In this document: positions 1 through 64,000 of the stretch, one piece after another
Position numbering within the stretch: position 1 is the first letter of the stretch
Layout of the letters: every line of letters begins with the position of its first letter
Assembly: GCF_000194135.1 (NCBI RefSeq)
Contig: NC_015318.1
Span: 634,501 to 698,500, forward strand
From: Hippea maritima DSM 10411
GTDB taxonomy: Bacteria; Campylobacterota_A; Desulfurellia; Desulfurellales; Hippeaceae
Reading direction: 5' to 3'
DNA length: 64,000 bases
Notes under the pieces: model-generated
Told to the model about the DNA's origin: nothing
What the model saw: only the letters and a program-made list of their open reading frames with translations
Databases searched by the model: none
Translations under genes and position numbers: made by a program

Positions 1-1
1 A

Positions 2-325
2 GATGAAGGGTGGGGCTTTCCTTTCGGCAAGTGGGATTTCTATAAGGTGTTTGAAAGTAGAAATATTGAGGTAAAAGACATAAACAAAATTATGGTTTAT
101 TTTTTATGCAACGCAAAACTTGCTGCCCAAGTTATAAATGTAAATCCAGCTATGATGGGTATTATGCCATGCTCATGGGCGGTAAATGAAAAAACAGATG
201 GAAAAGTCTATATAGCAAAAATAAATATAGGGTTAATGTCAAAGATGTTTACAGGAACGATAAGAGAGATGATGCTTGAGGTGGAAGAGACAGAAAAGAG
301 GATGTTTGAGCGGATTTTTGCATAA
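2..325 (+). CDS. DUF302-like protein, C-terminal part
   Basis: The reading frame is open from the left edge, so the gene is cut by the window start; the GTG at 47 is internal. About 107 residues are visible. They contain the pattern of DUF302-type proteins: an asparagine-cysteine-alanine run, a 'mgiMPCSWAV' stretch and a 'DGKVYIAKIN' strand followed by a short amphipathic C-terminal helix. The function of this family is not established; members are small and sometimes linked to redox or metal stress. It ends at a strong terminator and faces the chemotaxis gene. Assignment rests on motif resemblance only. Confidence 0.55.
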   Translation, partial: DEGWGFPFGKWDFYKVFESRNIEVKDINKIMVYFLCNAKLAAQVINVNPAMMGIMPCSWAVNEKTDGKVYIAKINIGLMSKMFTGTIREMMLEVEETEKRMFERIFA

Positions 326-327
326 AA

Positions 328-354
328 AACCCGGGTTTTTAGCCCGGGTTTTGA
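328..354. terminator. Bidirectional Rho-independent terminator
   Basis: AACCCGGG (328-335) pairs with CCCGGGTT (343-350) around a 7-base loop. A T-rich tract follows on the + strand and a T run follows on the - strand, so it can end both the DUF302 gene and the convergent chemotaxis gene. Confidence 0.8.
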
Positions 355-359
355 TCTTT

Positions 360-2024
360 TTAAACTTCGACTCCAGTCCTTAAGCCTCCCCAATGTTTGC
401 CTTCAACATAAATAGGAACAGACATATCATACATTGCATTCCCTGTGTCCCTCAAATATGTCTGAACCAAGAGTGGTTCTGTATTTCTTGCGCAGGCAAG
501 ACCTACCGGGTCATCAAATTTTCTCTTAGACCTATTATTTATCAAGTCTTTTTCATAATCACCTGTTAGAGGCTTATCGTAAATTGAGTTATGGGCTGCT
601 GCATAGCCATTGTTGTCCACTAACAAGAAGTACTTAAATTTGTTATTTTTGGCCAGATACTTGTCCTCAATAGGCTGAATATATTTTTTAATAAAGTCTG
701 TGAATCTTGTTTCATACTTCTGTGGATTTGTGTTTGGAATAGGCCTGTAATCTCTATCCCATATATCGGATGATGATATTACGCCGTTTTTGATTGCATT
801 ATTGATTGTATCTTCTATCTCCTCTTTTGCTTGCCTTAAGAGTTTATATATATCCTCCATTGGATGGTCTAACTTTAGTTTCTGAAGCATCTTAAATGCC
901 TGATTTGATACCTCGGTTAAATCAACGCTCTGATTTGCAACCTCATTCAAGCTGCTTACCACCTCACGTGTAGAGTGCGTTACTGTTGTAACAGTTTGGG
1001 TTACCTCTTCAATCGATGCCGACTGTTCCTCAACAGCAGCTGTTATATTTGAAAGCATTTGGGATGCCTTTTCTATCTCTCCTACTACATTCTCAAATGT
1101 ATTCTTTATCTTTGCGGTCTCCTCTCCGCTTTGTTTTATCTTTGAGGCAATCTACAAGTTTTGGTCTATTAGCTTTTCTGCATTAACACTTACTGTGTTT
1201 ATCATTTCGTATATTTCATGTGCGTTTGATTGCGTTTTTTCTGCTAACTTTCTCACCTCATCAGCAACAACGGCAAAGCCGCGTCCAGCCTCACCAGCAC
1301 GGGCAGCCTCAATAGCGGCATTTAAAGCCAAAAGATTTGTTTGGTCTGCTATATCATTTATAACGTTTACTATGTTTGATATGTTCTTTAGATTATCCCC
1401 AAGCTCATTAATTAAGTGTTTTCCGTCCTCCATCATTTCTACATTGGATTCCATGGCTGTTTCTACATTTTCAGCGATTAATAGGACTTCTTTTGCTGCC
1501 TGTTCAATTTCACTCATGAAATTGCTAAAATCCTCAACATTCTTTGATATATCCGTAATAGCATAAGATGCATCTTTCATTGTTGAGTTTATGGCATCAA
1601 ACTGTTCCATATTCTCATTTATTGCGGTAATTGTTTTCTTGAGTTCGAAATTAAATTTAGCATTAAATACACTGGCTTTTCCTGCAGCCGTGATAAGGTT
1701 ACCTATTGTTGTATTTATAAGCTCTTTGAATTTCTTCATAAATGTTTCAACAAATGGCACAGAGGGCGTTTTTATCTCTTTTAATAGGTCTATCCTTTCA
1801 TCTGATATAATATCCTTAAATTGCCTGTTTATTTTTTCCACATTTGATATCAACTGATAATAGTAGTAGGCAAAATTTGCTGCTGCAAAAAGGACAGAAG
1901 CGCCTATAAAAAACAACAGGAAATGATTTGTGAGCGCATCTTTGAAAAATACATAAGAAATTATACCGAAAATAACATAAAGTATAAATGTGATGGTTGT
2001 AAAGCTAAATAGCTTAAATAGCAT
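360..2024 (-). pseudogene. Methyl-accepting chemotaxis protein split by an in-frame amber codon
   Basis: The gene would encode about 554 residues but a TAG at 1154-1152 stops translation after 290; the downstream part continues in the same frame. The N-terminus has two closely spaced membrane segments (about residues 8-55) with almost no periplasmic loop. The cytoplasmic signalling hairpin follows, with the conserved tip '[21 protein letters not shown]'. The remaining C-terminal part has a cytoplasmic sensor-like domain ending in a 'HWGGLRTG' motif, typical of Cache-like C-terminal sensing regions. A single C-to-T change (CAG to TAG) would explain the stop. The receptor is probably inactive, unless the stop is suppressed or is a sequencing error. 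Confidence 0.8.
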
Positions 2025-2148
2025 GAGCTTACCTCCGCATGCTTAAAATTTACCTCCCCCATATAGTACAGAAAAACTCGTAAAAGTCAAGAACAGCTAT
2101 TGTGTTTTTTACTTTGAAACAGCTATTTTGGCACGTCTAATTTTTTTA

Positions 2149-2176
2149 TTGACAAACGCAAAAAAATTACTATATT
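2149..2176 (+). promoter_or_regulatory. Promoter of the tRNA cluster
   Basis: TTGACA (2149-2154) and TATATT (2171-2176) are separated by 16 bases, about 15 bases before tRNA-Gly. This is close to the sigma-70 consensus. Confidence 0.7.
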
Positions 2177-2190
2177 AGGCTTCAGCAAGA

Positions 2191-2266
<76 letters not shown>

Positions 2267-2292
2267 TTTTTATTTACGCAGAAAACAATCAA

Positions 2293-2367
2293 GGCGGCAT
2301 AGCCAAGTGGCTAAGGCACGGGTCTGCAAAACCCTGATCCCCGGTTCGAATCCGGGTGCCGCCTCCA
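2293..2367 (+). tRNA. tRNA-Cys (anticodon GCA)
   Basis: Acceptor GGCGGCA pairs with TGCCGCC, the anticodon loop CTGCAAA carries GCA, and CCA is encoded. Second tRNA of the cluster. Confidence 0.95.
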
Positions 2368-2377
2368 ATTTCATCTT

Positions 2378-2465
2378 GCCGGGGTGGCGGAATTGGTAGA
2401 CGCAAGGGACTTAAAATCCCTTGGGACTATGTCCCGTGTGGGTTCGATTCCCACCCTCGGCACCA
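2378..2465 (+). tRNA. tRNA-Leu (anticodon UAA), integration target
   Basis: A class II tRNA of 88 nt including CCA, with a long variable arm (GGGAC/GTCCC) and anticodon loop CTTAAAA. Its 3' part from the anticodon loop onward is repeated at 57839-57900. The gene stays intact because the element supplies a matching 3' end. Confidence 0.95.
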
Positions 2466-2471
2466 CTTAAA
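2410..2471 (+). repeat. attL, 62-bp direct repeat
   Basis: Matches 57839-57900 at 58 of 62 positions. The four differences all lie in the variable-arm stem (GGGAC/GTCCC here, GGAGC/GCTCC at attR) and form two compensatory base-pair changes. Confidence 0.9.
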
Positions 2472-2482
2472 GCCTTTAATTA

Positions 2483-2518
2483 AGCCAATCTCAGTTAAAT
2501 CTGAGGTTGGCTTTTTTT
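2483..2518 (+). terminator. Terminator after tRNA-Leu
   Basis: AGCCAATCTCAG (2483-2494) pairs with CTGAGGTTGGCT (2501-2512), followed by a run of T. It lies just inside the element and so is carried by it. Bases 2519-2633 show nothing else recognisable. Confidence 0.85.
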
Positions 2519-2633
2519 ATTGCTTTTTTTCTTCGGACACATTTCGGGCAATCAAACCCCCATGCGTTGACCTCCTGAACTACCAAACCCCCTCGCAACG
2601 GTTAAAATATATTTCATATCTTCTCAAAAAATT

Positions 2634-2657
2634 CTGTAACACAAGTTCTTAATATAG
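2634..2657 (+). promoter_or_regulatory. Element regulon motif, site 1
   Basis: CTGTAACAC (2634-2642), six bases, then TTAATATAG, a slightly diverged right half. It precedes the HD-GYP/traN operon by about 40 bases. Confidence 0.65.
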
Positions 2658-2699
2658 AGAGGCGGTAAAAAAGAGAGGCGAGAACACGTAAAAAGGAGA

Positions 2700-3287
2700 A
2701 TGGTCATGGTTAGTGTTGGTGGTTTTGATTTTATGCACACATACGTGAGGCTGCACGGGAATCTCGTCGCTTATTACGCCAATACCCTTTGCAGGGCCTT
2801 TGGTATTAGCCCTAGAAAAGTCGTGTTTGCCGCTTACTTTCACGACTACGGGAAGTATAAGTGGGACTATGATTTGTTTACAAAACCAGAGTTAAGTGAA
2901 GAAGACTGGGAAGAGATTAAAAAACATCCCAAAGAGAGCGTTGAAATAGTTTTGAAAATGATGCCTGAGAGAAAGGATTTACTTCTTGAGGGTTCGCCAA
3001 GCATACTGGATTTGATTTACCTGCATCATGAAAAGCCCGACGGGTCAGGATATTACGGAGTGAAAGACATACCGGTTGAGTCCGCGATCATTTCAATTAG
3101 CGACATATTTGACTCGTGTGTAAGCGATAGACCATACAGAAAGACAATGTCGGATAATGATGCTATTGAAATAGCGCTACAGCTTTACGGAGGTTATCTG
3201 GATTTACACGGTTATTCTTCTGATGTGGCACGGGAAGTATTAAAAAAATCTGTCACCAAAATAACAATACTCAGTACAGCGGGGTGA
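2700..3287 (+). CDS. HD-GYP-like c-di-GMP phosphodiesterase domain protein
   Basis: A 195-residue cytoplasmic protein made almost only of an HD-GYP-like domain, the class that hydrolyses cyclic di-GMP. Visible motifs are 'HDYGK' (about 48-52), a 'KHP' turn, 'HHEKPDGSGYYG' (GYY instead of GYP) and a 'SDRPYR' tail. The change at the GYP tyrosine-proline and the lack of a sensor domain leave activity open. An AGGAG ribosome site precedes the ATG at 2700; the ATG at 2706 is an alternative. It is followed after 4 bases by traN and probably co-transcribed from site 1. The element also encodes a GGDEF protein at 37372-38298. Confidence 0.75.
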   Translation: MVMVSVGGFDFMHTYVRLHGNLVAYYANTLCRAFGISPRKVVFAAYFHDYGKYKWDYDLFTKPELSEEDWEEIKKHPKESVEIVLKMMPERKDLLLEGSPSILDLIYLHHEKPDGSGYYGVKDIPVESAIISISDIFDSCVSDRPYRKTMSDNDAIEIALQLYGGYLDLHGYSSDVAREVLKKSVTKITILSTAG

Positions 3288-3291
3288 GAAG

Positions 3292-5313
3292 ATGATACGA
3301 AAAGCGATACCATTTTTGGTTGTATTGTTGTTTTTGGTAATACCGTTGGTGTCTTATTCATCTGAGTACACATGCCCTTATGGATTTACCCTTTCAAGCG
3401 ATAACTCGACGTGTTACACTCAGCCTCAATGCCCCACTGGAAGCAGTTATAATTCAGCTACAAACAGATGCGAAGAGCAGCCCTCATCTGGTGATACGCC
3501 GTGTTCACCTGGATGGAATTATGACAGAGAAAATAGTGTGTGCTATATTCAGGCTAATTGCCCTGATAATTCCACTTTGCAGAATGGTCAATGTGTGACG
3601 CAGCCTACAGTCATTGATGGTGGCCAGCCGGATAACGGAACGGCAATTTCTGGATGGTGGTGTTCCAATGACAGTAATGACCCTTCAGACGCAAAGCAAT
3701 GTTATGATATTGACGGCGGGGATCACTTATGCCCTATTGATATGGAGCGTTGTCTTGCAACTTACGGTGATCCCACCTGCCCAAGCGGTGGAACGGTTGA
3801 CCCAACCCTGCATAAGTGTGTTTCTCAAACAGGGCCTGCATGCCCTAGTGGTTATACGGCGAGCGGAGATAAATGTGTCGCCAATCCTACCTGCCCAGGT
3901 GGAAGCACATACAATCCAAGCACAGATAGGTGTGAGATGGCGGCGAGTGAGTCTGGTGGTGGTGGGGGAACTTCGTGCACTACAAGAGCATGGTATAATA
4001 ATTTTTTTGGGAAAACATTTTATTTTAATTTTTGCATAGAACTATCTAATGGAAAGATAAGAGTTAATGTAAGAGATACATCATTTGGTGATTATAATTA
4101 TCATTATGGCAGTTGGGTAGATATATCTGGTGGTAGTGGATCTTCATGCGTAAGTTTGAACGGCGATTACTATTGCGTAGATACATCTAATGATAACATA
4201 AGAGTTAGGTTTACTTCTTGGGATTCTTCTATTGGTTCTACCCGTTCATTTACCAGTAATTGGCAACCTATCTACAGTGATGGTTCTACATGTGGTGGTA
4301 ATTCTACTTCGTATATTATTTGTTTAGATATATCTAATGGGGGTATAAGAGCTAGGTTGCATAGCTATGATTCTGGTTGGAGCTATGGTCAATGGGTTCC
4401 GATTTTAGGTTACACCTGCCCATCCGGCTGGACTCTTTCAGGCTCAACTTGCTATCAAGCAGCTTCCTGTCCTTCTGGAGGCAGTTTAGATGGTTCAACT
4501 GATAAATGTGAGGCTAACTATATATGCCCCTCAGGTTATACTTACAACTCCACTGACAACCTCTGCGAAGCCTCTCCTCAATGCGACAATGGAACATTTG
4601 ACTCTGATAACAATCAATGCTATGAGGGAGACAACACCTGTCCCAGCGGTGATTACTCCTGCCTTCCTTACAACGGCGCTAATTATTGTTCTCCTCATTC
4701 CTGCGTGGATTTAGGTGATCCAGGCAACTCTGAGACTACTCAGGCTGACTTATCATCTTACACTAATGATGGACAGCGCGACGACAATGGCAACTGCCTA
4801 GGAACCGTTTACATCTTCAACGGCAAACCCTACGAGTGCAGAACGGCAGGCCTGCAAACGATGTTTACCAACTGCTGTTCCGAGGCTTATAAAAAGCAGG
4901 GTAAAGTTTTAATGATACTGCCGCAGTGCAACAAAGAGGACGCAAAAACAGATCAATTTGTTCAATCTGGTGTTTGCCATTATGTAGGAAAATACTGCTC
5001 ATGGCATGTAAAACTATTGGGCTGCCTACAGCACAAAAAAGTTTACTGCTGTTTTCATTCTAAGCTTGGTAGAATAATTCAGGAACAAGGAAGACCGCAG
5101 TTAGCCAGTTTTGGATATTCCGGTGATTGGGGAGACCCCGAAAGCCCTAACTGTCGTGGGTTTACACCTGAGGAGTTTCAAATGCTTGATTTTAATAAAA
5201 TAGATTTGAGTGAGTATTTTGGGGATGTTGCCAAGAAAGTAGCCGGAAAACAAGGAGAAATACAGCAAAAAGCTCAGGATAACATACAAAACTTTTACAA
5301 TAACACCAGGTAA
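3292..5313 (+). CDS. traN: TraN, mating-pair stabilisation protein
   Basis: A 673-residue exported protein with a signal peptide (about 1-23) and many cysteines. TraN sits in the donor outer membrane of F-type systems and contacts a recipient surface protein. Residues 25-220 and 375-450 hold repeats of the form C-P-x-G-x(5)-Y-x(6)-C-E. The C-terminal 200 residues match TraN: 'GKYCSWHVKLLGC', 'CCFHSKLGRIIQEQGR' and 'CRGFTPEEFQMLDFNKIDLSEY'. Between the two repeat blocks (about 225-370) lies an AT-rich insert of three repeats with a 'SNGxIRxR' core, which may be the variable tip. A second large Cys-rich exported protein is at 44499-46556. Confidence 0.85.
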   Translation: MIRKAIPFLVVLLFLVIPLVSYSSEYTCPYGFTLSSDNSTCYTQPQCPTGSSYNSATNRCEEQPSSGDTPCSPGWNYDRENSVCYIQANCPDNSTLQNGQCVTQPTVIDGGQPDNGTAISGWWCSNDSNDPSDAKQCYDIDGGDHLCPIDMERCLATYGDPTCPSGGTVDPTLHKCVSQTGPACPSGYTASGDKCVANPTCPGGSTYNPSTDRCEMAASESGGGGGTSCTTRAWYNNFFGKTFYFNFCIELSNGKIRVNVRDTSFGDYNYHYGSWVDISGGSGSSCVSLNGDYYCVDTSNDNIRVRFTSWDSSIGSTRSFTSNWQPIYSDGSTCGGNSTSYIICLDISNGGIRARLHSYDSGWSYGQWVPILGYTCPSGWTLSGSTCYQAASCPSGGSLDGSTDKCEANYICPSGYTYNSTDNLCEASPQCDNGTFDSDNNQCYEGDNTCPSGDYSCLPYNGANYCSPHSCVDLGDPGNSETTQADLSSYTNDGQRDDNGNCLGTVYIFNGKPYECRTAGLQTMFTNCCSEAYKKQGKVLMILPQCNKEDAKTDQFVQSGVCHYVGKYCSWHVKLLGCLQHKKVYCCFHSKLGRIIQEQGRPQLASFGYSGDWGDPESPNCRGFTPEEFQMLDFNKIDLSEYFGDVAKKVAGKQGEIQQKAQDNIQNFYNNTR

Positions 5314-5318
5314 AAAAA

Positions 5319-5343
5319 CTGTAACACCCCTCCCTATATATAG
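5319..5343 (+). promoter_or_regulatory. Element regulon motif, site 2
   Basis: CTGTAACAC-CCCTCC-CTATATATAG preceded by an A tract. The right flank GAGGAGGGGTGTT mirrors the left side, giving a near-perfect dyad that also supplies the ribosome site of the methyltransferase 14 bases downstream. Confidence 0.8.
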
Positions 5344-5356
5344 GAGGAGGGGTGTT

Positions 5357-6097
5357 ATGGATTGGAAAGAAAGTTTTCCGAAAGAGTATCGTTGCTATGA
5401 GACGGCAAACGGCATTCTTTATAACGCCGATTGCCTGGAGTTGCTGCCTTGCATACCTCAAGAAAGCATAGATCTTATACTCACCGACCCGCCCTATGGC
5501 GTTGGTTCGAACGAGAGAAACGGCATTAACTACAAAGACGAATTCTACAACGTTGATGAAGTATCAAGTTTTCTTTACGGTAGTTTAAAAGACAACTCAA
5601 GGGCCTATGTTTTCACTGCTCAAAAAACATTCATAGACGTTGCCAAATGGTTTGAAAACAACGGCTTTTACCTGCATCAAACCCTGATATGGTATAAGAA
5701 AAATCTTGCCGGTGGAACAAAAAAGAGAACTTACGACTTTACCTCAACTTATGAGCAAATCCTCAATTTCCACAAAGGCAAACCTCACTTACTCAAAAAA
5801 GACCACCTTTCTGACGTGCTCGAATTCCCTCAACCCCAATCAAACTACACACTCGATAAACGCTATCACATTCACCAAAAGCCTCTAAAACTAATTGAGT
5901 ACCTAATCTATGTGTCCACAAACGAAAATGACATAGTCTTCGATCCTTTTGCAGGCTCAGGCACAACTGCCGCCGCAGCTGAGAGACTTGGAAGAAGATG
6001 GGTAGCGATAGAAATTCAACCAGAATACTGTCAGATAGCAAAAGAGAGAATTAGGCGATTCGCAAGTATAAAGCCTTTAATAGGCTTTGGATGTTAG
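5357..6097 (+). CDS. DNA methyltransferase, N4/N6-amino type
   Basis: A 246-residue enzyme that would methylate adenine or cytosine amino groups in DNA. Motif IV 'DPPYGVG' (about 42-48) precedes motif I 'FDPFAGSGTT' (about 195-204), the order of beta-class enzymes, and only a short target-recognition region lies between. DPPY favours N6-adenine. The start is the ATG inside the right arm of site 2, with a GGAGG upstream. No restriction enzyme is adjacent, so it probably acts alone, for example against host restriction after transfer. It begins an operon with a DUF4406-like and a RuvC-like gene. Confidence 0.8.
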   Translation: MDWKESFPKEYRCYETANGILYNADCLELLPCIPQESIDLILTDPPYGVGSNERNGINYKDEFYNVDEVSSFLYGSLKDNSRAYVFTAQKTFIDVAKWFENNGFYLHQTLIWYKKNLAGGTKKRTYDFTSTYEQILNFHKGKPHLLKKDHLSDVLEFPQPQSNYTLDKRYHIHQKPLKLIEYLIYVSTNENDIVFDPFAGSGTTAAAAERLGRRWVAIEIQPEYCQIAKERIRRFASIKPLIGFGC

Positions 6098-6117
6098 GTT
6101 TTTAGGAGGTAGAAGGT

Positions 6118-6468
6118 ATGTTTGTTTATATTTGTCATCCGATTAGAGGTAATAGCGCAGATGATAAGATCAAAAACCTGAAAAATATACTAAAAATCGT
6201 TCGCACAATAAACCTTACCATGCCTGAGGTAGTCCCGCTTGTTAACTATTTTGCTGATTGTTTAGCTTTGTGTGATGGCATTGAGGAAGAGCGCAGAAAA
6301 GGCCTGGAAAACGACAGAAAGCTCCTTGAGAGCGGTATAGTTGACGAGCTCTGGGTTTTTGGCGACGAGATATCAGAAGGCATGAGAGAAGAAATAGAAA
6401 TCGCCCAAAAAATGGGCATACCAATAAAACATATAGAAAAGGAGGTTTTCTTTGATTTTGGCGTGTGA
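6118..6468 (+). CDS. DUF4406/deoxyribosyltransferase-like protein
   Basis: A 116-residue protein starting 'MFVYICHPIRGN', the first strand and loop seen in DUF4406 and related nucleoside 2-deoxyribosyltransferase-fold proteins. The conserved C-terminal part is 'DELWVFGDEISEGMREEI'. Such proteins are common on phages and plasmids; a role in nucleotide or modified-base metabolism is likely but unproven. A GGAGG site precedes the ATG, and the 3' end overlaps the next gene by 17 bases, indicating translational coupling. Confidence 0.6.
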   Translation: MFVYICHPIRGNSADDKIKNLKNILKIVRTINLTMPEVVPLVNYFADCLALCDGIEEERRKGLENDRKLLESGIVDELWVFGDEISEGMREEIEIAQKMGIPIKHIEKEVFFDFGV

Positions 6469-6928
6469 TCCCGGCACAAAACATTGCGCTTTTGCTTTAT
6501 ATAAAGACGGAAAATTGATTGCAACATACAAAGTCAAATCCACTTTTGACAAGCTCAAAGGTTTTTTCTCAGCGCTGAATATAAAAAACTATATTTTTGT
6601 GATTGAGGATCAATATCTCAACCTCAACGTCAGAACGCTCAAGGCTCTGGTTGAAATTCGAGCTACCGTTTTAACCCTTGCACGTATATACAACGCATCA
6701 AACTGCATCGTCGTTCCGCCCCAGAAGTGGCAAAGAACAATGCTCGGCGTGCACATAAAATCAAAAAGAGAACAAAGAAAAAATGCATCTCGCCTGGCGG
6801 CTTCGGAGATTGCAAAGGAGAAAGTCAAAGACAGCGATGTTGCAGATGCTATCTGCATAGGCGATTATGCGAATCGTATTCACTCACTGCAGGCTCAGCA
6901 AAACTGTAACACACCTCTCTATATATAG
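6452..6928 (+). CDS. RuvC-like Holliday junction resolvase
   Basis: A 158-residue protein with an RNase H-like fold signature: 'ACDPGTKHCAFAL' at the N-terminus (first catalytic Asp), 'FVIEDQYLN' (catalytic Glu) and 'DSDVADAICIGDYA' near the C-terminus (paired Asp). This matches RuvC-type nucleases that cut four-way DNA junctions. The start is TTG, supported by an AAAGGAGG site. The last codons overlap site 3 of the regulon motif. It may resolve recombination intermediates made by the element's own annealing system at 19-21 kb. Confidence 0.7.
   Translation: MILACDPGTKHCAFALYKDGKLIATYKVKSTFDKLKGFFSALNIKNYIFVIEDQYLNLNVRTLKALVEIRATVLTLARIYNASNCIVVPPQKWQRTMLGVHIKSKREQRKNASRLAASEIAKEKVKDSDVADAICIGDYANRIHSLQAQQNCNTPLYI
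6904..6928 (+). promoter_or_regulatory. Element regulon motif, site 3 (pilus operon)
   Basis: CTGTAACAC-ACCTCT-CTATATATAG. With its right flank it forms a perfect 26-bp palindrome (6911-6936) centred on the TATATA. It lies 38 bases before traA and heads the main pilus operon. Confidence 0.8.
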
Positions 6929-6966
6929 AGAGGTGTAAAAGAGCCCAAAAAACTCGTTAAGGGGGT

Positions 6967-7284
6967 ATGAGTATGAAGAAGTTCGGACTTCTTGACTTTG
7001 TGGTATTGGGAATTTTTATTGGCATGGGGGTTTTGTTAAACATTCCAGCAGCACACGCCATAACAGCACCAGCTTCTGGTAGTTTCGCTTATGATGTATA
7101 CGACGTAGGGGTAAACAGCATCTTGAAAGGCCCCATTGGCTTTGTTGGTGGGGTTGGCGCTGTTGTGTTTGGGGCAATAGCTGCAGTTCAGGGAAGAGTT
7201 TTAACTGCTGTCCCTGCAATACTTGGCGGCGCTGCAATGCTAAAAGCTGATACTATTGTGTCTTCTCTGGGAGCTATCGTCTAA
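6967..7284 (+). CDS. traA: TraA-like pilin precursor
   Basis: A 105-residue protein with a long leader ending in 'PAAHA' (about residue 31), then two hydrophobic segments separated by a short charged turn ('AVQGRV'). This is the architecture of F-type and VirB2-type conjugative pilins, whose processed subunits polymerise into the pilus. The call is supported by its place directly before traL-traE-traK. An AAGGGGG site precedes the start; the second Met two codons later is equally possible. Confidence 0.75.
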   Translation: MSMKKFGLLDFVVLGIFIGMGVLLNIPAAHAITAPASGSFAYDVYDVGVNSILKGPIGFVGGVGAVVFGAIAAVQGRVLTAVPAILGGAAMLKADTIVSSLGAIV

Positions 7285-7313
7285 CACAAAAAAACAAAAA
7301 AGAGAGGCGGACA

Positions 7314-7580
7314 ATGAAGAACTACTGTCCACGATATTTATACAGGCCGATTCAAGTTCTATGGTGGGAAGCTGACGAGTTCTCTATAATGATGATATTC
7401 TTTACCCTTGCAATGATCTACGGATATATCTTCTGGATCTTAATGATTGCTGTTCCCTACGGTTATTCTAAGTTTAAAAAGAGATATCCAAGGGGCTTTA
7501 TTTTTCATCTTTTGTGGTTTATAGGGCTCATAAACTTTAATCGTTATCCTACATACTTTGAGAGGGAGTTCCGAGAATGA
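7314..7580 (+). CDS. traL: TraL, pilus assembly
   Basis: An 88-residue inner-membrane protein with one long or two adjacent membrane segments (about 25-50 and 62-75) and the typical TraL N-terminal pattern 'YLYRPIQVLWWEADEF'. TraL is a small membrane component of F-type systems, comparable to VirB3. It follows traA and overlaps traE by 4 bases. Confidence 0.85.
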   Translation: MKNYCPRYLYRPIQVLWWEADEFSIMMIFFTLAMIYGYIFWILMIAVPYGYSKFKKRYPRGFIFHLLWFIGLINFNRYPTYFEREFRE

Positions 7581-8149
7581 GATTTAAAATTTATATGAAC
7601 GAGCTTGCCAATGCAAAACACAATAACAGACTTTTAAAATTCGTTATAGTAGTTATGGCTGTCGCTATTGTGTTTAGCTTTTATTATATTGACAGGATTG
7701 TAACAAGAGAGAAGATTGTTCTTCTTCCACCTGAGGTTCATTCAAAAATGGTTTTTATAGGCGACAGGCCAAGCAAATCTTACTTTGACGAAATGACGAG
7801 GTATGTGGTTTCCCTTGCGCTTGATTACACCTCCGCCACGGCAAGGGGGCAGTTTGCGGAACTCCTAACCCTCTTTGCCCCCTCTTCTTTTAAGGAATAC
7901 CAGCAGGTGTTTTACAACCTTGCGGATAGACTTGAGGCGGCAGGCAACATATCAAACGTATTTTACATAAACGAAATAAAACTCTACCCCAAAAAAGGAA
8001 AAATAGTTGTTATAGGCATGAATTATACATATTCTGCCAACTCGCTTCTTTCTCAAGAAACAAGAGAGTATCAAATAGGCTACAAGGTACAGAACGGCAG
8101 GTTCTTTATAACTTCATTCGGTAGAGTCCAAAAGGAGGCAGGAAAGTGA
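7577..8149 (+). CDS. traE: TraE, pilus assembly
   Basis: A 190-residue protein with one N-terminal membrane anchor (about 22-40) and a periplasmic domain, the VirB8-like layout of TraE. The family pattern 'REKIVLLPPEVHSKMVFIGDRPSKSYFDEM' begins right after the anchor. It overlaps traL and traK by a few bases in a tightly coupled operon. Confidence 0.9.
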   Translation: MRFKIYMNELANAKHNNRLLKFVIVVMAVAIVFSFYYIDRIVTREKIVLLPPEVHSKMVFIGDRPSKSYFDEMTRYVVSLALDYTSATARGQFAELLTLFAPSSFKEYQQVFYNLADRLEAAGNISNVFYINEIKLYPKKGKIVVIGMNYTYSANSLLSQETREYQIGYKVQNGRFFITSFGRVQKEAGK

Positions 8150-9639
8150 AAAAAAGACTGGCGTTATTTGCATTACTTGCATTTTCATTACCCTCTTATG
8201 CCGGGACAGTTAACAGTGTGTCGGTGGATAACAACACAGTTACGATAGAACATACAGGCAATATAGAATATAAAATATTAACACCCGGGGACTTGAAACA
8301 TTCAGACATTTATGTCGTGGACATAGTCGCCCCTGATCATGTATTTGACACAAAATCACACGTGTATAAACCTAAAAATTCAGTTATCAAAAAGGTAGTT
8401 ACTGCATGGCATTACTTTGACACTGAAAAACTTTACCATGTTCCTTTTCTAAGAGTGACGGTGCATATTGACTCTAAAAAATTTAAACCAAAGCTAACCG
8501 ACGACAACAACACGCTTAAAGTTGTATTCACTGACCCGCCTCAATCTCAGGTTAACCCCGCTGACCTGCAGCTGAGACAGGAGCAGGAGTTTTTAAAGAA
8601 ATTAAAAGCTCAACAGAAAGAACTAAAAACGATATCAAAGCCCGCCGTTAAGCTGGTCGATAATAATACAAAACATAGTAATAAAAAAGATAACGCCACA
8701 AAACCATACATCACCGCTCTCCATCCAAAGTCCTGTTCAGCTCATAAAAACAGCGGTCATGTTTGCATGCCTAAACCAAAAAAGGGGTTTTCCTCAACTA
8801 ACCCAGCAAGCCAACCTAAGTTTGACCAACACCCAAAATCTAACATCTATAACCCCTATAACCCCAGCGAGCCAGCTTATAAAGTTTACTCTTCAATGTA
8901 TAGAGTTCCACCTCCACCAAGATATACTCATCTAAAGAAAAAGGTCCTAAAAGTGCTGCCCGACACTTTTATCAATCCCGACGTTATTACAAAAGTTGAA
9001 GTCAGTAATGTTGACGTCAACAGAATAGTTAGCCCGGAACCCATCAAAGACATTGTTTATTCAAAAGAAAAGGGGTTAATGGTTAACTACGTTGGTAAAA
9101 ACGCTTTTATAAAGTTTGTTATAAAAGCAAACCCCGACGGTACGTATGATTACATTCAAGAGCCTTCAGAGGTCTATATTGTAACTCAGGATGCCGTTTA
9201 TACGCTTATTCTTAAGCCCAGCCAGGTGGCTGGTAGAACAATAAGGCTCTCTGGCGGCACGCTCAAAAAGATACAGGCGAACGAAAACATGTTTTCACAG
9301 CTCCCTTACGAAAAGAAAATAATCAAGATAATTAAATCCGTATATAAAAATGACATTCCAGATACGTGGGATGTATCTCACCCTCAAAATCCAAAGCCGA
9401 TAATTTTACCTAACGGCTTAACAGCAAAATTAATAACAACAGTAAAAATAGAAGGCACAGGCTTTAACCTTAAAGAATATGAAATAACAGGCTCTACACC
9501 GATCAGCATATCAGAAACAGACTTTTTAAACACAAAGCTTGCCAGACATCCAAAAGCTATATCCCTAACGGGCTTTAAGGTGTCAAAAGACGAGCCTGTT
9601 TACCTGTTGATCGTTGCAGGGGAGGGTGATAATGAGTGA
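8146..9639 (+). CDS. traK: TraK, secretin-like outer-membrane component
   Basis: A 497-residue exported protein with a signal peptide (about 1-19, 'SLPSYAG'). TraK is the VirB9-like part of the F-type core complex. The C-terminal half (about 330-470) carries the conserved strand-rich TraK region. The middle (about 150-260) is low-complexity, rich in Lys, Pro and Ser, and makes the protein about twice the length of F TraK. The start is GTG at 8146 with a GGAGG site, overlapping traE. Confidence 0.8.
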   Translation: MKKRLALFALLAFSLPSYAGTVNSVSVDNNTVTIEHTGNIEYKILTPGDLKHSDIYVVDIVAPDHVFDTKSHVYKPKNSVIKKVVTAWHYFDTEKLYHVPFLRVTVHIDSKKFKPKLTDDNNTLKVVFTDPPQSQVNPADLQLRQEQEFLKKLKAQQKELKTISKPAVKLVDNNTKHSNKKDNATKPYITALHPKSCSAHKNSGHVCMPKPKKGFSSTNPASQPKFDQHPKSNIYNPYNPSEPAYKVYSSMYRVPPPPRYTHLKKKVLKVLPDTFINPDVITKVEVSNVDVNRIVSPEPIKDIVYSKEKGLMVNYVGKNAFIKFVIKANPDGTYDYIQEPSEVYIVTQDAVYTLILKPSQVAGRTIRLSGGTLKKIQANENMFSQLPYEKKIIKIIKSVYKNDIPDTWDVSHPQNPKPIILPNGLTAKLITTVKIEGTGFNLKEYEITGSTPISISETDFLNTKLARHPKAISLTGFKVSKDEPVYLLIVAGEGDNE

Positions 9640-10894
9640 TAAAAACAACGCAAAGAAAACGCCTGAGAACAAAAAAGAGAAAACCACCAACCTGATAAAA
9701 TCCATTTGGGATAAACTCGATCCCAAAACAAAGCACCAGCTAAGCATAATGCTCTCGGCTCTAATCATAATCATACTTGCTATAACAGGCTACTACCTGT
9801 CCCATAATAGTAATAACGAACAGCAACGGCAGGTAGAATCTATCGAAAAGCCTGTAAAAATCACCCTTCAACCCGGTATTCTTGAGAAAAACATAAACAA
9901 CAATGTTAATCATAAACTTACTGAATTTGAGAAAAGGCTACAAAAACTTCAGCAGCAAGTCGCCAAAAGGCAACAAACCAACAAACAACAAACCAATAAA
10001 CTTTCCCTCAACAAACAAGGAAACTCTCCCAACAAACCAACAAACACACCTCCTTTTAAGTCTCCCCAGCTCGCTCGCAACTTTGCCGGCGGGCTTGCCT
10101 CCCAGAACGGTAATATCAACAAACGCAATATGCAACCTGAGCCGCAAATTATCGGCGGCATCGGCATAGCCGAAAACCAAAACGCTGCCAAATCATCTAT
10201 AGATAAATCATTAAAAAAAAAGAAACCAACCGAGGGAGTTTATTTACCTCCCTCTTTTATGGAGGCAAGCCTCTTGAGTGGCCTTGATGCTCCGACTATG
10301 AATGGAGCAAAAAGCAACCCCGTTCCTGTCTTGCTGCGCGTGCGCGCGCCAGCTATTCTGCCTAACCGCGTGCGCGCAAACTTAAAAGGCTGCTTTATCA
10401 TTGCCGAAGGTTTTGGCAACCTGGCTTCTGAAAGAGTTATGCTCCGCCTTGTTAGCCTGTCCTGTATAGCAAAAAGTGGGCAGGCAGTAATTGACCAGCC
10501 CGTGAAGGGTTTTGTTGTGGGCTCGGACGGTAAGATTGGCCTGCGGGGCAGGGTTGTTTCTAAAATGGGATCTGTTCTTGCAAGGGCAGCTCTGGCTGGT
10601 TTTTTGACCGGTTTTGGCAATGCCGTTCAGACTTCGGCTGCAAGCACTTACACTTCGACGCTTGGCACTTCATCGACGGTAAAATCCAGCGATGTAGCAA
10701 GATCTGCCTTAGGAGGTGGAATATCTCAAGCCACTAAAAAACTTGCGGATTTCTATATGAAGCTTGCCGGTCAAACTCTACCTGTTATTGAGGTAGGCGC
10801 AACGAGGCGAGTTACTGTGGTTATATCCAAAGGCGTTATGCTGAATATTAAAAACGTGTGTGTTGGAGGCAAAAAATGCAAAGATCAGGATTAA
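9632..10894 (+). CDS. traB: TraB, core complex
   Basis: A 420-residue VirB10-like protein: a cytoplasmic N-terminus, one membrane segment (about 34-55), a Gln/Asn/Pro-rich periplasmic linker with coiled-coil tendency (about 75-140), and a C-terminal TraB domain containing 'VPVLLRVRAPAILPNRV' and 'ASERVMLRLVSLSCI'. TraB spans the envelope and links the inner and outer parts of the channel. The ATG at 9632 overlaps the traK stop and has a GGGGAGG site; the upstream GTG in the same frame is less likely. Confidence 0.9.
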   Translation: MSDKNNAKKTPENKKEKTTNLIKSIWDKLDPKTKHQLSIMLSALIIIILAITGYYLSHNSNNEQQRQVESIEKPVKITLQPGILEKNINNNVNHKLTEFEKRLQKLQQQVAKRQQTNKQQTNKLSLNKQGNSPNKPTNTPPFKSPQLARNFAGGLASQNGNINKRNMQPEPQIIGGIGIAENQNAAKSSIDKSLKKKKPTEGVYLPPSFMEASLLSGLDAPTMNGAKSNPVPVLLRVRAPAILPNRVRANLKGCFIIAEGFGNLASERVMLRLVSLSCIAKSGQAVIDQPVKGFVVGSDGKIGLRGRVVSKMGSVLARAALAGFLTGFGNAVQTSAASTYTSTLGTSSTVKSSDVARSALGGGISQATKKLADFYMKLAGQTLPVIEVGATRRVTVVISKGVMLNIKNVCVGGKKCKDQD

Positions 10895-11322
10895 TAAAAA
10901 CAGCTTTATTACTACCAGCTATAGCTTTTGTATTGAGTTCTTGTACCTCTGTAATGAATCCTTACTCATCCAACTTTTCTTGCCCTAAATACTACAAAGG
11001 TAAATGTGTATCCTTACCTGAGGCCTACAACGAGAGCATACACAATACCGACGGGCAACCCACAAAAGCACAAAAGGAGTTAAAGAGGATGTCTATAAAT
11101 ACCCAATCTGTTCAGAACAGCACAAAATCAGTGAATATATATAAACAGCAGTTATTAGCCAAAATAAGAAAACTTGTAAAACAGCCTAAAACACCCATAG
11201 TTGTTCCACCAACAGTTATGAGAGTGTTGATTTTACCTTATGTAAACAGTCAAAACGAACTTGAGATGGAAAGGTATGTTTACTTTTTCACCGGTAAGCC
11301 AAAATGGGTATTCAGTCAGTAG
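10876..11322 (+). CDS. traV: TraV, outer-membrane lipoprotein
   Basis: A 148-residue lipoprotein with lipobox 'VLSSC' (Cys about residue 22), then the TraV pattern 'NPYSSNFSCPKYYKGKCVSLPEAY'. TraV is the VirB7-like lipoprotein that anchors the TraK/TraB core. The ATG at 10876 lies inside the traB 3' end and gives a proper signal peptide, unlike the longer frame. Confidence 0.85.
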   Translation: MQRSGLIKTALLLPAIAFVLSSCTSVMNPYSSNFSCPKYYKGKCVSLPEAYNESIHNTDGQPTKAQKELKRMSINTQSVQNSTKSVNIYKQQLLAKIRKLVKQPKTPIVVPPTVMRVLILPYVNSQNELEMERYVYFFTGKPKWVFSQ

Positions 11323-11352
11323 ATTTTAAGTAATTGAAAGGAGAAGTAAAGC

Positions 11353-12108
11353 ATGAGAAAAGCAGTTAGAAATGCGGCTTTGGCAACAGCCATTGTAGTA
11401 GCTGCTACTGCAGTGTACGGTTCTCCCAATGCTTTTGCACAAAATAAAATCCCGTCGGTATGTAAAGGCATAAACCTCAACGAGCATGTGCCCATGCCGC
11501 CTTATAGAATCATGTCCGTAAGGGATGTTCACGGGCTGTGCGAAATGATTTTAGATATAAAAGGCGAACTGGTGCCTGTTTATGCCACTAAGGACTTTAT
11601 TGTTGCAGGAGACATGTTCAGCCACCGCAAGCAGATAACCGAGAGGCAAATCTGGAAGGTTCGAAGTAATCTTTTAAAGAATAAATTTAAAACATACAAA
11701 AAAGACCTGGAAAATCTTGTAGTGGCAGAGTTCAACCCTAAGGCTAAAAAATACGTGTATTTTTTTGTAGATCCCTTATGTCCATACTGCGAGAAAGCAA
11801 AGTCTGAGCTTACTAAACTGGCTCAAAAACACAACTTTGGCATAAAGCTTGTTTTCTTTCCTGTCCACGGCAAGCCTGCCGTAGATGATATAAAGGGGTT
11901 TATCTGCTCTCATAAGACATTTAAAGACTATTTAAACGACAATTACGAGGGTGATACTAATTGTGATAAGGCTAAAAACTACATAGACAAGTCAATTGAT
12001 ATAGGGCGTTCTTTGGGAGTGCAGGGTACACCAACAATAATCACAGACAATGGCGACTACATACTTGGTTATCAGCCAAAGGTGATATTGAAAGATTTGG
12101 GGCGTTAA
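11353..12108 (+). CDS. DsbC-like periplasmic thiol isomerase
   Basis: A 251-residue exported protein with a signal peptide (about 1-30, 'PNAFAQ') and a thioredoxin fold: active site 'CPYC' in 'VDPLCPYCEKAKSEL' (about 139-142) and cis-Pro loop 'GTPTII'. DsbC-type proteins repair disulfide bonds in exported proteins. That suits an operon system whose TraN, TraU and TraH are rich in cysteine. It follows traV with a clear GAAAGGAG site. Confidence 0.85.
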   Translation: MRKAVRNAALATAIVVAATAVYGSPNAFAQNKIPSVCKGINLNEHVPMPPYRIMSVRDVHGLCEMILDIKGELVPVYATKDFIVAGDMFSHRKQITERQIWKVRSNLLKNKFKTYKKDLENLVVAEFNPKAKKYVYFFVDPLCPYCEKAKSELTKLAQKHNFGIKLVFFPVHGKPAVDDIKGFICSHKTFKDYLNDNYEGDTNCDKAKNYIDKSIDIGRSLGVQGTPTIITDNGDYILGYQPKVILKDLGR

Positions 12109-12109
12109 A

Positions 12110-12421
12110 ATGTTAAAAAACATTATAGTGTCGTTGATTGTATCGCTCATAGTGAGTGTCGGTTCTCTTTATTACTATCACAGGCACTTCGCACCTAAAA
12201 TTGTGGCGATAAACTTCAATGACTTCCTTAATCAGCAGGAAAAACTTTTTATCGTAGGCAAGATAAATCAGCAACAGCTTAAAGATAACCTCAAAAGAGG
12301 ACTGCTGGTGGTTAAAAAACAACCTAAAAATGCCGTAGTATTGGCCGGCAGATGCGTATTAAGAGGGAAAGTAATTAACATTAGCCTGAAAAACCACCAG
12401 AAACAGGGAGGCGCGAAGTGA
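12110..12421 (+). CDS. trbI: TrbI-like inner-membrane protein (F type)
   Basis: A 103-residue protein with one N-terminal membrane anchor (about 4-24) and a short periplasmic domain. The pattern 'PKIVAINFNDFLNQQEKLF' followed by 'NAVVLAGRCVLRGKVINIS' fits F-type TrbI, which influences pilus outgrowth. The gene is packed between dsbC and the next gene. Confidence 0.65.
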   Translation: MLKNIIVSLIVSLIVSVGSLYYYHRHFAPKIVAINFNDFLNQQEKLFIVGKINQQQLKDNLKRGLLVVKKQPKNAVVLAGRCVLRGKVINISLKNHQKQGGAK

Positions 12422-12669
12422 TGGTTTGTAGTTTTCTTGATTTTTTAAATCCTTTATCTCACATGTCGCCAGAAAAGTATTCCTCGTTCATAACCATGCT
12501 TTTTGCAACGATATTTAGGGGCGTTGGAGCAAAGATTTTAAGCGTGGCGTTTTTCGCTTTAGCTTTCTGGATGTTATTCCGCAGGGAAAACGTGCAGGCG
12601 TTTGTGTCGTTTTTACTTATATCGCTGTTTTTTGCTTATTCTGGCGGGTTGCTGGGAAGTGTGTTCTAA
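12418..12669 (+). CDS. Small membrane protein of the pilus operon
   Basis: An 83-residue protein with two or three hydrophobic segments (about 22-38, 42-55, 60-80). It overlaps trbI by 4 bases. I do not recognise a family. Its place suggests a small inner-membrane accessory of the T4SS. Confidence 0.6.
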   Translation: MMVCSFLDFLNPLSHMSPEKYSSFITMLFATIFRGVGAKILSVAFFALAFWMLFRRENVQAFVSFLLISLFFAYSGGLLGSVF

Positions 12670-12717
12670 AAAATGTTGAATTTTGAATGTTAAATTTTGG
12701 ATTAAAGGAGCGGTGTA

Positions 12718-13446
12718 ATGGCGAAGGGTGCTGATAAAGGCGGTGGTGGAAACGATACCGTATTAGTAGCTGGAATGGGCGATCTGCAGAAGCCCTTAAA
12801 CCTTTTACAGGCTATTGAGGAAATTCAGCACATGTCTGCAATGGAAAAAGACATGGAAGAACCGCTTGATAAAAACTTCCTTTCCATAAAACAAAGGCTT
12901 GATTTTTTTGCTATAGGTTTTAGAAACGGCTTGCTCAACGGTTTTGTAACCGCTTTACTTACACCGTTAGCTTTAGGAGTCCTTGATAAGATAATTCCTC
13001 TGTTCGGCGATGCTCAACCTACATTTTTCGATAAAATATACGCCTTTTTGCTGGCTATGGGGTTTTCTCTGGGTTTTGCCATTTTCTTAAGCAGCTTGCA
13101 TAAATGCTACGTGGGCACAGTGTCAAAAGGAATGATAAACAATCTTTTCGGCGGTTTATCTGCTGGCATTTTATTGAAGGTGTCTCTTGTATTCCTTATA
13201 TACAATTGGATATTCGTTAAATTAACACCTGAAAGGGTTTATAACACCCTCGTGCAGGTGCATAAGATATTCCCTAAAGCCAACCTTGTCCCCGTCTACA
13301 AATGGATACTGGAGTTTAAAAATGTTTTACCTGAAAGCATTGTTTTTATCGCTTTGACCTCGCTGCTGATGGTAATTTTGCCGACAATAACGCTGGCTGT
13401 AACGAGCATACGAAATAAAGTGAGAAAGGAGACTGAAATTGATTAA
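12718..13446 (+). CDS. Multipass membrane protein of the pilus operon
   Basis: A 242-residue protein: about 55 soluble residues with a Gly/Lys-rich start, then about four membrane segments (near 65-90, 100-125, 140-165, 205-230). No family was recognised. A GGAG site precedes the ATG, and the end overlaps the OmpA-like gene by 8 bases, so it belongs to the transfer operon. Confidence 0.65.
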   Translation: MAKGADKGGGGNDTVLVAGMGDLQKPLNLLQAIEEIQHMSAMEKDMEEPLDKNFLSIKQRLDFFAIGFRNGLLNGFVTALLTPLALGVLDKIIPLFGDAQPTFFDKIYAFLLAMGFSLGFAIFLSSLHKCYVGTVSKGMINNLFGGLSAGILLKVSLVFLIYNWIFVKLTPERVYNTLVQVHKIFPKANLVPVYKWILEFKNVLPESIVFIALTSLLMVILPTITLAVTSIRNKVRKETEID

Positions 13447-14143
13447 GAAAAGTTTAACAGTTTTTGTATTTTTACTCTCTTTTGTTGTGAATGCAAATGC
13501 AAAAGGAGTTTTTACAGTATACAGCGAGCCTTACACTTATCCTTCAACGCCCATTGTCAACTATGCTCAGAATAACCAGTTTCTCATGGGGAAATGGAAA
13601 GCAGTAAAGGGCGCAAGATCTCTAGGGGGAGAAAAAGACAGGAAAGTTCATTCTAGCGTTAGGCTTATCGACAGCCGTGGGTCTTTTCCGTCTCTCCCCA
13701 CGGCTGTTCATAGGCTTAATCAAAAAACCTATTCTTTAAATGATATGATTAAATTAGTAATTTTAAAAAGAGTATCAAGATCTGCTAAAATAAAAAAAAG
13801 CAATAATCGCACAAATGTTGCAAATGTTACAACTGCAAAAAAAACATTAATTTTAACACTGTATTACCCTTTAGATATTTACACTTTAACACCTCGGCAA
13901 AAAGTATTACTAATTTCCAAATTAAAGTCCTATAAAAGTAAAAAACTTTACGTTGAGGGGTATACAGACTGCGCCGGAAGTAGAGAATACAACAATGTTT
14001 TAGCGCGCAAGAGAGCTGAAAACGTAGCGCAATTCCTGAACAGGCACGGATTTAATGCGGTAGTTCTGCCTTCTTTTGGAAAATATCACACACTGAAAAC
14101 GGCTAAAGAAAGCAGAAGGGTGGAAATCTATGTGGAAAAGTAA
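13439..14143 (+). CDS. OmpA-like peptidoglycan-binding exported protein
   Basis: A 234-residue exported protein with a signal peptide (about 1-20) and a C-terminal OmpA-type domain (about 140-232). Key signatures are 'VEGYTDCAGSREYNNVLARKRAENVAQFL' and a closing 'ESRRVEIYVEK'. Such domains bind peptidoglycan, so it may tether the transfer channel to the cell wall. The TTG start at 13439 overlaps the previous gene. It overlaps the peptidase gene by 14 bases. Confidence 0.7.
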   Translation: MIKKSLTVFVFLLSFVVNANAKGVFTVYSEPYTYPSTPIVNYAQNNQFLMGKWKAVKGARSLGGEKDRKVHSSVRLIDSRGSFPSLPTAVHRLNQKTYSLNDMIKLVILKRVSRSAKIKKSNNRTNVANVTTAKKTLILTLYYPLDIYTLTPRQKVLLISKLKSYKSKKLYVEGYTDCAGSREYNNVLARKRAENVAQFLNRHGFNAVVLPSFGKYHTLKTAKESRRVEIYVEK

Positions 14144-14624
14144 AAAAGGGATAATAACTGCTGCAGTTCTTGTTGTATCTTTAGTTTTTCTACATTTTAT
14201 TTTAACTCATTTATCCTTTTCCGCTACAGACAGCGTAGGTTACCATCTGTTTTACATATCAAAGAATTTTAAAAAAATAAAAAAGCATGACTACGTGCTG
14301 TTTCCTATACACGAAACTAATATCAAAGAAATTCAAAATGAGCTGAAAAAGTTTAAAACGATAATCCTTGTAAAGCAGGTTGCCTGTGTTCCGGGCGATA
14401 GGCTGACAGTTAAAGGCAGGAAGTTTTACTGCAACGGCCAGTATCTCTGCACTGCAAAAATCAGAGCTTTAGACGGCGAAAAAATTAATCATTTTAAGTT
14501 TAATGGTGTAGTTCCTAACGGATACGTTTTTGTTCTTGGTAAGGATGTAAATTCCTATGACAGCAGGTATTTTGGTTTTGTTCCTATTAAAGAGGTTATG
14601 GCGGTTGCTTATCCGATACTGTAG
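14130..14624 (+). CDS. TraF/TrhF-type S26 signal peptidase-like protease
   Basis: A 164-residue inner-membrane protein with one anchor (about 8-28). The S26 catalytic Ser is in 'SATDSVGYHLF' and the Lys in 'ILVKQVACVPGD'. It ends with the family pattern 'NGYVFVLGKDVNSYDSRYFGFV'. Relatives in conjugation systems mature pilin or other exported Tra proteins, and TraA of this operon is the likely substrate. It is the last gene before site 4. Confidence 0.8.
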   Translation: MWKSKKGIITAAVLVVSLVFLHFILTHLSFSATDSVGYHLFYISKNFKKIKKHDYVLFPIHETNIKEIQNELKKFKTIILVKQVACVPGDRLTVKGRKFYCNGQYLCTAKIRALDGEKINHFKFNGVVPNGYVFVLGKDVNSYDSRYFGFVPIKEVMAVAYPIL

Positions 14625-14643
14625 CACAACCTCCTATATATAG
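14619..14643 (+). promoter_or_regulatory. Element regulon motif, site 4
   Basis: CTGTAGCAC-AACCTC-CTATATATAG, one mismatch in the left half. It overlaps the end of the peptidase gene, and its right flank GAGGGG is the ribosome site of the next gene at 14653. Confidence 0.75.
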
Positions 14644-14652
14644 AGGGGTGTC

Positions 14653-15507
14653 ATGAGGAAAGTAGTTCTGATTTTAGCTGTATTGTTTTTAACAGTTATA
14701 TCTGCTAGGGCGGATGTGAATAACTATAACCCTTATCAGGGATGGTTTTGGTATAAGAATCCGCCCAAAAAAGAAAAAAATAAAGATAAAAATAAAGAAG
14801 AAAAATTCACCATGAAAACTTATACGTATAAGCAGTTGTGGAATATGTATCCTGATAAGTTTCAAAAGCTATTGAAATATGCTCTCAGGCAGGCTGTGCA
14901 AAATCCTACTCCACAGAACGTAAAGCAATATCTAATACTGCAGGATATAGCTAGGCGGAAGGCCTACGCTTTTTCAAATGTTGTTGGCTATGTTACGCAA
15001 ACAAACCCCAACTTGAGTTTATATAAGGATTATCCCGAGAACTCGCCGGGCATCAGGATGAGGACTGGTTTAATGAACTACGATGTAGATAAGACTCTGA
15101 AGAGCAATAGAGATGAATACGCCTTACTTTTCTTTTATAAACCCGGTTGTCAGTACTGCGAGATTCAATCCCAAATACTTCGGTATTTACAGGATGAGGA
15201 CGGATGGGAGATTATGCCTATCAATATTAACCAGCGTTATGACGTTGCGGCAAGGTTTAACGTAAAAACCGTTCCGGAAATAATACTAATACATAAAGGT
15301 AGCCCCCAGTGGATACCTGTAGCTGCGGGCGTAATCGCATTAAACAATATAAAAAGAAATATCTATAGGGGAATTATGTATTTTGAAGGCAAGTTGAATC
15401 CCAAAAACTGGAGCATATACCAATTCCAGAAAAACAGTGGATTTGACGTGGACAAGTATCCTGTAGCTCCCGATATGAAATTCAAAATAAAGGTAGAAGA
15501 ACAGTAA
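14653..15507 (+). CDS. traF: TraF, thioredoxin-like pilus assembly protein
   Basis: A 284-residue exported protein with a signal peptide (about 1-20) and a C-terminal thioredoxin-like domain: 'FFYKPGCQYCEIQSQ' (CQYC, about 172-175) and 'VKTVPEIILI'. The N-terminal pattern 'YQGWFWYKNPP' is typical of F-type TraF. F TraF lacks the CxxC pair, while many relatives keep it, so redox activity is plausible here. It starts the second half of the tra operon under site 4. Confidence 0.85.
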   Translation: MRKVVLILAVLFLTVISARADVNNYNPYQGWFWYKNPPKKEKNKDKNKEEKFTMKTYTYKQLWNMYPDKFQKLLKYALRQAVQNPTPQNVKQYLILQDIARRKAYAFSNVVGYVTQTNPNLSLYKDYPENSPGIRMRTGLMNYDVDKTLKSNRDEYALLFFYKPGCQYCEIQSQILRYLQDEDGWEIMPININQRYDVAARFNVKTVPEIILIHKGSPQWIPVAAGVIALNNIKRNIYRGIMYFEGKLNPKNWSIYQFQKNSGFDVDKYPVAPDMKFKIKVEEQ

Positions 15508-15523
15508 AAAGGAGGTAGAAGTT

Positions 15524-15880
15524 ATGGCAGAGATGACAAGAGAGGAAAGGGAAAAGTTCTTTCAGACATTGCAGGAAAGAAAGGAAAACCTTGCAAAGCA
15601 AAGAGAAACAAGGGTCGTGTTTGCAAGGACAAGGGACACTGAAGCCGCTTTAGCTATTGTTCAGTCTGCAGACAGGGCTTTAAACCTGTTAAGAAGGAAT
15701 GCAGGGTTGAGATTTCCGTTTGAGGAAGTGGCCAGACATGTAGAAGCATACAAGAAAGCGGTATTGGATATGCACAAGACTGTTGATGAGATGTGTAAGT
15801 ATGCCGGAGTGCCTTACAGGGTGCCTGCGTGGGTTAGAGAGCAGCTGGGCATGTCTGAGGAGGACGATGCTGAGGCGTAA
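15524..15880 (+). CDS. Small charged protein in the tra operon
   Basis: A 118-residue, highly charged, mostly helical protein with no signal peptide or membrane segment and an acidic C-terminus. Strong AAGGAGG site and tight packing between traF and traW. No family recognised; it may be a cytoplasmic accessory of the transfer system. Confidence 0.6.
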   Translation: MAEMTREEREKFFQTLQERKENLAKQRETRVVFARTRDTEAALAIVQSADRALNLLRRNAGLRFPFEEVARHVEAYKKAVLDMHKTVDEMCKYAGVPYRVPAWVREQLGMSEEDDAEA

Positions 15881-16565
15881 AATGGCGTTCAATTTAGGCA
15901 GGGCTGCGGTTAGGGCTATGTCCCTTACCGCGGCTTTGTTTGTCCTGGTTATAGCGGTTAATAGCAGTCAAGCATGTGTAAACCTCGGTACTTACGGGGC
16001 AACCTGGCCTATTAAGGAGCAGGATGCCTTAAAACAGATTTTAAGCGGATTAAAGCACTACAACTATCGTAAAATATTAAACAAGCAGGTTTTCACCAGT
16101 GCTTTTCACCGATACGAGGAGAGGTTATCGACAGACCTACCAAGATCAAAAAAACATAAAATCTACACGGTGGATATGACATACACCCTACCTTTTGATA
16201 TAAGAGATGCTAAGGGCAGGATTATTTATCCCAGAGGTTATAAGTTCAACCCATTAGATTACATAAAAGTGCCGTTTGTTTATGTAATTATAAACGGCAA
16301 CGACAAAAAACAGGTGAGCTGGTTTATGCACTCAAAATACTATAATAAAGTAAAATCAATGCTTCTTATCTGCAAAGGGGACGTTATCACGCTCGAAAAG
16401 AAGATAAAAATGCCTGTCTTCTATGCAGATAAGAGGATTATCAAGAAATTTAACTTAAAAGTCGTTCCTTCTATAGCTTACCAAAAGGAGGATAAGTTTT
16501 ATGTGGAGGAAATACCTTTACCTGATAATAGCACTGGCAATCATATCGGCAAGCCTACCAACTAA
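15867..16565 (+). CDS. traW: TraW
   Basis: A 232-residue exported protein. After the signal peptide comes 'VNLGTYGATWPIKEQD', the hallmark start of mature TraW, a periplasmic protein needed for F-type pilus assembly. A later 'VPFVYVIINGND' and 'KMPVFYADKRIIKKFNLKVVPSIAYQ' also fit. The ATG at 15867 follows GAGGAGG; the ATG at 15882 is an alternative. It overlaps traU by 65 bases. Confidence 0.85.
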   Translation: MLRRKMAFNLGRAAVRAMSLTAALFVLVIAVNSSQACVNLGTYGATWPIKEQDALKQILSGLKHYNYRKILNKQVFTSAFHRYEERLSTDLPRSKKHKIYTVDMTYTLPFDIRDAKGRIIYPRGYKFNPLDYIKVPFVYVIINGNDKKQVSWFMHSKYYNKVKSMLLICKGDVITLEKKIKMPVFYADKRIIKKFNLKVVPSIAYQKEDKFYVEEIPLPDNSTGNHIGKPTN

Positions 16566-17499
16566 AAGCTATGCTGTATGTAAGGGTAAGTTTTTTAATC
16601 CTATCACAGATATAGACTGGTGGGGTATATTTCCCGTTAAGATAGGCGGTATTACTATATTTAAGACTAAGATAGATGCACCTTCTGTACCGGGTGGTTC
16701 ACCTATCTGTATTTGCGGTAAACCTCCAAATATAAAATTTGGTATTAAGGTGAGTTTTTGGGATCCTGCTAGATTAGTTGAAACGGTAAAAGATGCTTGG
16801 TGTTTTCCAACCCTTGGGATGAGCGTATCTAGTGGTGGTTTTCTTAATGGTTCAGCAAGCGCTAAAGACAGAAACTCCAATGAGGTTTTTGCTCAGTCCC
16901 ATTACATATGGATGGATATTTTTGCTTTAGTAGGGTTGTTTATAGATTATTCCTGCTTTAGCCCTCTGGATTTCGATATAGCCTACATTACAGAAGTTGA
17001 TCCGACTTGGAACAGCGATATAACAGCTTTTCTTCTTAACCCAGAGGCGCTGCTTTTCGGCAATCCTATAGCTCAATTGGTCTGTTCAGCGGATTCCGTT
17101 TCATCAAATATGGGTATTACGGTAGATCCTTTATTCTGGTGCATGGGCAGCTGGGGAAGTGCGTATCCTCTAACAGGACACTGGAGCGGACGCGACAAAA
17201 CAACCGCCAATGCAGCAATAGCCGCGAGGATGATTTATAAGCTTTCAAGAGAAGGGCTGCTCTGGGATGGTGCGGTTAGTTACTGCTATAAGTTTCCAAC
17301 GCCCATCTGGATGAAAAGCCATTATAGGCTACAAGAAGCAAGACCTTTAAGGAGTCCATGGGTTTTACCTTTAGGCAGAAGCGATCTTATATGGGGCGCA
17401 GGCGCTAATCCTCCAATAAGCGGTGGGCATGGGGCCGAGGATAACTTCCTGTGGATTTTGTTTAAAGAGAGGCTGTGTTGTATGGGGATAGGGCTGTAG
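16501..17499 (+). CDS. traU: TraU
   Basis: A 332-residue Cys-rich exported protein with a signal peptide (about 1-25). The conserved TraU features include 'CKGKFFNPITDIDWWGIFPVKIGG', 'CICGKPP', 'FWDPARLVETVKDAWCFPTLG' and a late 'YCYKFPTPIWMKSHYRLQ'. TraU is a periplasmic protein required for DNA transfer more than for pilus assembly. An AAAGGAGG site sits before the ATG within traW. Confidence 0.9.
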   Translation: MWRKYLYLIIALAIISASLPTKSYAVCKGKFFNPITDIDWWGIFPVKIGGITIFKTKIDAPSVPGGSPICICGKPPNIKFGIKVSFWDPARLVETVKDAWCFPTLGMSVSSGGFLNGSASAKDRNSNEVFAQSHYIWMDIFALVGLFIDYSCFSPLDFDIAYITEVDPTWNSDITAFLLNPEALLFGNPIAQLVCSADSVSSNMGITVDPLFWCMGSWGSAYPLTGHWSGRDKTTANAAIAARMIYKLSREGLLWDGAVSYCYKFPTPIWMKSHYRLQEARPLRSPWVLPLGRSDLIWGAGANPPISGGHGAEDNFLWILFKERLCCMGIGL

Positions 17500-17567
17500 T
17501 TATGGGTTATGGGATATGGTGGTGCATGCCGAACAGACACTGCACAGGTGAATGAGTTAATGAGTGA

Positions 17568-18386
17568 ATGGGTGAGAGGATGAGGAGAATAACTATTTTA
17601 ATCTTAACCTTGTTGTTCTTTGCAGGTGTTGGTTACGCAAGCGACAATAGTTCCTTTAAAGTATCTCAAATTCCAGAAATACAAAAACAAGCTTTAAAGA
17701 AATATAAACACATCAATACCCAAAATAAATACTCAAAACAAATGCAAGAAGTGGGTAAACAAGCCTATCAAACTTACACAAACAACAAAAAAATGCAGAC
17801 AATGCTCAATACTTACGAGAATAATATTCTTTCTACAAAACAGTTTAAAGCTGCTTTTAAGAAATACGCGCCTGGGTGGTTTCAAAAGGGGAAGAAAAGG
17901 ATTAGTTTTTCCCGCATAGGCGCTCATGACAAGCTCTTTATCTTTATATCCTCTTCCATGCCTATGAGCGAGATAAGACGGTATGTTCAGCAGGTTGCAT
18001 TAATTAATGAGCCAGATGTACAAATTGTCATAAGAGGCTTTGTGGATGGTGTTAAGTATTTAAAGCCAACTATTAGGTTTTTTTATAAAGCAGCCAAAAT
18101 AGATCCCAACTGTGAAGGATTAACAAACTGCAAGTTTTACAATGTATCTATAGATGTAAACCCCTTGCCATTTAGAAAATACCATATAGAAAGAGTCCCT
18201 GCCTTTGTATTTGATCCCAATTTTCAAAAAATCACTAAAACCAACATAAACGACAACGACTCCGCTTACAAGCTTTATGGAGATGTAAGCCTCGAATATG
18301 CAATTAAAGTCTTATACGAAAACAGCAGGTATATCAGGCTAAAAGAGTTTTTGGATAAGCTCAAGAGCAAGGCGTTTTATCGTTAA
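17568..18386 (+). CDS. trbC: TrbC (F type)
   Basis: A 272-residue exported protein: signal peptide, helical segment (about 25-115), then the TrbC domain 'LFIFISSSMPMSEIRRYVQQV' and 'IVIRGFVDGVKYLKPTI', ending with 'HIERVPAFVFDP'. TrbC works with TraW in F-type pilus assembly. The start is uncertain between the ATGs at 17568 and 17580. The 68-base gap to traU carries ATGAGT-like short repeats. Last gene of the run. Confidence 0.85.
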   Translation: MGERMRRITILILTLLFFAGVGYASDNSSFKVSQIPEIQKQALKKYKHINTQNKYSKQMQEVGKQAYQTYTNNKKMQTMLNTYENNILSTKQFKAAFKKYAPGWFQKGKKRISFSRIGAHDKLFIFISSSMPMSEIRRYVQQVALINEPDVQIVIRGFVDGVKYLKPTIRFFYKAAKIDPNCEGLTNCKFYNVSIDVNPLPFRKYHIERVPAFVFDPNFQKITKTNINDNDSAYKLYGDVSLEYAIKVLYENSRYIRLKEFLDKLKSKAFYR

Positions 18387-18407
18387 TTTTTTCTCTACTT
18401 TTCCCTC

Positions 18408-18440
18408 TTGACTAAAAACAGTAACAGATTATTCTATTAG
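18408..18440 (+). promoter_or_regulatory. Promoter of non-coding locus, overlapping a diverged regulon motif
   Basis: TTGACT (18408-18413), 16 bases, TATTCT (18430-18435). The same stretch contains CAGTAACAG-ATTATT-CTATTAG, a diverged form of the regulon motif with the same spacing. Confidence 0.5.
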
Positions 18441-18449
18441 TAGCAATTT

Positions 18450-18567
18450 TACCCACGGGTAAACCAGTCACTACGACCTTGCCCGCCGAGTGGCGGGAGG
18501 CCGTGGACTGTCGTAGGAGACTGGACAAAAGGCACTGGAGATGCCCCAGTGTCTAACCAACGGTTGG
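18450..18567 (+). ncRNA. Candidate structured RNA (four consecutive stems)
   Basis: Directly after a promoter, and without a supported gene, the sequence folds into four stems. These are TACC/GGTA with a 4-base loop (18450-18461); a long two-part helix CCAGTC+CTACGAC (18464-18477) with GTCGTAG+GACTGG (18510-18524) enclosing CCCGCC/GGCGGG (18482-18497); GGCACTGG/CCAGTGTC (18531-18553); and CCAA/TTGG (18557-18567). It is clearly GC-richer than the AT-rich bases around it. It could be a regulatory RNA, a leader, or DNA hairpins such as an origin of transfer. Bases 18568-18755 are AT-rich with nothing else seen. Confidence 0.55.
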
Positions 18568-18755
18568 CGACCGGTAGTTATAGTTTTGTATTGTTGTTAG
18601 TTAGTTGTAGGTATTAGGTAGCAGATTTTAGGTTATAGTTAGTTCTCACATTATATTTTAAATTCTTACAATTATATTCTTTTTTATAGTCATATCCTTA
18701 TAGTTATATCTTTTTAATCATCATATTAATCATATTTAGAGAGATGGAGGTAGTT

Positions 18756-18836
18756 ATGGAGTTTGTGATTTTTGGGATGATTGTGTTGTTTGTTTTATTT
18801 TTGGATAAGTCTATTCTAAGACCATTATTCTTTTAA
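18756..18836 (+). CDS. Very small membrane peptide (26 aa)
   Basis: ATG after a GGAGG site, then a 26-residue almost wholly hydrophobic peptide with one membrane span. It is too short to classify. The ribosome site and its place before two other small genes make translation plausible. Confidence 0.4.
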   Translation: MEFVIFGMIVLFVLFLDKSILRPLFF

Positions 18837-18862
18837 TTTTTAGAAAAAAAGAGAGGTGTGTT

Positions 18863-19006
18863 ATGTCGGCAGTTGAGGAAATTAGAAGAATTAGAGAGGA
18901 AAGCTTATGGTTGTTGGAAGAGTTTAGAAAGTTGGTAGAGGATATGGAGATTGTAAAGTTGGATGTAGAACTTATGAAGACAGAAATAGAAGAAAAAGAA
19001 AATTAA
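18863..19006 (+). CDS. Small helical protein (47 aa)
   Basis: A 47-residue, strongly charged, Glu/Arg/Leu-rich peptide with coiled-coil character, preceded by GAGAGG. It lies 12 bases before the Rad52-like gene and is likely co-transcribed. No family recognised. Confidence 0.5.
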   Translation: MSAVEEIRRIREESLWLLEEFRKLVEDMEIVKLDVELMKTEIEEKEN

Positions 19007-19018
19007 GAGGAGGGTATC

Positions 19019-19654
19019 ATGGCAGATGTAAAGGCAAATCTTAATTTATGGAAAGCTGTAGAAAAAACAGATATGTCTTACACAAAGAAAGTAAGTTGCG
19101 GTCAGAGGACATTTACAAGCATTAATCCCTATTATCAAATTAGGCGTGCCACCGAAATATGGGGTGAATACGGTAAGACGTGGGGATTTAAAGATGTTGA
19201 TTATCAGTTTATCACGATTCAAAAAGCCGACAAGCAGGAAACCTACTGCGTTGCCAAATTTAGGTTTTTCTACCCTGAAGGCGAGTATGTGGTGTTAAAC
19301 TCTATAGCCGTTAGAGATGATGAGTTTATGAAAAAGCTCTATACCGACGCTTTAACGAAAGCTCTTAGCTACTTGGGTTTTGATGCAGATATTTTTATGG
19401 GTGAGATGGACAAAGAGGCAAGGTATACAGGAGAGGTAAAGAAGACAGAAACGGCTGCAAATGAGACGGTGAAAAAACTCGAGAATGCTTTAAAAGCTCT
19501 CGGGTTAAAACTGGAAAACGGTAAGGTAGTTGGTAGAACTTACGGAAAAAGTAAGGAGTTAAAAGCCTTAGGCTTTGTTTGGAAGCCAGAAGAGAAGATG
19601 TGGGTTTTACCTCAGCAAAATCAAAATCAAATTCAAGATGATATCCCCTTCTAA
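19019..19654 (+). CDS. Rad52/Erf-like single-strand annealing protein
   Basis: A 211-residue protein. The first 140 residues resemble phage annealing proteins of the Rad52/Erf/Sak kind: 'INPYYQIRRATEIWGEYG', 'LNSIAVRDDEFMKKLYTDALTKALSYLGFDADIFMG'. A C-terminal module (about 165-200, 'LKALGFVWKPEEKMWVLP') looks like a small DUF5710-type fold. It ends 'DDIPF', like the SSB tip that recruits partner proteins. The next gene is a RecB/Cas4-like nuclease, so the pair could act like phage Red recombination. Confidence 0.7.
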   Translation: MADVKANLNLWKAVEKTDMSYTKKVSCGQRTFTSINPYYQIRRATEIWGEYGKTWGFKDVDYQFITIQKADKQETYCVAKFRFFYPEGEYVVLNSIAVRDDEFMKKLYTDALTKALSYLGFDADIFMGEMDKEARYTGEVKKTETAANETVKKLENALKALGLKLENGKVVGRTYGKSKELKALGFVWKPEEKMWVLPQQNQNQIQDDIPF

Positions 19655-19722
19655 TTTAGTCGTTAGTCGTTAGTATTTAGCTCATTCTCTATATTTTCAT
19701 ATTTAATTATAGGAGGTTCGTT

Positions 19723-20652
19723 ATGTTGGAGAAAGTTATTAGTGAGAATATTGATAAAGTACTGGCTGATTATTCTAATTTATTGGGGAATAGAAAAGAT
19801 TATGTTGGTGCAAGTGATATTGGGCAGTGTGAGAGGAAAGTTGTTCTATCTAAGGTGGAAAATGTCGATACTTCCGCAGAGCAAAAAACCGTGATGTTGC
19901 GTGGGCATCTGTCGGAAAATGTAGTTGGCGACATCCTGGAAAAAGCAGGGCTTTATTTTAAAAGACAGTACGAAGTGATTCATCCACAGTACAGTTTTAT
20001 TAGAGCACATATCGATTTTCTTTTCCAAGCAAAAAATGGCACTAAAGGTGTCCTTGAGGTGAAGACCACTACTGGGATACCCGACGAGCCTTACATGTCT
20101 TGGGTTTTACAGTTACAAATGCAGATGAATCTTGTTAAACTGAGATTTCCTCAAGACGAAGTTAAAGGTGCTATCTTAGTTCTTGATCTAAGTAGTGGAG
20201 AGATAAAAGAGTTTAACGGCTTCACACCGAACAGTAATATATTTGCTGTTCTGGTGGAGAAAGCCAAAAGAATTTATGAAAAAGTTAGAAACAATGACAA
20301 GCAGAATTTGAAAACCGAAGTGTCTTTCCTCTGTGGATCCTGCCCATTCAAGGCCACATGTCCTGAGTGGAGTGGAGATGAGCAGAAAGTATCAGACGAT
20401 ATTAGAAGATTGGTTGAATACTATAAAAGCCTTGCAGAAGATGAAAAGGAACTAAAAAAAGAAAAAGAAGCCGTTAAGCAAGATCTCATTAAAGTTATTG
20501 GGGAAGGAGAGCTAAAGTTTAACGGTAATAAGGTAACTGTGAAAAACACAGTCAGAAAATCTCTAGATAGTAAGGCACTCCAGAAGGAGTTGCCTGAAAT
20601 CTATGAGAGATTCCTAACTGAACGAGAGATGGTCTATTTTAGAGTGGATTAG
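19723..20652 (+). CDS. RecB/Cas4-like PD-(D/E)xK exonuclease
   Basis: A 309-residue nuclease. The catalytic core is visible as 'RAHIDFLF' (Asp) and 'GVLEVKTT' (Glu-x-Lys). Cysteines at 'GQCERK' (about 29) and in 'CGSCPFKATC' (about 206-215) have the spacing of a 4Fe-4S cluster, as in Cas4 and AddB-type proteins. A charged helical tail follows (about 225-300). There are no CRISPR repeats nearby, so a Cas role is unlikely. Pairing with the annealing protein suggests strand resection for homologous recombination. A strong AGGAGG site precedes the ATG. Confidence 0.75.
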   Translation: MLEKVISENIDKVLADYSNLLGNRKDYVGASDIGQCERKVVLSKVENVDTSAEQKTVMLRGHLSENVVGDILEKAGLYFKRQYEVIHPQYSFIRAHIDFLFQAKNGTKGVLEVKTTTGIPDEPYMSWVLQLQMQMNLVKLRFPQDEVKGAILVLDLSSGEIKEFNGFTPNSNIFAVLVEKAKRIYEKVRNNDKQNLKTEVSFLCGSCPFKATCPEWSGDEQKVSDDIRRLVEYYKSLAEDEKELKKEKEAVKQDLIKVIGEGELKFNGNKVTVKNTVRKSLDSKALQKELPEIYERFLTEREMVYFRVD

Positions 20653-20683
20653 TCGTTAGTCTTTAGATATTAGATTTTTAGTA

Positions 20684-20717
20684 GGGGATAATTCCTTCGG
20701 GGGTTATCCCCTTTTTT
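20684..20717 (+). terminator. Rho-independent terminator
   Basis: GGGGATAA (20684-20691) pairs with TTATCCCC (20704-20711), followed by six T. It closes the recombination operon. Confidence 0.85.
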
Positions 20718-20753
20718 AGTTTAAAGAAAAAAAGAGAGATGGAGGTAATAAGG

Positions 20754-20930
20754 ATGGCAATAGCAGGTTATTTAGAGAGAGTGACTAGGTTTGATAATAA
20801 AATTGTAGTGGTATTTTGGACTATGACAGGGAAATATGTTGAGGAATTTGATGATCTTAAAAGTGCTTTTCAGTGGCTTGAAGAAGCGAATTTGAACGAT
20901 AGCGAAGCTGTATATGAATTAGAGTGGTGA
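20754..20930 (+). CDS. Small protein of unknown function (58 aa)
   Basis: A 58-residue soluble protein with an alternating strand pattern followed by an acidic helix ('LKSAFQWLEEA'). The ATG at 20754 has a good GGAGG site; the in-frame ATG at 20739 overlaps that site and is unlikely. First of three small genes. No family recognised. Confidence 0.55.
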   Translation: MAIAGYLERVTRFDNKIVVVFWTMTGKYVEEFDDLKSAFQWLEEANLNDSEAVYELEW

Positions 20931-20945
20931 ACTAAGGAGGTAGGA

Positions 20946-21089
20946 ATGATGAAGATAATGGATTACGGAGATGTGAATGCGAGGCTAGAGAAGAAAAATG
21001 AGGAAATGATTTTTAAAGACATTTTAGCAGAAATTATAGGGGCTTTTGTATTGGGGTTATTTGTAATTTTCACTCTGATGATATTTTAA
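20946..21089 (+). CDS. Small single-span membrane protein (47 aa)
   Basis: Begins ATG-ATG after AAGGAGG. About 27 charged residues are followed by one membrane helix at the C-terminus. The function is unknown; it is part of the small-gene cluster. Confidence 0.5.
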   Translation: MMKIMDYGDVNARLEKKNEEMIFKDILAEIIGAFVLGLFVIFTLMIF

Positions 21090-21104
21090 AGGAGGATGTA
21101 AAAA

Positions 21105-21347
21105 ATGGGATACTATAGTAGTTTTAGATGGGAGTTTATAGATCCCACAAAAGTGGATATGGAGAAGAAAAAGGAATTGGAAGTGTTTTTTGCAGATAGT
21201 GATAATGAGGATGTTAAAGTAAGGTTAATCTTCCACGGAGAAGATGATGAGGTGTGGGGGTATAGAGTATCCCCCGGGAAAGTTGAGGATCTGTTTTGTG
21301 TTTTTTTGACTGCTTCAGAGTATGAAAGGGTTAGAGAGATATTTTAA
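21105..21347 (+). CDS. Small acidic protein of unknown function (80 aa)
   Basis: An 80-residue acidic protein, 'MGYYSSFRWEFIDPT' at the start and a helical 'SEYERVREIF' end. An AAAGGAGG site precedes the start. It resembles small phage/plasmid proteins of unknown role. It is followed by two hairpins. Confidence 0.55.
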   Translation: MGYYSSFRWEFIDPTKVDMEKKKELEVFFADSDNEDVKVRLIFHGEDDEVWGYRVSPGKVEDLFCVFLTASEYERVREIF

Positions 21348-21383
21348 ACTGGGTTGTGGATATTGCTTATAATGGATAAATTT

Positions 21384-21431
21384 GAGGGCTTCTTGCCCTC
21401 TCTTTTCTTGTGGGATTGCTGTTGATCCCAC
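21384..21431 (+). terminator. Double hairpin terminator
   Basis: GAGGGC/GCCCTC (21384-21400) with a T-rich tail, then directly GTGGGAT/ATCCCAC (21410-21431). The first is a typical terminator; the second may reinforce it. Bases 21432-21582 show nothing else. Confidence 0.7.
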
Positions 21432-21582
21432 TGGAGAGGAGAGGCTAATCTTTAGCTAACTATAACACAAAATCTTAACCCCGTCAAATTTTCCTCTCTG
21501 TTTAGATATAACAAAATATAAATTTTGATATAGTTGAGGTAGAAAAATCATAAAAAATCACCCCAAAAAGTGTACTTTTTAC

Positions 21583-21610
21583 TTGACTTTTTCTAATTTG
21601 TATATATTAT
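21583..21610 (+). promoter_or_regulatory. Sigma-70-like promoter of the 21.6-kb leader
   Basis: TTGACT (21583-21588), 16 bases, TATTAT (21605-21610). Transcription would start near 21617, about 190 bases before the next gene. Confidence 0.65.
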
Positions 21611-21631
21611 TATTTTAAGAGTAATGATATG

Positions 21632-21775
21632 AGTAGGTTCAGGTGGACTGCCCCTCATAACTTTGGCCTCTGTGAGCACCTAAGGATGTCGCATCTCACT
21701 GTCCCGCCTCGGACAGCCCTCCTGAGCTTACCCACTATGAGTTGCGGGTATGCTCGACGTTAATTCGGGAATTAA
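21632..21775 (+). ncRNA. Candidate structured leader or small RNA
   Basis: A GC-rich stretch in an AT-rich surrounding, lying between a good promoter and a small gene. Stems seen: AGGTG (21641-21645)/CACCT (21677-21681) enclosing CTCA/TGAG; CTGTCC (21699-21704)/GGACAG (21711-21716); TACCC (21729-21733)/GGGTA (21746-21750); TTAATT/AATTAA (21760-21775). No known RNA family was recognised. It could be a 5' leader controlling the downstream operon or a separate RNA. Confidence 0.5.
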
Positions 21776-21810
21776 TGTGTAACAAAAAGTGTTTATTAGG
21801 AGGGAAGTGA

Positions 21811-21996
21811 GTGGCAAAAAGGAAAGATTGCAATACAAAGACTATTTCAGGCATAACGCTAAAATCATTAGATGGTGTACACTGGAACATTGCAAGTTTA
21901 GAGCAGAGGAAAGAAATAGGGCTATACGGTTCATATACATTAGAGGAATGGGAATCAATCCTCAACGCTATTCTAAAGCAAAGAAAAACTGCGTAA
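21811..21996 (+). CDS. Small protein upstream of the helicase (61 aa)
   Basis: A 61-residue basic protein starting GTG with a strong TAGGAGG site and ending 5 bases before the helicase start. The C-terminal half ('YTLEEWESILNAILKQRK') is helical and may be a small HTH or nucleic-acid-binding fold. No family recognised. It is likely translated with the helicase. Confidence 0.55.
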   Translation: MAKRKDCNTKTISGITLKSLDGVHWNIASLEQRKEIGLYGSYTLEEWESILNAILKQRKTA

Positions 21997-22001
21997 GGAA
22001 A

Positions 22002-23693
22002 ATGCAAACTAAGTCCATTAAAGGCACTATAGCCAGCGTCATATATTTAAACGACGACAACGCCTTCTCCATCCTCTCCGTTGAGACCAAGCAGGGCAAG
22101 ATAAAAGCCAAGGGCGTATTCCCAGACCTCAAATCCATCGGCAAGGAGAAGGCTAAAGAGCTTGAGTGCGAGCTTGTAGGTTCCTGGAAAAAAGATCTCA
22201 GATGGGGCTATGAGTTTGTCTTCTCTAACGGCAGAATCCTCAACAGCGACGGCTTGTTCTTCTTCCTGACAAAGATAGTAAAGGGCATAGGCGAGAAGTT
22301 GGCAAGGGAGCTTATCAACCACTACGGCGAGCAGCAGCTAACCTACATCCTTGACAACGAGCCCGACACACTCACCGAGTTCAAAGGCATAAAAGAGAAA
22401 AAGCTAGCCAAGATACTTGAGTCTTGGAACAAATATAGGCAGTTAAAGCAGTTGAGCGAGTTCTTTACCCGCTACGGCGTCAATGCAACAGGCAATCTTA
22501 TCCTACGCATATATAACACCTTTAAAGATAGAACAGATTTTGACTTAATGCTTGAGCTCTCCCGCAACCCCTACATCCTTACCGAAGTCAGAGGCATAGG
22601 CTTTAAGACTGCCGATAAGATAGCTCTCCAGATGGGTGTTGCCGAGGACAGCCCGGAGAGAGTTAGCGCCTTGCTTGACTATATATTGGCTTCCGAGTCC
22701 AGCGACAATGGACACACGTTCTTAACCTACAACCAGATCTACGAGAAAGCCAGCGAATACATATACAAAGAAGACGACAATAAGGGCATTGAGGACATCA
22801 AGCCCATAATAGATACAGTTATCCGCTCCAATGAAGAAAAGTATTATTACGACACTAAAAAGGTAGCCTTTAAAGGGCATAGGGTAAAGGAAGACTACAT
22901 TGAGACCGAGATGAGAAAAAGGCTATCCCGCAGGTTCTTTGCGGTTCTATCAGAACAGGAGGCTGAGGAGTTTATTAGAAAGCAGGAGCAGAGGTTAGGC
23001 TTTAGGTTTTCTGATGAACAGAAAAAGGCAATTAAGACAATTACCACAACGGGCACAAACACCTTTATCTTATGCGGTTACGCTGGAACGGGTAAGTCTA
23101 CAATATCAAAAGTAATTCTTGACTTTTACAGTCAATTTATACCAAAGGAGAAAATAACCTGCTGTGCCTTTACGGGTATGGCTTCAAAGAGAATTAGAGA
23201 GGTAACAGGTTATAAATCTTCGACTATACACTCCTTGCTTAAATACAAGGGAGATAGTTTCGAGTACAACCAAAACAACCCTCTACCTTATGACGTCATC
23301 TTGCTTGATGAAGCAAGTATGGTGAACTTGGATATATTCTACCACCTATTGAGAGCAGTCAAGAGAGATGCCGTCTTCATTATGGTGGGAGACGATGCTC
23401 AGCTTCCGCCTATCGGTGCCGGCAATGTTTTCAACGACTTACTTCACAAAGACTGGATACCAAAGGTAAAACTCACGAAAATCTACAGACAGAGCTCTGA
23501 CAGCGTAATAACCTACTTTGCAAGCTACATAAGGCAGGGTAGGGTGCCGCAGGGGTATATCGGCAGGTATAGAGACTGGTATTTTAAGGAGATGGAGATA
23601 AAAAACTATTTCCAGCTAAAGAAAACCTTATCAAACAAGGAACTTGCAGAATTGAGAGAGTCGTATTTGTATCCTTTTTCTTTGGCTGTATAG
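22002..23693 (+). CDS. RecD2-like DNA helicase, C-terminally truncated
   Basis: A 563-residue SF1B helicase. The N-terminal part has an OB-like region and two helix-hairpin-helix stretches ('FKGIKEKKLAKIL', 'VRGIGFKTADKIAL'). The motor has Walker A 'GYAGTGKST', Walker B 'LLDEAS', then 'GDDAQLPPIG' and 'KIYRQ'. Normal RecD2 proteins continue for roughly 150-200 residues with motifs V and VI; here the reading frame ends soon after, so the enzyme is probably inactive or altered. The ATG at 22002 follows AAGGA; the longer frame upstream overlaps the small gene and is not supported. Confidence 0.7.
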   Translation: MQTKSIKGTIASVIYLNDDNAFSILSVETKQGKIKAKGVFPDLKSIGKEKAKELECELVGSWKKDLRWGYEFVFSNGRILNSDGLFFFLTKIVKGIGEKLARELINHYGEQQLTYILDNEPDTLTEFKGIKEKKLAKILESWNKYRQLKQLSEFFTRYGVNATGNLILRIYNTFKDRTDFDLMLELSRNPYILTEVRGIGFKTADKIALQMGVAEDSPERVSALLDYILASESSDNGHTFLTYNQIYEKASEYIYKEDDNKGIEDIKPIIDTVIRSNEEKYYYDTKKVAFKGHRVKEDYIETEMRKRLSRRFFAVLSEQEAEEFIRKQEQRLGFRFSDEQKKAIKTITTTGTNTFILCGYAGTGKSTISKVILDFYSQFIPKEKITCCAFTGMASKRIREVTGYKSSTIHSLLKYKGDSFEYNQNNPLPYDVILLDEASMVNLDIFYHLLRAVKRDAVFIMVGDDAQLPPIGAGNVFNDLLHKDWIPKVKLTKIYRQSSDSVITYFASYIRQGRVPQGYIGRYRDWYFKEMEIKNYFQLKKTLSNKELAELRESYLYPFSLAV

Positions 23694-23749
23694 GCGAACG
23701 TGAACGCTTTGCCTATGAGAAAGGCAAGATCTATTCTGTTTTTAGCCAT
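23606..23749 (-). CDS. Possible small antisense protein (47 aa)
   Basis: A 47-residue frame with an AAGGAAAGG site before its ATG; it overlaps the helicase 3' end on the opposite strand. The composition looks protein-like (basic start, mixed helix). A second short frame (about 23742-23825, GTG start) overlaps its start by a few bases. Both could be remnants of replaced DNA. Confidence 0.3.
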   Translation of the reverse strand: MAKNRIDLAFLIGKAFTFAYTAKEKGYKYDSLNSASSLFDKVFFSWK

Positions 23750-23848
23750 TCTTTGCCCTTTCCTTAAAGTATTTAGATTTTGCCTCGTAGTCCCACTTCC
23801 TCAGCCCCAGATCGGCGACCACCACATTCAATGGTAGTATAACACCCC

Positions 23849-24907
23849 CTATCTATGTTTTTTTCTGTCATTTTTTTTCGCATTAAGCTTAAGTTCTATT
23901 TCGCCATCAATGCTTACATATTTAGCTAGTTTTTCGCTTTTGGCAGTCAGCCTGAAGTTAATACCGTTAATTGTGTTCACATCACCCTGCTTAACCTCTT
24001 TCCAGGTGGCTTTGTCTGAGCATAGCTCACTTACAAGAGGGGTTGATGTGGCTGATTTGCTTAATAGATTTTCGATTTTATCATTAAATTCAAGCCACTT
24101 GCCGATACACGGATCTCCTATAGTTTTACCGTCTTTTGAAACCGTTAAGCCGCAGTATATGTAATTATCAAGAGGCTCTTCAGTGCAGAGGCCTGCCATC
24201 TCCCTGTTTTGTATATCAGGGAATGTTACCGCCGTATCAGAGGAAAACAAAACCAACCTGCCATGACTGTCATATCCTGCTCTGTAGGATTTGTTGCCAA
24301 GAATGACTAAAGCCTTAAGAAAAGAAGAATCAGACAAATAGCCTTCAGGTATAGAACAAAAATTGCTTATAACTACATAATCGCTGCTTTTACCTATTAG
24401 GGCATAGCAGTTTGCCCCCGCAGCCAAAGTAAACGCATAAGAAAATTCCGTTTTTCCGTTAGGGCAGTATTGTTTAAGCAAGTTAAAGTTCTCCCAGCAA
24501 AGAGCAAAACCTTTTTTCTCAAATTCCTCAACTATTCCATTAATACCTTTCGACTCAAGTGGCGTAATCAAATCCATTGTCAAGTAGTTTTCTATGGCCA
24601 TCCTGGCATCCTGAGAGAGCTCCGTTCGATTGAGTTCAATTCTATCGTCTTTTAGATAAAACCCTCTGTTTTTGTAAGTGATTCTTTTTCTGCCTGAAAT
24701 CTTAGCTGCTCCAAATATGCTTTCCTCTATGAAAGAGTCTCTGATAAGTATTACTATAGAATTGTTTGTGATATACACACCCTGATCGGGTATTGTGCCG
24801 ACAAAAAGGTATCCGTCGGCATCACTCCTCAAAACCGGCAGGTCGTGCTCAATGCTTTCCTGCGTCTGAAATAAAGGCTTCGACTTAACAGCAGCTCTCA
24901 TACCCAT
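23849..24907 (-). CDS. Unknown 352-aa element protein
   Basis: A soluble protein of 352 residues with alternating strands and helices, six cysteines and a basic C-terminus. No signal peptide, membrane span or nucleotide-binding loop. I recognise no family; the strand-rich regular layout could suggest a clamp-like fold, but that is a guess. It is the only gene between site 5 and its end, so it has its own regulon promoter. The 5' leader holds ATGAGTAG-type tandem repeats. The RBS is weak. Confidence 0.6.
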   Translation of the reverse strand: MGMRAAVKSKPLFQTQESIEHDLPVLRSDADGYLFVGTIPDQGVYITNNSIVILIRDSFIEESIFGAAKISGRKRITYKNRGFYLKDDRIELNRTELSQDARMAIENYLTMDLITPLESKGINGIVEEFEKKGFALCWENFNLLKQYCPNGKTEFSYAFTLAAGANCYALIGKSSDYVVISNFCSIPEGYLSDSSFLKALVILGNKSYRAGYDSHGRLVLFSSDTAVTFPDIQNREMAGLCTEEPLDNYIYCGLTVSKDGKTIGDPCIGKWLEFNDKIENLLSKSATSTPLVSELCSDKATWKEVKQGDVNTINGINFRLTAKSEKLAKYVSIDGEIELKLNAKKNDRKKHR

Positions 24908-24951
24908 CCACCCCCGAGCTCATCCACTCATCTACTCATCTACCCATCTAC

Positions 24952-24976
24952 TCATATATAGGGAGATGTGTTACAG
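24952..24976 (-). promoter_or_regulatory. Element regulon motif, site 5
   Basis: On the minus strand CTGTAACAC-ATCTCC-CTATATATGA, preceded by an A tract, 45 bases upstream of the 352-aa protein gene. Confidence 0.75.
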
Positions 24977-24980
24977 TTTT

Positions 24981-25448
24981 TCAGTATGTAAGCAGAATGA
25001 TTGACAGGGTGAGAATAGCCAGAAAAAACCCTTCTGACCACTTGCCTGTGGTGTAAAGCGGTATGCTTAAGCGTTTTTGGTATTTGAGACCATACGGCAC
25101 ACCAAGAGGACTCAAGGCATCCAATGCAACATGCAAAGCAAGGCCAAAAGCAAAAGCAAGAACAATCGATCTTGGCGGCTCGTTTAACAAAAAACCGGCT
25201 AATGCCGCTATTATAGGCAGGAAGATGTGGTGTGTTATACCTCTGTGAGACAAAAGCGTGCGCTCTTTAAACCTTTCATATTTAAAGCCGGTTAAAGCTA
25301 AATCAATATCAGGGATGATATTACCAATTAGAAACACCCCTATTAACAGAACCTGCAAGTCAGTCACGGAAGTTATACGCCCGGGGTCAATGCCGGCAAC
25401 CCCGGGCGCAAGGAGCAAGCCAACAAAAAAATGGCTTTTAAGCTTCAC
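24981..25448 (-). CDS. YdjM-like membrane-bound metal-dependent hydrolase
   Basis: A 155-residue inner-membrane protein of the YdjM/DUF457 type: 'GNIIPDIDLAL', 'SHRGITHHIFLP' and 'GLALHVALDALSPLGVPY' carry the His/Asp residues thought to bind metal. It has about four membrane segments. The substrate is unknown; relatives are often LexA-controlled. GTG start, overlapping the previous gene by 11 bases. Last gene of the HU operon. Confidence 0.75.
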   Translation of the reverse strand: MKLKSHFFVGLLLAPGVAGIDPGRITSVTDLQVLLIGVFLIGNIIPDIDLALTGFKYERFKERTLLSHRGITHHIFLPIIAALAGFLLNEPPRSIVLAFAFGLALHVALDALSPLGVPYGLKYQKRLSIPLYTTGKWSEGFFLAILTLSIILLTY

Positions 25449-25899
25449 TTTTGCTTTCTTCTTCTTTCTGTTCTGTATTTTGTGTTTTTCTGTTTTTGCT
25501 TACAAGCATCAGCCCAAAGAACACGATTATCGTGTATCCAATTAAAATGACAAATCCGCCGCTTCCTATTGCCACATTCCGTATATGCACTCCGGCAGAC
25601 ATATACAAAAACTTCTTAAGCAGACTCGAGCCAATCAGGTAAGCCGCAAAAGAGATAAGAAAGCCCAGTGAGCCTGCAACTATATACCATACTTCTTCTC
25701 TTGTTAGTTTGTTATAGAGCGTCGCTATAGCGGGACCTATGATGAAAAAAGGGATAACATACAGCAGGTAAGCAAAACTGCCGATATGCACCACACTCTC
25801 AAAATACCCACGATATGTGACTATCGGCAAGAAAGCCCCAAGCAATACCATAACACCCAAAACCAACTCGGCAATAGCCACCTTTTTCCTGTTGTCCAC
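25438..25899 (-). CDS. Four-span membrane protein
   Basis: About 153 residues with four membrane segments and a charged Glu/Lys-rich tail. The GTG at 25899 follows GGGAGGTG and is preferred over the upstream TTG. The family is unknown. It overlaps the YdjM-like gene. Confidence 0.55.
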   Translation of the reverse strand: MDNRKKVAIAELVLGVMVLLGAFLPIVTYRGYFESVVHIGSFAYLLYVIPFFIIGPAIATLYNKLTREEVWYIVAGSLGFLISFAAYLIGSSLLKKFLYMSAGVHIRNVAIGSGGFVILIGYTIIVFFGLMLVSKNRKTQNTEQKEEESKSEA

Positions 25900-25976
25900 A
25901 AAACACCTCCCAACTCTTTTTTTTGCCAAGCCCGCGTGGCTCGGCTATACCTTAAGAGATAACTTCTGAAGCTTTC

Positions 25977-26345
25977 TCATCTTGCCACCTCTGTTTTGAT
26001 TTTTCTGATTGTCCTCACTATAACCATCCACTCCTTTCTTGAGAAAACCCGTCTATTAAAGGAATTAGGGCTTTGTTTTAGCCCGTTCTCTACAACCGAC
26101 GCATAGTCAAAAGACACAAAAGGCTTTTTGCTTGGCAGGTATTGACTAAAAAAGACAGGTTCTCCGTTTTCCCTGATAGCTAAAGAGTCAACGCCGTAAA
26201 TAGCCTCAATAACCATATCGACGGTCGGCTTGATGTGAGCTGATTTCAGGATATTTGCAAAATACCCCAGTTTTCGCTTCACGGAATAAACCCATCTGCT
26301 ATAAGGATCGCTTCCTCTGTTTCTGACAACGCTATACCTTGCCAT
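25977..26345 (-). CDS. Unknown 122-aa basic protein
   Basis: A soluble, basic protein that overlaps the dcd 3' end by 14 bases. Sequence features are 'SRWVYSVKRKLGYFANILKSAHIKP' and a basic C-terminus. It may bind nucleic acid; no family recognised. Confidence 0.5.
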   Translation of the reverse strand: MARYSVVRNRGSDPYSRWVYSVKRKLGYFANILKSAHIKPTVDMVIEAIYGVDSLAIRENGEPVFFSQYLPSKKPFVSFDYASVVENGLKQSPNSFNRRVFSRKEWMVIVRTIRKIKTEVAR

Positions 26346-26856
26346 GATTACCCCCTTTCTCCCTATAATCCTTTAGCGGTAAACCATCCCCCTCTATGAA
26401 AAGCAGTTGAGCAATTCCCTCATAGGCATAGAGTTTGATGGCCACTGAGTTGAGATTGGCTATGCAAAGCCTCAACCTTCCGTTAAATCCAGCATCAACA
26501 GGGGTTGCATTGATGAGAATCCCCGCTTCTGCAAGAGAAGACTTACCGTAAATGAGTCCCGTAATGCCTCTTGGCATTTTGACGGTTTCAATTGTTAGCG
26601 CAACAATGTAGTCGTGCGGCGGTATTACGGGCGCCTCGTCATAGATTTTTTCAAATTCTCTGTGCTTGCTATCTAATACAGTGCCACGCTTTGGGATTAA
26701 GATATCGGGTGACAGCCTGAGATCGTATCCGTAAGGCTGAAGCCCGTAGGAGAAAATCCTCTGGCCACTGACTTCTCTGATGTTTTTTCTTTCGAACGGA
26801 GCAATTATCTCTTCCTTTTTCACCATTTGCAGTATCCACTTATCTGGCTTGAGCAT
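26332..26856 (-). CDS. dcd: dCTP deaminase
   Basis: A 174-residue enzyme converting dCTP to dUTP (or to dUMP in bifunctional forms). Signature: 'SYGLQPYGYDLRLS', 'GLIYGKSSLAEAGILINATPVDAGFNGRL' with the catalytic Glu in 'AEAGI', and 'YEGIAQLLF'. Length and motifs are normal. In a mobile element it may adjust nucleotide pools for replication; it sits in the HU operon. A GGAGG site supports the ATG. Confidence 0.9.
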   Translation of the reverse strand: MLKPDKWILQMVKKEEIIAPFERKNIREVSGQRIFSYGLQPYGYDLRLSPDILIPKRGTVLDSKHREFEKIYDEAPVIPPHDYIVALTIETVKMPRGITGLIYGKSSLAEAGILINATPVDAGFNGRLRLCIANLNSVAIKLYAYEGIAQLLFIEGDGLPLKDYREKGGNHGKV

Positions 26857-26870
26857 TTTTGACCTCCTGT

Positions 26871-27392
26871 CTATTTTTGTGGTTTTGTAAAAAACTTTAT
26901 AAAATTCTCGGGTTTATTCTGATTTTCTCCTATAAACCTTCTAAACACCAACGGCAAATCGTAAAGATTTTCGCAGAAGACTTTTTGATCGTAAGGATAA
27001 TTGCCGAAAAATTGGCACTGATAGATGTTTTTGTATCCGACAATGTAGTTAAAGCTTTCCTTTATTAACGATATTTCTATTCTTTGCTCCCCTGTTGAGG
27101 TATCTATAGCAAGCGGAATGTGAGCAGTGAAAAAATAAAGGCCGGAATACTTTATTTTATTTTTCTTGTTCTTGTCTTTAATTAAATCCAATGCATCTTT
27201 TAATTTGCTGTAATTGCGCTTATCAAGGTTGAGGATAAATGCAAAACCATAACCGTTAAACTCAGTCTCAAGAACATCATAAACCTCTCTGCCTGCTTTT
27301 GTTTCTATAAACACATGAGTGAAGCGTTTTGAGTCCTCCAATGCCTTGAGTTCGTTGATGCATGTTTTCTTTTTTCCTTGCAAAAGAAACAT
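26871..27392 (-). CDS. Unknown 173-aa protein
   Basis: A soluble protein with mixed strands and helices, for example 'RFTHVFIETKAGREVYDVLE' and 'GLYFFTAHIPLAI'. No motif recognised. A GGAGGG site precedes the ATG, 47 bases after HU. Same operon as HU and dcd. Confidence 0.5.
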   Translation of the reverse strand: MFLLQGKKKTCINELKALEDSKRFTHVFIETKAGREVYDVLETEFNGYGFAFILNLDKRNYSKLKDALDLIKDKNKKNKIKYSGLYFFTAHIPLAIDTSTGEQRIEISLIKESFNYIVGYKNIYQCQFFGNYPYDQKVFCENLYDLPLVFRRFIGENQNKPENFIKFFTKPQK

Positions 27393-27438
27393 CCTATCCC
27401 TCCAAAAAAGAAAACACGGCGGGAAACCCGCCGCTTGC

Positions 27439-27714
27439 TTAATCGTTGATAGTCTGCTTTAAAACCTGTCCGGCCTTAAATGCAGGGATTTTGTGTGGTT
27501 TGATTTTGATTACTTCGCCCGTCTGGGGGTTGCGTCCGGTTCTTTCGCCTCTCTGGCTGACATAGAACTTGCCAAATCCCGTTATAGATACACTCTTACC
27601 GCTCTTTAGAGCCTCGGAAACCACATCGACGAAAGCATTAACAAAAGCATTAGCGCCCTTAACAGAACTTCCCATCTTCCTTGCAATAGCCTCAACAAGT
27701 TCAGACTTGGTCAT
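27439..27714 (-). CDS. HU-family DNA-binding protein
   Basis: A 91-residue HU/IHF protein with the DNA-binding arm 'GRNPQTGEVIKI' and core 'GKSVSITGFGKFYV'. It bends DNA and may assist recombination, replication or transcription of the element. The true start is the ATG at 27714 with AAGGAGG. The same frame is open upstream through the promoter into an ATPase remnant, but that is fortuitous. A GCCCATC-type hairpin (27744-27769) lies in the leader. Confidence 0.9.
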   Translation of the reverse strand: MTKSELVEAIARKMGSSVKGANAFVNAFVDVVSEALKSGKSVSITGFGKFYVSQRGERTGRNPQTGEVIKIKPHKIPAFKAGQVLKQTIND

Positions 27715-27775
27715 AAAAAATACCTCCTTAAAACATATTTGAGGCCAAGCCCATCGTGATGGGCTTGGTTCCCCT

Positions 27776-27800
27776 CTATATATAGGGAAGGGTGTTACAG
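27776..27800 (-). promoter_or_regulatory. Element regulon motif, site 6
   Basis: On the minus strand CTGTAACAC-CCTTCC-CTATATATAG followed by AGGGG, upstream of the HU operon. Confidence 0.8.
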
Positions 27801-27805
27801 TTTTG

Positions 27806-28653
27806 TGGATGAGTGTTATGAGTATATGAGTAGAATTTTTTTGAATTATATCCACCTCTCCGCCCAGCACTTCAGACTCAAGAAAACTCGATACATCTCC
27901 AAAAAAGCTTTTGCCTGAAGAATAAAACTCAAAGTAATGTTTAAAATCAACAACGGGAAAAGGAAGCTTAAGCCCTATTGGGCTTCCAAGTAAAGCATAA
28001 GAAAAGACAAGATTTTCCAGGTAGCCCATCATCTGTATAAGTGTTGCTCTCTCTGCCGGTAAAAAGAATACCTCTCCTGGGAATAAGGAGCTTTTTACGC
28101 AGAAATTTAAGAAATCCTCTAATCTGCTTTTAAATGTATTGTATGCTTTTGAGCCCTTTCTTAAATTTCTCTTAGTTATAGGTTTATTTGTTTTTATGGT
28201 TATTGTATTTCCCTCAAAAACTGCTTCTATATTTCTTCCATAAAGCTCTGCGGATACAGAGCTATTTTCATTCTCATCTCTCATGCTGAAAATGTTTTCA
28301 ATTTCAAACTCTGCGTCTCCAAATGACTGCTTTGAATTCAATACTCTTTTTCCGAAATCTTTGCATACACCGTTTATCCGTTTTTCTATTCTTGCTCTGT
28401 TTTTGGTTAAATACTCCTCTAAATCTATGCTATAGCTTCTATTTCTTACCAGCCCATCTATAACTTTATCCTGAAGTTCGCTATCAAAGTTAAAAGATAT
28501 GTTGGGACTCGACTTCAGCAGGTCGTAAAGCAGATATGAAAGGTAGGTTTTTCCAGTGTTGTTAAAGCCCATAAAGACCGTTAAAGGCTTAAGCTCTATC
28601 TGGGCCTCTTTTATATTGCCAAAATTCCTTATTGTAAACCTCAATGAAAACAT
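27806..28653 (-). pseudogene. AAA ATPase (OLD/ABC-like), 3'-truncated
   Basis: About 280 residues of an SMC/OLD-type ATPase: start 'MFSLRFTIRNFGNIKEAQIEL' and Walker A 'GFNNTGKT'. The C-terminal part with signature motif and Walker B is missing. The frame runs on, without a stop, through regulon site 6 and into HU. Such ATPases often belong to defence systems. The upstream promoter (minus strand TTGACA, 16 bases, TATTAT at 28707-28680) is intact, so transcription could continue into HU. Most likely a remnant cut by a deletion or insertion. Confidence 0.7.
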
Positions 28654-28804
28654 AGCCTTTCCCCTTACAAACTAAATTCATAATATCATTAAATCATCTA
28701 TTGTCAACCTTTCCCCGTCAGAATCACAAAAAACCGACTAAAAAGCTTGACAAACCCTTAAATGTGGGTTAAGTGTTACAATAAAAGTGGTAGGAGGTGG
28801 AAAG

Positions 28805-29041
28805 ATGCTGTGGTTTATTGCGGTTATCTTCACGATAGTAGCGGTTATAATCGGCATTAGAAGATGGAAAATGGCTAATGATCCTATGTATGCTGTAGAT
28901 GTAAAGAACAGAAAAGCGTGGGTGAGAGAGAATAGTACACTTATAAGTGATAGTGAGATAGAAAACAAAGACGACACTTTAATAGATGATGTGGCTTCTA
29001 ACCCTGCCTTCGAGTCTCATAGATCTTTTGATACAAAATAA
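28805..29041 (+). CDS. Small single-span membrane protein (78 aa)
   Basis: One N-terminal membrane helix, then a charged tail with many Asp/Ser. AGGAGGTGG precedes the ATG at 28805. The function is unknown. It is a single rightward gene within leftward operons, with TTGACA at 28748-28753 upstream but no clear -10. Confidence 0.55.
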   Translation: MLWFIAVIFTIVAVIIGIRRWKMANDPMYAVDVKNRKAWVRENSTLISDSEIENKDDTLIDDVASNPAFESHRSFDTK

Positions 29042-29047
29042 AAAACT

Positions 29048-29070
29048 AGGCGGGTTTCCCCGCCTATTTT
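29048..29070. terminator. Terminator between convergent genes
   Basis: AGGCGGG (29048-29054) pairs with CCCGCCT (29059-29065), followed by ATTTTATT. It lies between the small membrane gene and traG. Confidence 0.75.
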
Positions 29071-29071
29071 A

Positions 29072-32000
29072 TTACCTCACATCCAGATCGCTCGGTGGTT
29101 GTATATTATTGCTGGAGTTGGATTGAGTGTTTGATGGGGTATCTTTTGAGGCTGAGCTACCAGCAGCGAAAATGCCGGCATGTAGTATACGATCAGTGTC
29201 GTCGGCATTGTTGCTACCCACATGTAAGTGAGTAACTGGTTTTCCTATACCTTTCAGCATGGGATCGCTATTTTGGTTTCCGCCTGATAGAGTATCCTTA
29301 ACCCCGTGGAGCAACTCCTTGCCTGTGTGCTCCAAAACATGCAGGTAGGACTTCATAGCTCCTGCTCCATTGTCCCAAATGTCCTGAATCTGCCTTGCAG
29401 GATTTGATCCCTGAGCGTGAGCTTCTTTAATGTTGTTGGTTACACCGGAAAGCCCCAACAAATTACTTACTTTTTGCATGTCGTTGTTTTTAATTGCACC
29501 GGTTAAGTCTTTTACAAAGTCTCTTGCTTTGGTTACAGCCTCACCCGTTGCACCGTATTTGTCCACTATACTCTGGGCTTTGGAGTAAATGAGTTTATCC
29601 ACCTGCTTACCGGTGATGTTGAGGCCGTATTTTTTGTCAAGATAATCAGCTACTTTATCTTTTACAGACCCGCTGAGACTACCTTCTACTCCAGCTCCAT
29701 TACCCAAAATACTAATTCCAACTTTACTGTAACCTTCAACATTAGCCTCTCCTTCAGTCGATATAATTCCTTGGTGCGTATCAGTCATTCCTGTATGCAC
29801 TTCTCCGCCCACATACTTCAACATCGCCCCGGCTAATGCACTTGTTGCAAAAGCCTTTCCTCTCTCTCCGCCTACAGTTATAAGCTTTTCTACATCTTTA
29901 TCGGCCCTGCTGATGAGAGATTTGTCATTCGAAACAAGAGCCTGTGCAATCTCTGGCTCAACGGCCTGCTGGTCGAATGCTTTTGCAGCCTCTATCTGAG
30001 ACATGTTTTCCGGTGTATTGTAAAACGCCCTATTAAACGCATAATCGGCATTCTGTTTCCTACCTGCAAATGCACCCAGATCGTAAGCATCTCCAGGTGT
30101 GGATGCCATATTTAAGTCTTTCCCTGTGTTATACATCTCTTTATTAACAGTAGCGGCAATGAGATTTTTCAGAGGAACTCGATCTACTACATCATCATAC
30201 CCCATACCTTCTACATAAGCTTTCTCATTAGACCCAATTCTTTGTTTTTCTACCATTCCTATTATACCTTCGCCCAATTTATCTGCAGCTTTTTTGGTTG
30301 CCAGGTTCTGGCCAAAAACAGATAATTGGTGTGTCTTTTCCTGGAACATCAACCAATCGTGAAAACTACCTTTAAATTTGCCTTCTTTTACACTTTCTCT
30401 ATACGCCTGATAAGGGGATGTAGCACCAACAGCCTTTTGTTCTCCTGTTAAGTATCCCAGATTTGCTGCTCCACCGGCCTTGTTCCATGCAGTTATGTTG
30501 TGAACAGCGCTTTCAGTTCCCAATTTACCGCCATATTGATCTGGCGTCATGCCGTGTTTTTTTGCCTCATCCGCAATAGCATTGGTCTGCCCTGTGCTTA
30601 TGCTTTCTGCGTTGTATCCCGTCTTATAGGCATCCTTCACCCCCTTATACGCATTCCCCGCTCCTATCCTCTTTGCCTCCAGGTTTGCTGTCCCTCTAAT
30701 CAAATCTCCTGCATCGAAGGCAGGGGCGATTCCAGTATCAAATGCCTCGCTGGTGATAATGCTCTTCTCGACGTTTCCTTTCTCTGCAGGGTTTGTAACC
30801 TGCTCGCCGATGCCTGATGCCTGAGAGGTGACTGCTCCTTCGAGCCTGCCTGCAGCCATCTGTAGCCCGTAAGCACCAACTTTCGTGAAGATACCTGCTG
30901 TTATCAGTGCCATACCCATACCCAGACTTCTCACATAGCCCCAAGCCGCTAAAGACCTTTCAAGAGGAAGCTGCATATTCATGAATGCTCCGTAGCCTAC
31001 GTTGTGGATAATCACAGACTGGAAGAGTGTCTGTGCCTCATCAACAAGAAAGTGGTGAATTACCGCATCTATCGCCGCCCATGAGACCATGAAAACAAAC
31101 ACTCCTGCCACTGCGCCAATCACTTTTCCGTAGAAAGGTGTAGGAAGAAATATGATCAGGAAAGGCAACAGGGAAAGACCTAACGCTATCAAAACCGCCC
31201 TGATGGTCGGTATCCATGTGTTAAATGCCATGCCTATATTTATGCCCGTGTTGGTCATCTTGTAGTTCGTCAGGAATGGTGAATTAGCCGCAACCGATGC
31301 ATTGTATATCTCTGTAGCTATATATCCCTGCCTGATAAAGCTAAAAGCATCCGCTGTGATATCTGTGAAGTTGTTGTTGTAGAGGTTCTTTATGTAGGCT
31401 GTGGTTACAGCTATACAATGATTAAGAGCAATTGTATCGGTTGTATCAATGCCGGCGCTTGCACATAAATGTTTGAGGGTATTTCGAAAATACTGATTAT
31501 TATTGAGAATATTCGCTATATTATTCCATGCTTGATTACAGGTTACAGCTTCACCTGCGGTATTATTATGATCGTAATAAACAGTGTATATGCTCTTATA
31601 AGCAGAAGCTTTGGCAAGTATATCAGAGAAAGGTTCAGAAGTGTTTACTAAATCGTCGAACGTTATGTGGCCAGGTCTATACGAATTTCCTATATCGTAG
31701 AACACACAGTCTTTGATATATTTTTCTATGCTCATGTCGAGGTATACATCGTCGGATCTTACACCGTGAATGGCCATATTGAGGATAGCCATTACTCCTA
31801 TACCACCTGCCGAGTTCTCGTAATTCAGGTCAGGATCAATTTCGGTTGTGTCTATCATCCGGATAATACCGTTCTCAACATCGGACGCAATGCCCGCAAC
31901 AGTTGTGATGCCTATAGGGATATTACCAATAGTTTGAGATTTGTTTAATACGGTGTCGTAAACGGTTACCTGCCCCTTTGGAACAATAAGTGCCATATAG

Positions 32001-32767
32001 AGAACAAAAGCAATTATAACAGGCATACTCCATGCGAGGATATTGCCTGTCTGCAAACCCTGAAGAGATCGTATGTAGTTCCTGAAGCCAGCAAAGAACA
32101 GAGACAAAGCCATAACAGTGAAAAACAAACCCTGATAAGCCTTGTCGGAGAAAATCAGAGAGATGAACTGAAACGCGTTGCTGATAGCGTCAAAACCGCC
32201 GTAAGTGTAAAACTCAACGTGCCCTGGATCAAAAGCAAAAGCGTTAATCGAGGTAAAAATAAGTACAATAACTATCAATCCAAAAGATCTTTTTATTTTA
32301 CTGAACATGCTAATTATTTTTCTGACAAAGGACACTATTGATTGACAGGCAACCACAAGCCCAAAACCTGTTGCTAAAGTAAATACCGTAATTATAACAA
32401 GCGCTGCACTGTTGAACCCAATCCTGTAAGCTTCAACATCACTGAGAACTGTAAAATAAACACCTACAGCAGTGCCTAAATAAAGAGGGGTTCTTAAATA
32501 AGGAACAAAAGCAAATACGCTAACGGCAAAGGCAGGAACTATCAGCCAGTAATTGTGTAAAGCTACGCCGACGGCTGACAGCCCTAAAAAAGTAAACAGT
32601 TCCAGCCACACTTTCTTACCGAGCGCTTTCTGGTCCAGGTAAAAGAGAAAAACTATGTTATTCAACACGCTTAATACAAAGTAATAAAACCACAGTGTCA
32701 GGGGTGAGTCTGTTTTCTCTATTTTTGCTATTAACCTTAAGATATTTCTTTTTAGATAATTTTCCAC
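29072..32767 (-). CDS. traG: TraG, mating-pair stabilisation, N-terminally extended
   Basis: A 1231-residue membrane protein. The TraG region begins near residue 154 with 'FEFYTYGG'-like text ('VEFYTYGGFDAI') and continues with 'VYDTVLNKSQTIGNIPIG', several membrane spans and a large hydrophilic C-terminal part (about 680-1231) rich in Ala/Gly/Lys. TraG is needed for pilus assembly and mating-pair stabilisation; its C-terminus also serves entry exclusion in F. Residues 1-153 add about five extra membrane spans absent from F TraG, and M154 itself starts a signal-peptide-like segment. The GTG at 32767 has a TAGGAGG site. It lies downstream of traH. Confidence 0.85.
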   Translation of the reverse strand: MENYLKRNILRLIAKIEKTDSPLTLWFYYFVLSVLNNIVFLFYLDQKALGKKVWLELFTFLGLSAVGVALHNYWLIVPAFAVSVFAFVPYLRTPLYLGTAVGVYFTVLSDVEAYRIGFNSAALVIITVFTLATGFGLVVACQSIVSFVRKIISMFSKIKRSFGLIVIVLIFTSINAFAFDPGHVEFYTYGGFDAISNAFQFISLIFSDKAYQGLFFTVMALSLFFAGFRNYIRSLQGLQTGNILAWSMPVIIAFVLYMALIVPKGQVTVYDTVLNKSQTIGNIPIGITTVAGIASDVENGIIRMIDTTEIDPDLNYENSAGGIGVMAILNMAIHGVRSDDVYLDMSIEKYIKDCVFYDIGNSYRPGHITFDDLVNTSEPFSDILAKASAYKSIYTVYYDHNNTAGEAVTCNQAWNNIANILNNNQYFRNTLKHLCASAGIDTTDTIALNHCIAVTTAYIKNLYNNNFTDITADAFSFIRQGYIATEIYNASVAANSPFLTNYKMTNTGINIGMAFNTWIPTIRAVLIALGLSLLPFLIIFLPTPFYGKVIGAVAGVFVFMVSWAAIDAVIHHFLVDEAQTLFQSVIIHNVGYGAFMNMQLPLERSLAAWGYVRSLGMGMALITAGIFTKVGAYGLQMAAGRLEGAVTSQASGIGEQVTNPAEKGNVEKSIITSEAFDTGIAPAFDAGDLIRGTANLEAKRIGAGNAYKGVKDAYKTGYNAESISTGQTNAIADEAKKHGMTPDQYGGKLGTESAVHNITAWNKAGGAANLGYLTGEQKAVGATSPYQAYRESVKEGKFKGSFHDWLMFQEKTHQLSVFGQNLATKKAADKLGEGIIGMVEKQRIGSNEKAYVEGMGYDDVVDRVPLKNLIAATVNKEMYNTGKDLNMASTPGDAYDLGAFAGRKQNADYAFNRAFYNTPENMSQIEAAKAFDQQAVEPEIAQALVSNDKSLISRADKDVEKLITVGGERGKAFATSALAGAMLKYVGGEVHTGMTDTHQGIISTEGEANVEGYSKVGISILGNGAGVEGSLSGSVKDKVADYLDKKYGLNITGKQVDKLIYSKAQSIVDKYGATGEAVTKARDFVKDLTGAIKNNDMQKVSNLLGLSGVTNNIKEAHAQGSNPARQIQDIWDNGAGAMKSYLHVLEHTGKELLHGVKDTLSGGNQNSDPMLKGIGKPVTHLHVGSNNADDTDRILHAGIFAAGSSASKDTPSNTQSNSSNNIQPPSDLDVR

Positions 32768-32804
32768 AACCTACCTCCTACCTTTACCACTTTTCTTTTG
32801 ATCT

Positions 32805-32845
32805 TTAACTCCCCCCGCCGAGAAGTCCCCTTCCGTAATGGAGGG
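32805..32845. repeat. 41-bp dispersed repeat, copy 1
   Basis: Identical over 41 bases to 50479-50519. It contains a hairpin (CCCCTTCC...GGAGGG). It sits in the traH-traG gap. Confidence 0.75.
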
Positions 32846-32879
32846 TGAGTTGACACACCTGAAACCCAAAATTCTAAAA

Positions 32880-34352
32880 TTATTGTTGTTGTATTGCTGC
32901 TGTGTTAACTGCATCAGAAATCTCCTGCATAACAATCTGTCTTGCTTTTCTAAAGTTATTAGTCATAAAGCCTAAAGCGTTCACTTCATTGGCAGACTTT
33001 ATGTAGTCATTCTTTATAGTTTGCTGAAAAGTGTAAATGGTATTTATGAACTGTCTCAGTATTTTTACGTTCGCGGCCGTTATGCTCAACTGGCAGCTCG
33101 GTCCAAAGTTACCTTCCTTTGTTATAGCTTCCTCAGCCCTGTAGAACAAATGTACAGCCCTGGAGTAAAGATCAGACAAAGCACCATAGGCATAAGCTTT
33201 TGCAGTTATATCAGAAAGCAAGGATGCCACCGTGTCCGTATCACCAACAATCACCGAAGCTTTCAAAGCCTGGTACACTGACACAGGTGAAGTCTGTATG
33301 ATGCTTTGTTCTTCATCCGATAAAGCACGATTACTGCCATCACTATCTTTCATTTTCTGTATAATTTTGTACATATTATCCTGAACATACTGAATTAAGT
33401 TTTTTGTGTTTGCGCTGTAACATTCCCCTGTATCGTTTTCTGCATAAGCTGTTCCGTTGTAGAACTCGTTTGTTTTGGTTGAATCGTTCTTAGCACACGG
33501 CCCCATCAGAACAATTTTTAACTCTTTTTTGCCTTGAGAGTTTTGGGCAACAACTATTCTAATATCCCCAACAAATCCTCTGATTAAATCTACATAATCC
33601 TCTGGAATATTGAGTTTTTTTGCCATCCCTTCAAGAATTGTTGTATTGGGATTATCCTGAGAAGCAGCAAATATATCTTTTATATCCTGGGGACAATCGG
33701 CAATCATTTTATCGTAGTCAGTTTGAGCGGACGCTGGCTGGTTTACGCTTGGTTTACTTGAGGGGGTTATGCTTTGTTCACTCTCAAAAATCTCATTGAA
33801 TAGATCAACCGCACCAGTCAACACATTGTGAGACTGGTCTGCTGATGCCCTTTCACTGGACTGAGAATCGGGAGAGATTGCATCCACCACTTTTGTAAGC
33901 ATAATTTTTGATGCCTTACACGCGTTGAACTGCAGGCCGTTGAGCCTTTGAATCATTCCTTCAATTGACTTAATCGTCTGAGAGCACTGCTCGCAGAGCG
34001 TTTTCAAAGCAATGTCAAATGCAACTGCAGGAGCTGCCTGAAGCATGGTTTGAAGCTGTTGAACAAGGTACTGAGGATTCACGAAGTTAAAGCCGCCGCC
34101 GAAGATATCAATGCCGCCGCAGCCAATCTTTAAAGAAGGTTTTTGGATGTCGAATAGGTAGGTGGTTTGACTGGGTTGCCACCTTGCCGAAAATGAACCA
34201 AACGTAAAATAACCCCTCTTTTGTCCTTTAAAGTAATTAGGCGCAAGGCTTGTTTTCTGTTGCACCCAATCGCTCACCCAGTCGGCTCTTGCCTGATACG
34301 AGGCGGTTGTTAAAGCAGCAATTATCAAAACCACGACAATTTTTCTGAGCAT
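32880..34352 (-). CDS. traH: TraH
   Basis: A 490-residue exported protein with a signal peptide (about 1-23). The conserved TraH core is 'GCGGIDIFGGGFNFVNPQYLVQQLQ' (about 78-102) followed by 'ALKTLCEQCSQTI' and 'LNGLQFNACKASK'. TraH is a periplasmic/outer-membrane pilus assembly protein of F-type systems. The ATG at 34352 with GGAGGG is preferred over the longer frame. First gene of traH-traG under site 7. Confidence 0.9.
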   Translation of the reverse strand: MLRKIVVVLIIAALTTASYQARADWVSDWVQQKTSLAPNYFKGQKRGYFTFGSFSARWQPSQTTYLFDIQKPSLKIGCGGIDIFGGGFNFVNPQYLVQQLQTMLQAAPAVAFDIALKTLCEQCSQTIKSIEGMIQRLNGLQFNACKASKIMLTKVVDAISPDSQSSERASADQSHNVLTGAVDLFNEIFESEQSITPSSKPSVNQPASAQTDYDKMIADCPQDIKDIFAASQDNPNTTILEGMAKKLNIPEDYVDLIRGFVGDIRIVVAQNSQGKKELKIVLMGPCAKNDSTKTNEFYNGTAYAENDTGECYSANTKNLIQYVQDNMYKIIQKMKDSDGSNRALSDEEQSIIQTSPVSVYQALKASVIVGDTDTVASLLSDITAKAYAYGALSDLYSRAVHLFYRAEEAITKEGNFGPSCQLSITAANVKILRQFINTIYTFQQTIKNDYIKSANEVNALGFMTNNFRKARQIVMQEISDAVNTAAIQQQ

Positions 34353-34383
34353 ATTGCCCTCCTTCACATTTTTTTCCGCCTCT

Positions 34384-34408
34384 CTTTATATAGGGGGTTG
34401 TGTTACAG
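34384..34408 (-). promoter_or_regulatory. Element regulon motif, site 7
   Basis: On the minus strand CTGTAACAC-AACCCC-CTATATAAAG, 32 bases before the traH ATG. An IS200/IS605 element lies directly upstream. Confidence 0.75.
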
Positions 34409-34422
34409 TTTATCTGGGATAG

Positions 34423-34476
34423 GTTCACTAAATCCATAGTGAACTACCCTGACTAAATCAAAGATTATAGTCAGGG
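34423..34476 (-). ncRNA. Predicted omega RNA 3' end of TnpB
   Basis: Two strong stems overlap the tnpB 3' end and the IS end, where TnpB guide RNAs are known to lie. The guide would be the flanking sequence just left of 34420, which runs into regulon site 7. Inferred from family knowledge. Confidence 0.5.
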
Positions 34477-35687
34477 CTTCCTGCTTCAACGGTTGCCTTT
34501 TGGCATACCTCCACAGGCTCTACGGGCTGTTCCATCCCTGATAATGCTGTTTTTAGTATATTTATACTTGCATTTATATCTCTGTCGTGAGTGGTATTGC
34601 AATAAGGGCAAGTCCATTTTCTTTTTGATAATGGAAGTTTATCTATTTTATAACCACATATATTGCAAGTTTTTGAACTTGGAAAAAATTTATCTATTTG
34701 AATTAGTTTTGCCCCATACCACTCACTTTTGTATTTTAGAAATTCTACAAATTTAGACCAGCTTACATCACTTATTGATTTTGCAAGATAGTGATTTTTT
34801 TGCATATTCTTAACTGACAGATTTTCTATTGCTATTAGTAAGTATTGCTTGGCTATCGCAATACTTACTTTATGAAGAAAATCATTTCTTTGATTTAAGA
34901 TTTTTTCGTGAAATTTTGAGATTTTTGCTTTTAGCTTATACCAGTTTCTTGAATGTAAAACTTTTCTTGACAATCTTTTTTGAAGAATTTTTAATCTCTG
35001 TTCCGTTTTTCTAAACCATCTGGGATTAGATATTTTTTCTCCATTAGAGAGAATTATAAAATGCTCTAACCCCATATCTATTCCAATTGCCTTGAAAGGC
35101 TTTTTAGCTATTTTTATAACTTCTTCAATTAGAATAGATATGAAGTATTTGCCATTTTTTCTTGATATAGTGGCTTGTTTGATTTTACCATTCTGTGATA
35201 ATGGTCTATGAAATTTTACTTTTATTCCCTCTTTTAGCTTTGGAATATAAACTTTATTTTCTTTTATTTTTACATTTTGAGGAATATTGAATGATTGATA
35301 ATTGTTTTTTTTAGATTTGAATTTTGGAAATCCAAGTTTTAATGCTTTTGCTTTTTGTTTTGGAGTATTTGCTCTTGCAAGTGCAATTTTTCTCTCTTTT
35401 ACTACTTCTTTACTAAAAGCTCTTTTATATGCCTTGATAAGATTATGGATTGATACTTGAAGAGATTGAGAGTTTATTTGATTTAGCCAAGAATAATTTT
35501 CATTCTTTTTAAGCTCTTTAAGCTCTTTTTGAAGAAGTGTTTTATTTGGAAGTTTGGTATCTTTATATTTACCCCAAAAACAGTTATACACAAATCTACA
35601 AGCCCCAAAATGATTTTCTAAAAATTTAACCTGTTCTTTATTAGGATAAATTCTATATTTATAAGCTCTTAATATAGTTTTTTGCAA
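34458..35687 (-). CDS. tnpB: TnpB, RNA-guided nuclease of IS605
   Basis: A 409-residue TnpB. Split RuvC residues are in 'AIGIDMGLEHFI' (Asp), 'LIAIENLSVKN' (Glu) and 'THDRDINASINI' (Asp). The zinc ribbon 'CNICGYK'...'WTCPYC' is complete. The N-terminal HTH region 'AYKYRIYPNKEQ' is typical. No frameshift is seen, so it could be active. TnpB cuts DNA next to a transposon-specific motif under RNA guidance and so favours retention of the IS. Confidence 0.95.
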   Translation of the reverse strand: MQKTILRAYKYRIYPNKEQVKFLENHFGACRFVYNCFWGKYKDTKLPNKTLLQKELKELKKNENYSWLNQINSQSLQVSIHNLIKAYKRAFSKEVVKERKIALARANTPKQKAKALKLGFPKFKSKKNNYQSFNIPQNVKIKENKVYIPKLKEGIKVKFHRPLSQNGKIKQATISRKNGKYFISILIEEVIKIAKKPFKAIGIDMGLEHFIILSNGEKISNPRWFRKTEQRLKILQKRLSRKVLHSRNWYKLKAKISKFHEKILNQRNDFLHKVSIAIAKQYLLIAIENLSVKNMQKNHYLAKSISDVSWSKFVEFLKYKSEWYGAKLIQIDKFFPSSKTCNICGYKIDKLPLSKRKWTCPYCNTTHDRDINASINILKTALSGMEQPVEPVEVCQKATVEAGSPDYNL

Positions 35688-35737
35688 AAACTCCCTTTTT
35701 TTATATAATTTTACAACAAAAATAAAAAGGTGTCAAT

Positions 35738-36142
35738 ATGAAAAGAGCCCATCATCACGCTAAATATGATTTGAAATATCATTTAGTGTTAGTTACAAAA
35801 TATAGAAAAAAATGTATTACAAAAGATATGCTAAATAGACTTGAAAAGATAATAAGGGACATTTGCAACAGATGGGATGTAGAATTATTAGAATTTAGTG
35901 GAGAAGAAGACCATATTCATTTACTTATATCAGCTCATCCGTCAATGGAATTATCCAAATTTACAAATAATCTAAAAACTGTATCTTCAAGACTTATTAG
36001 AAAAGAATTCAAAGAGCATCTATCTAAATTTTATTGGAAACCTTATTTTTGGACAAGAGCTTATTTTATAGCTACAACAGGTGGAGCACCACTTGAAGTT
36101 ATCAAACAATATATAAAATCCCAAGAAAAACCAGAAAAATAA
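35738..36142 (+). CDS. tnpA: TnpA, Y1 transposase of IS605
   Basis: A 134-residue HUH single-strand transposase: 'EEDHIHLLISA' holds the His-x-His pair and 'EVIKQYIKSQ' the catalytic Tyr. Full length. It moves the IS as single-stranded DNA. It is not a conjugative relaxase, although it uses the same chemistry. Confidence 0.95.
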   Translation: MKRAHHHAKYDLKYHLVLVTKYRKKCITKDMLNRLEKIIRDICNRWDVELLEFSGEEDHIHLLISAHPSMELSKFTNNLKTVSSRLIRKEFKEHLSKFYWKPYFWTRAYFIATTGGAPLEVIKQYIKSQEKPEK

Positions 36143-36214
36143 TGAACTTCGTTCATCCAAATTCATCTCCATCTAATTATTCTAATTTAGATGGAGAATT
36201 CTTTGGTGATTTTG

Positions 36215-37186
36215 TTAAACCTCCTCTTTTTGAGCAAAAATAGGATCTTCAAACCTAATTTTTGATTGTTCTACATATTCCTTTTTTAACTCGCACGCTA
36301 TCCATCTTCTATTTAACATTTCCGCAACATAACCTGTTGTATTACTTCCGGCAAAAGGGTCTAAAACTAGATCATTTTCATCTGTTAAAAACTCAATAAA
36401 AAAAGCTGCTACTCCCGGATGCATTCTTGCAGGATGCGGTTTTATTCCAAGTTCTCTACATCTTTTCAAAAAATAATCATTAGAAGATGAATTGGAAAAA
36501 CTCAAAACATTATAGGGAAGTCTAACCTCTCTTTTTTCATCTAATGGTTTCATTTCAAAAAAATTATGAGCTATACTTCCTCCATTATTTTTTAGGAAAC
36601 TTTTTTCTCCTATATAATGTTCCGAAGGTCTCTTCCCAGAGTTATATTTTTTTCTTTTTAATAAGTTTTTCATGCTTGAACTGTAAGGTCGCAAAACTTT
36701 CCTATTATCTGCTTTTGGAAAATCGCTTTTTGCAATCCACCAAACATGAGTATAGCTATCAATGGTTCTTATTCTATTAACCGTAACCCATTGAGCCGGT
36801 GATGGTAGTCTTGAAGGATTATAAACTATAAATTCCTGAATGAGTCTTAAATTTGCATAAGGATGCCTTACCAGATTCATAAGAGCTTCTAAGTGTAGTA
36901 AAGATTGAACTGGCCTGTTTTTTTCCCAGACATTTCCAATCTCTATAACTAAAGAACCATTTTCTTTTAATAAACTGGAAAAAATAGGGGCAAATGACTC
37001 AAACCATTTTAGATATTCTTCGCCGGTTAAATTCCCGTACCGCTTTTTGTTATTGAGTGGAAATGGTGGTGAAGTAATTATTAATTGAATTTTATTTTCA
37101 TAATGTTCTTTTAGGTATTCGCTGTAAACTTCGGTAAAATTACCTAGAAATAATTCCCCTTTTTTTGTTGTATAAATTCTTTCCAT
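36215..37186 (-). CDS. DNA methyltransferase, N4-cytosine-like
   Basis: A 323-residue enzyme. Motif IV is 'ITSPPFPLNN' (SPP[FY] points to N4-cytosine) and motif I is 'LDPFAGSNTTGYV' near the C-terminus, a beta-class order with a recognition region between (about 100-250). The ATG at 37186 with GGAGGT is preferred. No restriction gene is adjacent. Probably a protective solitary methylase; second of two in the element. Confidence 0.8.
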   Translation of the reverse strand: MERIYTTKKGELFLGNFTEVYSEYLKEHYENKIQLIITSPPFPLNNKKRYGNLTGEEYLKWFESFAPIFSSLLKENGSLVIEIGNVWEKNRPVQSLLHLEALMNLVRHPYANLRLIQEFIVYNPSRLPSPAQWVTVNRIRTIDSYTHVWWIAKSDFPKADNRKVLRPYSSSMKNLLKRKKYNSGKRPSEHYIGEKSFLKNNGGSIAHNFFEMKPLDEKREVRLPYNVLSFSNSSSNDYFLKRCRELGIKPHPARMHPGVAAFFIEFLTDENDLVLDPFAGSNTTGYVAEMLNRRWIACELKKEYVEQSKIRFEDPIFAQKEEV

Positions 37187-37371
37187 CTCTACCTCCACCC
37201 CTAACATAAAGGGCGTTTTCTCCACCCGAAGGCGGATTAGGTGATTTTCATTTAGCCGAATTGTACACAAATTTAAAACCAAAATCAAAAAGTGCCTTTA
37301 GATAGCGAACTACACAGTTCAGGGCTGTAGTCTATGTCGTTTTTGTAAAGCTCAAAATATTAAACCTTAGG

Positions 37372-38298
37372 TTAAGATTTGCAGTACGGACAAAGGCCAC
37401 AGATAATCTTCGGTATCTCATGCGCATCGCGAATCTTTTTCTTGTTCTCGTACATATCTACTTCTATATCTGACAAATACCTGTTTAAGACAGTGTCCAT
37501 ATTGCTTTCTTCAGTGTATGAATAGGTATTCCTATCAAAAACCTTATACGCCACCGACACACTCACAAACAGCCCGCACGGCGCCTGCCTTGTAACTGCC
37601 TCTATACGCTTTGCTATTCTGTTTGCAAGCTCCTCGTTTATGCCGAAAGCAACACCTATGAACTCATCCCCTCCAACACGGTAAACATTGCCGTAGCCAA
37701 GGAATATGCTCTTGATTTCGCTTGCAATTGACCTCAGCACCGCATCGCCCATGTGATGGCCAAGAGTGTCGTTAACAACCTTAAAGTTGTTAAAGTCCAT
37801 GTAGAACACATACAGCGGTATATCTTTCGTGAGCATAGTTTTTAGGTTAGACCGCAAGTGCCTGAACAATTCTCTTCTCGTAAAACAACCGGTTAGCTCA
37901 TCTTTGTCTCTGTTCTCATCCTCGTGTTTAAGCAAAAGCGAATATGCGGGGTAAACAACATCCATTGTCCTCTCTACGGTTCGCACAACGTGATCCTCAT
38001 CAATCTCGGGATCGTCTAAACCTACATACCAGCCTAAAGAGGTTCTGTAGATAAAAATAGTATCAAATACAAAACTCTCGCCTTTCTCCAATGGCTTAAT
38101 GTTAGACACACTTATCCCATCCTTTGCCAGAGAGCTTCTTCTTCGTCTCATTGAACCAATCACAGCGTCCATGTAATCCGTCGTCTCAGTACAGACAAAA
38201 CCTCCTCTTGATCCTGTCCTTGCCGTTAAATCATAAACAAAAATCTGCAAAACATCGGACGGCGACTCGCTTTCAGCCAGTATTTTTTGCAGTATCAT
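37372..38298 (-). CDS. Diguanylate cyclase (GGDEF)
   Basis: A 308-residue soluble protein: an N-terminal sensor-like region (about 1-130) and a GGDEF domain (about 135-290) with 'DELTGCFTRRELF', 'YMDFNNFKVVNDTLGHHMGD' and intact 'RVGGDEFIGV'. It should make cyclic di-GMP. It ends with 'CGLCPYC', a possible small metal- or redox-site. It overlaps the membrane protein gene before it by 4 bases. With the HD-GYP protein at 2700 the element could tune the second messenger of its host. Confidence 0.85.
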   Translation of the reverse strand: MILQKILAESESPSDVLQIFVYDLTARTGSRGGFVCTETTDYMDAVIGSMRRRRSSLAKDGISVSNIKPLEKGESFVFDTIFIYRTSLGWYVGLDDPEIDEDHVVRTVERTMDVVYPAYSLLLKHEDENRDKDELTGCFTRRELFRHLRSNLKTMLTKDIPLYVFYMDFNNFKVVNDTLGHHMGDAVLRSIASEIKSIFLGYGNVYRVGGDEFIGVAFGINEELANRIAKRIEAVTRQAPCGLFVSVSVAYKVFDRNTYSYTEESNMDTVLNRYLSDIEVDMYENKKKIRDAHEIPKIICGLCPYCKS

Positions 38299-38618
38299 AG
38301 CACTCTCCTTAAGAGTAGATAAGCAATTACTGTTAGAATTCCCCAGACAACGCCAAAAACAACTACAGCCACCTGTTTAGCGGATATATTCGCCAAATAA
38401 ACTATTAGGTAGCTCAAACTGATAACCAGCGTCATAATAGATAGATATAGTGCCATTTTCCTTAAGTCCTGCCCGCTACTTACTGACACAAAGGCAAACA
38501 TAGTAAAAACGGGAATATTTGCCACGACAGCTGCGATGAGATTGGCTTTTGAGGAGATATATAGCTGAATCAAGGCAAAGATAAGTGTTGCGATAATAAT
38601 TTTAAATACTAACATCAC
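38295..38618 (-). CDS. Four-span membrane protein before the diguanylate cyclase
   Basis: A 107-residue protein with four membrane segments and hardly any loops. Translationally coupled to the GGDEF gene, so possibly its membrane partner. A GGTGGTG site lies before the start, and a GAGCCCAT/ATGGGCTC hairpin (38645-38664) is in the leader. Confidence 0.55.
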   Translation of the reverse strand: MMLVFKIIIATLIFALIQLYISSKANLIAAVVANIPVFTMFAFVSVSSGQDLRKMALYLSIMTLVISLSYLIVYLANISAKQVAVVVFGVVWGILTVIAYLLLRRVL

Positions 38619-38750
38619 ACATCACCACCTCTATAACTTTACCGAGCCCATCGTAATGGGCTCCGGCTTTACAACCTTTAGAGCCTCTACATCCTCCATT
38701 CCCAGCCTTCAACCAGCCGGGGAACACTCCCCAGCCAGTGGGAGGTTGGC

Positions 38751-39503
38751 TTAGTTGAATATTCCAGCTATCTCTTTTGCAAGCCTATCTTCGATTACAG
38801 GCGTTGCTTTTTTGAGATTGAGATTAGTTTGAGTTGCCTGCACAACTATCCTTGTTCTGTATGCCTGATATTGTGTCGTTGTTTTGTAAGTCGTGCTTTC
38901 CGTTGTTCCCATGCCGTTCTGCAGGTTGGAGTTAACCTGCTTCTGAATTACGCCGTTGACTTTCTGTTTAATTTGAATATCAACAGCTCCCAGATAGGTG
39001 TCAACATGGATTGCAGCACCCACGACAGCGCCAGCCGCAGCACCTACAGCAGAGCCTACACCAACAGCTCCAACTTTGCCCCAGCCCCTACCAAAAGCCA
39101 ATCCTGTCAATGCACCACCATAACCGCCGGCAAGCAAGCCAGCCATTGTCATATGCTCACTCTGCTTGCCCATGTAAAGGACATTGCCCTGAAGCCAGAA
39201 CTCAGCCTTGTATGGATCTTCAACAATCGTATAACCTTTCTCCTGCAATTTGGAGATAACCATCTGCTTTAGATCGGGCATGGGGACTTGAGAGGTGTTT
39301 CTAAACTCCACATAAATAGTTTTCTGATCTGGTTTTACGGGTTCTAAGAAGATGGTATCGGACATCTTTGCCTGCACCTCAAGGTGAGCATGTTCTATAC
39401 CCCTTGCGATAGTTGAAACCGTCGATACACAGGATGATAAAGAAGATGCCAAAAAGGCAAACACCATAAAAACCCCAAGTAACCTAAAAGCTTTCTTCTG
39501 CAT
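38751..39503 (-). CDS. traT: TraT, surface exclusion lipoprotein
   Basis: A 250-residue lipoprotein with lipobox 'LSSC' (Cys about 25) and TraT features: 'IFLEPVKPDQKTIYVEFRNTSQ', a Gly/Ala-rich double membrane hairpin (about 120-170) and 'DIQIKQKV'. TraT blocks redundant mating between donors and can give serum resistance. Normal length. Confidence 0.9.
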   Translation of the reverse strand: MQKKAFRLLGVFMVFAFLASSLSSCVSTVSTIARGIEHAHLEVQAKMSDTIFLEPVKPDQKTIYVEFRNTSQVPMPDLKQMVISKLQEKGYTIVEDPYKAEFWLQGNVLYMGKQSEHMTMAGLLAGGYGGALTGLAFGRGWGKVGAVGVGSAVGAAAGAVVGAAIHVDTYLGAVDIQIKQKVNGVIQKQVNSNLQNGMGTTESTTYKTTTQYQAYRTRIVVQATQTNLNLKKATPVIEDRLAKEIAGIFN

Positions 39504-39526
39504 GGACGCCTCCTATACTATTTACC

Positions 39527-39769
39527 TTAAAACGGCATATCTTCGTCGTTATTGCCATTGCCGTTAGACGCATTGCCAGTAGAGTCGTTGGGTTCGGACA
39601 GAACGATTCTGTAATCGGGCTGATTCTCTTTTTCCTTTTTCTCGTTCTTGAAAACGGCGATTTTCACCGTTCCCAATGCTCCAAGATCCAGCTCACCGGC
39701 CATCATCTTGCGCCTCTTTCCATCCTTCTCATACTCCCTTAACCAAAGAGCTCCGACTGTTTTTGCCAT
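39527..39769 (-). CDS. DUF736-like small protein with SSB-like tail
   Basis: An 80-residue protein: 'GALWLREYEKDGKRRKMMAGELDLGALG' and 'VKIAVFKNEKKE' resemble the DUF736 group of plasmid proteins. A low-complexity Asn/Gly linker leads to 'NDEDMPF', the form of an SSB C-terminal tip. It may recruit the same partners as SSB. First gene under site 8. The leader carries a 9-bp hairpin (GGTGTTAGG/CCTAACACC). Confidence 0.6.
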   Translation of the reverse strand: MAKTVGALWLREYEKDGKRRKMMAGELDLGALGTVKIAVFKNEKKEKENQPDYRIVLSEPNDSTGNASNGNGNNDEDMPF

Positions 39770-39838
39770 AACAAACCTCCTTATTAAATTTTAGGTGTTA
39801 GGTTTCCAGCACCCATTTACCCAGTACCTAACACCCCC

Positions 39839-39863
39839 TCATATATAGCTAGTTGTGTTACAA
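39839..39863 (-). promoter_or_regulatory. Element regulon motif, site 8
   Basis: On the minus strand TTGTAACAC-AACTAG-CTATATATGA, preceded by an A tract. It heads the DUF736-like, traT, GGDEF, methylase operon. Confidence 0.7.
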
Positions 39864-39955
39864 CTTTTTTGCGTTGCATGTTACCCGTATTCGACATATT
39901 AGTTTTACTACAGAACTAGTTTACCTATTTTTAGTTTTTATATAGAACTTTTTTC

Positions 39956-39992
39956 TTGATTTTTTATAAAAATAGTTCTATTATAGAACTAT
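39956..39992 (+). promoter_or_regulatory. Promoter and operator of the AAA ATPase gene
   Basis: TTGATT (39956-39961), 17 bases, TATTAT (39979-39984). A perfect inverted repeat ATAGTTCTA-TTA-TAGAACTAT (39972-39992) covers the -10, and further AGAACT half-sites lie upstream. A repressor may bind here. Confidence 0.6.
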
Positions 39993-40016
39993 AATTATTC
40001 CTTGAGGTGGAAGACA

Positions 40017-41174
40017 ATGGATAAACTCATCGAACAGTTCGAGGTAACATTAGAGCGATTAAAAACATATCTCCCAGAGAGAAAACGCCCCTTTTATAAA
40101 AGTATCCAGATTGATGATGTTAGGGGTGCGCTTATTTATGGTTTAAGAGGAGTGGGTAAAACGACATTCTTAATAAATAAAATCGCTAACTCTAAAAGAA
40201 ATTTCTTATACTTCAGTGCCGACCACCCGTTGATTTCATCTTTGCCGCTTTACGAGATTGTAAGCGAAATTTTTAAAAAAGGATATGAAGGCGTAGTCAT
40301 TGACGAAATTCATCACGCCAATAAATGGAGCGAGCATATTAAGGCTATTTATGATGACTACCCAGACAAAACTATCTGGATCAGCGACAGTAGTAATTTG
40401 ATATTGAGAAAATCCGTATCGGATCTATCAAGACGATTTGTGCAGTTCCGCATACCTCTTATGTCTTTCAGAGAATACATCTTTCTTACACAAGGAATAT
40501 TAGTAGATCCAGTAGATCCTTTTAATATAGACAAAAATATATTTGTAATACTAAAGGATATAAACATACTAAAGCTTTTTTCCGATTACATCAATGGCGG
40601 CATCAGGCCCATTTTTACTGAAGGAGAATATTGCTCACGATTAAAAGGACTTTTGGAGAAATCAATCTATTATGATATTCCATTCTACGTTTCCTCAATA
40701 CAGGATAAACATTTGAGAGTAATGAATGCAATCATAGGCTACTTAATAACCTCGGCCATTCCAACGATAAATATCTCAGGTATGTGCAATGAGTGGGATT
40801 TAGGAAAAGAAAAACTTTATAATTTGTTATACGTTATGGAGCACTCAGAATTAATAAATATTGTCAAAAAACCAGGAAAATTCACGTATACAAAGGGTGC
40901 AAAAATTTTTCTCTCCGATCCGTCTATGTACGGTTGTTTCAAAGGCAATCCTGGAAGCGCAAGGGAAGCATTTGCTGTAATGTGTCTAAAAGAAAAATAT
41001 GAAGTCTTTGCATGTAAGGATGATAGAGATTGCGACTTTATAGTAGATGGAATAAAGATAGAAGTTGGTGGGAAAAGAAAAAAAAGCAAAAACGCTGATT
41101 TTACAATAAGTGATGATATTGATATACCCGTAAGAAACAGAATCCCTCTCTGGATATTGGGTTTTTTGTACTAG
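40017..41174 (+). CDS. AAA ATPase, AAA_14/DUF4143 type
   Basis: A 385-residue ATPase: Walker A 'GLRGVGKTT' (about 45-53), Walker B 'GVVIDEIHHA', sensor-like 'IWISDSSNLI', then a C-terminal DUF4143-like region ending with a restriction-nuclease-like 'DDRDCDFIVDGIKIEVGGKRK'. Cellular roles are unclear; these proteins are common in thermophiles and archaea. The ATG at 40017 follows GAGGTGG. It is a single rightward gene with its own operator, so it looks like cargo. Confidence 0.75.
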   Translation: MDKLIEQFEVTLERLKTYLPERKRPFYKSIQIDDVRGALIYGLRGVGKTTFLINKIANSKRNFLYFSADHPLISSLPLYEIVSEIFKKGYEGVVIDEIHHANKWSEHIKAIYDDYPDKTIWISDSSNLILRKSVSDLSRRFVQFRIPLMSFREYIFLTQGILVDPVDPFNIDKNIFVILKDINILKLFSDYINGGIRPIFTEGEYCSRLKGLLEKSIYYDIPFYVSSIQDKHLRVMNAIIGYLITSAIPTINISGMCNEWDLGKEKLYNLLYVMEHSELINIVKKPGKFTYTKGAKIFLSDPSMYGCFKGNPGSAREAFAVMCLKEKYEVFACKDDRDCDFIVDGIKIEVGGKRKKSKNADFTISDDIDIPVRNRIPLWILGFLY

Positions 41175-41202
41175 CCGAGCCCATCAACGATCGGCTCGGC
41201 CC
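41174..41202. terminator. Hairpin between convergent genes
   Basis: GCCGAGCC pairs with GGCTCGGC around a short loop. It has no T run; it belongs to the GAGCCC/GGGCTC hairpins found at several operon edges. Confidence 0.5.
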
Positions 41203-41207
41203 ATCAC

Positions 41208-41477
41208 TCACTCAAAGCCCTTCGCTATCTCGGTCAGTTCATCTAATTCACTTAGCTCTTTCCTTTTGCCAGCGTTATCTCTTTTAACTTCTTCGTTGAA
41301 GCTAACAGAAAACTTGTTCATTAAAACTGCCAAAATATGCTCTTCCGGTATTTCGCCTTTTTCGTTTTTTAAAGCTTCAATAAGGTTTTTCATGAATAAT
41401 GCCTTTAATCCGTGAGCCTTCAGCAGCTTTTCAAGGCTTTCACAAACCTTATCACTGCAGGAAAAGAAAATCCGCAT
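41208..41477 (-). CDS. Small protein after parM, possible ParR
   Basis: An 89-residue, mostly helical protein with basic and acidic patches. It follows the ParM gene by 17 bases, where a ParR-like centromere-binding adaptor would be expected. No clear RHH motif, so the role is by position only. Confidence 0.45.
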   Translation of the reverse strand: MRIFFSCSDKVCESLEKLLKAHGLKALFMKNLIEALKNEKGEIPEEHILAVLMNKFSVSFNEEVKRDNAGKRKELSELDELTEIAKGFE

Positions 41478-41494
41478 GGCTGCCTCCCCCGAGC

Positions 41495-42415
41495 TTAGTT
41501 TCCAGGCTCGGCAAGCTTTACAAAACCGAGAACATTTGCGTATTCAGGTTTGTTAGGTATTACAAAGCCATAAGACTCTTTAAGATTGTCGTCTATAAAA
41601 TACGCGCCTCCGCCGGCTACTATGAATGTGTCTATCCTGTCGAGAACGGTTTGCAGTTTTGAGGATTTGCTTATAGTTTCAAAAATTCGCTTGGTATAGG
41701 TTTCCTTTTTCTGTTCAATTAGTTCACTTATGTCGTATTCATGCCTTTTGTACTTAAACTTACCGGCTGCGAGCACCTGCACAACGCTGACTTCAGGCAC
41801 GTAGCTCTTGACTATATTCGCACTTATATGCTCAGAGACCGTTGAAGCCATCTCGCAAACGCCCATGTCTTTATAGCCAGCGGACAACTCAGGGATAGGC
41901 ATGCCCTCTATGACAGTTAGCACGTCAATCGTATTAAACCCTATATCAAGAATTACGGCATTCTCAGGGGATCCCGCATACTTCCATATGCCAAGTCCTT
42001 GAGGGAAAACTTTTACCCTGAAAGAAAACACCGTGTCATTGACAATGAAGTTCTCGCAGGCTTGTTTTAAAATTTTAGACTTTGCTTTAAACTCGCTTAT
42101 GGATAAGGATAGAGTAACTAAATCAGGCTGCAGGCCGTTATCCTTGATGATCTTATACAAAAATAACGGTGAGTATGTTGTTAGAAAATCATTTGCCCTT
42201 GTCGGTAAAACATTACCCTTATAAAGAGCTTTTTCTCCGACAAGGTATTCCTCGCCGTTATAGTTAAAACTGGTTTTCTTTCCTATGCCTAAATCGTCTA
42301 CCTCGCCTGCAGGTGCAATAGCAGTTATGAACTTATCATAAGAAGTGCTACCATTCTTATCCTTGTAAGCATACTTAATAAAGCTATAACCCGTATCAAC
42401 CGACAAGATTACCAT
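41495..42415 (-). CDS. parM: ParM-like actin-type segregation ATPase
   Basis: A 306-residue actin-fold protein: phosphate 1 motif 'ILSVDTGYSFIKYA', phosphate 2 motif 'NAVILDIGFNTIDVL' and adenosine motif 'DTFIVAGGGAYFI'. ParM filaments push plasmid copies apart. Its presence in an integrated element argues for an extrachromosomal stage. The ATG at 42415 follows GGAGGTGATG. It is co-transcribed with ssb. The spacer to ssb is a run of 9-base GAGGTT-like repeats. Confidence 0.85.
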   Translation of the reverse strand: MVILSVDTGYSFIKYAYKDKNGSTSYDKFITAIAPAGEVDDLGIGKKTSFNYNGEEYLVGEKALYKGNVLPTRANDFLTTYSPLFLYKIIKDNGLQPDLVTLSLSISEFKAKSKILKQACENFIVNDTVFSFRVKVFPQGLGIWKYAGSPENAVILDIGFNTIDVLTVIEGMPIPELSAGYKDMGVCEMASTVSEHISANIVKSYVPEVSVVQVLAAGKFKYKRHEYDISELIEQKKETYTKRIFETISKSSKLQTVLDRIDTFIVAGGGAYFIDDNLKESYGFVIPNKPEYANVLGFVKLAEPGN

Positions 42416-42425
42416 AAACATCACC

Positions 42426-42511
42426 TCCAACTAATTTCAGAACCTCTAAAACCTCTACAACTTTTAGAACCTTTACACCCTCTACAACTTCCAAAACCTC
42501 CACAACCTCTA
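42426..42511 (-). repeat. Purine-rich ~9-bp tandem repeats between ssb and parM
   Basis: About nine degenerate units of the form (G/A)AGGTT(G/T)T(A/G) on the minus strand. Each resembles a ribosome-binding site. Confidence 0.6.
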
Positions 42512-42925
42512 TCAAAACGGCACATCGTTATCGCCAGAAATCTCCACCATAAAGTTGCTCTGCCTCTCTTCTTCCTCAGCAGGCATGTTTTTTAAAGCTG
42601 ACAAAAACTGAATTTTATTAGCTAGCACCTCGTGTTTTGAACGCCTGATGCCATTTGAGTCTTCCCATGTTCTATACCTCAAGCGCCCCTCAACAAAGAC
42701 GGGAAAACCTTTGGTTAGAAATTCGCCCACAGCCTCAGCCAACCTGCCAAAAACCACAACATCGACAAAAAGGGTCTCTGTTTTTATATTCCCGTTTTCG
42801 TCCTTGCCTGCAGGCGTATTGACCGCCATGTTAAATGTGGCAACGCCTAAACCCGCTGGTGTATATCTTAACTCAGGATCTCGGGTTAAATTGCCCATCA
42901 GGAAAACTTTATTCAGACTTGGCAT
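42512..42925 (-). CDS. ssb: Single-stranded DNA-binding protein
   Basis: A 137-residue SSB with the OB-fold start 'LNKVFLMGNLTRDPELRYTPAG', 'VDVVVFGRLAE' and a short linker to the acidic tip 'GDNDVPF'. It covers single-stranded DNA during transfer and replication. First gene of ssb-parM under site 9, next to the hairpin-rich block, as in the leading regions of conjugative plasmids. Confidence 0.95.
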   Translation of the reverse strand: MPSLNKVFLMGNLTRDPELRYTPAGLGVATFNMAVNTPAGKDENGNIKTETLFVDVVVFGRLAEAVGEFLTKGFPVFVEGRLRYRTWEDSNGIRRSKHEVLANKIQFLSALKNMPAEEEERQSNFMVEISGDNDVPF

Positions 42926-43002
42926 AACGCAACCTCCTCAAAAAATTAGGTTTTAGACCTAGCCGAGATCATCAACGATGGGCTCGGCTAGGTAATACCC
43001 TT

Positions 43003-43027
43003 CTATATATAGGCAGGGGTGTTACAG
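43003..43027 (-). promoter_or_regulatory. Element regulon motif, site 9
   Basis: On the minus strand CTGTAACAC-CCCTGC-CTATATATAG. The ssb leader behind it holds a TAGCCGAG/CTCGGCTA hairpin (42960-42990). Confidence 0.8.
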
Positions 43028-43034
43028 TTTTTTA

Positions 43035-43252
43035 CTTTGCTACATTTGTTGCAGTTGTTACAACTGCAACTATTGCACACTTTGCACGGATTGCTACTTT
43101 TCAAGAGAAAAGCGCTCAAATTTTGACACTGGTACAAACTACGTTTGTTGTACTTTCCGCAAATTTTATACAGTTGTTACAGTTGCACACTTTGCTACAT
43201 TGGTTGCATTAGTTGCAAATGTAACAACTGTACACTTTGCAACAGTTGACTA
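43035..43252. repeat. Repeat-rich locus, possible centromere or origin
   Basis: A perfect inverted repeat GTTGCAGTTG-TTA-CAACTGCAAC (43048-43070), many further GTTGCA, TTACAGTTG and ACACTTTGC units, and a second related dyad near 43210-43230. No gene is supported. Near parM a parC-like centromere is plausible; an origin is the alternative. Confidence 0.55.
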
Positions 43253-43261
43253 TATATGAAT

Positions 43262-43975
43262 GAGGGCGAGCGGAGAGCGAGGGCGATGCCCCCGTGGAGC
43301 TGAGCCGTTAGGAGCCCTAATGTGTTTGCTATGGTTTACTGGAAGTCACGAGCGAGGTTGATATACCGCTTGTCGGTATATCACTACCGAGCGAGTAGGC
43401 GAAGCGATAGGGGGGATCGTTCCCGAAGCGAACAGCGAGCCCGAGGAGCGCATCCGCTCGTTCCGAGCCCGTCTTAACAGAGAAAGGAAAACGGAACATC
43501 GTCAAAGAAAGAGTATGATCTTCTATCTGCTGCAAGATTAAAAAGAGACAAGAACGCAAAAGACGGGCTCGGTGATTGCCTGCAAGCGAAAGAAAACCCC
43601 TCGTGTAGCCGAGCTTGTGTATGGCGTTGGGCAACTGGCATGTTGGCAGGCCAACCTGTGTTGGCAAAAGCCCAAAGCAACCGGTGAGCGATAGAGGGGT
43701 TTTCTTGAAGCGTCCGAGCCCTTTGATATACCTGGCTAATGGAACTGCACATTTAAATGAGCAAAAAGTTAACGGGTTGCATGTAGAACAGAGAGAAAAG
43801 GGCTCGGGGCGAGGCAATAGAGCGAGGAGCGAGTTAAGGAGCAAGGCAGACGTATCAAAACTTGATAGTGGTATTGTCAAGGTTGCACGAAAAACGCCCA
43901 ATTTCGACTTCAGAGGTATAAACCCACAGGGGGGTGTCATATCGTGCAACAGAGGGCAAATATGAGCATCTCAGG
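43262..43975. ncRNA. Large hairpin-rich non-coding block
   Basis: About 700 bases, GC-richer than the rest, with no convincing gene. Perfect stems in order: GATATACCG/CGGTATATC (43360-43382); GAGCG/CGCTC (43446-43459); arm A, 13 bp, 43463-43475 with 43560-43572; arm B, 13 bp, 43590-43602 with 43694-43706, enclosing TTGGGC/GCCCAA (43627-43675) and GTTGG/CCAAC; arm C, 11 bp, 43714-43724 with 43797-43807. Arms are separated by 7-17 bases only. Many GAGCGAG repeats occur. It may be a large structured RNA, an origin of transfer, or single-strand promoters of the leading region. Confidence 0.5.
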
Positions 43976-44022
43976 GGGGTCTGAGAAAAAGATGTTGATC
44001 GTTTTTTTTGGTTTTGACTTTT

Positions 44023-44460
44023 TTAAGACAGGAAGGATTTTGCAAACTCTCTTCTGCACTTCATCCGTAGCTGCTTTATACGCTTTTTGTAGTAAAAGAG
44101 AGTACGAGAATTGGATATATCCACGCTGTAGAATTTATTCAATTCAGCGAGGATTGTTTGAGATTTTACGGTACTGCCATTTTTATAGCCGTTGCACAAT
44201 CGATTAAATATATACTTATCAAGCTTATCAAGCTCCGGGTGGGTAATAAGTTTCTCTCTTCTCTTTTTGCTTATACGGCTTAGAGATATTCTCAACAACT
44301 GCTCGTTGCGGTAGATTTTGCTCAAGGCGTTGAGGATAATTTTATCGGGATATGCAGGCGGTAGAGAGATAATTTTCTTCTTAACCAATATCTTCAGGTA
44401 AGCGACCGGAAGTTTGTATTCTTTGGCAATATCGCTTATTAGCTCTTTGTTATCATTCAT
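44023..44460 (-). CDS. Unknown 145-aa basic protein
   Basis: A highly basic, all-helical protein (pI clearly high). The start 'ELISDIAKEYKLPVAYLKILV' looks like a helix-turn-helix. It could bind DNA of the adjacent hairpin-rich block. No family recognised. It follows the Cys-rich gene by 38 bases. Confidence 0.5.
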   Translation of the reverse strand: MNDNKELISDIAKEYKLPVAYLKILVKKKIISLPPAYPDKIILNALSKIYRNEQLLRISLSRISKKRREKLITHPELDKLDKYIFNRLCNGYKNGSTVKSQTILAELNKFYSVDISNSRTLFYYKKRIKQLRMKCRREFAKSFLS

Positions 44461-44498
44461 TAACTACTACCTAATACCTGGTGCCTGCAACCTATCTA

Positions 44499-46556
44499 TC
44501 AATGCTTTGTCCCTGACGAACAAATTATATCCTTGCCCGCGTTCTCAAGGGTATTCATTATCGTTGCCGCCTCTGCAAATTCATTAATGCATTGACAGTC
44601 AGTTACAACTGTTTCACCTTTAGAGGTATCGTAAGGGCAGGAGTATGATCCGTTATTGTCAGCGCACTTACGGTAGTCAAAGACGTAGGAGTTTGTGGAG
44701 CGGTATTGGGAAGTGTTAGTGTTTGCATAGGCCTGTGTATCCTCTTCAGGAACTTTAACCTTGCATACAAACATGCAACCGTTTTGACTGCCTGCAAACG
44801 GCACGGTTAAGGATCCGCTGTGGTAGCCCCAGGAACCGTTGTCCTCTCTGTAATCTTGATAGCTTGTGCTGCCGAGAGTTGAAGCTGACATAACGTCTAC
44901 ATCTTTGGTCGAATTTACAATTGTATTAGCCCTCTGTTTTGCTTTATCGAAGTTATAGCCTTGTGTTTTGCATACATAAATTCTTTTCTTTTCCCACCAG
45001 TTATAGCAAAAAGTGTGAGGCTGCCAGCCGTTGAATGTCTTGCAGACTTGTCCAGCCGGTACTAATCCTGTAGAAGCGTAGTTGCTCCAGGTTTGTACGC
45101 TGTCAACCCATTCGTCTTTTAGTGTGCAGTTGGAGTCGTTTTCATAAGCCTGACATTGGTCGTCAATGTAACTGCTCACTTCATCCCATCTCTTGCGGTA
45201 AATGTAGATATAAAGATACGATTGAGGATAACCGTTGCAACCGCCAAAGTTGGTGTATTGAGCAAAAATATGCTGCACGCCGTTTGTGGTTCTTGTCGTG
45301 GAGCCGTTAAAGGTGTTTATTCCGTCAGACCAATAACACATAGGCTTCCATACGGTTACCCCATCTATCTGCAAAACAGCACAAGAATCATCGTAAATAT
45401 AAGCGCCGGTGGTGAACTTTCCGCAAAAACGATAGTCAAAACTCTGCCCACAGCCTCCATTTCCTCCCCCTGTTGCTTTTAAATTACATCTACAATGCAC
45501 GCCGGTTTCATCATAATAACAATCAGACATTGAGTTACAGATCGAGGTATCAAACACCTCAGGACAGGTGTCATCGCCCTCTGGGGAGTAGTGATCGCTC
45601 TGTTTTTTATCAATATTCACTATTCTTTTTATGTAGCATGTGTGCTGCTCTATGGGGTTTTTCTGAGCTGCGCCTGAGGTTTCAATGAGGCTGTACATGC
45701 TATTTGGATTTGATTCCTCACTGCTTTCCACAGAACCCGCTGCTGAATACAGGTACCCACCATTAGTTGCATCGTAGTATGTTGACGGATTGGTTGAACC
45801 TGATTGCCATTCGTATTGAGCGGTATCAGCAGGATAATTGGATGGTTGGGGTGCGCTGGTATCTTTTGTTATCTGTCCGTAATAAATTATATCCACAGAA
45901 TTTACCTCAACGCCGGTTACTCTCAGTCTGTAGTTGCCGTTTTTCATCATAGCGGCAACCGCACCGCCACCAATGTCTTTTAAAATAATCGATAGGTTAT
46001 TGCTTGCAAGATTGCTACCGCAAGAATTATTTATGCAGTAACATCCGCCAAAATCGGTAGAAGGTCTTTCTATGAGCTTTAAAAACCCGGAAGAGTCGGT
46101 TGTCCACATATAATACTTGCAATAATCCCATGTGCCTGGGTTGCAGTGTATAAGTCCGTTGGCGCAAATACCAGACACCTCAAAAGGGACTACATAGGAA
46201 TAATTGTAATTATTTCCATCACCAGTATTCTCATAAACATAGACGGGGGATAAATCTCCCGTTGGGGTTGGATGAATTAAAATCTCCAGGATTTTTTTGC
46301 CGCCTGGCGAAGCTATACTGCCGTTGAAAGGGTTTTGCCCATTCAGTGAGTGCATTTGCACCTGTCCACCGCTTGTTGCAGGTGTAAAAATTCTGCTTTT
46401 TAACCCTGATTTACTACCAAGCCTCTGCACAGCGTAATTACCGGCACTCTCACCTGTTGATTGGGCGGAAGAGAACTGTTGAGCTGCGTTGTCGCTTGCT
46501 AAGGCTAAAAACGGCAGGAAAAACACTGCCATCAAGAACACGGCAATCTTTCTCAT
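44499..46556 (-). CDS. Large Cys-rich exported protein, TraN-like
   Basis: A 685-residue exported protein with a signal peptide (about 1-21) and about 35 cysteines. Early text 'SAGNYAVQRLGSKSGLKSRIF' and the long Cys-rich body with aromatic-rich repeats resemble large TraN/TrhN-type outer-membrane proteins, but the TraN C-terminal signature seen in the gene at 3292 is missing. It may be a second adhesin or mating-pair factor with different recipient specificity. Upstream lies a diverged regulon site. Confidence 0.55.
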   Translation of the reverse strand: MRKIAVFLMAVFFLPFLALASDNAAQQFSSAQSTGESAGNYAVQRLGSKSGLKSRIFTPATSGGQVQMHSLNGQNPFNGSIASPGGKKILEILIHPTPTGDLSPVYVYENTGDGNNYNYSYVVPFEVSGICANGLIHCNPGTWDYCKYYMWTTDSSGFLKLIERPSTDFGGCYCINNSCGSNLASNNLSIILKDIGGGAVAAMMKNGNYRLRVTGVEVNSVDIIYYGQITKDTSAPQPSNYPADTAQYEWQSGSTNPSTYYDATNGGYLYSAAGSVESSEESNPNSMYSLIETSGAAQKNPIEQHTCYIKRIVNIDKKQSDHYSPEGDDTCPEVFDTSICNSMSDCYYDETGVHCRCNLKATGGGNGGCGQSFDYRFCGKFTTGAYIYDDSCAVLQIDGVTVWKPMCYWSDGINTFNGSTTRTTNGVQHIFAQYTNFGGCNGYPQSYLYIYIYRKRWDEVSSYIDDQCQAYENDSNCTLKDEWVDSVQTWSNYASTGLVPAGQVCKTFNGWQPHTFCYNWWEKKRIYVCKTQGYNFDKAKQRANTIVNSTKDVDVMSASTLGSTSYQDYREDNGSWGYHSGSLTVPFAGSQNGCMFVCKVKVPEEDTQAYANTNTSQYRSTNSYVFDYRKCADNNGSYSCPYDTSKGETVVTDCQCINEFAEAATIMNTLENAGKDIICSSGTKH

Positions 46557-46596
46557 CCTTATCCTCCTTTATTGTTTTTTATACTCTTCCGCCTCT

Positions 46597-46621
46597 CTTT
46601 ATATAGGAGTTGTAGGTGTTG
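46597..46621 (-). promoter_or_regulatory. Element regulon motif, site 10 (diverged)
   Basis: On the minus strand the right half CTATATAAAG is kept, while the left half is CAACACCTA instead of CTGTAACAC. It precedes the Cys-rich gene. Short ATGGGTA-type repeats follow upstream. Confidence 0.45.
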
Positions 46622-46660
46622 GGTTTTAGGTTTCCATCACCCATTTACCCATCTACCCGT

Positions 46661-49600
46661 TCACCCATGCTTTTCCACCATCATCCTAATCGCTTCCGCA
46701 TAACTTATTCCTTTGGTTTTAACCATTCTCTCTATCTCGGAGTTTTCCTTTGGATCGGATGTAAACAGATAATAGGTGTATTTATCAACTATTAGGCGCC
46801 CTACGCCCAACCCAAACGGCGAGTCGATAAATATCTCGGAATATTTTGGCTTATTACTCTTAACTGTTTTAAGGATTTTCATCACAAACTCATCGTAATC
46901 TATAATCTTATCGTGTTTGGCTTTTTCGAAATCGGGAGATGCAAGCAAGAACTTCCAGGCGCTGTTTGCCCTTATAACGTCGCCTACCTTGCCAAAATTC
47001 TTCAAGTCAAGCAGGGACTGGACAACAACGCTGAACGAACCCCTATACTTTCTTGCCCTTCTGTAGCCCTCTTCAATGACGTCGGCAAATATATCACTGC
47101 TCTCAAGGAACTGCCACGCTTCATCAAAGATAATGAGACGCTTTGAGCTCCTATCAGACAGGTATAAATCCCTCGTTACGGCGTTGATTATCTGCAGGGT
47201 TACAACCTTAAACAGCTCCTTTTGTGGTTTTAAATGCTCAAGCTCCAGAACCGCAAAATCATCATCGGATATATTAAACGTGGATCTGCCGTTAAACCAT
47301 CTACCGTAGTTGCCCTGTGAGGTAAAGTCATAGAGGTTAAAGGCAAGTATTGAGGCAGTGTCTATGTAGAACTCCTTGTTCGGATCGTCTTCAACAAAGT
47401 CTTTGTAGTTTTTAAGAAAATGGTAAATAGTGTTTATATCGGCGTCGTTGCCTTCAGACTGCCATGCAAGCCTGATTGCGTTTTTAATAATTGTGTCGGC
47501 CGTTTCAGCGCGCTCTATGTCTATTTGTCCTGTTGAGGAAAGTATCATCTGCTTGATTATGGCGGCGAGGACTGCAAGCTCATCTTCTATATCGCGAACA
47601 TTCGTGAAAGGATTTATGACTATATCTGATTCTTTTGTAAACTCTAAAAACCTACCGTCAAAGAGATGAGTGAGTTTTTTATAGCTGCCGCCTATGTCAA
47701 TGATCCTTATTTTGTCTCCAGCAGAGAAGTAGTTGAACACGATGTAGTTAATCAGGAATGAGTTGTGATTGATCTGGCCGTCGGCAAAGTAATTGTGCGT
47801 ATCCTCAACGGATACATCGTAAACATCGGCATTCTCGGCAGGCTCAACGGATACTACCTCATCGAAGTAGTGGGTAGAGATGAATTCTTCCCATTCTTTT
47901 AAAGTGTCATTCTGCAAGTATGAGTTTTTGATTATATTAAGAGCATGCTTTCTTGATAACCTTTTGATGCCGTTTTTATATTCCTCAAAAGCAAACTCAT
48001 TACCGTTTTTCAGAAGTATTTCCTGCTCATGCTCATAGTAATATTCACTGTCTTTATATAGAGCAATTAAATCCTCAATAAAAATCTTCGTATATTTTTC
48101 AGGCAACACGTCAATATCATCATTAAAGTCTGTTTTTAAAACCTCATTTAACTTATCCTGTCTCTCCGATTTTATCGCCTTTATTAACCTGAATATTCTG
48201 GCAAATCTTCTTACGCTTGACCCGCTTATAATAAGCACATTCTTACTATCGCCGTTAGTGGTATTTTTAACCTGAACATTGCAAACAACCCCAAAACCCT
48301 GCTCAAGGACGGTTCTAACCTGTTCTGCAAGCTCTTTAGTTGCCAGTGGAATTTCTATTTGATTCTTCTGGCTGTTAATACGAGCTGCAACATCGATCAA
48401 CCCCTCTATAAAGCCCACCCAGAAAGGCTTTGATGCATTCATGGTGATAAAACGAGGAATTTTTTTTGTGGAAAAAGACGTCTCCGTATTATCACCATCC
48501 TTTAGATAATAATTTATAAGTATTTTTTTTATTTTACTGCCACTCTGATTTGGTTTAGCGGCATCTATTGCGTCGGCATACACCAAACCAAACAAATACC
48601 CTACATTTTCATTGCTCCAATTTCCAAATCTCATACAGGAAAGCTCGACGGGAAGAATGTCGCCTTTTTTGAGATCTCTTGCGTGTGTCCATGCAGTATT
48701 TTCCACTTTTAGCCTATGGTCAGGTGTGCACTGAATAACCCTGCCGAATTTGGTTTTTATTTTAACTGTTTTCTCATTTTTAAAGCTAAATGTTTTTAAT
48801 ACTGGTTTTGTGTCGATAGAGCCGTTATTGTCGCTTAAGACTCTATCGCCCTCATGAATTTCTCTTAAATCACAGAAGCCTGTTTCGGTTAGTATTTGTC
48901 CGTCTGTCCTGCATTTTCCTGAGCCAGTTGATGCGGCAACGAATACGTTGTAATTATCCGCATGCTCGTCAAACACATCAACGGATATCAGCTGACCTTT
49001 TCTGCCGTGAAAAAGAAGAACAGGTTCTCCTGCACCTCTAAAATCTGCCTGCAGGGGCGCCATTGTCGCTGCAAGCTCATCCTGCAAAACAAAATCTCTG
49101 TCTATCTTGCGTATATTATCGCCTTCAGTGTAAAGCCCAAAGGGTAGGGCGGATATAAAAAGGATTGGTAATATACCCTTATCTTCCTGCATTGTGAAGC
49201 CGTGTTCTTCCCATATGCGCTTTACCCTTGCTATAGACTGTAGAGCCGTATCATCATCGTAAGCATACATCCAGATAATAGGCAAGACTTTTACAAACCT
49301 TGTGTTATTATCTATCTGATCTATTGCCCAGACAAATTCCTCTTTTTTTCTGGCAAGACTCGGAGCAAGCGTTCCAAAGCCCTGCTGCTGAAGAACAAGG
49401 TTGGTCTTGAGCCCTATTTCTTTTTTGATTTGCGCGTCGTTTTTATAGACGTTAAGTGTAAATATAAATGGCGTTATAATCTGCTCGGCATCGGATGCAA
49501 CACCCCAGATACCACCGATGAGCTGGTTGGTTATAAACGTGTTTAAACCGTCCGAGCCACCCGGGAAAAGCTTGGGTGTGGTGCATTTGTAGATTTTACT

Positions 49601-50257
49601 ACCGACACGTATATCTGATAGCCCCGCTTGAATAACCGTTTCGGAGGTAATGATCTGCTTGTTTATCGGCTTTAGGTCATCGTAGCCTTTTCCCACAATA
49701 ACCCTGTCGTTAAACAGGCGTCTTAGAGTGTTAAGCAACTCACTGACAGGCAGAATTCTCGGATTAAGCCTTGCGCCTGAGAGTATCTCTGTTGCATTGT
49801 ATTTAAAAGCGTCTAAGTCAAGGTCTTTGGCTTTTTTAACAGGAATTTTAATGGCAATAAAAGAACGAAAATACCTTGAAGGAATATCAGATGCCTGCTT
49901 TATGCCTTTTTCTGCTCCCTCAAGCCAGAAATCAGCATACCTTTCAACAGCAAGGTTAATTATGTCATACTGACGGGTTTTTAAATTTTTATAAATATCA
50001 AGTATTGGTTTAACATAAGGATCAGCAAAGAGAATAAATTGAACAACAGAGTCATCAGGAACTAAAGACAATAAGCTTTTGAGCATGTTTATAGTTGTCT
50101 CCCCCATAAAAAAACGGGGAGTAACTTCGTAAATATAACCTATTGTGTCGTCCTGGTTGTAATAAATTTTAAGATTTTCATCGTAAGCCAGATAAGGCAA
50201 ATAATCGCTGAATTGGTTTCTTCTGGTCATGTTTTTAAGTTCTCTTAAGGTAAGCAA
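46661..50257 (-). CDS. traC: TraC ATPase interrupted by an intein
   Basis: A 1198-residue precursor; after splicing TraC would have 814 residues. TraC is the VirB4-like ATPase of F-type pilus assembly. The N-terminal domain has 'DDTIGYIYEVTPRFFMG'. Walker A is split: 'STGSGK' (443-448), intein (449-832), then 'SFLINYIVF'. Walker B is 'RLIIFDEAWQFL', followed by 'RRARKYRGSFSVVVQSLLDL'. GTG or ATG start with AAGG upstream. Function depends on splicing because the P-loop Ser is extein residue +1. It is the only gene under site 11. Confidence 0.95.
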   Translation of the reverse strand: MLTLRELKNMTRRNQFSDYLPYLAYDENLKIYYNQDDTIGYIYEVTPRFFMGETTINMLKSLLSLVPDDSVVQFILFADPYVKPILDIYKNLKTRQYDIINLAVERYADFWLEGAEKGIKQASDIPSRYFRSFIAIKIPVKKAKDLDLDAFKYNATEILSGARLNPRILPVSELLNTLRRLFNDRVIVGKGYDDLKPINKQIITSETVIQAGLSDIRVGSKIYKCTTPKLFPGGSDGLNTFITNQLIGGIWGVASDAEQIITPFIFTLNVYKNDAQIKKEIGLKTNLVLQQQGFGTLAPSLARKKEEFVWAIDQIDNNTRFVKVLPIIWMYAYDDDTALQSIARVKRIWEEHGFTMQEDKGILPILFISALPFGLYTEGDNIRKIDRDFVLQDELAATMAPLQADFRGAGEPVLLFHGRKGQLISVDVFDEHADNYNVFVAASTGSGKCRTDGQILTETGFCDLREIHEGDRVLSDNNGSIDTKPVLKTFSFKNEKTVKIKTKFGRVIQCTPDHRLKVENTAWTHARDLKKGDILPVELSCMRFGNWSNENVGYLFGLVYADAIDAAKPNQSGSKIKKILINYYLKDGDNTETSFSTKKIPRFITMNASKPFWVGFIEGLIDVAARINSQKNQIEIPLATKELAEQVRTVLEQGFGVVCNVQVKNTTNGDSKNVLIISGSSVRRFARIFRLIKAIKSERQDKLNEVLKTDFNDDIDVLPEKYTKIFIEDLIALYKDSEYYYEHEQEILLKNGNEFAFEEYKNGIKRLSRKHALNIIKNSYLQNDTLKEWEEFISTHYFDEVVSVEPAENADVYDVSVEDTHNYFADGQINHNSFLINYIVFNYFSAGDKIRIIDIGGSYKKLTHLFDGRFLEFTKESDIVINPFTNVRDIEDELAVLAAIIKQMILSSTGQIDIERAETADTIIKNAIRLAWQSEGNDADINTIYHFLKNYKDFVEDDPNKEFYIDTASILAFNLYDFTSQGNYGRWFNGRSTFNISDDDFAVLELEHLKPQKELFKVVTLQIINAVTRDLYLSDRSSKRLIIFDEAWQFLESSDIFADVIEEGYRRARKYRGSFSVVVQSLLDLKNFGKVGDVIRANSAWKFLLASPDFEKAKHDKIIDYDEFVMKILKTVKSNKPKYSEIFIDSPFGLGVGRLIVDKYTYYLFTSDPKENSEIERMVKTKGISYAEAIRMMVEKHG
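47762..48913 (-). other. Intein with LAGLIDADG endonuclease in TraC
   Basis: A 384-residue insert starting with Cys449 and ending His831-Asn832, followed by Ser. The splicing blocks are complete: 'CRTDGQILTETG' (A), 'TPDHRLKVE' (B), 'VYDVSVEDTHNYFADG' (F), 'INHN' (G). Two LAGLIDADG-like helices, 'YLFGLVYADA' (about 554-563) and 'FIEGLIDVA' (about 616-624), keep their Asp residues, so homing may be active. Confidence 0.9.
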
Positions 50258-50335
50258 GGCACACCCCCAGCATTCAAAGTTTTTTTGGGCGTTGGGTATG
50301 TAAAGAAACCAGGCAAACTCAAACCCAACCCCTCT

Positions 50336-50360
50336 CTATATATAGGCAGGGGTGTTACAG
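50336..50360 (-). promoter_or_regulatory. Element regulon motif, site 11
   Basis: On the minus strand CTGTAACAC-CCCTGC-CTATATATAG, preceded by an A tract, about 80 bases upstream of traC. Confidence 0.8.
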
Positions 50361-50478
50361 TTTTTTTGTGGGGGGTAAAAAACACGCACTAATTCAGTGC
50401 ATGTGTGAGAAATATGCACTGAAAAGCAGGAATTTAGGGAACAGCGAGCCTCAGCCATTAAGCTTTTGCAGACTATTG

Positions 50479-50519
50479 TTAACTCCCCCCGCCGAGAAGT
50501 CCCCTTCCGTAATGGAGGG
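50479..50519. repeat. 41-bp dispersed repeat, copy 2
   Basis: Identical to 32805-32845. It lies in the non-coding stretch between traC and the iterons. Confidence 0.75.
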
Positions 50520-50631
50520 GATGAAAGGCGGATGTTTTACGCCACCATTACCCTTTCTATCCAATTGTTGTTCCTCCTTACTAAAAGTAAGCCCCAATGT
50601 TAGAATGAGTAAACAAAGCGGTAAACAAAGT

Positions 50632-50729
50632 GGGGTACTTAAAGTGGACGGATGGGGTACTTAAAGTGGACGGATCTGACAAAGTGGGGTACTTAAAGTG
50701 GACGGATGGGGTACTTAAAGTGGACGGAT
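50632..50729. repeat. Four 22-bp iterons, candidate oriV
   Basis: Identical direct repeats with core GGGGTACTTAAAGTGG at 50632-50653, 50654-50675, 50686-50707 and 50708-50729: two tandem pairs spaced by 10 bases. They lie 245 bases from the Rep-like gene. Confidence 0.85.
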
Positions 50730-50754
50730 TTTCCAAAAATTGCAGAATAGTAAT

Positions 50755-50912
50755 ATAGAATAGGCTATTCTATATAGAATAGAATATAGAATAGCCTATA
50801 GCCGAACCCCTTACGGGCTTTTGGGAGCCCACGGGGTTCGGCGAAAAACAATGAATAAGGGAAATCACTCTGTACACAGTACAAAGTAATTCACTATGTA
50901 CAGAGTACAAAA
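50755..50912. other. AT-rich palindromes and GC hairpin beside the iterons
   Basis: AGAATAG-G-CTATTCT and related AGAATAG copies (50757-50802), then a strong hairpin GCCGAACCCC/GGGGTTCGGC (50802-50841) with an inner GGGCT/AGCCC, then two TGTACANAGTACA units (about 50872-50909). This looks like the melting and control part of a replication origin. Confidence 0.55.
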
Positions 50913-50973
50913 AAAAGAGGCAGCTCGTCAGAGCGGATGGGTTTGTGGGAACAGAGTTAGCCAGGGGTTCAGA

Positions 50974-52047
50974 TTAATTTTTATCTACAAGTATGGTTAG
51001 TTTTAACGGATCGCTTGAAACTTCCGGTATTGAAAAACCAACCCCAATTGCAGGTGTATTATAATTAAACAACATTTTTTCGCTATCATAAACTATGTTA
51101 AATTGGTCTTGAAGCCTTGAAGCATGTATTTTAATTTTACTCGTAAATCTCTTGTATTTATTTTTTTGTTTTATTGTCCATTTTTTTCTATCCTTAGGGA
51201 TATTTTCAATTTTTGCAAACAACTTCACCGCACTAATAGAAAACGGTGTTTTTTGGGATGTAATAAACTTTACAATCGATAATATAGGCCCATCTTGAAT
51301 TTGGGACAACTTATCAATGAATGTTGTGGAATAATTTAATCTCAGCTTTGATGCTGCAAAGAGTAAGGGGACAACTGGCGGGATTTGCATAACAAGAAGA
51401 TCTGAGTCTTTTGGTTTTATCCAGTTTCTCTCGTCGTATAATTTTTGCTTTTCTTCGTATATTTCTTTAATTCTGTTTATTTTGATAGGGTTATTTTTAA
51501 ATGTGTCTTTAATGATTTCTTCCCTTTGCTCTGGATCTATAGACACCAGGATAAAATTATCCACCAACCCGCTGTTTGCCTGTCCAATTTTTTTATTTGA
51601 CTGCTTATCTATAACAACAGTTTCTAATGTAATCTTTGTTCGCAGTTCGCTTAAAGTTTCAAGTAGCGCCATCTGCCCGCTTTTTGAGAGTTTGCTTGGT
51701 AGTAATCTTCTTAAGTCTCCATAATAAACAACACCAACAAGTGTTGGCTGCCCTATTAATCTTGAAATAGGTGTTTCAACTGTCATTATTGTTTTATTGA
51801 CAAATATATTTGTAAGAAAAGCGTCAAAAACCAGGCTGTGCAGTTGTGTTAGATAAGTTTTTGCTTTAACATCCCATAATCTTATGCTATTTTCTATTAA
51901 GGCTTTTGTTTCTATGGGCATAGTAGTTACCCGGCGGTAGAGAGGGGAATAGAGTTTCAAATCCCCTCTCACCACTTCACAAATTTCAACTGGATGCTTG
52001 CTTTGTTTTTTCTCTTGATCGTTGTTATTACCTTTTTCTTTTGCCAT
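50974..52047 (-). CDS. Putative replication initiator (Rep)
   Basis: A 357-residue soluble protein. It begins with a charged tail, then 'YSPLYRRVTTMPIETKALIENSI', and has helical regions compatible with winged-helix initiators of the TrfA/RepB kind, though no signature is decisive. It lies between four iterons and a DnaB-like gene, the arrangement of theta-replicating plasmids. It could also be a transcriptional regulator. Called Rep mostly from context. Confidence 0.55.
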   Translation of the reverse strand: MAKEKGNNNDQEKKQSKHPVEICEVVRGDLKLYSPLYRRVTTMPIETKALIENSIRLWDVKAKTYLTQLHSLVFDAFLTNIFVNKTIMTVETPISRLIGQPTLVGVVYYGDLRRLLPSKLSKSGQMALLETLSELRTKITLETVVIDKQSNKKIGQANSGLVDNFILVSIDPEQREEIIKDTFKNNPIKINRIKEIYEEKQKLYDERNWIKPKDSDLLVMQIPPVVPLLFAASKLRLNYSTTFIDKLSQIQDGPILSIVKFITSQKTPFSISAVKLFAKIENIPKDRKKWTIKQKNKYKRFTSKIKIHASRLQDQFNIVYDSEKMLFNYNTPAIGVGFSIPEVSSDPLKLTILVDKN

Positions 52048-52059
52048 ATTTCACCTCGC

Positions 52060-53439
52060 TTATAGGTTTACATCATCTTCAAATTCATATTCGTCTACTT
52101 CTGTTGAGGTATATTCCGTTTTAACTGTTTCTGTGTTTTTATACGACTCCACCATCTCATACGCATATCTCTCAGCAGAAAACACATAAACACTCTCCCT
52201 TAACGGTTCGCCTATCCTCGCCTCTTTTACCGGGTATAGGTGCATGTATCTCTTTGCCTTTCCCGTGCTCCCAAACCTGCTCAGCGAGAGATTGTCGTCA
52301 TTGGATTCCTCTGAGAATAGTATTGCGTAGGAGTAGTCAAGATCGTATTGCACATCGCCGGATTCCTTGATTGCATTAAGGAGATCAATTTTATCGGCCC
52401 TTTTCTGTCTTGATACCTCGTTTATACCCTGCTTACTCATACTCATTAAGAAGCACACGGATACATTTGTGTTATCTGCTCTGAGGTTATCGAAAAAGTT
52501 GTATATGCTGTTCACATAAAGGCGTAAATTCTCGCTTGGCCTTGTATCGTCTGCCTGCAGTTTTCTGGCAAATCTCTGCAGGTAGTCTATGATTATGAGG
52601 ATATTGTTGTTTTTATTTCTCTGCACAAAATCGGTAATTTGCAGGAAGTTGGGCTTCATGGCGGTGCTTATAAATTCCGTATTCCATCTGCTTTCAGCCT
52701 GAGCTTTGCGTTGAATTCTGCTTGCTAAATCTTCTTCTGTTCCCTCATATTCACAGAAAAGAATTGTGTTGTTTATGCCCTGCAGGGTGTAAGACAGTGC
52801 CAGATCCAGTGCAAACTCTGTTTTGCCTGCACTTGTTGCGCCTACTATTCCCCAGATTGCTCTTTGCTGCACTTTTGCACCGTGAGCAAAGGTCTCATAG
52901 GCGTCTGTGTTTTTACTAAGAAGCGCAGAGACGGGTTTACAGGAATGAGTTTGGCCTTGGCCTGCGTCTAAAAATAAGGATGGCAGGGCTTTTTCTATCT
53001 CTTCAGGATCTTTGGTTTCAAAACTGATGATTTCTATCTGTCTTGCGATATTGATATACTTTCTTACCCTTGCTAGGTTTTTAACCCGTTGTATGAAATA
53101 TTCGATATTCATTGGCGCGGGAAGGTATTCTGCTATGTTGGTTATATATTCGGGGGGTATGTTGTAATCCTTTAGAGTCGTCATAAGCGTCAGGAAGTCT
53201 ATGTTAATGTTCTGCCTGCGGAGTTCCAACATTTTCTCGTATATGATTTGATTGTTGCTTTCAAAAAAATCCTCGGGTTTAAGTCCGTGTTTTAGGCAGG
53301 TTGACACTAAAATATTGTCTAGAATAATACAGCATAGTATTCCAGCTTCTGATTCCCTGTCGTAAGGGAGAATACCCAGTTTTCTCGTTTTATTTGATAT
53401 TAGCTTTATATTTTTTCTTTTATCACCTTGCATCTGCAT
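52060..53439 (-). CDS. DnaB-like replicative helicase
   Basis: A 459-residue helicase: a DnaB N-terminal domain ('DRESEAGILCCIILDN'...'DFFESNNQIIYEKML'), linker, then a RecA-type motor with Walker A 'GATSAGKTEFALDLAL', Walker B 'NILIIIDYLQRFARK' and the motif 'KESGDVQYDLDYSYAIL'. It would unwind DNA at the element's own origin. It overlaps the gene before it and lies 12 bases before rep. Confidence 0.85.
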   Translation of the reverse strand: MQMQGDKRKNIKLISNKTRKLGILPYDRESEAGILCCIILDNILVSTCLKHGLKPEDFFESNNQIIYEKMLELRRQNINIDFLTLMTTLKDYNIPPEYITNIAEYLPAPMNIEYFIQRVKNLARVRKYINIARQIEIISFETKDPEEIEKALPSLFLDAGQGQTHSCKPVSALLSKNTDAYETFAHGAKVQQRAIWGIVGATSAGKTEFALDLALSYTLQGINNTILFCEYEGTEEDLASRIQRKAQAESRWNTEFISTAMKPNFLQITDFVQRNKNNNILIIIDYLQRFARKLQADDTRPSENLRLYVNSIYNFFDNLRADNTNVSVCFLMSMSKQGINEVSRQKRADKIDLLNAIKESGDVQYDLDYSYAILFSEESNDDNLSLSRFGSTGKAKRYMHLYPVKEARIGEPLRESVYVFSAERYAYEMVESYKNTETVKTEYTSTEVDEYEFEDDVNL

Positions 53440-53890
53440 TCTCCTTTATGCCGTATCGTTTGTATAGAATAGATTCCCACCTGCGCAATTCCTTTAAACA
53501 ACTCTGTTTAAGTTTCTTGTCGTTTACCAATTTCTTGTAAACTCGGTGGATTATTAGACCAAAATATTCGCGTGTTACCCCTATGCGAGAGGCCGCTGTG
53601 TGTTGATTTTGTTCTTCGGGTGTGTAGCATTTATCAGCGTCGAAAAGCTTACGCAGGTATTCCCACTCTTTATCGCTTAAAATATCGCTGTATTTTGATA
53701 GGATTATATCTCGCATTTTTTTTTGGAGTTCTTCTCTTATTTCCTCGATTTTTTCCCTTAGTCCAGCTTCCTCTTCTTGAATTAGTATTTCTTCTGGGCT
53801 ATGGCTGTTTGAATACGAATAACAGCCATAGCACCAATCTGCTATCTCTTTGTAATATGGCATCTCGTCTATGTATTCTATTATTTTCAT
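53423..53890 (-). CDS. Sigma-region-4-like HTH protein
   Basis: A 155-residue protein: a Glu-rich coiled coil (about 33-65), then 'LSDKEWEYLRKLF' and 'TAASRIGVTREYFGLIIHRVYKKLV', which look like the helix-turn-helix of sigma factor region 4 or a related regulator. No region 2 is present. It overlaps the Xis-like gene by 4 bases. It could take part in transcription from the element's motif or in replication control; both are guesses. Confidence 0.5.
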   Translation of the reverse strand: MKIIEYIDEMPYYKEIADWCYGCYSYSNSHSPEEILIQEEEAGLREKIEEIREELQKKMRDIILSKYSDILSDKEWEYLRKLFDADKCYTPEEQNQHTAASRIGVTREYFGLIIHRVYKKLVNDKKLKQSCLKELRRWESILYKRYGIKENADAR

Positions 53891-54126
53891 CCTCCCTCCT
53901 CAGCCAGCTCCCAGAATTTATCCAGATCGATAAACAGTTTCCCCGCAACTTTTACGAAGATTTCCCGATACTTGCCCTGACTGTGCCAAAAGTAGAATGT
54001 GTTTGCTGAAAAGGGAATGTTGTGCTTTTCAAGCTCACTCGCTCGGAGAGGTATTAAGGTTCTGTTTTTGTAAGAAATTTTCTCTGGGTATACCTTTGTC
54101 TTTTTGGAATGCGTTTTTCTGGGCAT
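53887..54126 (-). CDS. Xis/AlpA-like small HTH protein
   Basis: A 79-residue basic protein. 'LRASELEKHNIPFSANTFYFWHSQGKYREIFVKVAGKLFIDLDKFWEL' has the winged-helix pattern of excisionases and AlpA-type regulators. It may direct excision by the integrase. It starts the replication operon (Xis-like, sigma-like, dnaB, rep). Confidence 0.55.
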   Translation of the reverse strand: MPRKTHSKKTKVYPEKISYKNRTLIPLRASELEKHNIPFSANTFYFWHSQGKYREIFVKVAGKLFIDLDKFWELAEEGG

Positions 54127-54258
54127 AGCAAACCTCCTCTATAAACAAAATATTTTGGTTTTGCCGCCCGCCTGTGGTATAATTGCGAAAAAAGTTGGTT
54201 GACACTTGACTTTAATGGCGGCAAATGAAAAATAGAGAATACGGTTTATGAAAAACAT

Positions 54259-54525
54259 TTACCTTCTCCTTGACTTTGAGACTTTTGATTTCGAGACTGA
54301 GACTTTTGGCCATAGCTCATTAACATCGACACCGAGTTTTTTGGCTATGGTGGTCTGTATGCGTTTAGAGGTATCACGACCGGATATAACAAGGGAAACA
54401 GTTGTAACCGCAACCCCGAGCTCTTTTGCTATGTCTGTTATCTTTATGCCTTTAGCTGTAAGGAGGGCTTTTATAAGGCTTTTACGATTTGTTGCTTTTA
54501 TTTTAATGTCCATTTCTTCGTCCAT
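54259..54525 (-). CDS. Small XRE/Ner-like HTH regulator
   Basis: An 88-residue protein with HTH 'IKITDIAKELGVAVTTVSLVISGRDTSKRIQTTIAKKLGVDVNELWP', similar to Ner-type and Cro-like regulators, and a Ser/Lys/Arg tail. It is transcribed from a perfect sigma-70 promoter that contains an operator. It opposes the regulator at 54620 in a phage-like switch. Confidence 0.75.
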   Translation of the reverse strand: MDEEMDIKIKATNRKSLIKALLTAKGIKITDIAKELGVAVTTVSLVISGRDTSKRIQTTIAKKLGVDVNELWPKVSVSKSKVSKSRRR

Positions 54526-54564
54526 TCCTCCACCTCAGACAAAGTTTTTTGTTTTCGTGAGTAA

Positions 54565-54617
54565 ATTATATGACTTATTAGTCGTATTGTCAATAAAAAA
54601 ATGAACTAAAGGTCGTA
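54565..54617. promoter_or_regulatory. Divergent switch region with operators
   Basis: On the minus strand TTGACA (54593-54588), 17 bases, TATAAT (54570-54565), a perfect consensus promoter. Its spacer is the dyad ATGACT-TATT-AGTCGTAT. A second similar box (ATGAACTAAAGGTCGTAT, 54601-54618) overlaps the start of the rightward regulator gene. Confidence 0.7.
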
Positions 54618-54619
54618 TT

Positions 54620-55195
54620 ATGAGTGGTTCTTTAGGTGAAAGATTAAAGGCTATAAGACAAGCAAAAGGTTTATCGCAAAAAGAAATGGCTGAAATTATG
54701 GATGTTACACTTAGGGCATATCAAAGATACGAAAAAGACGAACAAAAAGCTTCGTATGAGAAATTAGCAAGAATTGTGTATGAATTAAAAGACATAAATT
54801 CAAACTGGCTTCTCACTGGCGAGGGAGACATGTTCATAAAAAACGGAATGCCTGAGGAATTTCTTGAAAGGCTAAAAGAAGACTTAAGCAAGGCAAGCGC
54901 AGAATCCGTTAACAGCCTTTCATTTAAGGATAGACTGGACGCTGTCCTGTCAGGCAGGGAAAAGCTTGAGAGGGTTGAGGTTATCGAGCTAGCACGCGTT
55001 CTTAAGCAGCCCGCAGAGGAATACCTTAAGTTGGCCAATTACATGCCTGAGATTTTCAGCAAAGTTCTCAATAATGACAAAGTCGTAACTATGCTAAGGT
55101 CAATGGGCGATTTAAACGATAAAGAGATAGACGAGGTTGTTGAGTCTTTGTCGCTTGTTTTAGAGGGGTATTTGTCTAAAAAGAAAAAAGACTAA
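54620..55195 (+). CDS. XRE-family repressor (ImmR/cI-like)
   Basis: A 191-residue repressor with an N-terminal HTH ('LGERLKAIRQAKGLSQKEMAEIMDVTLRAYQRYEKDEQKASYEKL', about 4-48) and a helical C-terminal part. The next gene is an ImmA-type protease, as in ICEBs1, where cleavage of ImmR switches the element on. It probably binds the operators directly upstream. Confidence 0.8.
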   Translation: MSGSLGERLKAIRQAKGLSQKEMAEIMDVTLRAYQRYEKDEQKASYEKLARIVYELKDINSNWLLTGEGDMFIKNGMPEEFLERLKEDLSKASAESVNSLSFKDRLDAVLSGREKLERVEVIELARVLKQPAEEYLKLANYMPEIFSKVLNNDKVVTMLRSMGDLNDKEIDEVVESLSLVLEGYLSKKKKD

Positions 55196-55208
55196 AGGGA
55201 AGAAAAGC

Positions 55209-55715
55209 GTGAGCTTTATTTATGCCAGGAAGCTTGCATGGAAAATCATTAAAGATTACAATTTAAAAATCCCTATAGATCTCGATTATCTCCTGGAAAA
55301 ATTAAACATAGACATAGAGTATGCGCATTTACCGGAAAAAGTGGACGGTATTGCACTGGCCGTAAAAGAAACAAGAGGGCTAATTGTTGTTAATCGCAAC
55401 AGGCCAGATGTTAGAAAAAGGTTTACAATAGCCCACGAAATAGGACACATTTTAAGGCACCACCCAAGGTTGGAGAGGGAAGGCGAGATATTTCTATTCA
55501 CAGAGGAAAACTCGAATATATACGAAAGAGAGGCTGATGTGTTTGCCGCAGAACTCCTCATGCCCAGACAGAAGGTTATTAGTGCTTTTCACGGATATTC
55601 GGACGATATTCAGGTGCTCGCCGATCTGTTTCAGGTGTCAAAGCGAGCCATGAGAATCAGGCTTGAGGAGCTGAAGCTGATTTTACCAGTTCACGGGATT
55701 AGTGTTTATAGCTGA
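55209..55715 (+). CDS. ImmA/IrrE-type metallopeptidase
   Basis: A 168-residue protein with zinc motif 'AHEIGHILRHH' (about 76-86) and a downstream Glu in 'EREADVFAAELLMP'. ImmA-type enzymes cut the adjacent repressor after DNA damage or signalling. GTG start with GGGAAG. It lies 13 bases after the repressor gene. Confidence 0.85.
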   Translation: MSFIYARKLAWKIIKDYNLKIPIDLDYLLEKLNIDIEYAHLPEKVDGIALAVKETRGLIVVNRNRPDVRKRFTIAHEIGHILRHHPRLEREGEIFLFTEENSNIYEREADVFAAELLMPRQKVISAFHGYSDDIQVLADLFQVSKRAMRIRLEELKLILPVHGISVYS

Positions 55716-55765
55716 GAAGTAAAAGATTTTCTTTTAAACCTTGAATCACTGTGAACCCCACTCAG

Positions 55766-55918
55766 ATGAAAGTAAAATTAACCTTAAGGCTTGATGAAAA
55801 TGCAATAAAAAAAGCTAAACTATACTCCCAAAAAAGAGGAGAATCGATTTCATCTTTGGTCGAGAAGTTTTTCAGTAGCTTTGATGAGAATGTAGAAGAA
55901 ATTTACAGACTAAGCTGA
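55766..55918 (+). CDS. Short DUF6364-like antitoxin, possibly orphan
   Basis: A 50-residue protein 'MKVKLTLRLDENAIKKAKLY' followed by 'GESISSLVEKFF', the pattern of DUF6364 antitoxins, which are usually about 70-80 residues and followed by a PIN toxin. No toxin follows; the 3' end meets the opposite gene. Likely a remnant. Confidence 0.5.
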   Translation: MKVKLTLRLDENAIKKAKLYSQKRGESISSLVEKFFSSFDENVEEIYRLS

Positions 55919-56176
55919 ATTTTCCTCTATAATCTCATGCAGAACGCTTTTTATGAAGGTCTGATACCTTAAGCCTTTCCTGGCGGCTATCTGCTTGATT
56001 TTTTCAAGGTCTTTTGATGATATTCTCAAGGTTATGGTTTTGTCCTGTTTGTCTATATAGTCTTGAGCTGCTTTTTTGAGCTTTTCTATATTCTCCTTGT
56101 CGTTTTTTATTATATCAACATCTAAGTCTTTCAAAGACTCCATAATTTCCTTTTCTTCTTTATCTATGTATTTCAT
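55910..56176 (-). CDS. CopG/BrnA-like antitoxin
   Basis: An 88-residue protein: a helical N-terminus and C-terminal RHH-like 'TITLRISSKDLEKIKQIAARKGLRYQTFIKSVLHEIIEE', typical of BrnA/CopG antitoxins that bind DNA and a toxin. It overlaps the toxin gene upstream by 4 bases. Confidence 0.7.
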   Translation of the reverse strand: MKYIDKEEKEIMESLKDLDVDIIKNDKENIEKLKKAAQDYIDKQDKTITLRISSKDLEKIKQIAARKGLRYQTFIKSVLHEIIEENSA

Positions 56177-56451
56177 GGTTTATCTCCTTTCTTTAGTAAT
56201 TTTTTAAACCTTCTATCGGGGAAAATAGTCTTTAAAACAATTTCATCATTGGTCTGTATATATGGCACACAGCAAGGATATCCGTTCAACTCTATAACCA
56301 TTATCCTCTGATTTGGATACTTCTCTTTATTTGGATGCTCAAAATCAAGTAAAATTTCACCTTTTGCCATCTTCTCAATCACCATTTCGAATGTTACGTT
56401 TCTTTCCTTTTTAAGTTTTCTGTTTTTTAACTCATCAAAAACAATGTTCAT
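56173..56451 (-). CDS. BrnT-like toxin
   Basis: A 92-residue basic protein. 'NVTFEMVIEKMAKGEILLDFEHPNKEKYPNQRIMVIELNGYPCCVPYIQTNDEIVLKTIFPDRRFKKL' matches the strand pattern of BrnT/DUF4258-type RNases. With the CopG-like partner it forms a type II pair that would favour retention of the element. Minus-strand promoter TTGACT, 17 bases, TAATAT lies just before the ATG. Confidence 0.65.
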   Translation of the reverse strand: MNIVFDELKNRKLKKERNVTFEMVIEKMAKGEILLDFEHPNKEKYPNQRIMVIELNGYPCCVPYIQTNDEIVLKTIFPDRRFKKLLKKGDKP

Positions 56452-56530
56452 GTTTAATATTACTCCTAAGTAAATACATAGTCAATACTTAAAACAGCAT
56501 CAGTAAAACATAAAGTAAAATTTTATAATC

Positions 56531-57643
56531 TCAAGTATTACCGAAGAGTTTCTCCACCGCCTCCCTTTTTGCATCCGGTATAAGATGGCTATACCTCTCT
56601 GTCATTGCCAGTGTTTTATGCCCCATAAGTTCTTTAATCGTATAGATAGGTGTTCCCTGTATGGCAAGCCAGGAAGCAAATGTGTGGCGTAAGGTGTGGA
56701 AGACTACCTTGTCTCTTGGATCCGTTATGCCGTCATTTAGGCCGAGTTTTCTTACAACGGTTTTAAATGTTCCAGGGATTTGTTTATAGGGTTTTCCATT
56801 TCTGTGAAATACAAACCCGCTGGAATTTTTTGGTTTTTCTCTCTTGTATTTAGCATAAAGCAAATCTCTTAGGCTGTCTGTCATATATGCAACCCTGCTT
56901 TCACTGTTCTTAGGGTCTTTTATTGTGATTATGCCGTTTTGAAAGTCTATATCTTGCCAGGTGAGATTTGCTATTTCGCCAAAACGCATACCGGTGTAAA
57001 GAGATAGATAGGCCATCTCATAAACTTGAATTGAATGTTTTTTAAGTTCACTGAGCAATTTTTCAGCTTCCTCTTTAGTAAGGAATCTCATTCTCCTGTT
57101 GTCCTTTTTGGGCTTTTTGACTTTTGCAGCTGGATTAGCACCAAAATAAAAACCCCACTCAATTGCCTTATTGAACACCTGGCGCATGACAGCAATGGCA
57201 TATTCTATTGTTCTTGGTGCTTTTTCGTTTTTTATCATTTCTTTTTTGACTTTTTCTATGTCAAGAGGGGATATGTTGTTGAGCGTTTTTTTGTCTATAA
57301 TAGGGAATATCCAGAGTCTTAGAAGGCTTTCCTCTCTATTGTATGATTTTTTTTCTTTTGCGTAAGGAAGGTATTTCTCTTTTACAAACTGCTCAAACGC
57401 TATTTTTGCTTGCCTTCGGTCGTAATATTCACCTGATACAAGTTCTGACTTAATTTTCGCTTCTATCTCTTTAGCACCCTGCAGGTTTGTGCCTGAAACT
57501 GTTTGCCTTACTCTCTTGCCGTGGAAGGAGACAGAAATCCTGAAAGTTTTATTTTGCTTGACAACATACCCGCATTTAGGGCATGATTTTTTCTTGGCAG
57601 AGTACTCCATCCTGCAGTTAGGACAGACAATGTATATTGCCAT
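56531..57643 (-). CDS. int: Tyrosine integrase
   Basis: A 370-residue recombinase: N-terminal zinc ribbon ('CPNCRMEY'...'CPKCGYV'), AP2-like arm-binding part, core-binding SAM-like domain, and catalytic domain with Arg in 'TGMRFGEIANL', 'HTLRHTFASWL', 'LMGHKTLAMTERYSHL' (His, Tyr). It recombines attP with tRNA-Leu. The ATG at 57643 follows GGGAGAGG; a longer TTG frame is unlikely. It lies about 200 bases from attR. Confidence 0.95.
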   Translation of the reverse strand: MAIYIVCPNCRMEYSAKKKSCPKCGYVVKQNKTFRISVSFHGKRVRQTVSGTNLQGAKEIEAKIKSELVSGEYYDRRQAKIAFEQFVKEKYLPYAKEKKSYNREESLLRLWIFPIIDKKTLNNISPLDIEKVKKEMIKNEKAPRTIEYAIAVMRQVFNKAIEWGFYFGANPAAKVKKPKKDNRRMRFLTKEEAEKLLSELKKHSIQVYEMAYLSLYTGMRFGEIANLTWQDIDFQNGIITIKDPKNSESRVAYMTDSLRDLLYAKYKREKPKNSSGFVFHRNGKPYKQIPGTFKTVVRKLGLNDGITDPRDKVVFHTLRHTFASWLAIQGTPIYTIKELMGHKTLAMTERYSHLIPDAKREAVEKLFGNT

Positions 57644-57838
57644 CTTAAGCCTCTCCCTATCATCCTGCTTGTGCCATAAGGGCACATTTCGGACAAACTC
57701 TCCGATAAAATAGCACAAAATGATAAAAAAATAAACAGTTTCCTAAAGAGAATAAATAGCCTATAATCGCTATTGTTATAGGCTATTTTAAAAAAAATAT
57801 TGAGCAAACAAAGATATAAGATAATCCATTATCATTGT

Positions 57839-57900
57839 CTTAAAATCCCTTGGAGCTATGCTCCGTGTGGGTTCGATTCCCACCCTCGGCACCACTTAAA
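57839..57900 (+). repeat. attR, 62-bp direct repeat of tRNA-Leu 3' end
   Basis: Carries the tRNA-Leu anticodon-loop-to-CCA part plus CTTAAA, with two compensatory variable-arm changes against attL. It has no 5' half, so it is not a functional tRNA. It marks the right end of the element. Confidence 0.9.
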
Positions 57901-57953
57901 TTCTCAGCAAGTCAAATATCATTCTTACCATATTTTCGTGCGTATGAGGATTA

Positions 57954-58865
57954 TTAAATTTTTAATCTTTCTGTTTTTTGCAGTATTTTTACAAGTCTAT
58001 AAAGCGTTTCATTTACAGGGACATCTATATCGAATCGATTAGCCAACTCGACCACATATCCATTTAGGTAATCTATCTCTGTCTTTTTACCCCTTTTTAG
58101 GTCTTCTCCCACGCTTGCGTTCCACTGCCTGGGTCTAAAGTTCATTGCATACTTAAAAACATCTTCTTTGAGTTTCTCTATATCAAAACTCAATTTTAAA
58201 TTTCTTCCTACGCTTGCTATCTCATTCAAAGCCCTTTTTACTATCCAGCTTTCGTCTTTTTCGTATAGGCTTAACGTTGCCGTTAAGCTGTTAAGCGTGG
58301 CTGATGAGCAGTAGAACATAAATTTTTTCCATTTGTCCCTTTCTATGTTATCTGAAATCTTGATTTTTATGCCAACACTTTTAAATATTTCAGTAATATC
58401 TTCTGCTTTACTTGAATTATTGAGATTGCCTAAAATCATACCCTCATTTAGAAACTCCTCTATAGTTGAGTTGTCTATAAATTTTGAACCAATCATTACA
58501 GAGGCAGGGAATATTTGGTTTTTGTCAAAAAGCTCTTTGGCTACTTCTTCTGTATATATGCCATTTTGAATTGTAACTATATTGGCTTTAGGATTATATT
58601 TTTTTATCGTTTTAAGGTTCTCTTTGCTATCAAAGCTTTTTGAGGCTAACATAATAATTTTACAGTCTGAAATTGCTTCTGGGTTTTCTGTTATGTTTAT
58701 GTTTTTTGTTGTTCTTTTTTTGTCAACTAAAAGTGTTAATCCTTTGCTTTTTATCGCATCGGCTATCCTTTTTTTAGATACGCATACTACGTCATATCTA
58801 TCTTGAAGTTTAAATCCAAACCAAAGTCCTAAAGCACCAGCACAAAAAATTCCTATCTTTTCCAT
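57954..58865 (-). CDS. panE: 2-dehydropantoate 2-reductase-like protein
   Basis: A 303-residue NADPH-dependent reductase fold: 'GIFCAGALGLWFGFKL' nucleotide-binding start, 'DKWKKFMFYCSSATLNSLTATL' (catalytic Lys region) and the C-terminal 'RGKKTEIDYLNGYVVELA'. It would reduce ketopantoate in coenzyme A synthesis. The Rossmann start has Cys-Ala-Gly instead of the usual Gly-x-Gly, so specificity may differ. First backbone gene after attR. Confidence 0.75.
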   Translation of the reverse strand: MEKIGIFCAGALGLWFGFKLQDRYDVVCVSKKRIADAIKSKGLTLLVDKKRTTKNINITENPEAISDCKIIMLASKSFDSKENLKTIKKYNPKANIVTIQNGIYTEEVAKELFDKNQIFPASVMIGSKFIDNSTIEEFLNEGMILGNLNNSSKAEDITEIFKSVGIKIKISDNIERDKWKKFMFYCSSATLNSLTATLSLYEKDESWIVKRALNEIASVGRNLKLSFDIEKLKEDVFKYAMNFRPRQWNASVGEDLKRGKKTEIDYLNGYVVELANRFDIDVPVNETLYRLVKILQKTERLKI

Positions 58866-58883
58866 CTTCTCTCCTTTTTTGTT

Positions 58884-58912
58884 TTGATTAATTTATCAAA
58901 AGTTAATATAAT
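58884..58912 (+). promoter_or_regulatory. Promoter of the crotonase-family gene
   Basis: TTGATT (58884-58889), 17 bases, TATAAT (58907-58912), 27 bases before the gene. Confidence 0.7.
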
Positions 58913-58939
58913 TTTCAAAAATTAAAGGAGGTTTCTGAA

Positions 58940-59713
58940 ATGTACGAGAGTATAGAGGTTTTGATTAACAATCATATTGGTTTTATAACGCTTGCAAAAC
59001 CTGAAAACCTGAATGTGTTTACAAGCCAGCTGGCAAGGGAGCTTAACGATGCTTTGAGGGATCTGGATAAAAACATAGATGTTAGGGTGATTGTTATTAA
59101 AGCTAAGGGTAAGGGCTTTTCTGCAGGTATAGATGTATCAGAGCTGAAAGATAAAACCCATATGGAACTTTTAGAAACCACCCGCCTTATGGAGGAGATG
59201 AATCTTACATTAACCTCGATGAAAACGCCAACAATAGCCTCTGTTAAGGGTTTTGCCGTTGCAAACGGTTTTGGCCTTGTGGCTTTGTGCGATTTAGCTG
59301 TAGCAGAGGAGGGTACTAAATTTGGAGCAACGGCTATAAATGTGGGTTTGTCTTGTATCGGTCCTGCTGTTGCTTTGTCTAGGATTATAGGCAGAAAGAG
59401 AACACTTGAGTTGCTTTTAACCGGCAGGATCATTATGGCTGAGGAGGCCCTGGAGTGGGGTTTGATAAACAGGGTTGCCCCTAAAGGCAAGTTGGAAGAG
59501 GAAACAGTGAATTTGGCTGAAGAGTTGGCTAAAAAGAGTCCACTTGCTCTTCAGATAACAAGAGAGGCGTTTTACAAAATGTCAGACTTACCGCTTGAGA
59601 AGGAAATTGAGGTGGCAAATTATGCCTTCGCAGAAATTTGCACCTTAAAGGATGCAGAAGAGGGAATAAATGCCTTCTTAGAAAAAAGACAACCAAATTG
59701 GAAGCTTAAATAA
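58940..59713 (+). CDS. Enoyl-CoA hydratase/isomerase family protein
   Basis: A 257-residue crotonase: 'GKGFSAGIDVSEL' (first oxyanion Gly/Ala), 'KGFAVANGFGLVALCDLAVAEEGTKFG' (second oxyanion), and the C-terminal helical part. At the usual catalytic Glu position (PE) it has 'TAIN', so the common hydratase Glu pair seems incomplete; it may catalyse a related reaction. AAAGGAGG before the ATG. Confidence 0.8.
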   Translation: MYESIEVLINNHIGFITLAKPENLNVFTSQLARELNDALRDLDKNIDVRVIVIKAKGKGFSAGIDVSELKDKTHMELLETTRLMEEMNLTLTSMKTPTIASVKGFAVANGFGLVALCDLAVAEEGTKFGATAINVGLSCIGPAVALSRIIGRKRTLELLLTGRIIMAEEALEWGLINRVAPKGKLEEETVNLAEELAKKSPLALQITREAFYKMSDLPLEKEIEVANYAFAEICTLKDAEEGINAFLEKRQPNWKLK

Positions 59714-59755
59714 GCTTGAAAAGCTTAAAAAGTCGTATATAATGAGGGTGGTTTT

Positions 59756-59832
59756 CGGGGCGTAGCGCAGTTTGGTAGCGCACCAGTTTCGGGTACTGGG
59801 GGTCGGCGGTTCGAGTCCGCCCGCCCCGACCA
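59756..59832 (+). tRNA. tRNA-Pro (anticodon CGG)
   Basis: Acceptor CGGGGCG pairs with CGCCCCG, the anticodon loop TTCGGGT carries CGG, the T-arm is standard, CCA encoded. 77 nt. Confidence 0.95.
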
Positions 59833-59835
59833 CTT

Positions 59836-60882
59836 CTACATCGCCTCCACAAACGGTGCAAAGGCTAACACCTCTGTGTCATTTTCATGAACCAAAACCA
59901 TATGCTCAAGCCTGATGCCGAGCTTGTTTGGTATGTAAATACCCGGTTCTATGGTGAAAATCATATTAGGCTGGATCACCATATCGTTTGTTGGGTTTAA
60001 AAAGGGAAACTCATGCACATCAAGGCCAACGCCATGTCCTGTGGAATGGATAAAATATTTGTCAAGATTGCGTTTTGCCAATTCCTCTCTTGCTCTTGCG
60101 TCGATCTGTTTTGCCGTGGTTCTGCCAGGCGCTATCATCTCTGTTGCAAAGAGTTGCGCATAGAATACGGCGTTGAACAACTCCTTTAGCTCGTCGGTTT
60201 TTTCTCCAATTAAAAATGTGTATGTTGTGTCTGAGTTGTATCCGTCTATACTTGCTCCAAAGTCTATTACAACAAACTCACCCTCTTTGATTTTTCTGTC
60301 TGTTGGTTTGTGGTGAGGGTATGCTGCATTAGGTCCACTTGCAACTATAGTATCAAAAGCTTCTTTCTCTGCTCCATTTTTTCTTAGTTGATAGGCTAAC
60401 TCGTCTGCCAGCTCTTTTTCTGTAATGCCTGTTTTTATGGTGGGATAAACCTTTAAAAGTGCATTCCTGGCTATTAATGCTGCTCGTTTTATATTATTTA
60501 TTTCTTCTTTTTCCTTTATTGCTCTGATTGTGAGGGTCTGGTTGGAAAAATCAATTATATTAAACCCCTCAAATGCTTTTAGTTGCTTTACTGTGGTTTT
60601 TGCAAAATCCAAACCAATGTTTTTTATTTTATTTGATTGTAAGTATTCTATTATATTGTCGAGGCTATTGGATAAAACAGCATCTTCTTTCAGTTTTTCC
60701 TGGGCTTTTTGAAAATATAGACTGCTTACAAAGAGTTTTACCTCATCTTTTATTAAAACAAATACGCCCTCTACATTTATATCGCAAAAGTATTTTATAT
60801 CACTATCTGAAAACAATACAACTGCATCAATACTTGCCTCTTCCATTTTTTCTTTGAGTTTGTTTAACCTGTTTTCTCTCAT
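59836..60882 (-). CDS. Xaa-Pro aminopeptidase-like M24 peptidase
   Basis: A 348-residue M24 peptidase: creatinase N-domain (about 1-125) and metal-binding residues in 'VVIDFGASIDGYNSDTTYTF' (two Asp), 'STGHGVGLDVHEFP' (His), 'FTIEPGIY' (Glu) and 'IRLEHMVLV' (Glu). It would remove residues before proline. It overlaps the GGDEF gene by 4 bases. Confidence 0.9.
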   Translation of the reverse strand: MRENRLNKLKEKMEEASIDAVVLFSDSDIKYFCDINVEGVFVLIKDEVKLFVSSLYFQKAQEKLKEDAVLSNSLDNIIEYLQSNKIKNIGLDFAKTTVKQLKAFEGFNIIDFSNQTLTIRAIKEKEEINNIKRAALIARNALLKVYPTIKTGITEKELADELAYQLRKNGAEKEAFDTIVASGPNAAYPHHKPTDRKIKEGEFVVIDFGASIDGYNSDTTYTFLIGEKTDELKELFNAVFYAQLFATEMIAPGRTTAKQIDARAREELAKRNLDKYFIHSTGHGVGLDVHEFPFLNPTNDMVIQPNMIFTIEPGIYIPNKLGIRLEHMVLVHENDTEVLAFAPFVEAM

Positions 60883-62324
60883 ATTTGACTCTCCTTAACA
60901 GTAATATTTCTTTTTTCCTTTGCTTTGTAAAGAGCGGCATCTGCTCTTTTTATGAGTTTTTCTATGGTTTCGTCATCTTTGTATTGGCTTACACCAAAGC
61001 TTGAGGTTATAGAGAATGTTTCATCTTTGTATTTGAATTTTAATTTCGATATGGCATTTCTGATTTTTTCTGCCACCTCGTAGGCACTATCTATATCTGT
61101 GTTTGGTAATATTATGATAAATTCCTCACCGCCGTATCTTGCTGCTATATCTGTTGCTCTTATTAATGACTTTACTGTTTTGCAAAAGCCCTTTAAAACT
61201 ATATCACCAGCTAAATGTCCGTATGTATTATTAACCCTACTAAAATGGTCTAAATCTGCCATAATGATAGACATTGGCTGTTTGTATCTTTTGGCTCTTG
61301 CTATCTCTATTTTCAAAAAATGCAAAAGTCCCCGTCTATTGTATACTCCCGTTAGTGGGTCTATGATAAGGTTTTCTTCTGCTTTTTTTAGCTTTTCCTT
61401 GAGTTCCTCTATTGTTTTTTTTGCCTCGTCTATCTTTTTTGAATATTCTTCAAGTTCATTTTTCATATTTAGTGTAGTATCTTTTATCTTTATAGCTATA
61501 CCTATAAGCCTTTTACTTAGCTCATCTACATCAACGTTACCATTTTTTATGGTGTTATTTATTTCTTCTATATGACCTTCAAATGTGTTTACATAGTTAT
61601 TGGATGATGTAGTGAAAGTAGTTATAGTGTAGATCAAGGCTTTTAAGGCTTTGTCGAGCTTTTTTTGTAGGCTTTCTATGTATTCTTCCTCAAGTCTTTC
61701 TTTTTCTTCGACTATGGATTTTATCTCATCCCTGATTTCCTTCTCGTCTAATCTGTATGGGCTTGATGAGAGCTTTGTCTGGAGTTTTTGCACCTTTTCT
61801 AAATAGGGTTTTGCATCAGGGCTGTCGGTTTCTAAATCAAGTAGCTCAAAAAGAATATTTACGATGTCCCTGTAAACTATATCTTTGGAATCCTTTGTTG
61901 CCGTTCCAAGTTTAAAGAGTATATCTTTTGTTTTTTTTAGTTGCTCTATGTCTATTTTATTTTTTAGAAGTTCTTTAACCTCATCAAGGCTATTCTTCCA
62001 ACGAGTGTCTGCTTCGGATGATTTTGCAAGTGTTATGAGTATACTGATGTTGCTTAGAAGTAGTTTGTTAAATTCATCCCTTTTCTGATGTATATATTCA
62101 TCGTATTTTATAACAAAATCTGCTATAGAATCCCTTAAAGCTATGACTTTTGATGGATTTTCTTCAAATTTTATCTTTTTTACCTGTTCTTTGAATTTAT
62201 CTATTTGACTATCTATAGCTTCGTCGTTTGCTTTTAAAGCTATAAGCAGATGTATAATTGCGGTTGAGAGATTCTCGATATAAACAGAACAGTGTGTCTT
62301 GCCGGACTTAGGTTTTCTTAGCAT
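60879..62324 (-). CDS. GGDEF diguanylate cyclase with long coiled coil
   Basis: A 481-residue soluble protein. Residues 1-310 are helical and coiled-coil, without membrane spans; residues 315-475 form a GGDEF domain with 'DPLTGVYNRRGLLHFL', 'MADLDHFSRVNNTYGHLAGD' and 'RYGGEEFIIILP'. It makes cyclic di-GMP. The helical front resembles DgcB-type signalling regions. Chromosomal, distinct from the element's own cyclase. Confidence 0.9.
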   Translation of the reverse strand: MLRKPKSGKTHCSVYIENLSTAIIHLLIALKANDEAIDSQIDKFKEQVKKIKFEENPSKVIALRDSIADFVIKYDEYIHQKRDEFNKLLLSNISILITLAKSSEADTRWKNSLDEVKELLKNKIDIEQLKKTKDILFKLGTATKDSKDIVYRDIVNILFELLDLETDSPDAKPYLEKVQKLQTKLSSSPYRLDEKEIRDEIKSIVEEKERLEEEYIESLQKKLDKALKALIYTITTFTTSSNNYVNTFEGHIEEINNTIKNGNVDVDELSKRLIGIAIKIKDTTLNMKNELEEYSKKIDEAKKTIEELKEKLKKAEENLIIDPLTGVYNRRGLLHFLKIEIARAKRYKQPMSIIMADLDHFSRVNNTYGHLAGDIVLKGFCKTVKSLIRATDIAARYGGEEFIIILPNTDIDSAYEVAEKIRNAISKLKFKYKDETFSITSSFGVSQYKDDETIEKLIKRADAALYKAKEKRNITVKESQI

Positions 62325-62428
62325 TAACAGTTCCTTTTAAAAAACATTAATTTGACAAAACAAAAAAATCCAACTAACTTATACTATAGCAGAATGTCGT
62401 CTTTTGTTCAATTTTTAGGTGCTATTTA

Positions 62429-63727
62429 ATGGTAAAAACCGACTACTTTGCCGATGTATTAAAAACTAATCTCCTCATATTGTTTGTTAGGCTGCTTTCT
62501 GTCTCCGGAGCTGTCATTTGGGTTACCTATCCCAATCTCTATCTTGCAAATCTCAATAAACTTCAGATTATTTACGTATATAACATAATAATTTATATTT
62601 ATACGGCTTTATTTGTTATAAGATTTTTCATACCCAAGCATAGTAAACGTTCCGAGGTGTTTTGTCTTTTTAGTTTTATCTTTGATCAGATTGTAATATC
62701 ATATTTCACTTACAACACCGGCGGTTTTCCGAGTCCTTTTTATTCAGGTTATTTTGTAGTTATAACATTGTCTGCTTTTGTGCTTGGTACAAAACTCTCC
62801 TTGCTTGTTGCCTTTTTTGGTGCTGCTTTTTATGTAATGTTTAATTATACCTATGGAATAGGTATATACAACATTGTAGAAATTATTTACAGAATAATAC
62901 CTTTCTTTATAATAGCATTGCCTACAGGCGTACTCAGTGATTTGGCTGAAAAACACTTGGAAGAGATAGGCTCCCTCAATGAAGAACTGAAGGAGAAAAA
63001 CAGAAAGCTTGGCGATTCGCTGTTTAAGATAGAGAGAATGCAGAGGCAGTTGATAAAAAGAGAAAAAGAAAATGCTCTTCTTGAACTTACAGAAAGTGTT
63101 GCTCATAGGCTTAGAAATCCATTGATGAGTTTGGGTGGTATGGCATCTATTTTGGAGAAGAAAATAAAAAAAGGGGCAAATCCAGAGGAACTTGTAAAGT
63201 ATATTGATTATATAAAAAGTGAAAGTAAGAATATAAGCTCTATAATAAACAACCTGCTTGAAATGAGCGACAAAAATGTCGAACTTAAGTTTGTAAAACT
63301 TGATGTTCTAATGGATGCTGTGTTAAGTGAATTTGATTTGGAAATAAAAAAGAACAATATAAAAGTAAACTTAAATGTGGAAAACATGCCGCCTATTAGG
63401 ACGGATGAGAAAAAACTCAAAATTGCACTTCACAACATAATAGATAATTGCGTAAAGGTGATGAAGAATGGTGGTGAGTTGAGTATTGCTGTTGCGACTT
63501 CTAAGTCTGTCAGAAATACAGTGGAGATAACCATAAAGGATACAGGTCCTGGAATTCCCAAAAGTATAATAAAAAACATTTTCAAGCCATTTGAATCAGG
63601 CGGTAGTGTGAAAAAAGGCGTTGGTCTCCCAATAGCCAAGCACTCTATAGAAATACTCGGCGGTGAGCTTTATATAGAAAGTGAAATAGGTAAAGGTACG
63701 ACCTTTAAAATACTACTTCCAATGTGA
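62429..63727 (+). CDS. Membrane sensor histidine kinase
   Basis: A 432-residue kinase: about six membrane spans (residues 10-175), coiled coil (180-215), phosphoacceptor 'SVAHRLRNPLMSLGG' (His about 230), N-box 'HNIIDNCVKVM', G1 'DTGPGIP', and G2 'GVGLPIAKH'. It would sense a membrane signal and phosphorylate a response regulator not seen here. A TTGACA lies about 75 bases upstream. Confidence 0.9.
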   Translation: MVKTDYFADVLKTNLLILFVRLLSVSGAVIWVTYPNLYLANLNKLQIIYVYNIIIYIYTALFVIRFFIPKHSKRSEVFCLFSFIFDQIVISYFTYNTGGFPSPFYSGYFVVITLSAFVLGTKLSLLVAFFGAAFYVMFNYTYGIGIYNIVEIIYRIIPFFIIALPTGVLSDLAEKHLEEIGSLNEELKEKNRKLGDSLFKIERMQRQLIKREKENALLELTESVAHRLRNPLMSLGGMASILEKKIKKGANPEELVKYIDYIKSESKNISSIINNLLEMSDKNVELKFVKLDVLMDAVLSEFDLEIKKNNIKVNLNVENMPPIRTDEKKLKIALHNIIDNCVKVMKNGGELSIAVATSKSVRNTVEITIKDTGPGIPKSIIKNIFKPFESGGSVKKGVGLPIAKHSIEILGGELYIESEIGKGTTFKILLPM

Positions 63728-63735
63728 GGGGGAAC

Positions 63736-64000
63736 ATGAGAAAAACAATTTTAAGTGGCATGAGACCTACCGGTGCGTTGCACCTTGGAAACCTGTACGG
63801 TGCTTTAAAAAACTGGGTTAGGCTTCAAGAGGATGATAGCTATGAAAGATTCTATTTTGTTGCGGATTGGCACGCTTTAACAACAGGGTTTGATGCATCA
63901 GAGGATATTACAGAAAATACTCTGAATATGGTTATAGATTGGCTGGCGTTTGGGCTTGATCCAGATAATAATACCATATTTGTTCAGTCACTGGTTAAAG
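63736..64000 (+). CDS. trpS: Tryptophan-tRNA ligase, N-terminal part
   Basis: The visible 88 residues match TrpS: 'SGMRPTGALHLGNLYGALKNWVRLQ' (with the HIGH-like HLGN) and 'FVADWHALTT'. GAGGGGG site before the ATG. It is cut by the window end. Confidence 0.9.
   Translation, partial: MRKTILSGMRPTGALHLGNLYGALKNWVRLQEDDSYERFYFVADWHALTTGFDASEDITENTLNMVIDWLAFGLDPDNNTIFVQSLVK

Follow-up and report, generated by a model that had tools for sequence, protein, structure and literature searches.

The window analysed here, a stretch of 64,000 nucleotides from Hippea maritima DSM 10411, contains an element of 55.4 kb which is bracketed by a 38-bp direct repeat and which, by its anatomy, is an ICE: integrase, att repeats at a tRNA and a T4SS are all present (Table 1). 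The F-type T4SS genes of the element are TraN, TraL, TraE, TraK, TraB/TrbI, TrbC, TraH, TraG and TraC, and TraT, SSB, ParM and HU are encoded as well, while no relaxase was recognised among the element proteins. The TraC ATPase (46661-50257) is split by an intein with a LAGLIDADG domain and is adjoined by a 685-aa Cys-rich secreted protein (44499-46556) without a family match, which by eye resembles a second TraN-like adhesin. An IS200/IS605-type pair, TnpA (Y1_Tnp) and TnpB, occupies 34458-36142, an insertion just upstream of the predicted TraH promoter. In the literature searched, no description of Hippea conjugation or of ICE regulation in this lineage was found.

Table 1. Features of the ICE and of its sister regulon (window positions unless contigs are named).
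Feature	Position	Strand	Remarks
attL	2434..2471	+	38-bp direct repeat, tRNA-Leu(taa) 3' end; identical 38-mer at 57863-57900
Late motif, one-base deletion in box B	2634..2658	+	heads HD-TraN operon, start codon 2700; model E=6.6e-9; orthologous perfect site L244:294
Late motif, exact	5319..5343	+	heads DNA MTase-DUF7768-DUF3882 operon (5357)
Late motif, exact	6904..6928	+	overlaps 26-bp palindrome 6911-6936; heads pilin-TraL-E-K-B-V operon (6967)
Late motif, 1 mismatch	14619..14643	+	heads operon 14653-18386: TraF-like, TraW-like, TraU-like, TrbC (TrbC by Pfam)
Late motif, 2 mismatches	24952..24976	-	heads P0005 (24907), 352 aa, no function assigned
Late motif, exact	27776..27800	-	heads HU gene (27711); 5' leader hairpin next; orthologous sites L231:3539, L243:1593
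Late motif, 1 mismatch	34384..34408	-	heads TraH-TraG (34367); orthologous site L242:281
Late motif, 3 mismatches	39839..39863	-	heads DUF736-TraT-GGDEF-MTase (39769); leader hairpin; orthologous site L242:5825
Late motif, exact	43003..43027	-	heads SSB-ParM (42925); leader hairpin
Degenerate half-motif, downstream half only	46586..46613	-	before TraN-like 685-aa gene (46556); E=7e-4
Late motif, exact	50336..50360	-	heads TraC (50257); directly downstream of terminator-like hairpin 50404-50382; orthologous sites L232:8176, L238:203
P0003, last early-operon gene	50974..52047	-	no function assigned; 33% identical homolog in G008 element
DnaB-like helicase, early operon	52060..53439	-	
P0001, 155 aa, sigma region 4-like, candidate activator	53423..53890	-	NCBIfam, hhalign
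P0002, 79 aa, Xis/AlpA-like small protein	53887..54126	-	no family match; by eye and position; 73% conserved in L232
P0008, Ner/Cro-like HTH repressor	54259..54525	-	PHROG 769 transcriptional repressor, E=1e-10
Early promoter (predicted), TTGACA-N17-TATAAT	54565..54593	-	12/12 consensus
CI/ImmR-like HTH repressor	54620..55195	+	HTH_19/HTH_3
ImmA-like Peptidase_M78	55209..55715	+	Pfam E=1e-23
Tyrosine integrase	56531..57718	-	Phage_integrase E=5e-36; right end of element
attR	57863..57900	+	second copy of 38-bp repeat; integrase just inside
G008 sister regulon loci	L296/L297 (G008:C169), L259/L261 (G008:C184)		

A shared sequence of about 35 bases stands ahead of nearly every gene group needed for spread. 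It is made up of box A, TGTAACAC, with its lead-in, and, at a fixed spacing of 6 bp, box B, CTATATATAG, with a purine run AGAGG. The core CTGTAACAC-N6-CTATATATAG gives nine matches in the window at three mismatches or fewer, compared with none in 100 shuffles, and these are the nine sites that the first-pass annotation had listed, on the same strands and with the N6 spacing exact. Only 14619 had been marked there as carrying a mismatch, which is right for that site, but 34384, 24952 and 39839 are mismatched too. Among the diverged copies proposed, 2634 holds and 46597 is retained as a half-match, but 18419 and 23837 were undetected by the sequence model described below at E<=10 and are rejected as copies. 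Each of the ten good window sites faces a start codon that has a ribosome-binding site, as the earlier claim of orientation toward the next operon would have it, and the motif end lies 9 to 78 nt from the start codon. The operon assignments are corrected in Table 1 for 5319, 6904 and 2634, the last being the site that heads HD-TraN. The A-rich stretch reported ahead of the motif is real, but is better termed a W-rich lead-in ending in C. At 14619 the CTGTAG of the motif doubles as the stop codon of the preceding gene. A long ORF (27439-28653) runs through the motif and fuses an AAA_15 remnant to HU, apparently a chance effect; the HU gene itself starts near 27711.

The same nine sites are the only matches to the pattern, at three mismatches or fewer, in the 1,694,430-bp genome. 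A sequence-only model was built from 31 sites (10 in the window and 21 on MAG contigs); in the window it finds the nine sites plus 2634 at E<=7e-9, scores that are partly given by construction for these ten training sites, which the genome-wide contrast is not. The best model match in the genome outside the element is partial (E=0.07), and CTATATATAG followed by RGRG is found in the genome at element sites only. All ten sites are inside the ICE and no comparable genomic site lies outside, in line with the earlier remark that the motif is absent from the flanking chromosome; a scan of the genome and of related elements, proposed at the same time as a check, gave, in the genome, sites confined to the element and not spread over the chromosome. 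The aligned motif holds about 50 bits, compared with the approximately 18 needed to mark ten sites in the genome. For 29 of the 31 sites, the 300 nt that follow on the same strand contain a start codon with a Shine-Dalgarno-like sequence, as opposed to 4 of 31 on the opposite strand. Matches in other bacteria and in IMG/VR outside Hippea-type contigs are single, mostly without the full motif or the purine run, and are taken as chance; grouped with them is L097, which has two mismatches to the full 24-mer. Matches to CTATATATAGAGAG in G007 and G009:C26 have unrelated surroundings (by eye a GroEL gene in G007) and were put aside in the same way.

In the related Hippea MAGs the motif is present in the form CTGTAACACAACTCCCTATATATAGAGAGG (G009-G012), and orthologous operons have kept it while the flanking DNA has diverged. 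Over eleven orthologous site pairs the identity is 98% in box A, 87% in box B and 61% in the N6, and in the flanks it is 33% upstream and 26% downstream. Among the MAG elements the N6 hardly varies (AACTCC); in the window element it is variable. The MAG bins are fragmentary, and those of G011 and G012 are also without other element genes. In G010 (L234:3778) the motif stands directly ahead of an integrase-like gene, so that integration may be under the same control as the late genes in that genome.

The early region of the element is organised differently from the late operons. A predicted sigma70 promoter of perfect consensus sits between the CI-like gene and the Ner-like P0008, and the early operon comprises the Ner-like gene, the Xis-like gene, P0001, the DnaB-like helicase and P0003, closing at the terminator-like hairpin directly before the TraC motif (50360). 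No copy of the late motif was found in the CI/Ner control region. The canonical sigma70 promoter occurs at the early operon only, whereas the late sites are without a usual -35, and between 24800 and 44200 no sigma70-type consensus match on the correct strand overlaps any late site. In the TATATA of the late motif the final -10 position is not the customary T, and if TATATA (box B positions 2-7) is taken as the -10, box A would extend from about -27 to about -20, a shorter distance than that of a normal -35.

A sister element provides a further comparison. The G008 MAG contains an F-type ICE which has integrase (64%), DnaB (63%), P0003 (33%) and Xis-like protein (46%) in common with the window, and in which the slot of P0001, between the xis-like gene and dnaB, is occupied by P0011, of 219 aa. 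The TGTAACAC motif was not found in the G008 ICE. A parallel regulon with TTGTTAAAAA-N6-CTATATATAG-AGAGR occupies five places, traH, ssb and parM among them, with none in shuffles; it was traced via weak half-matches of the model, a prior repeat scan having given no signal. In all five, TTGTTAAAAA-N6-(C)CTATATATA or a near variant of it is followed by the purine run, hence box B and its N6 distance have stayed the same and box A has changed. We infer that C169 and C184, separate contigs of one bin, form one element. A sixth copy of TTGTTAAAAA, with GTATAATTTAAG, is located at C184:11356 (-), upstream of the CI-like gene of the sister ICE. When the early genes are compared, essentially between two element types, the kind of box tracks the P0001/P0011 slot, perhaps joined by the Ner-like gene, and does not follow integrase, DnaB, P0003 or Xis. 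This swap of box A points to an element-encoded activator that would switch the genes for spread on together. P0011 was suspected by eye to be a sigma factor, a suggestion dropped after profiles gave no support and the predicted fold proved unusable.

By its position and its similarities P0001 is the leading candidate for such an activator. It matches the NCBIfam models SigK (E=9.7e-4) and sigma70-ECF (E=8e-3) in region 4; these profile matches to a sigma region 4 HTH are weak (E=1e-3 to 8e-3), all below the curated cut-offs, and there was no match in Pfam. With hhalign, P0001 aligns to the Hippea sigma region 4 with E=4.5e-4 and a probability of 33%; the same comparison with two further sets of small HTH proteins gave E=0.035 and E=0.49. 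The fold prediction is of low confidence (pLDDT 55), and Foldseek ranks sigma chains first at E about 1, which is no evidence by itself. The similarity covers residues 39-125 of the 155 aa, and sigma region 2, which recognises the -10, was not found in P0001. A relation to sigma factors is on these grounds suggestive. A relative of P0001 in L232, 49% identical, shares a 10-kb contig with a motif-headed TraC, beside a replication module different from that of the window. No P0001 homolog was found in the fragmentary bins of G011 and G012, which both have the motif, nor in plasmids, phages or viral contigs. The Ner-like gene also co-occurs with the motif, at two loci.

Specificity, orientation, comparative footprinting, the missing -35, the restriction of sigma70 to the early operon and the sister swap all speak for the view, already put forward in the first-pass annotation, of a predicted element-wide promoter class requiring an activator or special sigma. 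In our opinion the motif probably marks late promoters used by host RNA polymerase together with an element-encoded activator, likely P0001, which would act after the early operon. Box B would then be the melting or -10 region and the start-site neighbourhood for host RNA polymerase, and box A would be bound by the activator and replace the -35. The CI/ImmA-type switch would keep the canonical early promoter off; upon induction the early operon would be expressed, P0001 would recruit host RNA polymerase to all ten of the late promoters, or redirect it there, and the pilus/T4SS, HU, SSB-ParM, TraT and TraC genes would be switched on together. The sequences themselves show the sites, their specificity, orientation and conservation between elements, the swap of box A and the make-up of the early promoter; from these we infer the promoter function of the motif, its use by host RNA polymerase, the role of P0001 as its activator and the succession of events.

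A late promoter of this kind could also depend on another activator, such as the Ner-like P0008, the Xis-like P0002, an unrecognised protein or a host sigma factor. The assignment of P0001 draws on synteny and weak similarity, and small uncharacterised proteins remain in the element; on the other hand, Xis is common to the G008 element, whose box A differs, and the sigma factors of the genome occur also in Hippea genomes without the motif. We consider another activator rather unlikely.

It is also unlikely that the motif is the operator of a CI- or Ner-like repressor over ordinary promoters, with the late genes switched together by derepression. The element does encode CI-like and Ner-like repressors, some copies are palindromic, among them the perfect 26-bp palindrome at 6911-6936 which the first-pass annotation had noticed, and a GTGTTA right arm is present in about a third of the sites. 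However, the dyad through TATATA that had been described for several copies holds for a minority and is not general: the right arm is unconserved, and no covariation or compensatory changes between the motif arms were found over the 31 sites. Left and right arms pair at 48.1% of positions over the 31 sequences, compared with 47.6% after shuffling, and registers slid by +1 to +3 pair about as well as the true one. Since pairing equals that of shuffles and slid registers, a strict operator dyad, like a general RNA hairpin, is unsupported and is rejected as the nature of the motif. Further points against an operator are that the CI/Ner control region is without a copy, that the -35 expected of an unassisted promoter is missing, and that the Ner-like gene is apparently truncated in L248, whose genome has the motif (on contigs not linked to it). 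The earlier proposal that the promoter is combined with an operator thus does not stand as a general feature.

T7-like promoters are long and over-conserved and end in TATA plus purines, and the TATAG-AGAGG and about 50-bit conservation seen here recall T7/SP6 promoters. A promoter of a phage-type single-subunit RNA polymerase would fit the excess of information, the sharp motif boundaries and the purine-rich start region. It is nevertheless a very improbable reading, since no protein of the window matches an RNA polymerase, the large ones being T4SS, helicase, transposase and TraN-like Cys-rich proteins; Pfam RNA_pol was unmatched in the genome, although no control matched either, and the rejection for want of a candidate gene carries this weak control with it. 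Unlike T7-like promoters, the motif falls into two separable parts, and box A is exchanged from one element to another.

Least probable of all is a transcribed RNA element with a hairpin hiding the ribosome-binding site, for the strongly complementary arms at 5319 and 6904, with a Shine-Dalgarno-like run in the 3' arm, are offset by the pairing results above and by a left half that is near-invariant without its partner. Hairpins are also seen in the leaders of HU, DUF736-TraT, SSB and some MAG genes, where they are strong (z down to -5) and start no more than about 5 nt from the motif end, and many short leaders give no hairpin signal. Most of those at L231:3539, L243:1593, L244:6204 and window positions 39862 and 43026 are built in part from the GGTGTTA of the motif. 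The position of the leader hairpins looks as if they were the 5'-terminal hairpins of transcripts starting at the motif end, which speaks for the late-promoter reading.

The predicted late promoters can be compared to several known systems. SetCD-type regulons are controlled by a CI-type switch. In the SetCD regulon of SXT/R391 ICEs, a two-protein, FlhDC-like complex acts at a 19-bp box that directly precedes the -35 or lies close to it, and which is thought to offset a missing -35, with nine gene groups or major peaks (PMC4344509). The likeness to SetCD and to AcaCD of IncA/C plasmids lies in an element-encoded master activator (here a candidate) and in a repeated box before many tra operons, as seen here in ten oriented sites before most of the transfer operons. 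The differences are that only 6 bp separate box A from the TATA box, that the sequences are unrelated and that one protein, sigma-region-4-like, is the candidate; no FlhDC-like activator was found by Pfam, NCBIfam or PHROG in the early-operon and other element proteins scanned. The Hippea system would thus work like SetCD/AcaCD but, judged from its sequences, is no member of that family.

In T4 middle promoters (MotA/AsiA sigma appropriation) the box of a phage-encoded factor takes the place of the -35 and acts with host RNA polymerase at a -10; the MotA box is centred at -30 (PMC6755090). A like arrangement is predicted here, but with TATATA as the -10 the centre of box A would lie near -24, and the two are compared by geometry, not sequence. 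The phage late regulators ArpU, RinA and Ltr have sigma-4-like domains and usually serve one or few late promoters. They resemble our candidate as small HTH activators of the early region that turn on late genes, and no similarity to regulators of this type was detectable in PHROGs.

With P0001 as candidate activator, the predicted late promoters would make up a master switch for conjugation, open to testing, in a thermophilic lineage of the Campylobacterota. Between sister elements one box has been swapped and the rest of the promoter kept, a specificity-change experiment made by nature. It could reveal by what means a small sigma-like protein directs host RNA polymerase to new targets, and what keeps the circuits of co-resident elements apart. 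More tentatively, there may be a family of ICEs with exchangeable, sigma-fragment-like specificity proteins (P0001, P0011) which give host RNA polymerase private promoters, composed of a constant CTATATATAG-purine half and a swappable box 6 bp upstream; if so, each element would fire the late genes that it carries itself and leave those of a sister in the same host alone. Two N6/N4 DNA methyltransferases stand under late motifs (5357-6097 and 36215-37288), and a GGDEF protein (37372-38298) and an HD-domain protein (2700-3287) belong to the late regulon, which suggests that cyclic-nucleotide signalling could be tied to transfer.

Follow-up and report, generated by a model that had tools for sequence, protein, structure and literature searches.

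Hairpins with variable yet paired stems on mobile elements of the genus Hippea: possible single-strand initiation sites

Several kinds of short hairpin are known from mobile and bacterial DNA. The ssi/PAS sites, exemplified by ssiA of pAMbeta1, the sites of phiX174 and of ColE1-type plasmids and ssiA/B of RSF1010, lie near plasmid origins and start complementary-strand synthesis; PAS sites carry an AAGCGG hexamer. The REP/BIME or Rickettsia palindromic elements are short palindromic repeats. In pAMbeta1, ssiA lies downstream of the ori and needs PriA, and the use of the sso hairpins of rolling-circle plasmids is host-restricted (both PMC5703833), while SSB stimulates the Frpo sites that F-type plasmids have upstream of ssb (PMC11541004).

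The hairpins described here share traits with all of these. Like ssi/PAS sites, they are found near (predicted) replication origins, although their design, a stem of free sequence combined with a fixed bulge and loop, is common to integrative conjugative elements (ICEs), plasmids and a phage, they are candidate sites known from sequence, and they differ in sequence from the known sites. As with Frpo, the element is F-type, and the block studied here has ssb downstream of it and would act as a folded single strand; unlike Frpo, the Hippea hairpins have short stems, yielded no -35/-10 pair in a linear scan and also occur outside conjugative elements. With sso they share the combination of a hairpin, a conserved loop motif and restriction to a host, and TAGCG, present in several copies, resembles the conserved sso loop motif; however, the initiators of the carriers are of theta type (Rep_3, phage O-like) and no rolling-circle Rep was seen. 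Like the REP/BIME or Rickettsia elements, they are short palindromic repeats with one copy in a coding gene, but their stems are free in sequence and copies are found on mobile elements only, so that neither the dispersed chromosomal copies nor the conserved stem of REP-type repeats is observed.

The window, a stretch of 64,000 nucleotides, belongs to the complete chromosome (1,694,430 bases) of a hot-spring bacterium of the genus Hippea. The hairpin block sits in a 55-kb F-type ICE in tRNA-Leu, with ssb on one side and tra-side genes on the other, and the element has the following features:

2410-57900, no strand: integrative element, whole, with a 62-bp tRNA-Leu duplication at both bounds (2410-2471, 57839-57900)
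41495-42430, minus strand: gene for an actin-like (MreB/ParM-like) protein
42512-42925, minus strand: ssb (Pfam SSB, 2.9e-31)
44023-44460, minus strand: 145-aa protein flanking the block, with an 81% identical homologue in G002
50625-50732, plus strand: putative oriV, four 22-bp iterons GGGGTACTTAAAGTGGACGGAT
50741-50799, no strand: palindromic repeats AGAATAGT, common to the G005 and G014 elements
50801-50842, minus strand: variant class-1 hairpin adjoining the iterons, stem GCCGAACCCC, loop (minus strand) GTGGGCTCCCAAAAGCCCGTAA
50974-52047, minus strand: 357-aa protein, putative initiator by its position only
56531-57718: tyrosine integrase, within the integrative element

The block and its immediate surroundings comprise:

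43020-43245, no strand: direct and inverted repeats, TGTTACAGTTGTTGCA-type array between ssb and the block, kept in G002
43262-43985, plus strand: hairpin-rich non-coding block (stem search, shuffles, DNA folding)
43284-43419, plus strand: hairpin X, degenerate class 1, arms CGATGCCCCC (43284-43293) and GGGGGGATCG (43410-43419)
43359-43383, plus strand: class-2 hairpin, 10-bp stem TGATATACCG, loop CTTGT, flanks GCGAGGT and CTACCGAGCG
43463-43475/43560-43572 (43463-43572), plus strand: arm pair A, 13 bp, perfect, 84-nt interior
43590-43602/43694-43706 (43590-43706), plus strand: arm pair B, 13 bp, perfect, 91-nt interior with nested stems
43714-43724/43797-43807 (43714-43807), plus strand: arm pair C, 11 bp, perfect, 72-nt interior
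43869-43904, plus strand: 36-bp segment kept in the G002 element, its 15-nt core AAACGCCCAATTTCG also in the G014 element
43882-43950, plus strand: inverted repeat, 9 bp, perfect, GTTGCACGA / TCGTGCAAC, overlapping the 36-bp conserved segment

The initial annotation of this DNA had described three consecutive long-range stems in a GC-rich non-coding block, and arms A, B and C are found where it placed them, with the lengths and interiors it gave and with 17 bases between A and B and 7 between B and C. Among 1000 dinucleotide shuffles, perfect stems of at least 11 bp with loops of at most 100 nt averaged 0.005 and never exceeded 1, against three in the block; of 540 equal-sized windows in the background sample, 200 kb of stretches from the same chromosome, not one contained three. 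The small hairpin, annotated as 9 bp at 43360, proved to be one of 10 bp at 43359-43383, and hairpin X, which encloses it in its loop, had been overlooked; X has 9 of 10 pairs, one G/G mismatch and a loop of the form GTGGAGC...GCGATA. The GC content of 0.53 against about 0.41 in the surroundings, and the GAGCGAG words (10 copies in the window, 5 of them in the block, all on the plus strand), also agree with the earlier description. The arms of A are also able to pair with those of C; both lie outside the conserved hairpin family described below and have no relatives.

With respect to coding capacity, the long ORF at 43329-43949 (minus strand) has no Pfam match, and where the window has this ORF the homologous block of G002 (contig C137) has hairpins, four in all, adjoining the same repeats as in the window. 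Relatives preserve the stems rather than the reading frame, as expected of the non-coding block that had been proposed. The 43359 hairpin recurs in near-identical copies in G003 (contig C85) and in the same G002 contig. The 36-bp segment and 9-bp inverted repeat at 43869-43950 may be an oriT or a protein site.

Arm B and hairpin X belong to a new family of hairpins whose stems vary yet stay paired; a second class takes in the 43359-43383 hairpin. In class 1 (arm B and X), a stem whose sequence is free and whose length is about 10 bp (range 10-16) bears a loop that starts with GTGTAGC and ends with GCGGTA, the loop ends of arm B being GTGTAGC and GCGATA; class 2 has the form GCGAGGY-stem-CTTGT-stem-YTRCCG and is found in the window, L010, L012 and L022. 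In an alignment of eleven class-1 copies, 109 of 110 cells are paired (99.1%), a percentage that is partly by construction since long loops were trimmed and the alignment was built after the stems were known. Double changes are present in 8 of the 10 stem pairs and one-sided changes in none, and the covariation score of 0.749 compares with 0.200 +/- 0.044 for shuffled alignments and at most 0.235 for slides. A scan that asked for the loop ends and only 3 bp returned stems of at least 10 bp in every case, plus hairpin X, and gave no finds in 200 kb of chromosome. One homologous hairpin of G002 and G005 has constant flanks and loop ends around stem pairs that have changed together. Structure-only selection on hairpin DNA is seldom seen this clean. 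For short class-1 loops, DNA folding predicts that the loop ends form a GTG bulge, then a TA/TA step, then a G-G mismatch ahead of an inner CG stem.

Covarying helices would also be expected of a structured RNA, with a copy-number or regulatory function, transcribed from origin regions, and a large structured RNA was among the possibilities first raised. The apical loops of three copies are GNRA-like (GAAA, GCGA, GTGA), and RNA folding of the block gives z values of -4.9 and -3.7 for the plus and minus strands, respectively. DNA folding is stronger, with z values of -8.0 and -4.4 (20 shuffles for each strand and each kind of folding), and none of the 109 paired cells of the eleven class-1 copies is a G-U pair. 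The lack of one-sided stem changes points to Watson-Crick pairing of DNA rather than of RNA. Moreover, Rfam 15 holds no family that matches the block, one copy lies within a protein-coding gene and both orientations relative to iterons occur, so that an RNA is, in our view, quite unlikely.

The family has a narrow host range, with no members found beyond one bacterial family. The class-1 pattern found five copies in G003 and G005 (the latter of the same genus as the window genome), none being found by the reversed control, and in 84,980 species, where the form of the pattern used recovers about 4 of 9 known perfect copies, it matched four places, all in Hippea or Desulfurellales. Model R1 gave matches in only G000 (the window genome), G002, G003 and G005 among 61 genomes, in a search with strict filters and at most 88 candidates scored per genome, in which absence is not proof; its match in G000 is the small hairpin, arm B being missed probably owing to its long loop. 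The carriers are three ICEs, one Rep_3 plasmid, one Rep_3 fragment and one phage, all from Hippea, the one genus in which the searches found class 1, while variant hairpins reach a sister genus, in an ICE of which one stands beside 22-bp iterons as in the window ICE. The flank pattern disclosed one further true hairpin in relatives, a class-2 relative in G014, its remaining new matches there having no comparable stem. Similar DNA was not found among plasmids and phages, nor was an identical class-2 hairpin in viral contigs. Two class-1 patterns gave 0 and 2 matches in viral contigs; both matches lie in GC-rich genes, have minimal stems and are ascribed to chance.

Each origin mentioned in this account is predicted, on the basis of repeats and of the genes nearby. 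The hairpins of L022 accompany a Rep_3 initiator and five 22-bp iterons, and the single one of L021 a Rep_3 gene with 21-bp iterons; the G005 ICE (L020) has two sites, one by 22-bp iterons adjoining AGAATAGT palindromes; and in L010 both hairpin classes and three 23-bp repeats lie within the coding sequence of a phage initiator gene (HTH_36 + Phg_2220_C). In the window, L012 and L020, hairpins adjoin repeat arrays that have ssb or the actin-like gene close by. The homologues of the latter gene outside the genus are distant, and no family hairpins were seen at their loci. The repeats adjoining the window block are degenerate, and 7 kb separate the block from the 22-bp iterons of the same ICE, where the iteron region with its variant hairpin (50625-50842) has a counterpart in G014. 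In a strict test, from which variant hairpins were excluded because they had been found by looking at iterons, 3 of the 7 clusters have a strong 20-23-bp array no more than 800 bp away, as compared with 5.4% of element DNA (P = 0.005); such arrays number zero in 200 kb of chromosome. As to the 357-aa protein, it is conserved near 22-bp iterons in both G005 and G014 and has neither a Pfam match nor a PDB match of its predicted structure (model confidence 60); a new initiator family is possible.

The association is not obligatory. Hairpins occur within 1.5 kb of only 2 of about 8 Rep_3 replicons in relatives, both in one genome, which indicates that they are dispensable or optional, and a related phage initiator has none. 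Their orientation relative to iterons is not constant. No protein is common to all carriers, which suggests that any factor involved belongs to the host.

A selfish or neutral palindromic repeat, spread among the mobile elements of the genus and surviving in non-coding origin regions without a role in replication, could account for this distribution, since mobile repeats settling in non-coding origin DNA would give a similar picture. Unrelated replicons carry the same hairpins, one hairpin is nested within the loop of another, the array lies on different sides of a conserved segment in G000 and G002, and most Rep_3 replicons are devoid of hairpins. On the other hand, compensatory change keeps homologous copies paired, which requires selection on the fold, searches by model R1 and by pattern found no further copies elsewhere in the complete 1.69-Mb chromosome, and hairpins are present at repeats within a phage initiator gene. 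On balance we consider such repeats an unlikely explanation.

In this F-type element the block lies immediately upstream of ssb, as do Frpo sites, which SSB stimulates (PMC11541004). This position calls to mind single-stranded promoters of the Frpo or sso type, on which host RNA polymerase would be loaded once a strand is incoming or displaced, so that ssb is expressed early; the best-folding strand, plus, is the ssb template. The initial annotation had proposed hairpin promoters of a leading region as one of three options, and its idea of hairpins acting on single-stranded DNA fits best of the three, although not in that form: the plasmid and phage carry the same family, beside plasmid origins and within the phage initiator gene, the linear scan found no promoter-like -35/-10 pair in the block and 1 in the region against 1.4 expected, and a -35/-10 duplex would need stems longer than the 10-16 bp found. 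Promoters of this type are quite unlikely.

The third option, an oriT or oriT-like mobilisation site, would be read by one relaxase and copied by plasmids and phages for mobilisation in trans. The ICE has a near-complete set of F-type mating-pair genes (TraN, E, K, B, V, F, W, U, TrbC, G, H, T and TraC), and the conserved 36-bp segment with its inverted repeat at 43869-43950 would suit an oriT. However, neither relaxase nor coupling protein was recognised in the element with Pfam and NCBIfam, the whole genome has no TraG-D_C match indicative of a TraD-family coupling protein, tandem hairpins with differing stems are unlike an oriT, and the iteron neighbourhood would be left unexplained. We consider this reading very unlikely.

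Single-strand initiation sites are suggested by three traits together, namely action at the DNA level in or close to origins, use that is optional and restriction to a host, and we tentatively favour the view that the family hairpins are folded DNA that a host factor recognises and that serves as an optional site of initiation or priming. From the family, its covariation, its range and its neighbourhood, all directly observed, we infer action as DNA, a role in priming and the host factor. According to this proposal, the hairpin cluster would adjoin a replication and transfer control region of the F-type ICE, and on a strand exposed at an origin, or incoming after transfer, the hairpins would fold as single-stranded DNA. 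The variable stem may then hold the fixed element (the predicted GTG bulge, TA/TA step and G-G mismatch) in shape for recognition by a host replication factor, which could be a primosome loader, primase or RNA polymerase, so that the complementary strand is started. Such sites would be modular and optional, and exchanged within one bacterial genus among its ICEs, plasmids and phages. No match to a known priming-site consensus was obtained in the hairpins with the tools used, nor was a consensus found in the literature, which also yielded nothing useful on the AAGCGG hexamer or on Hippea elements. A bolder and more doubtful extension is a host-specific DNA-hairpin code, in which an undescribed Hippea replication factor or recognition mode reads a fixed bulge on a stem of any sequence and serves strand initiation in conjugative elements, plasmids and phages alike. 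If the hairpins are strand-start sites, they illustrate how mobile elements that share a host but are otherwise unrelated come to use, by convergence or exchange, one priming signal, and they offer a convenient entry point to the replication and transfer of thermophiles with little genetics.

Other features of the element were noted. The TraC/VirB4-type ATPase (window 46661-50257) contains an intein with a LAGLIDADG domain, and its G002 homologue apparently has one too. In the G002 element (L012, L023) a PAS/GAF-EAL signalling gene apparently separates the 145-aa gene from the hairpin block, a placement deduced across a contig break. The predicted protein at 27439-28653 is a fusion of an AAA ATPase part and an HU-type DNA-binding domain. 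Finally, a motif of about 30 bp, CTATATATAGGCAGGGGTGTTACAG, is present in five copies (window 5313 and 6900, both on the minus strand, 27775, 43002 and 50335) and is possibly a regulator site shared across the element.
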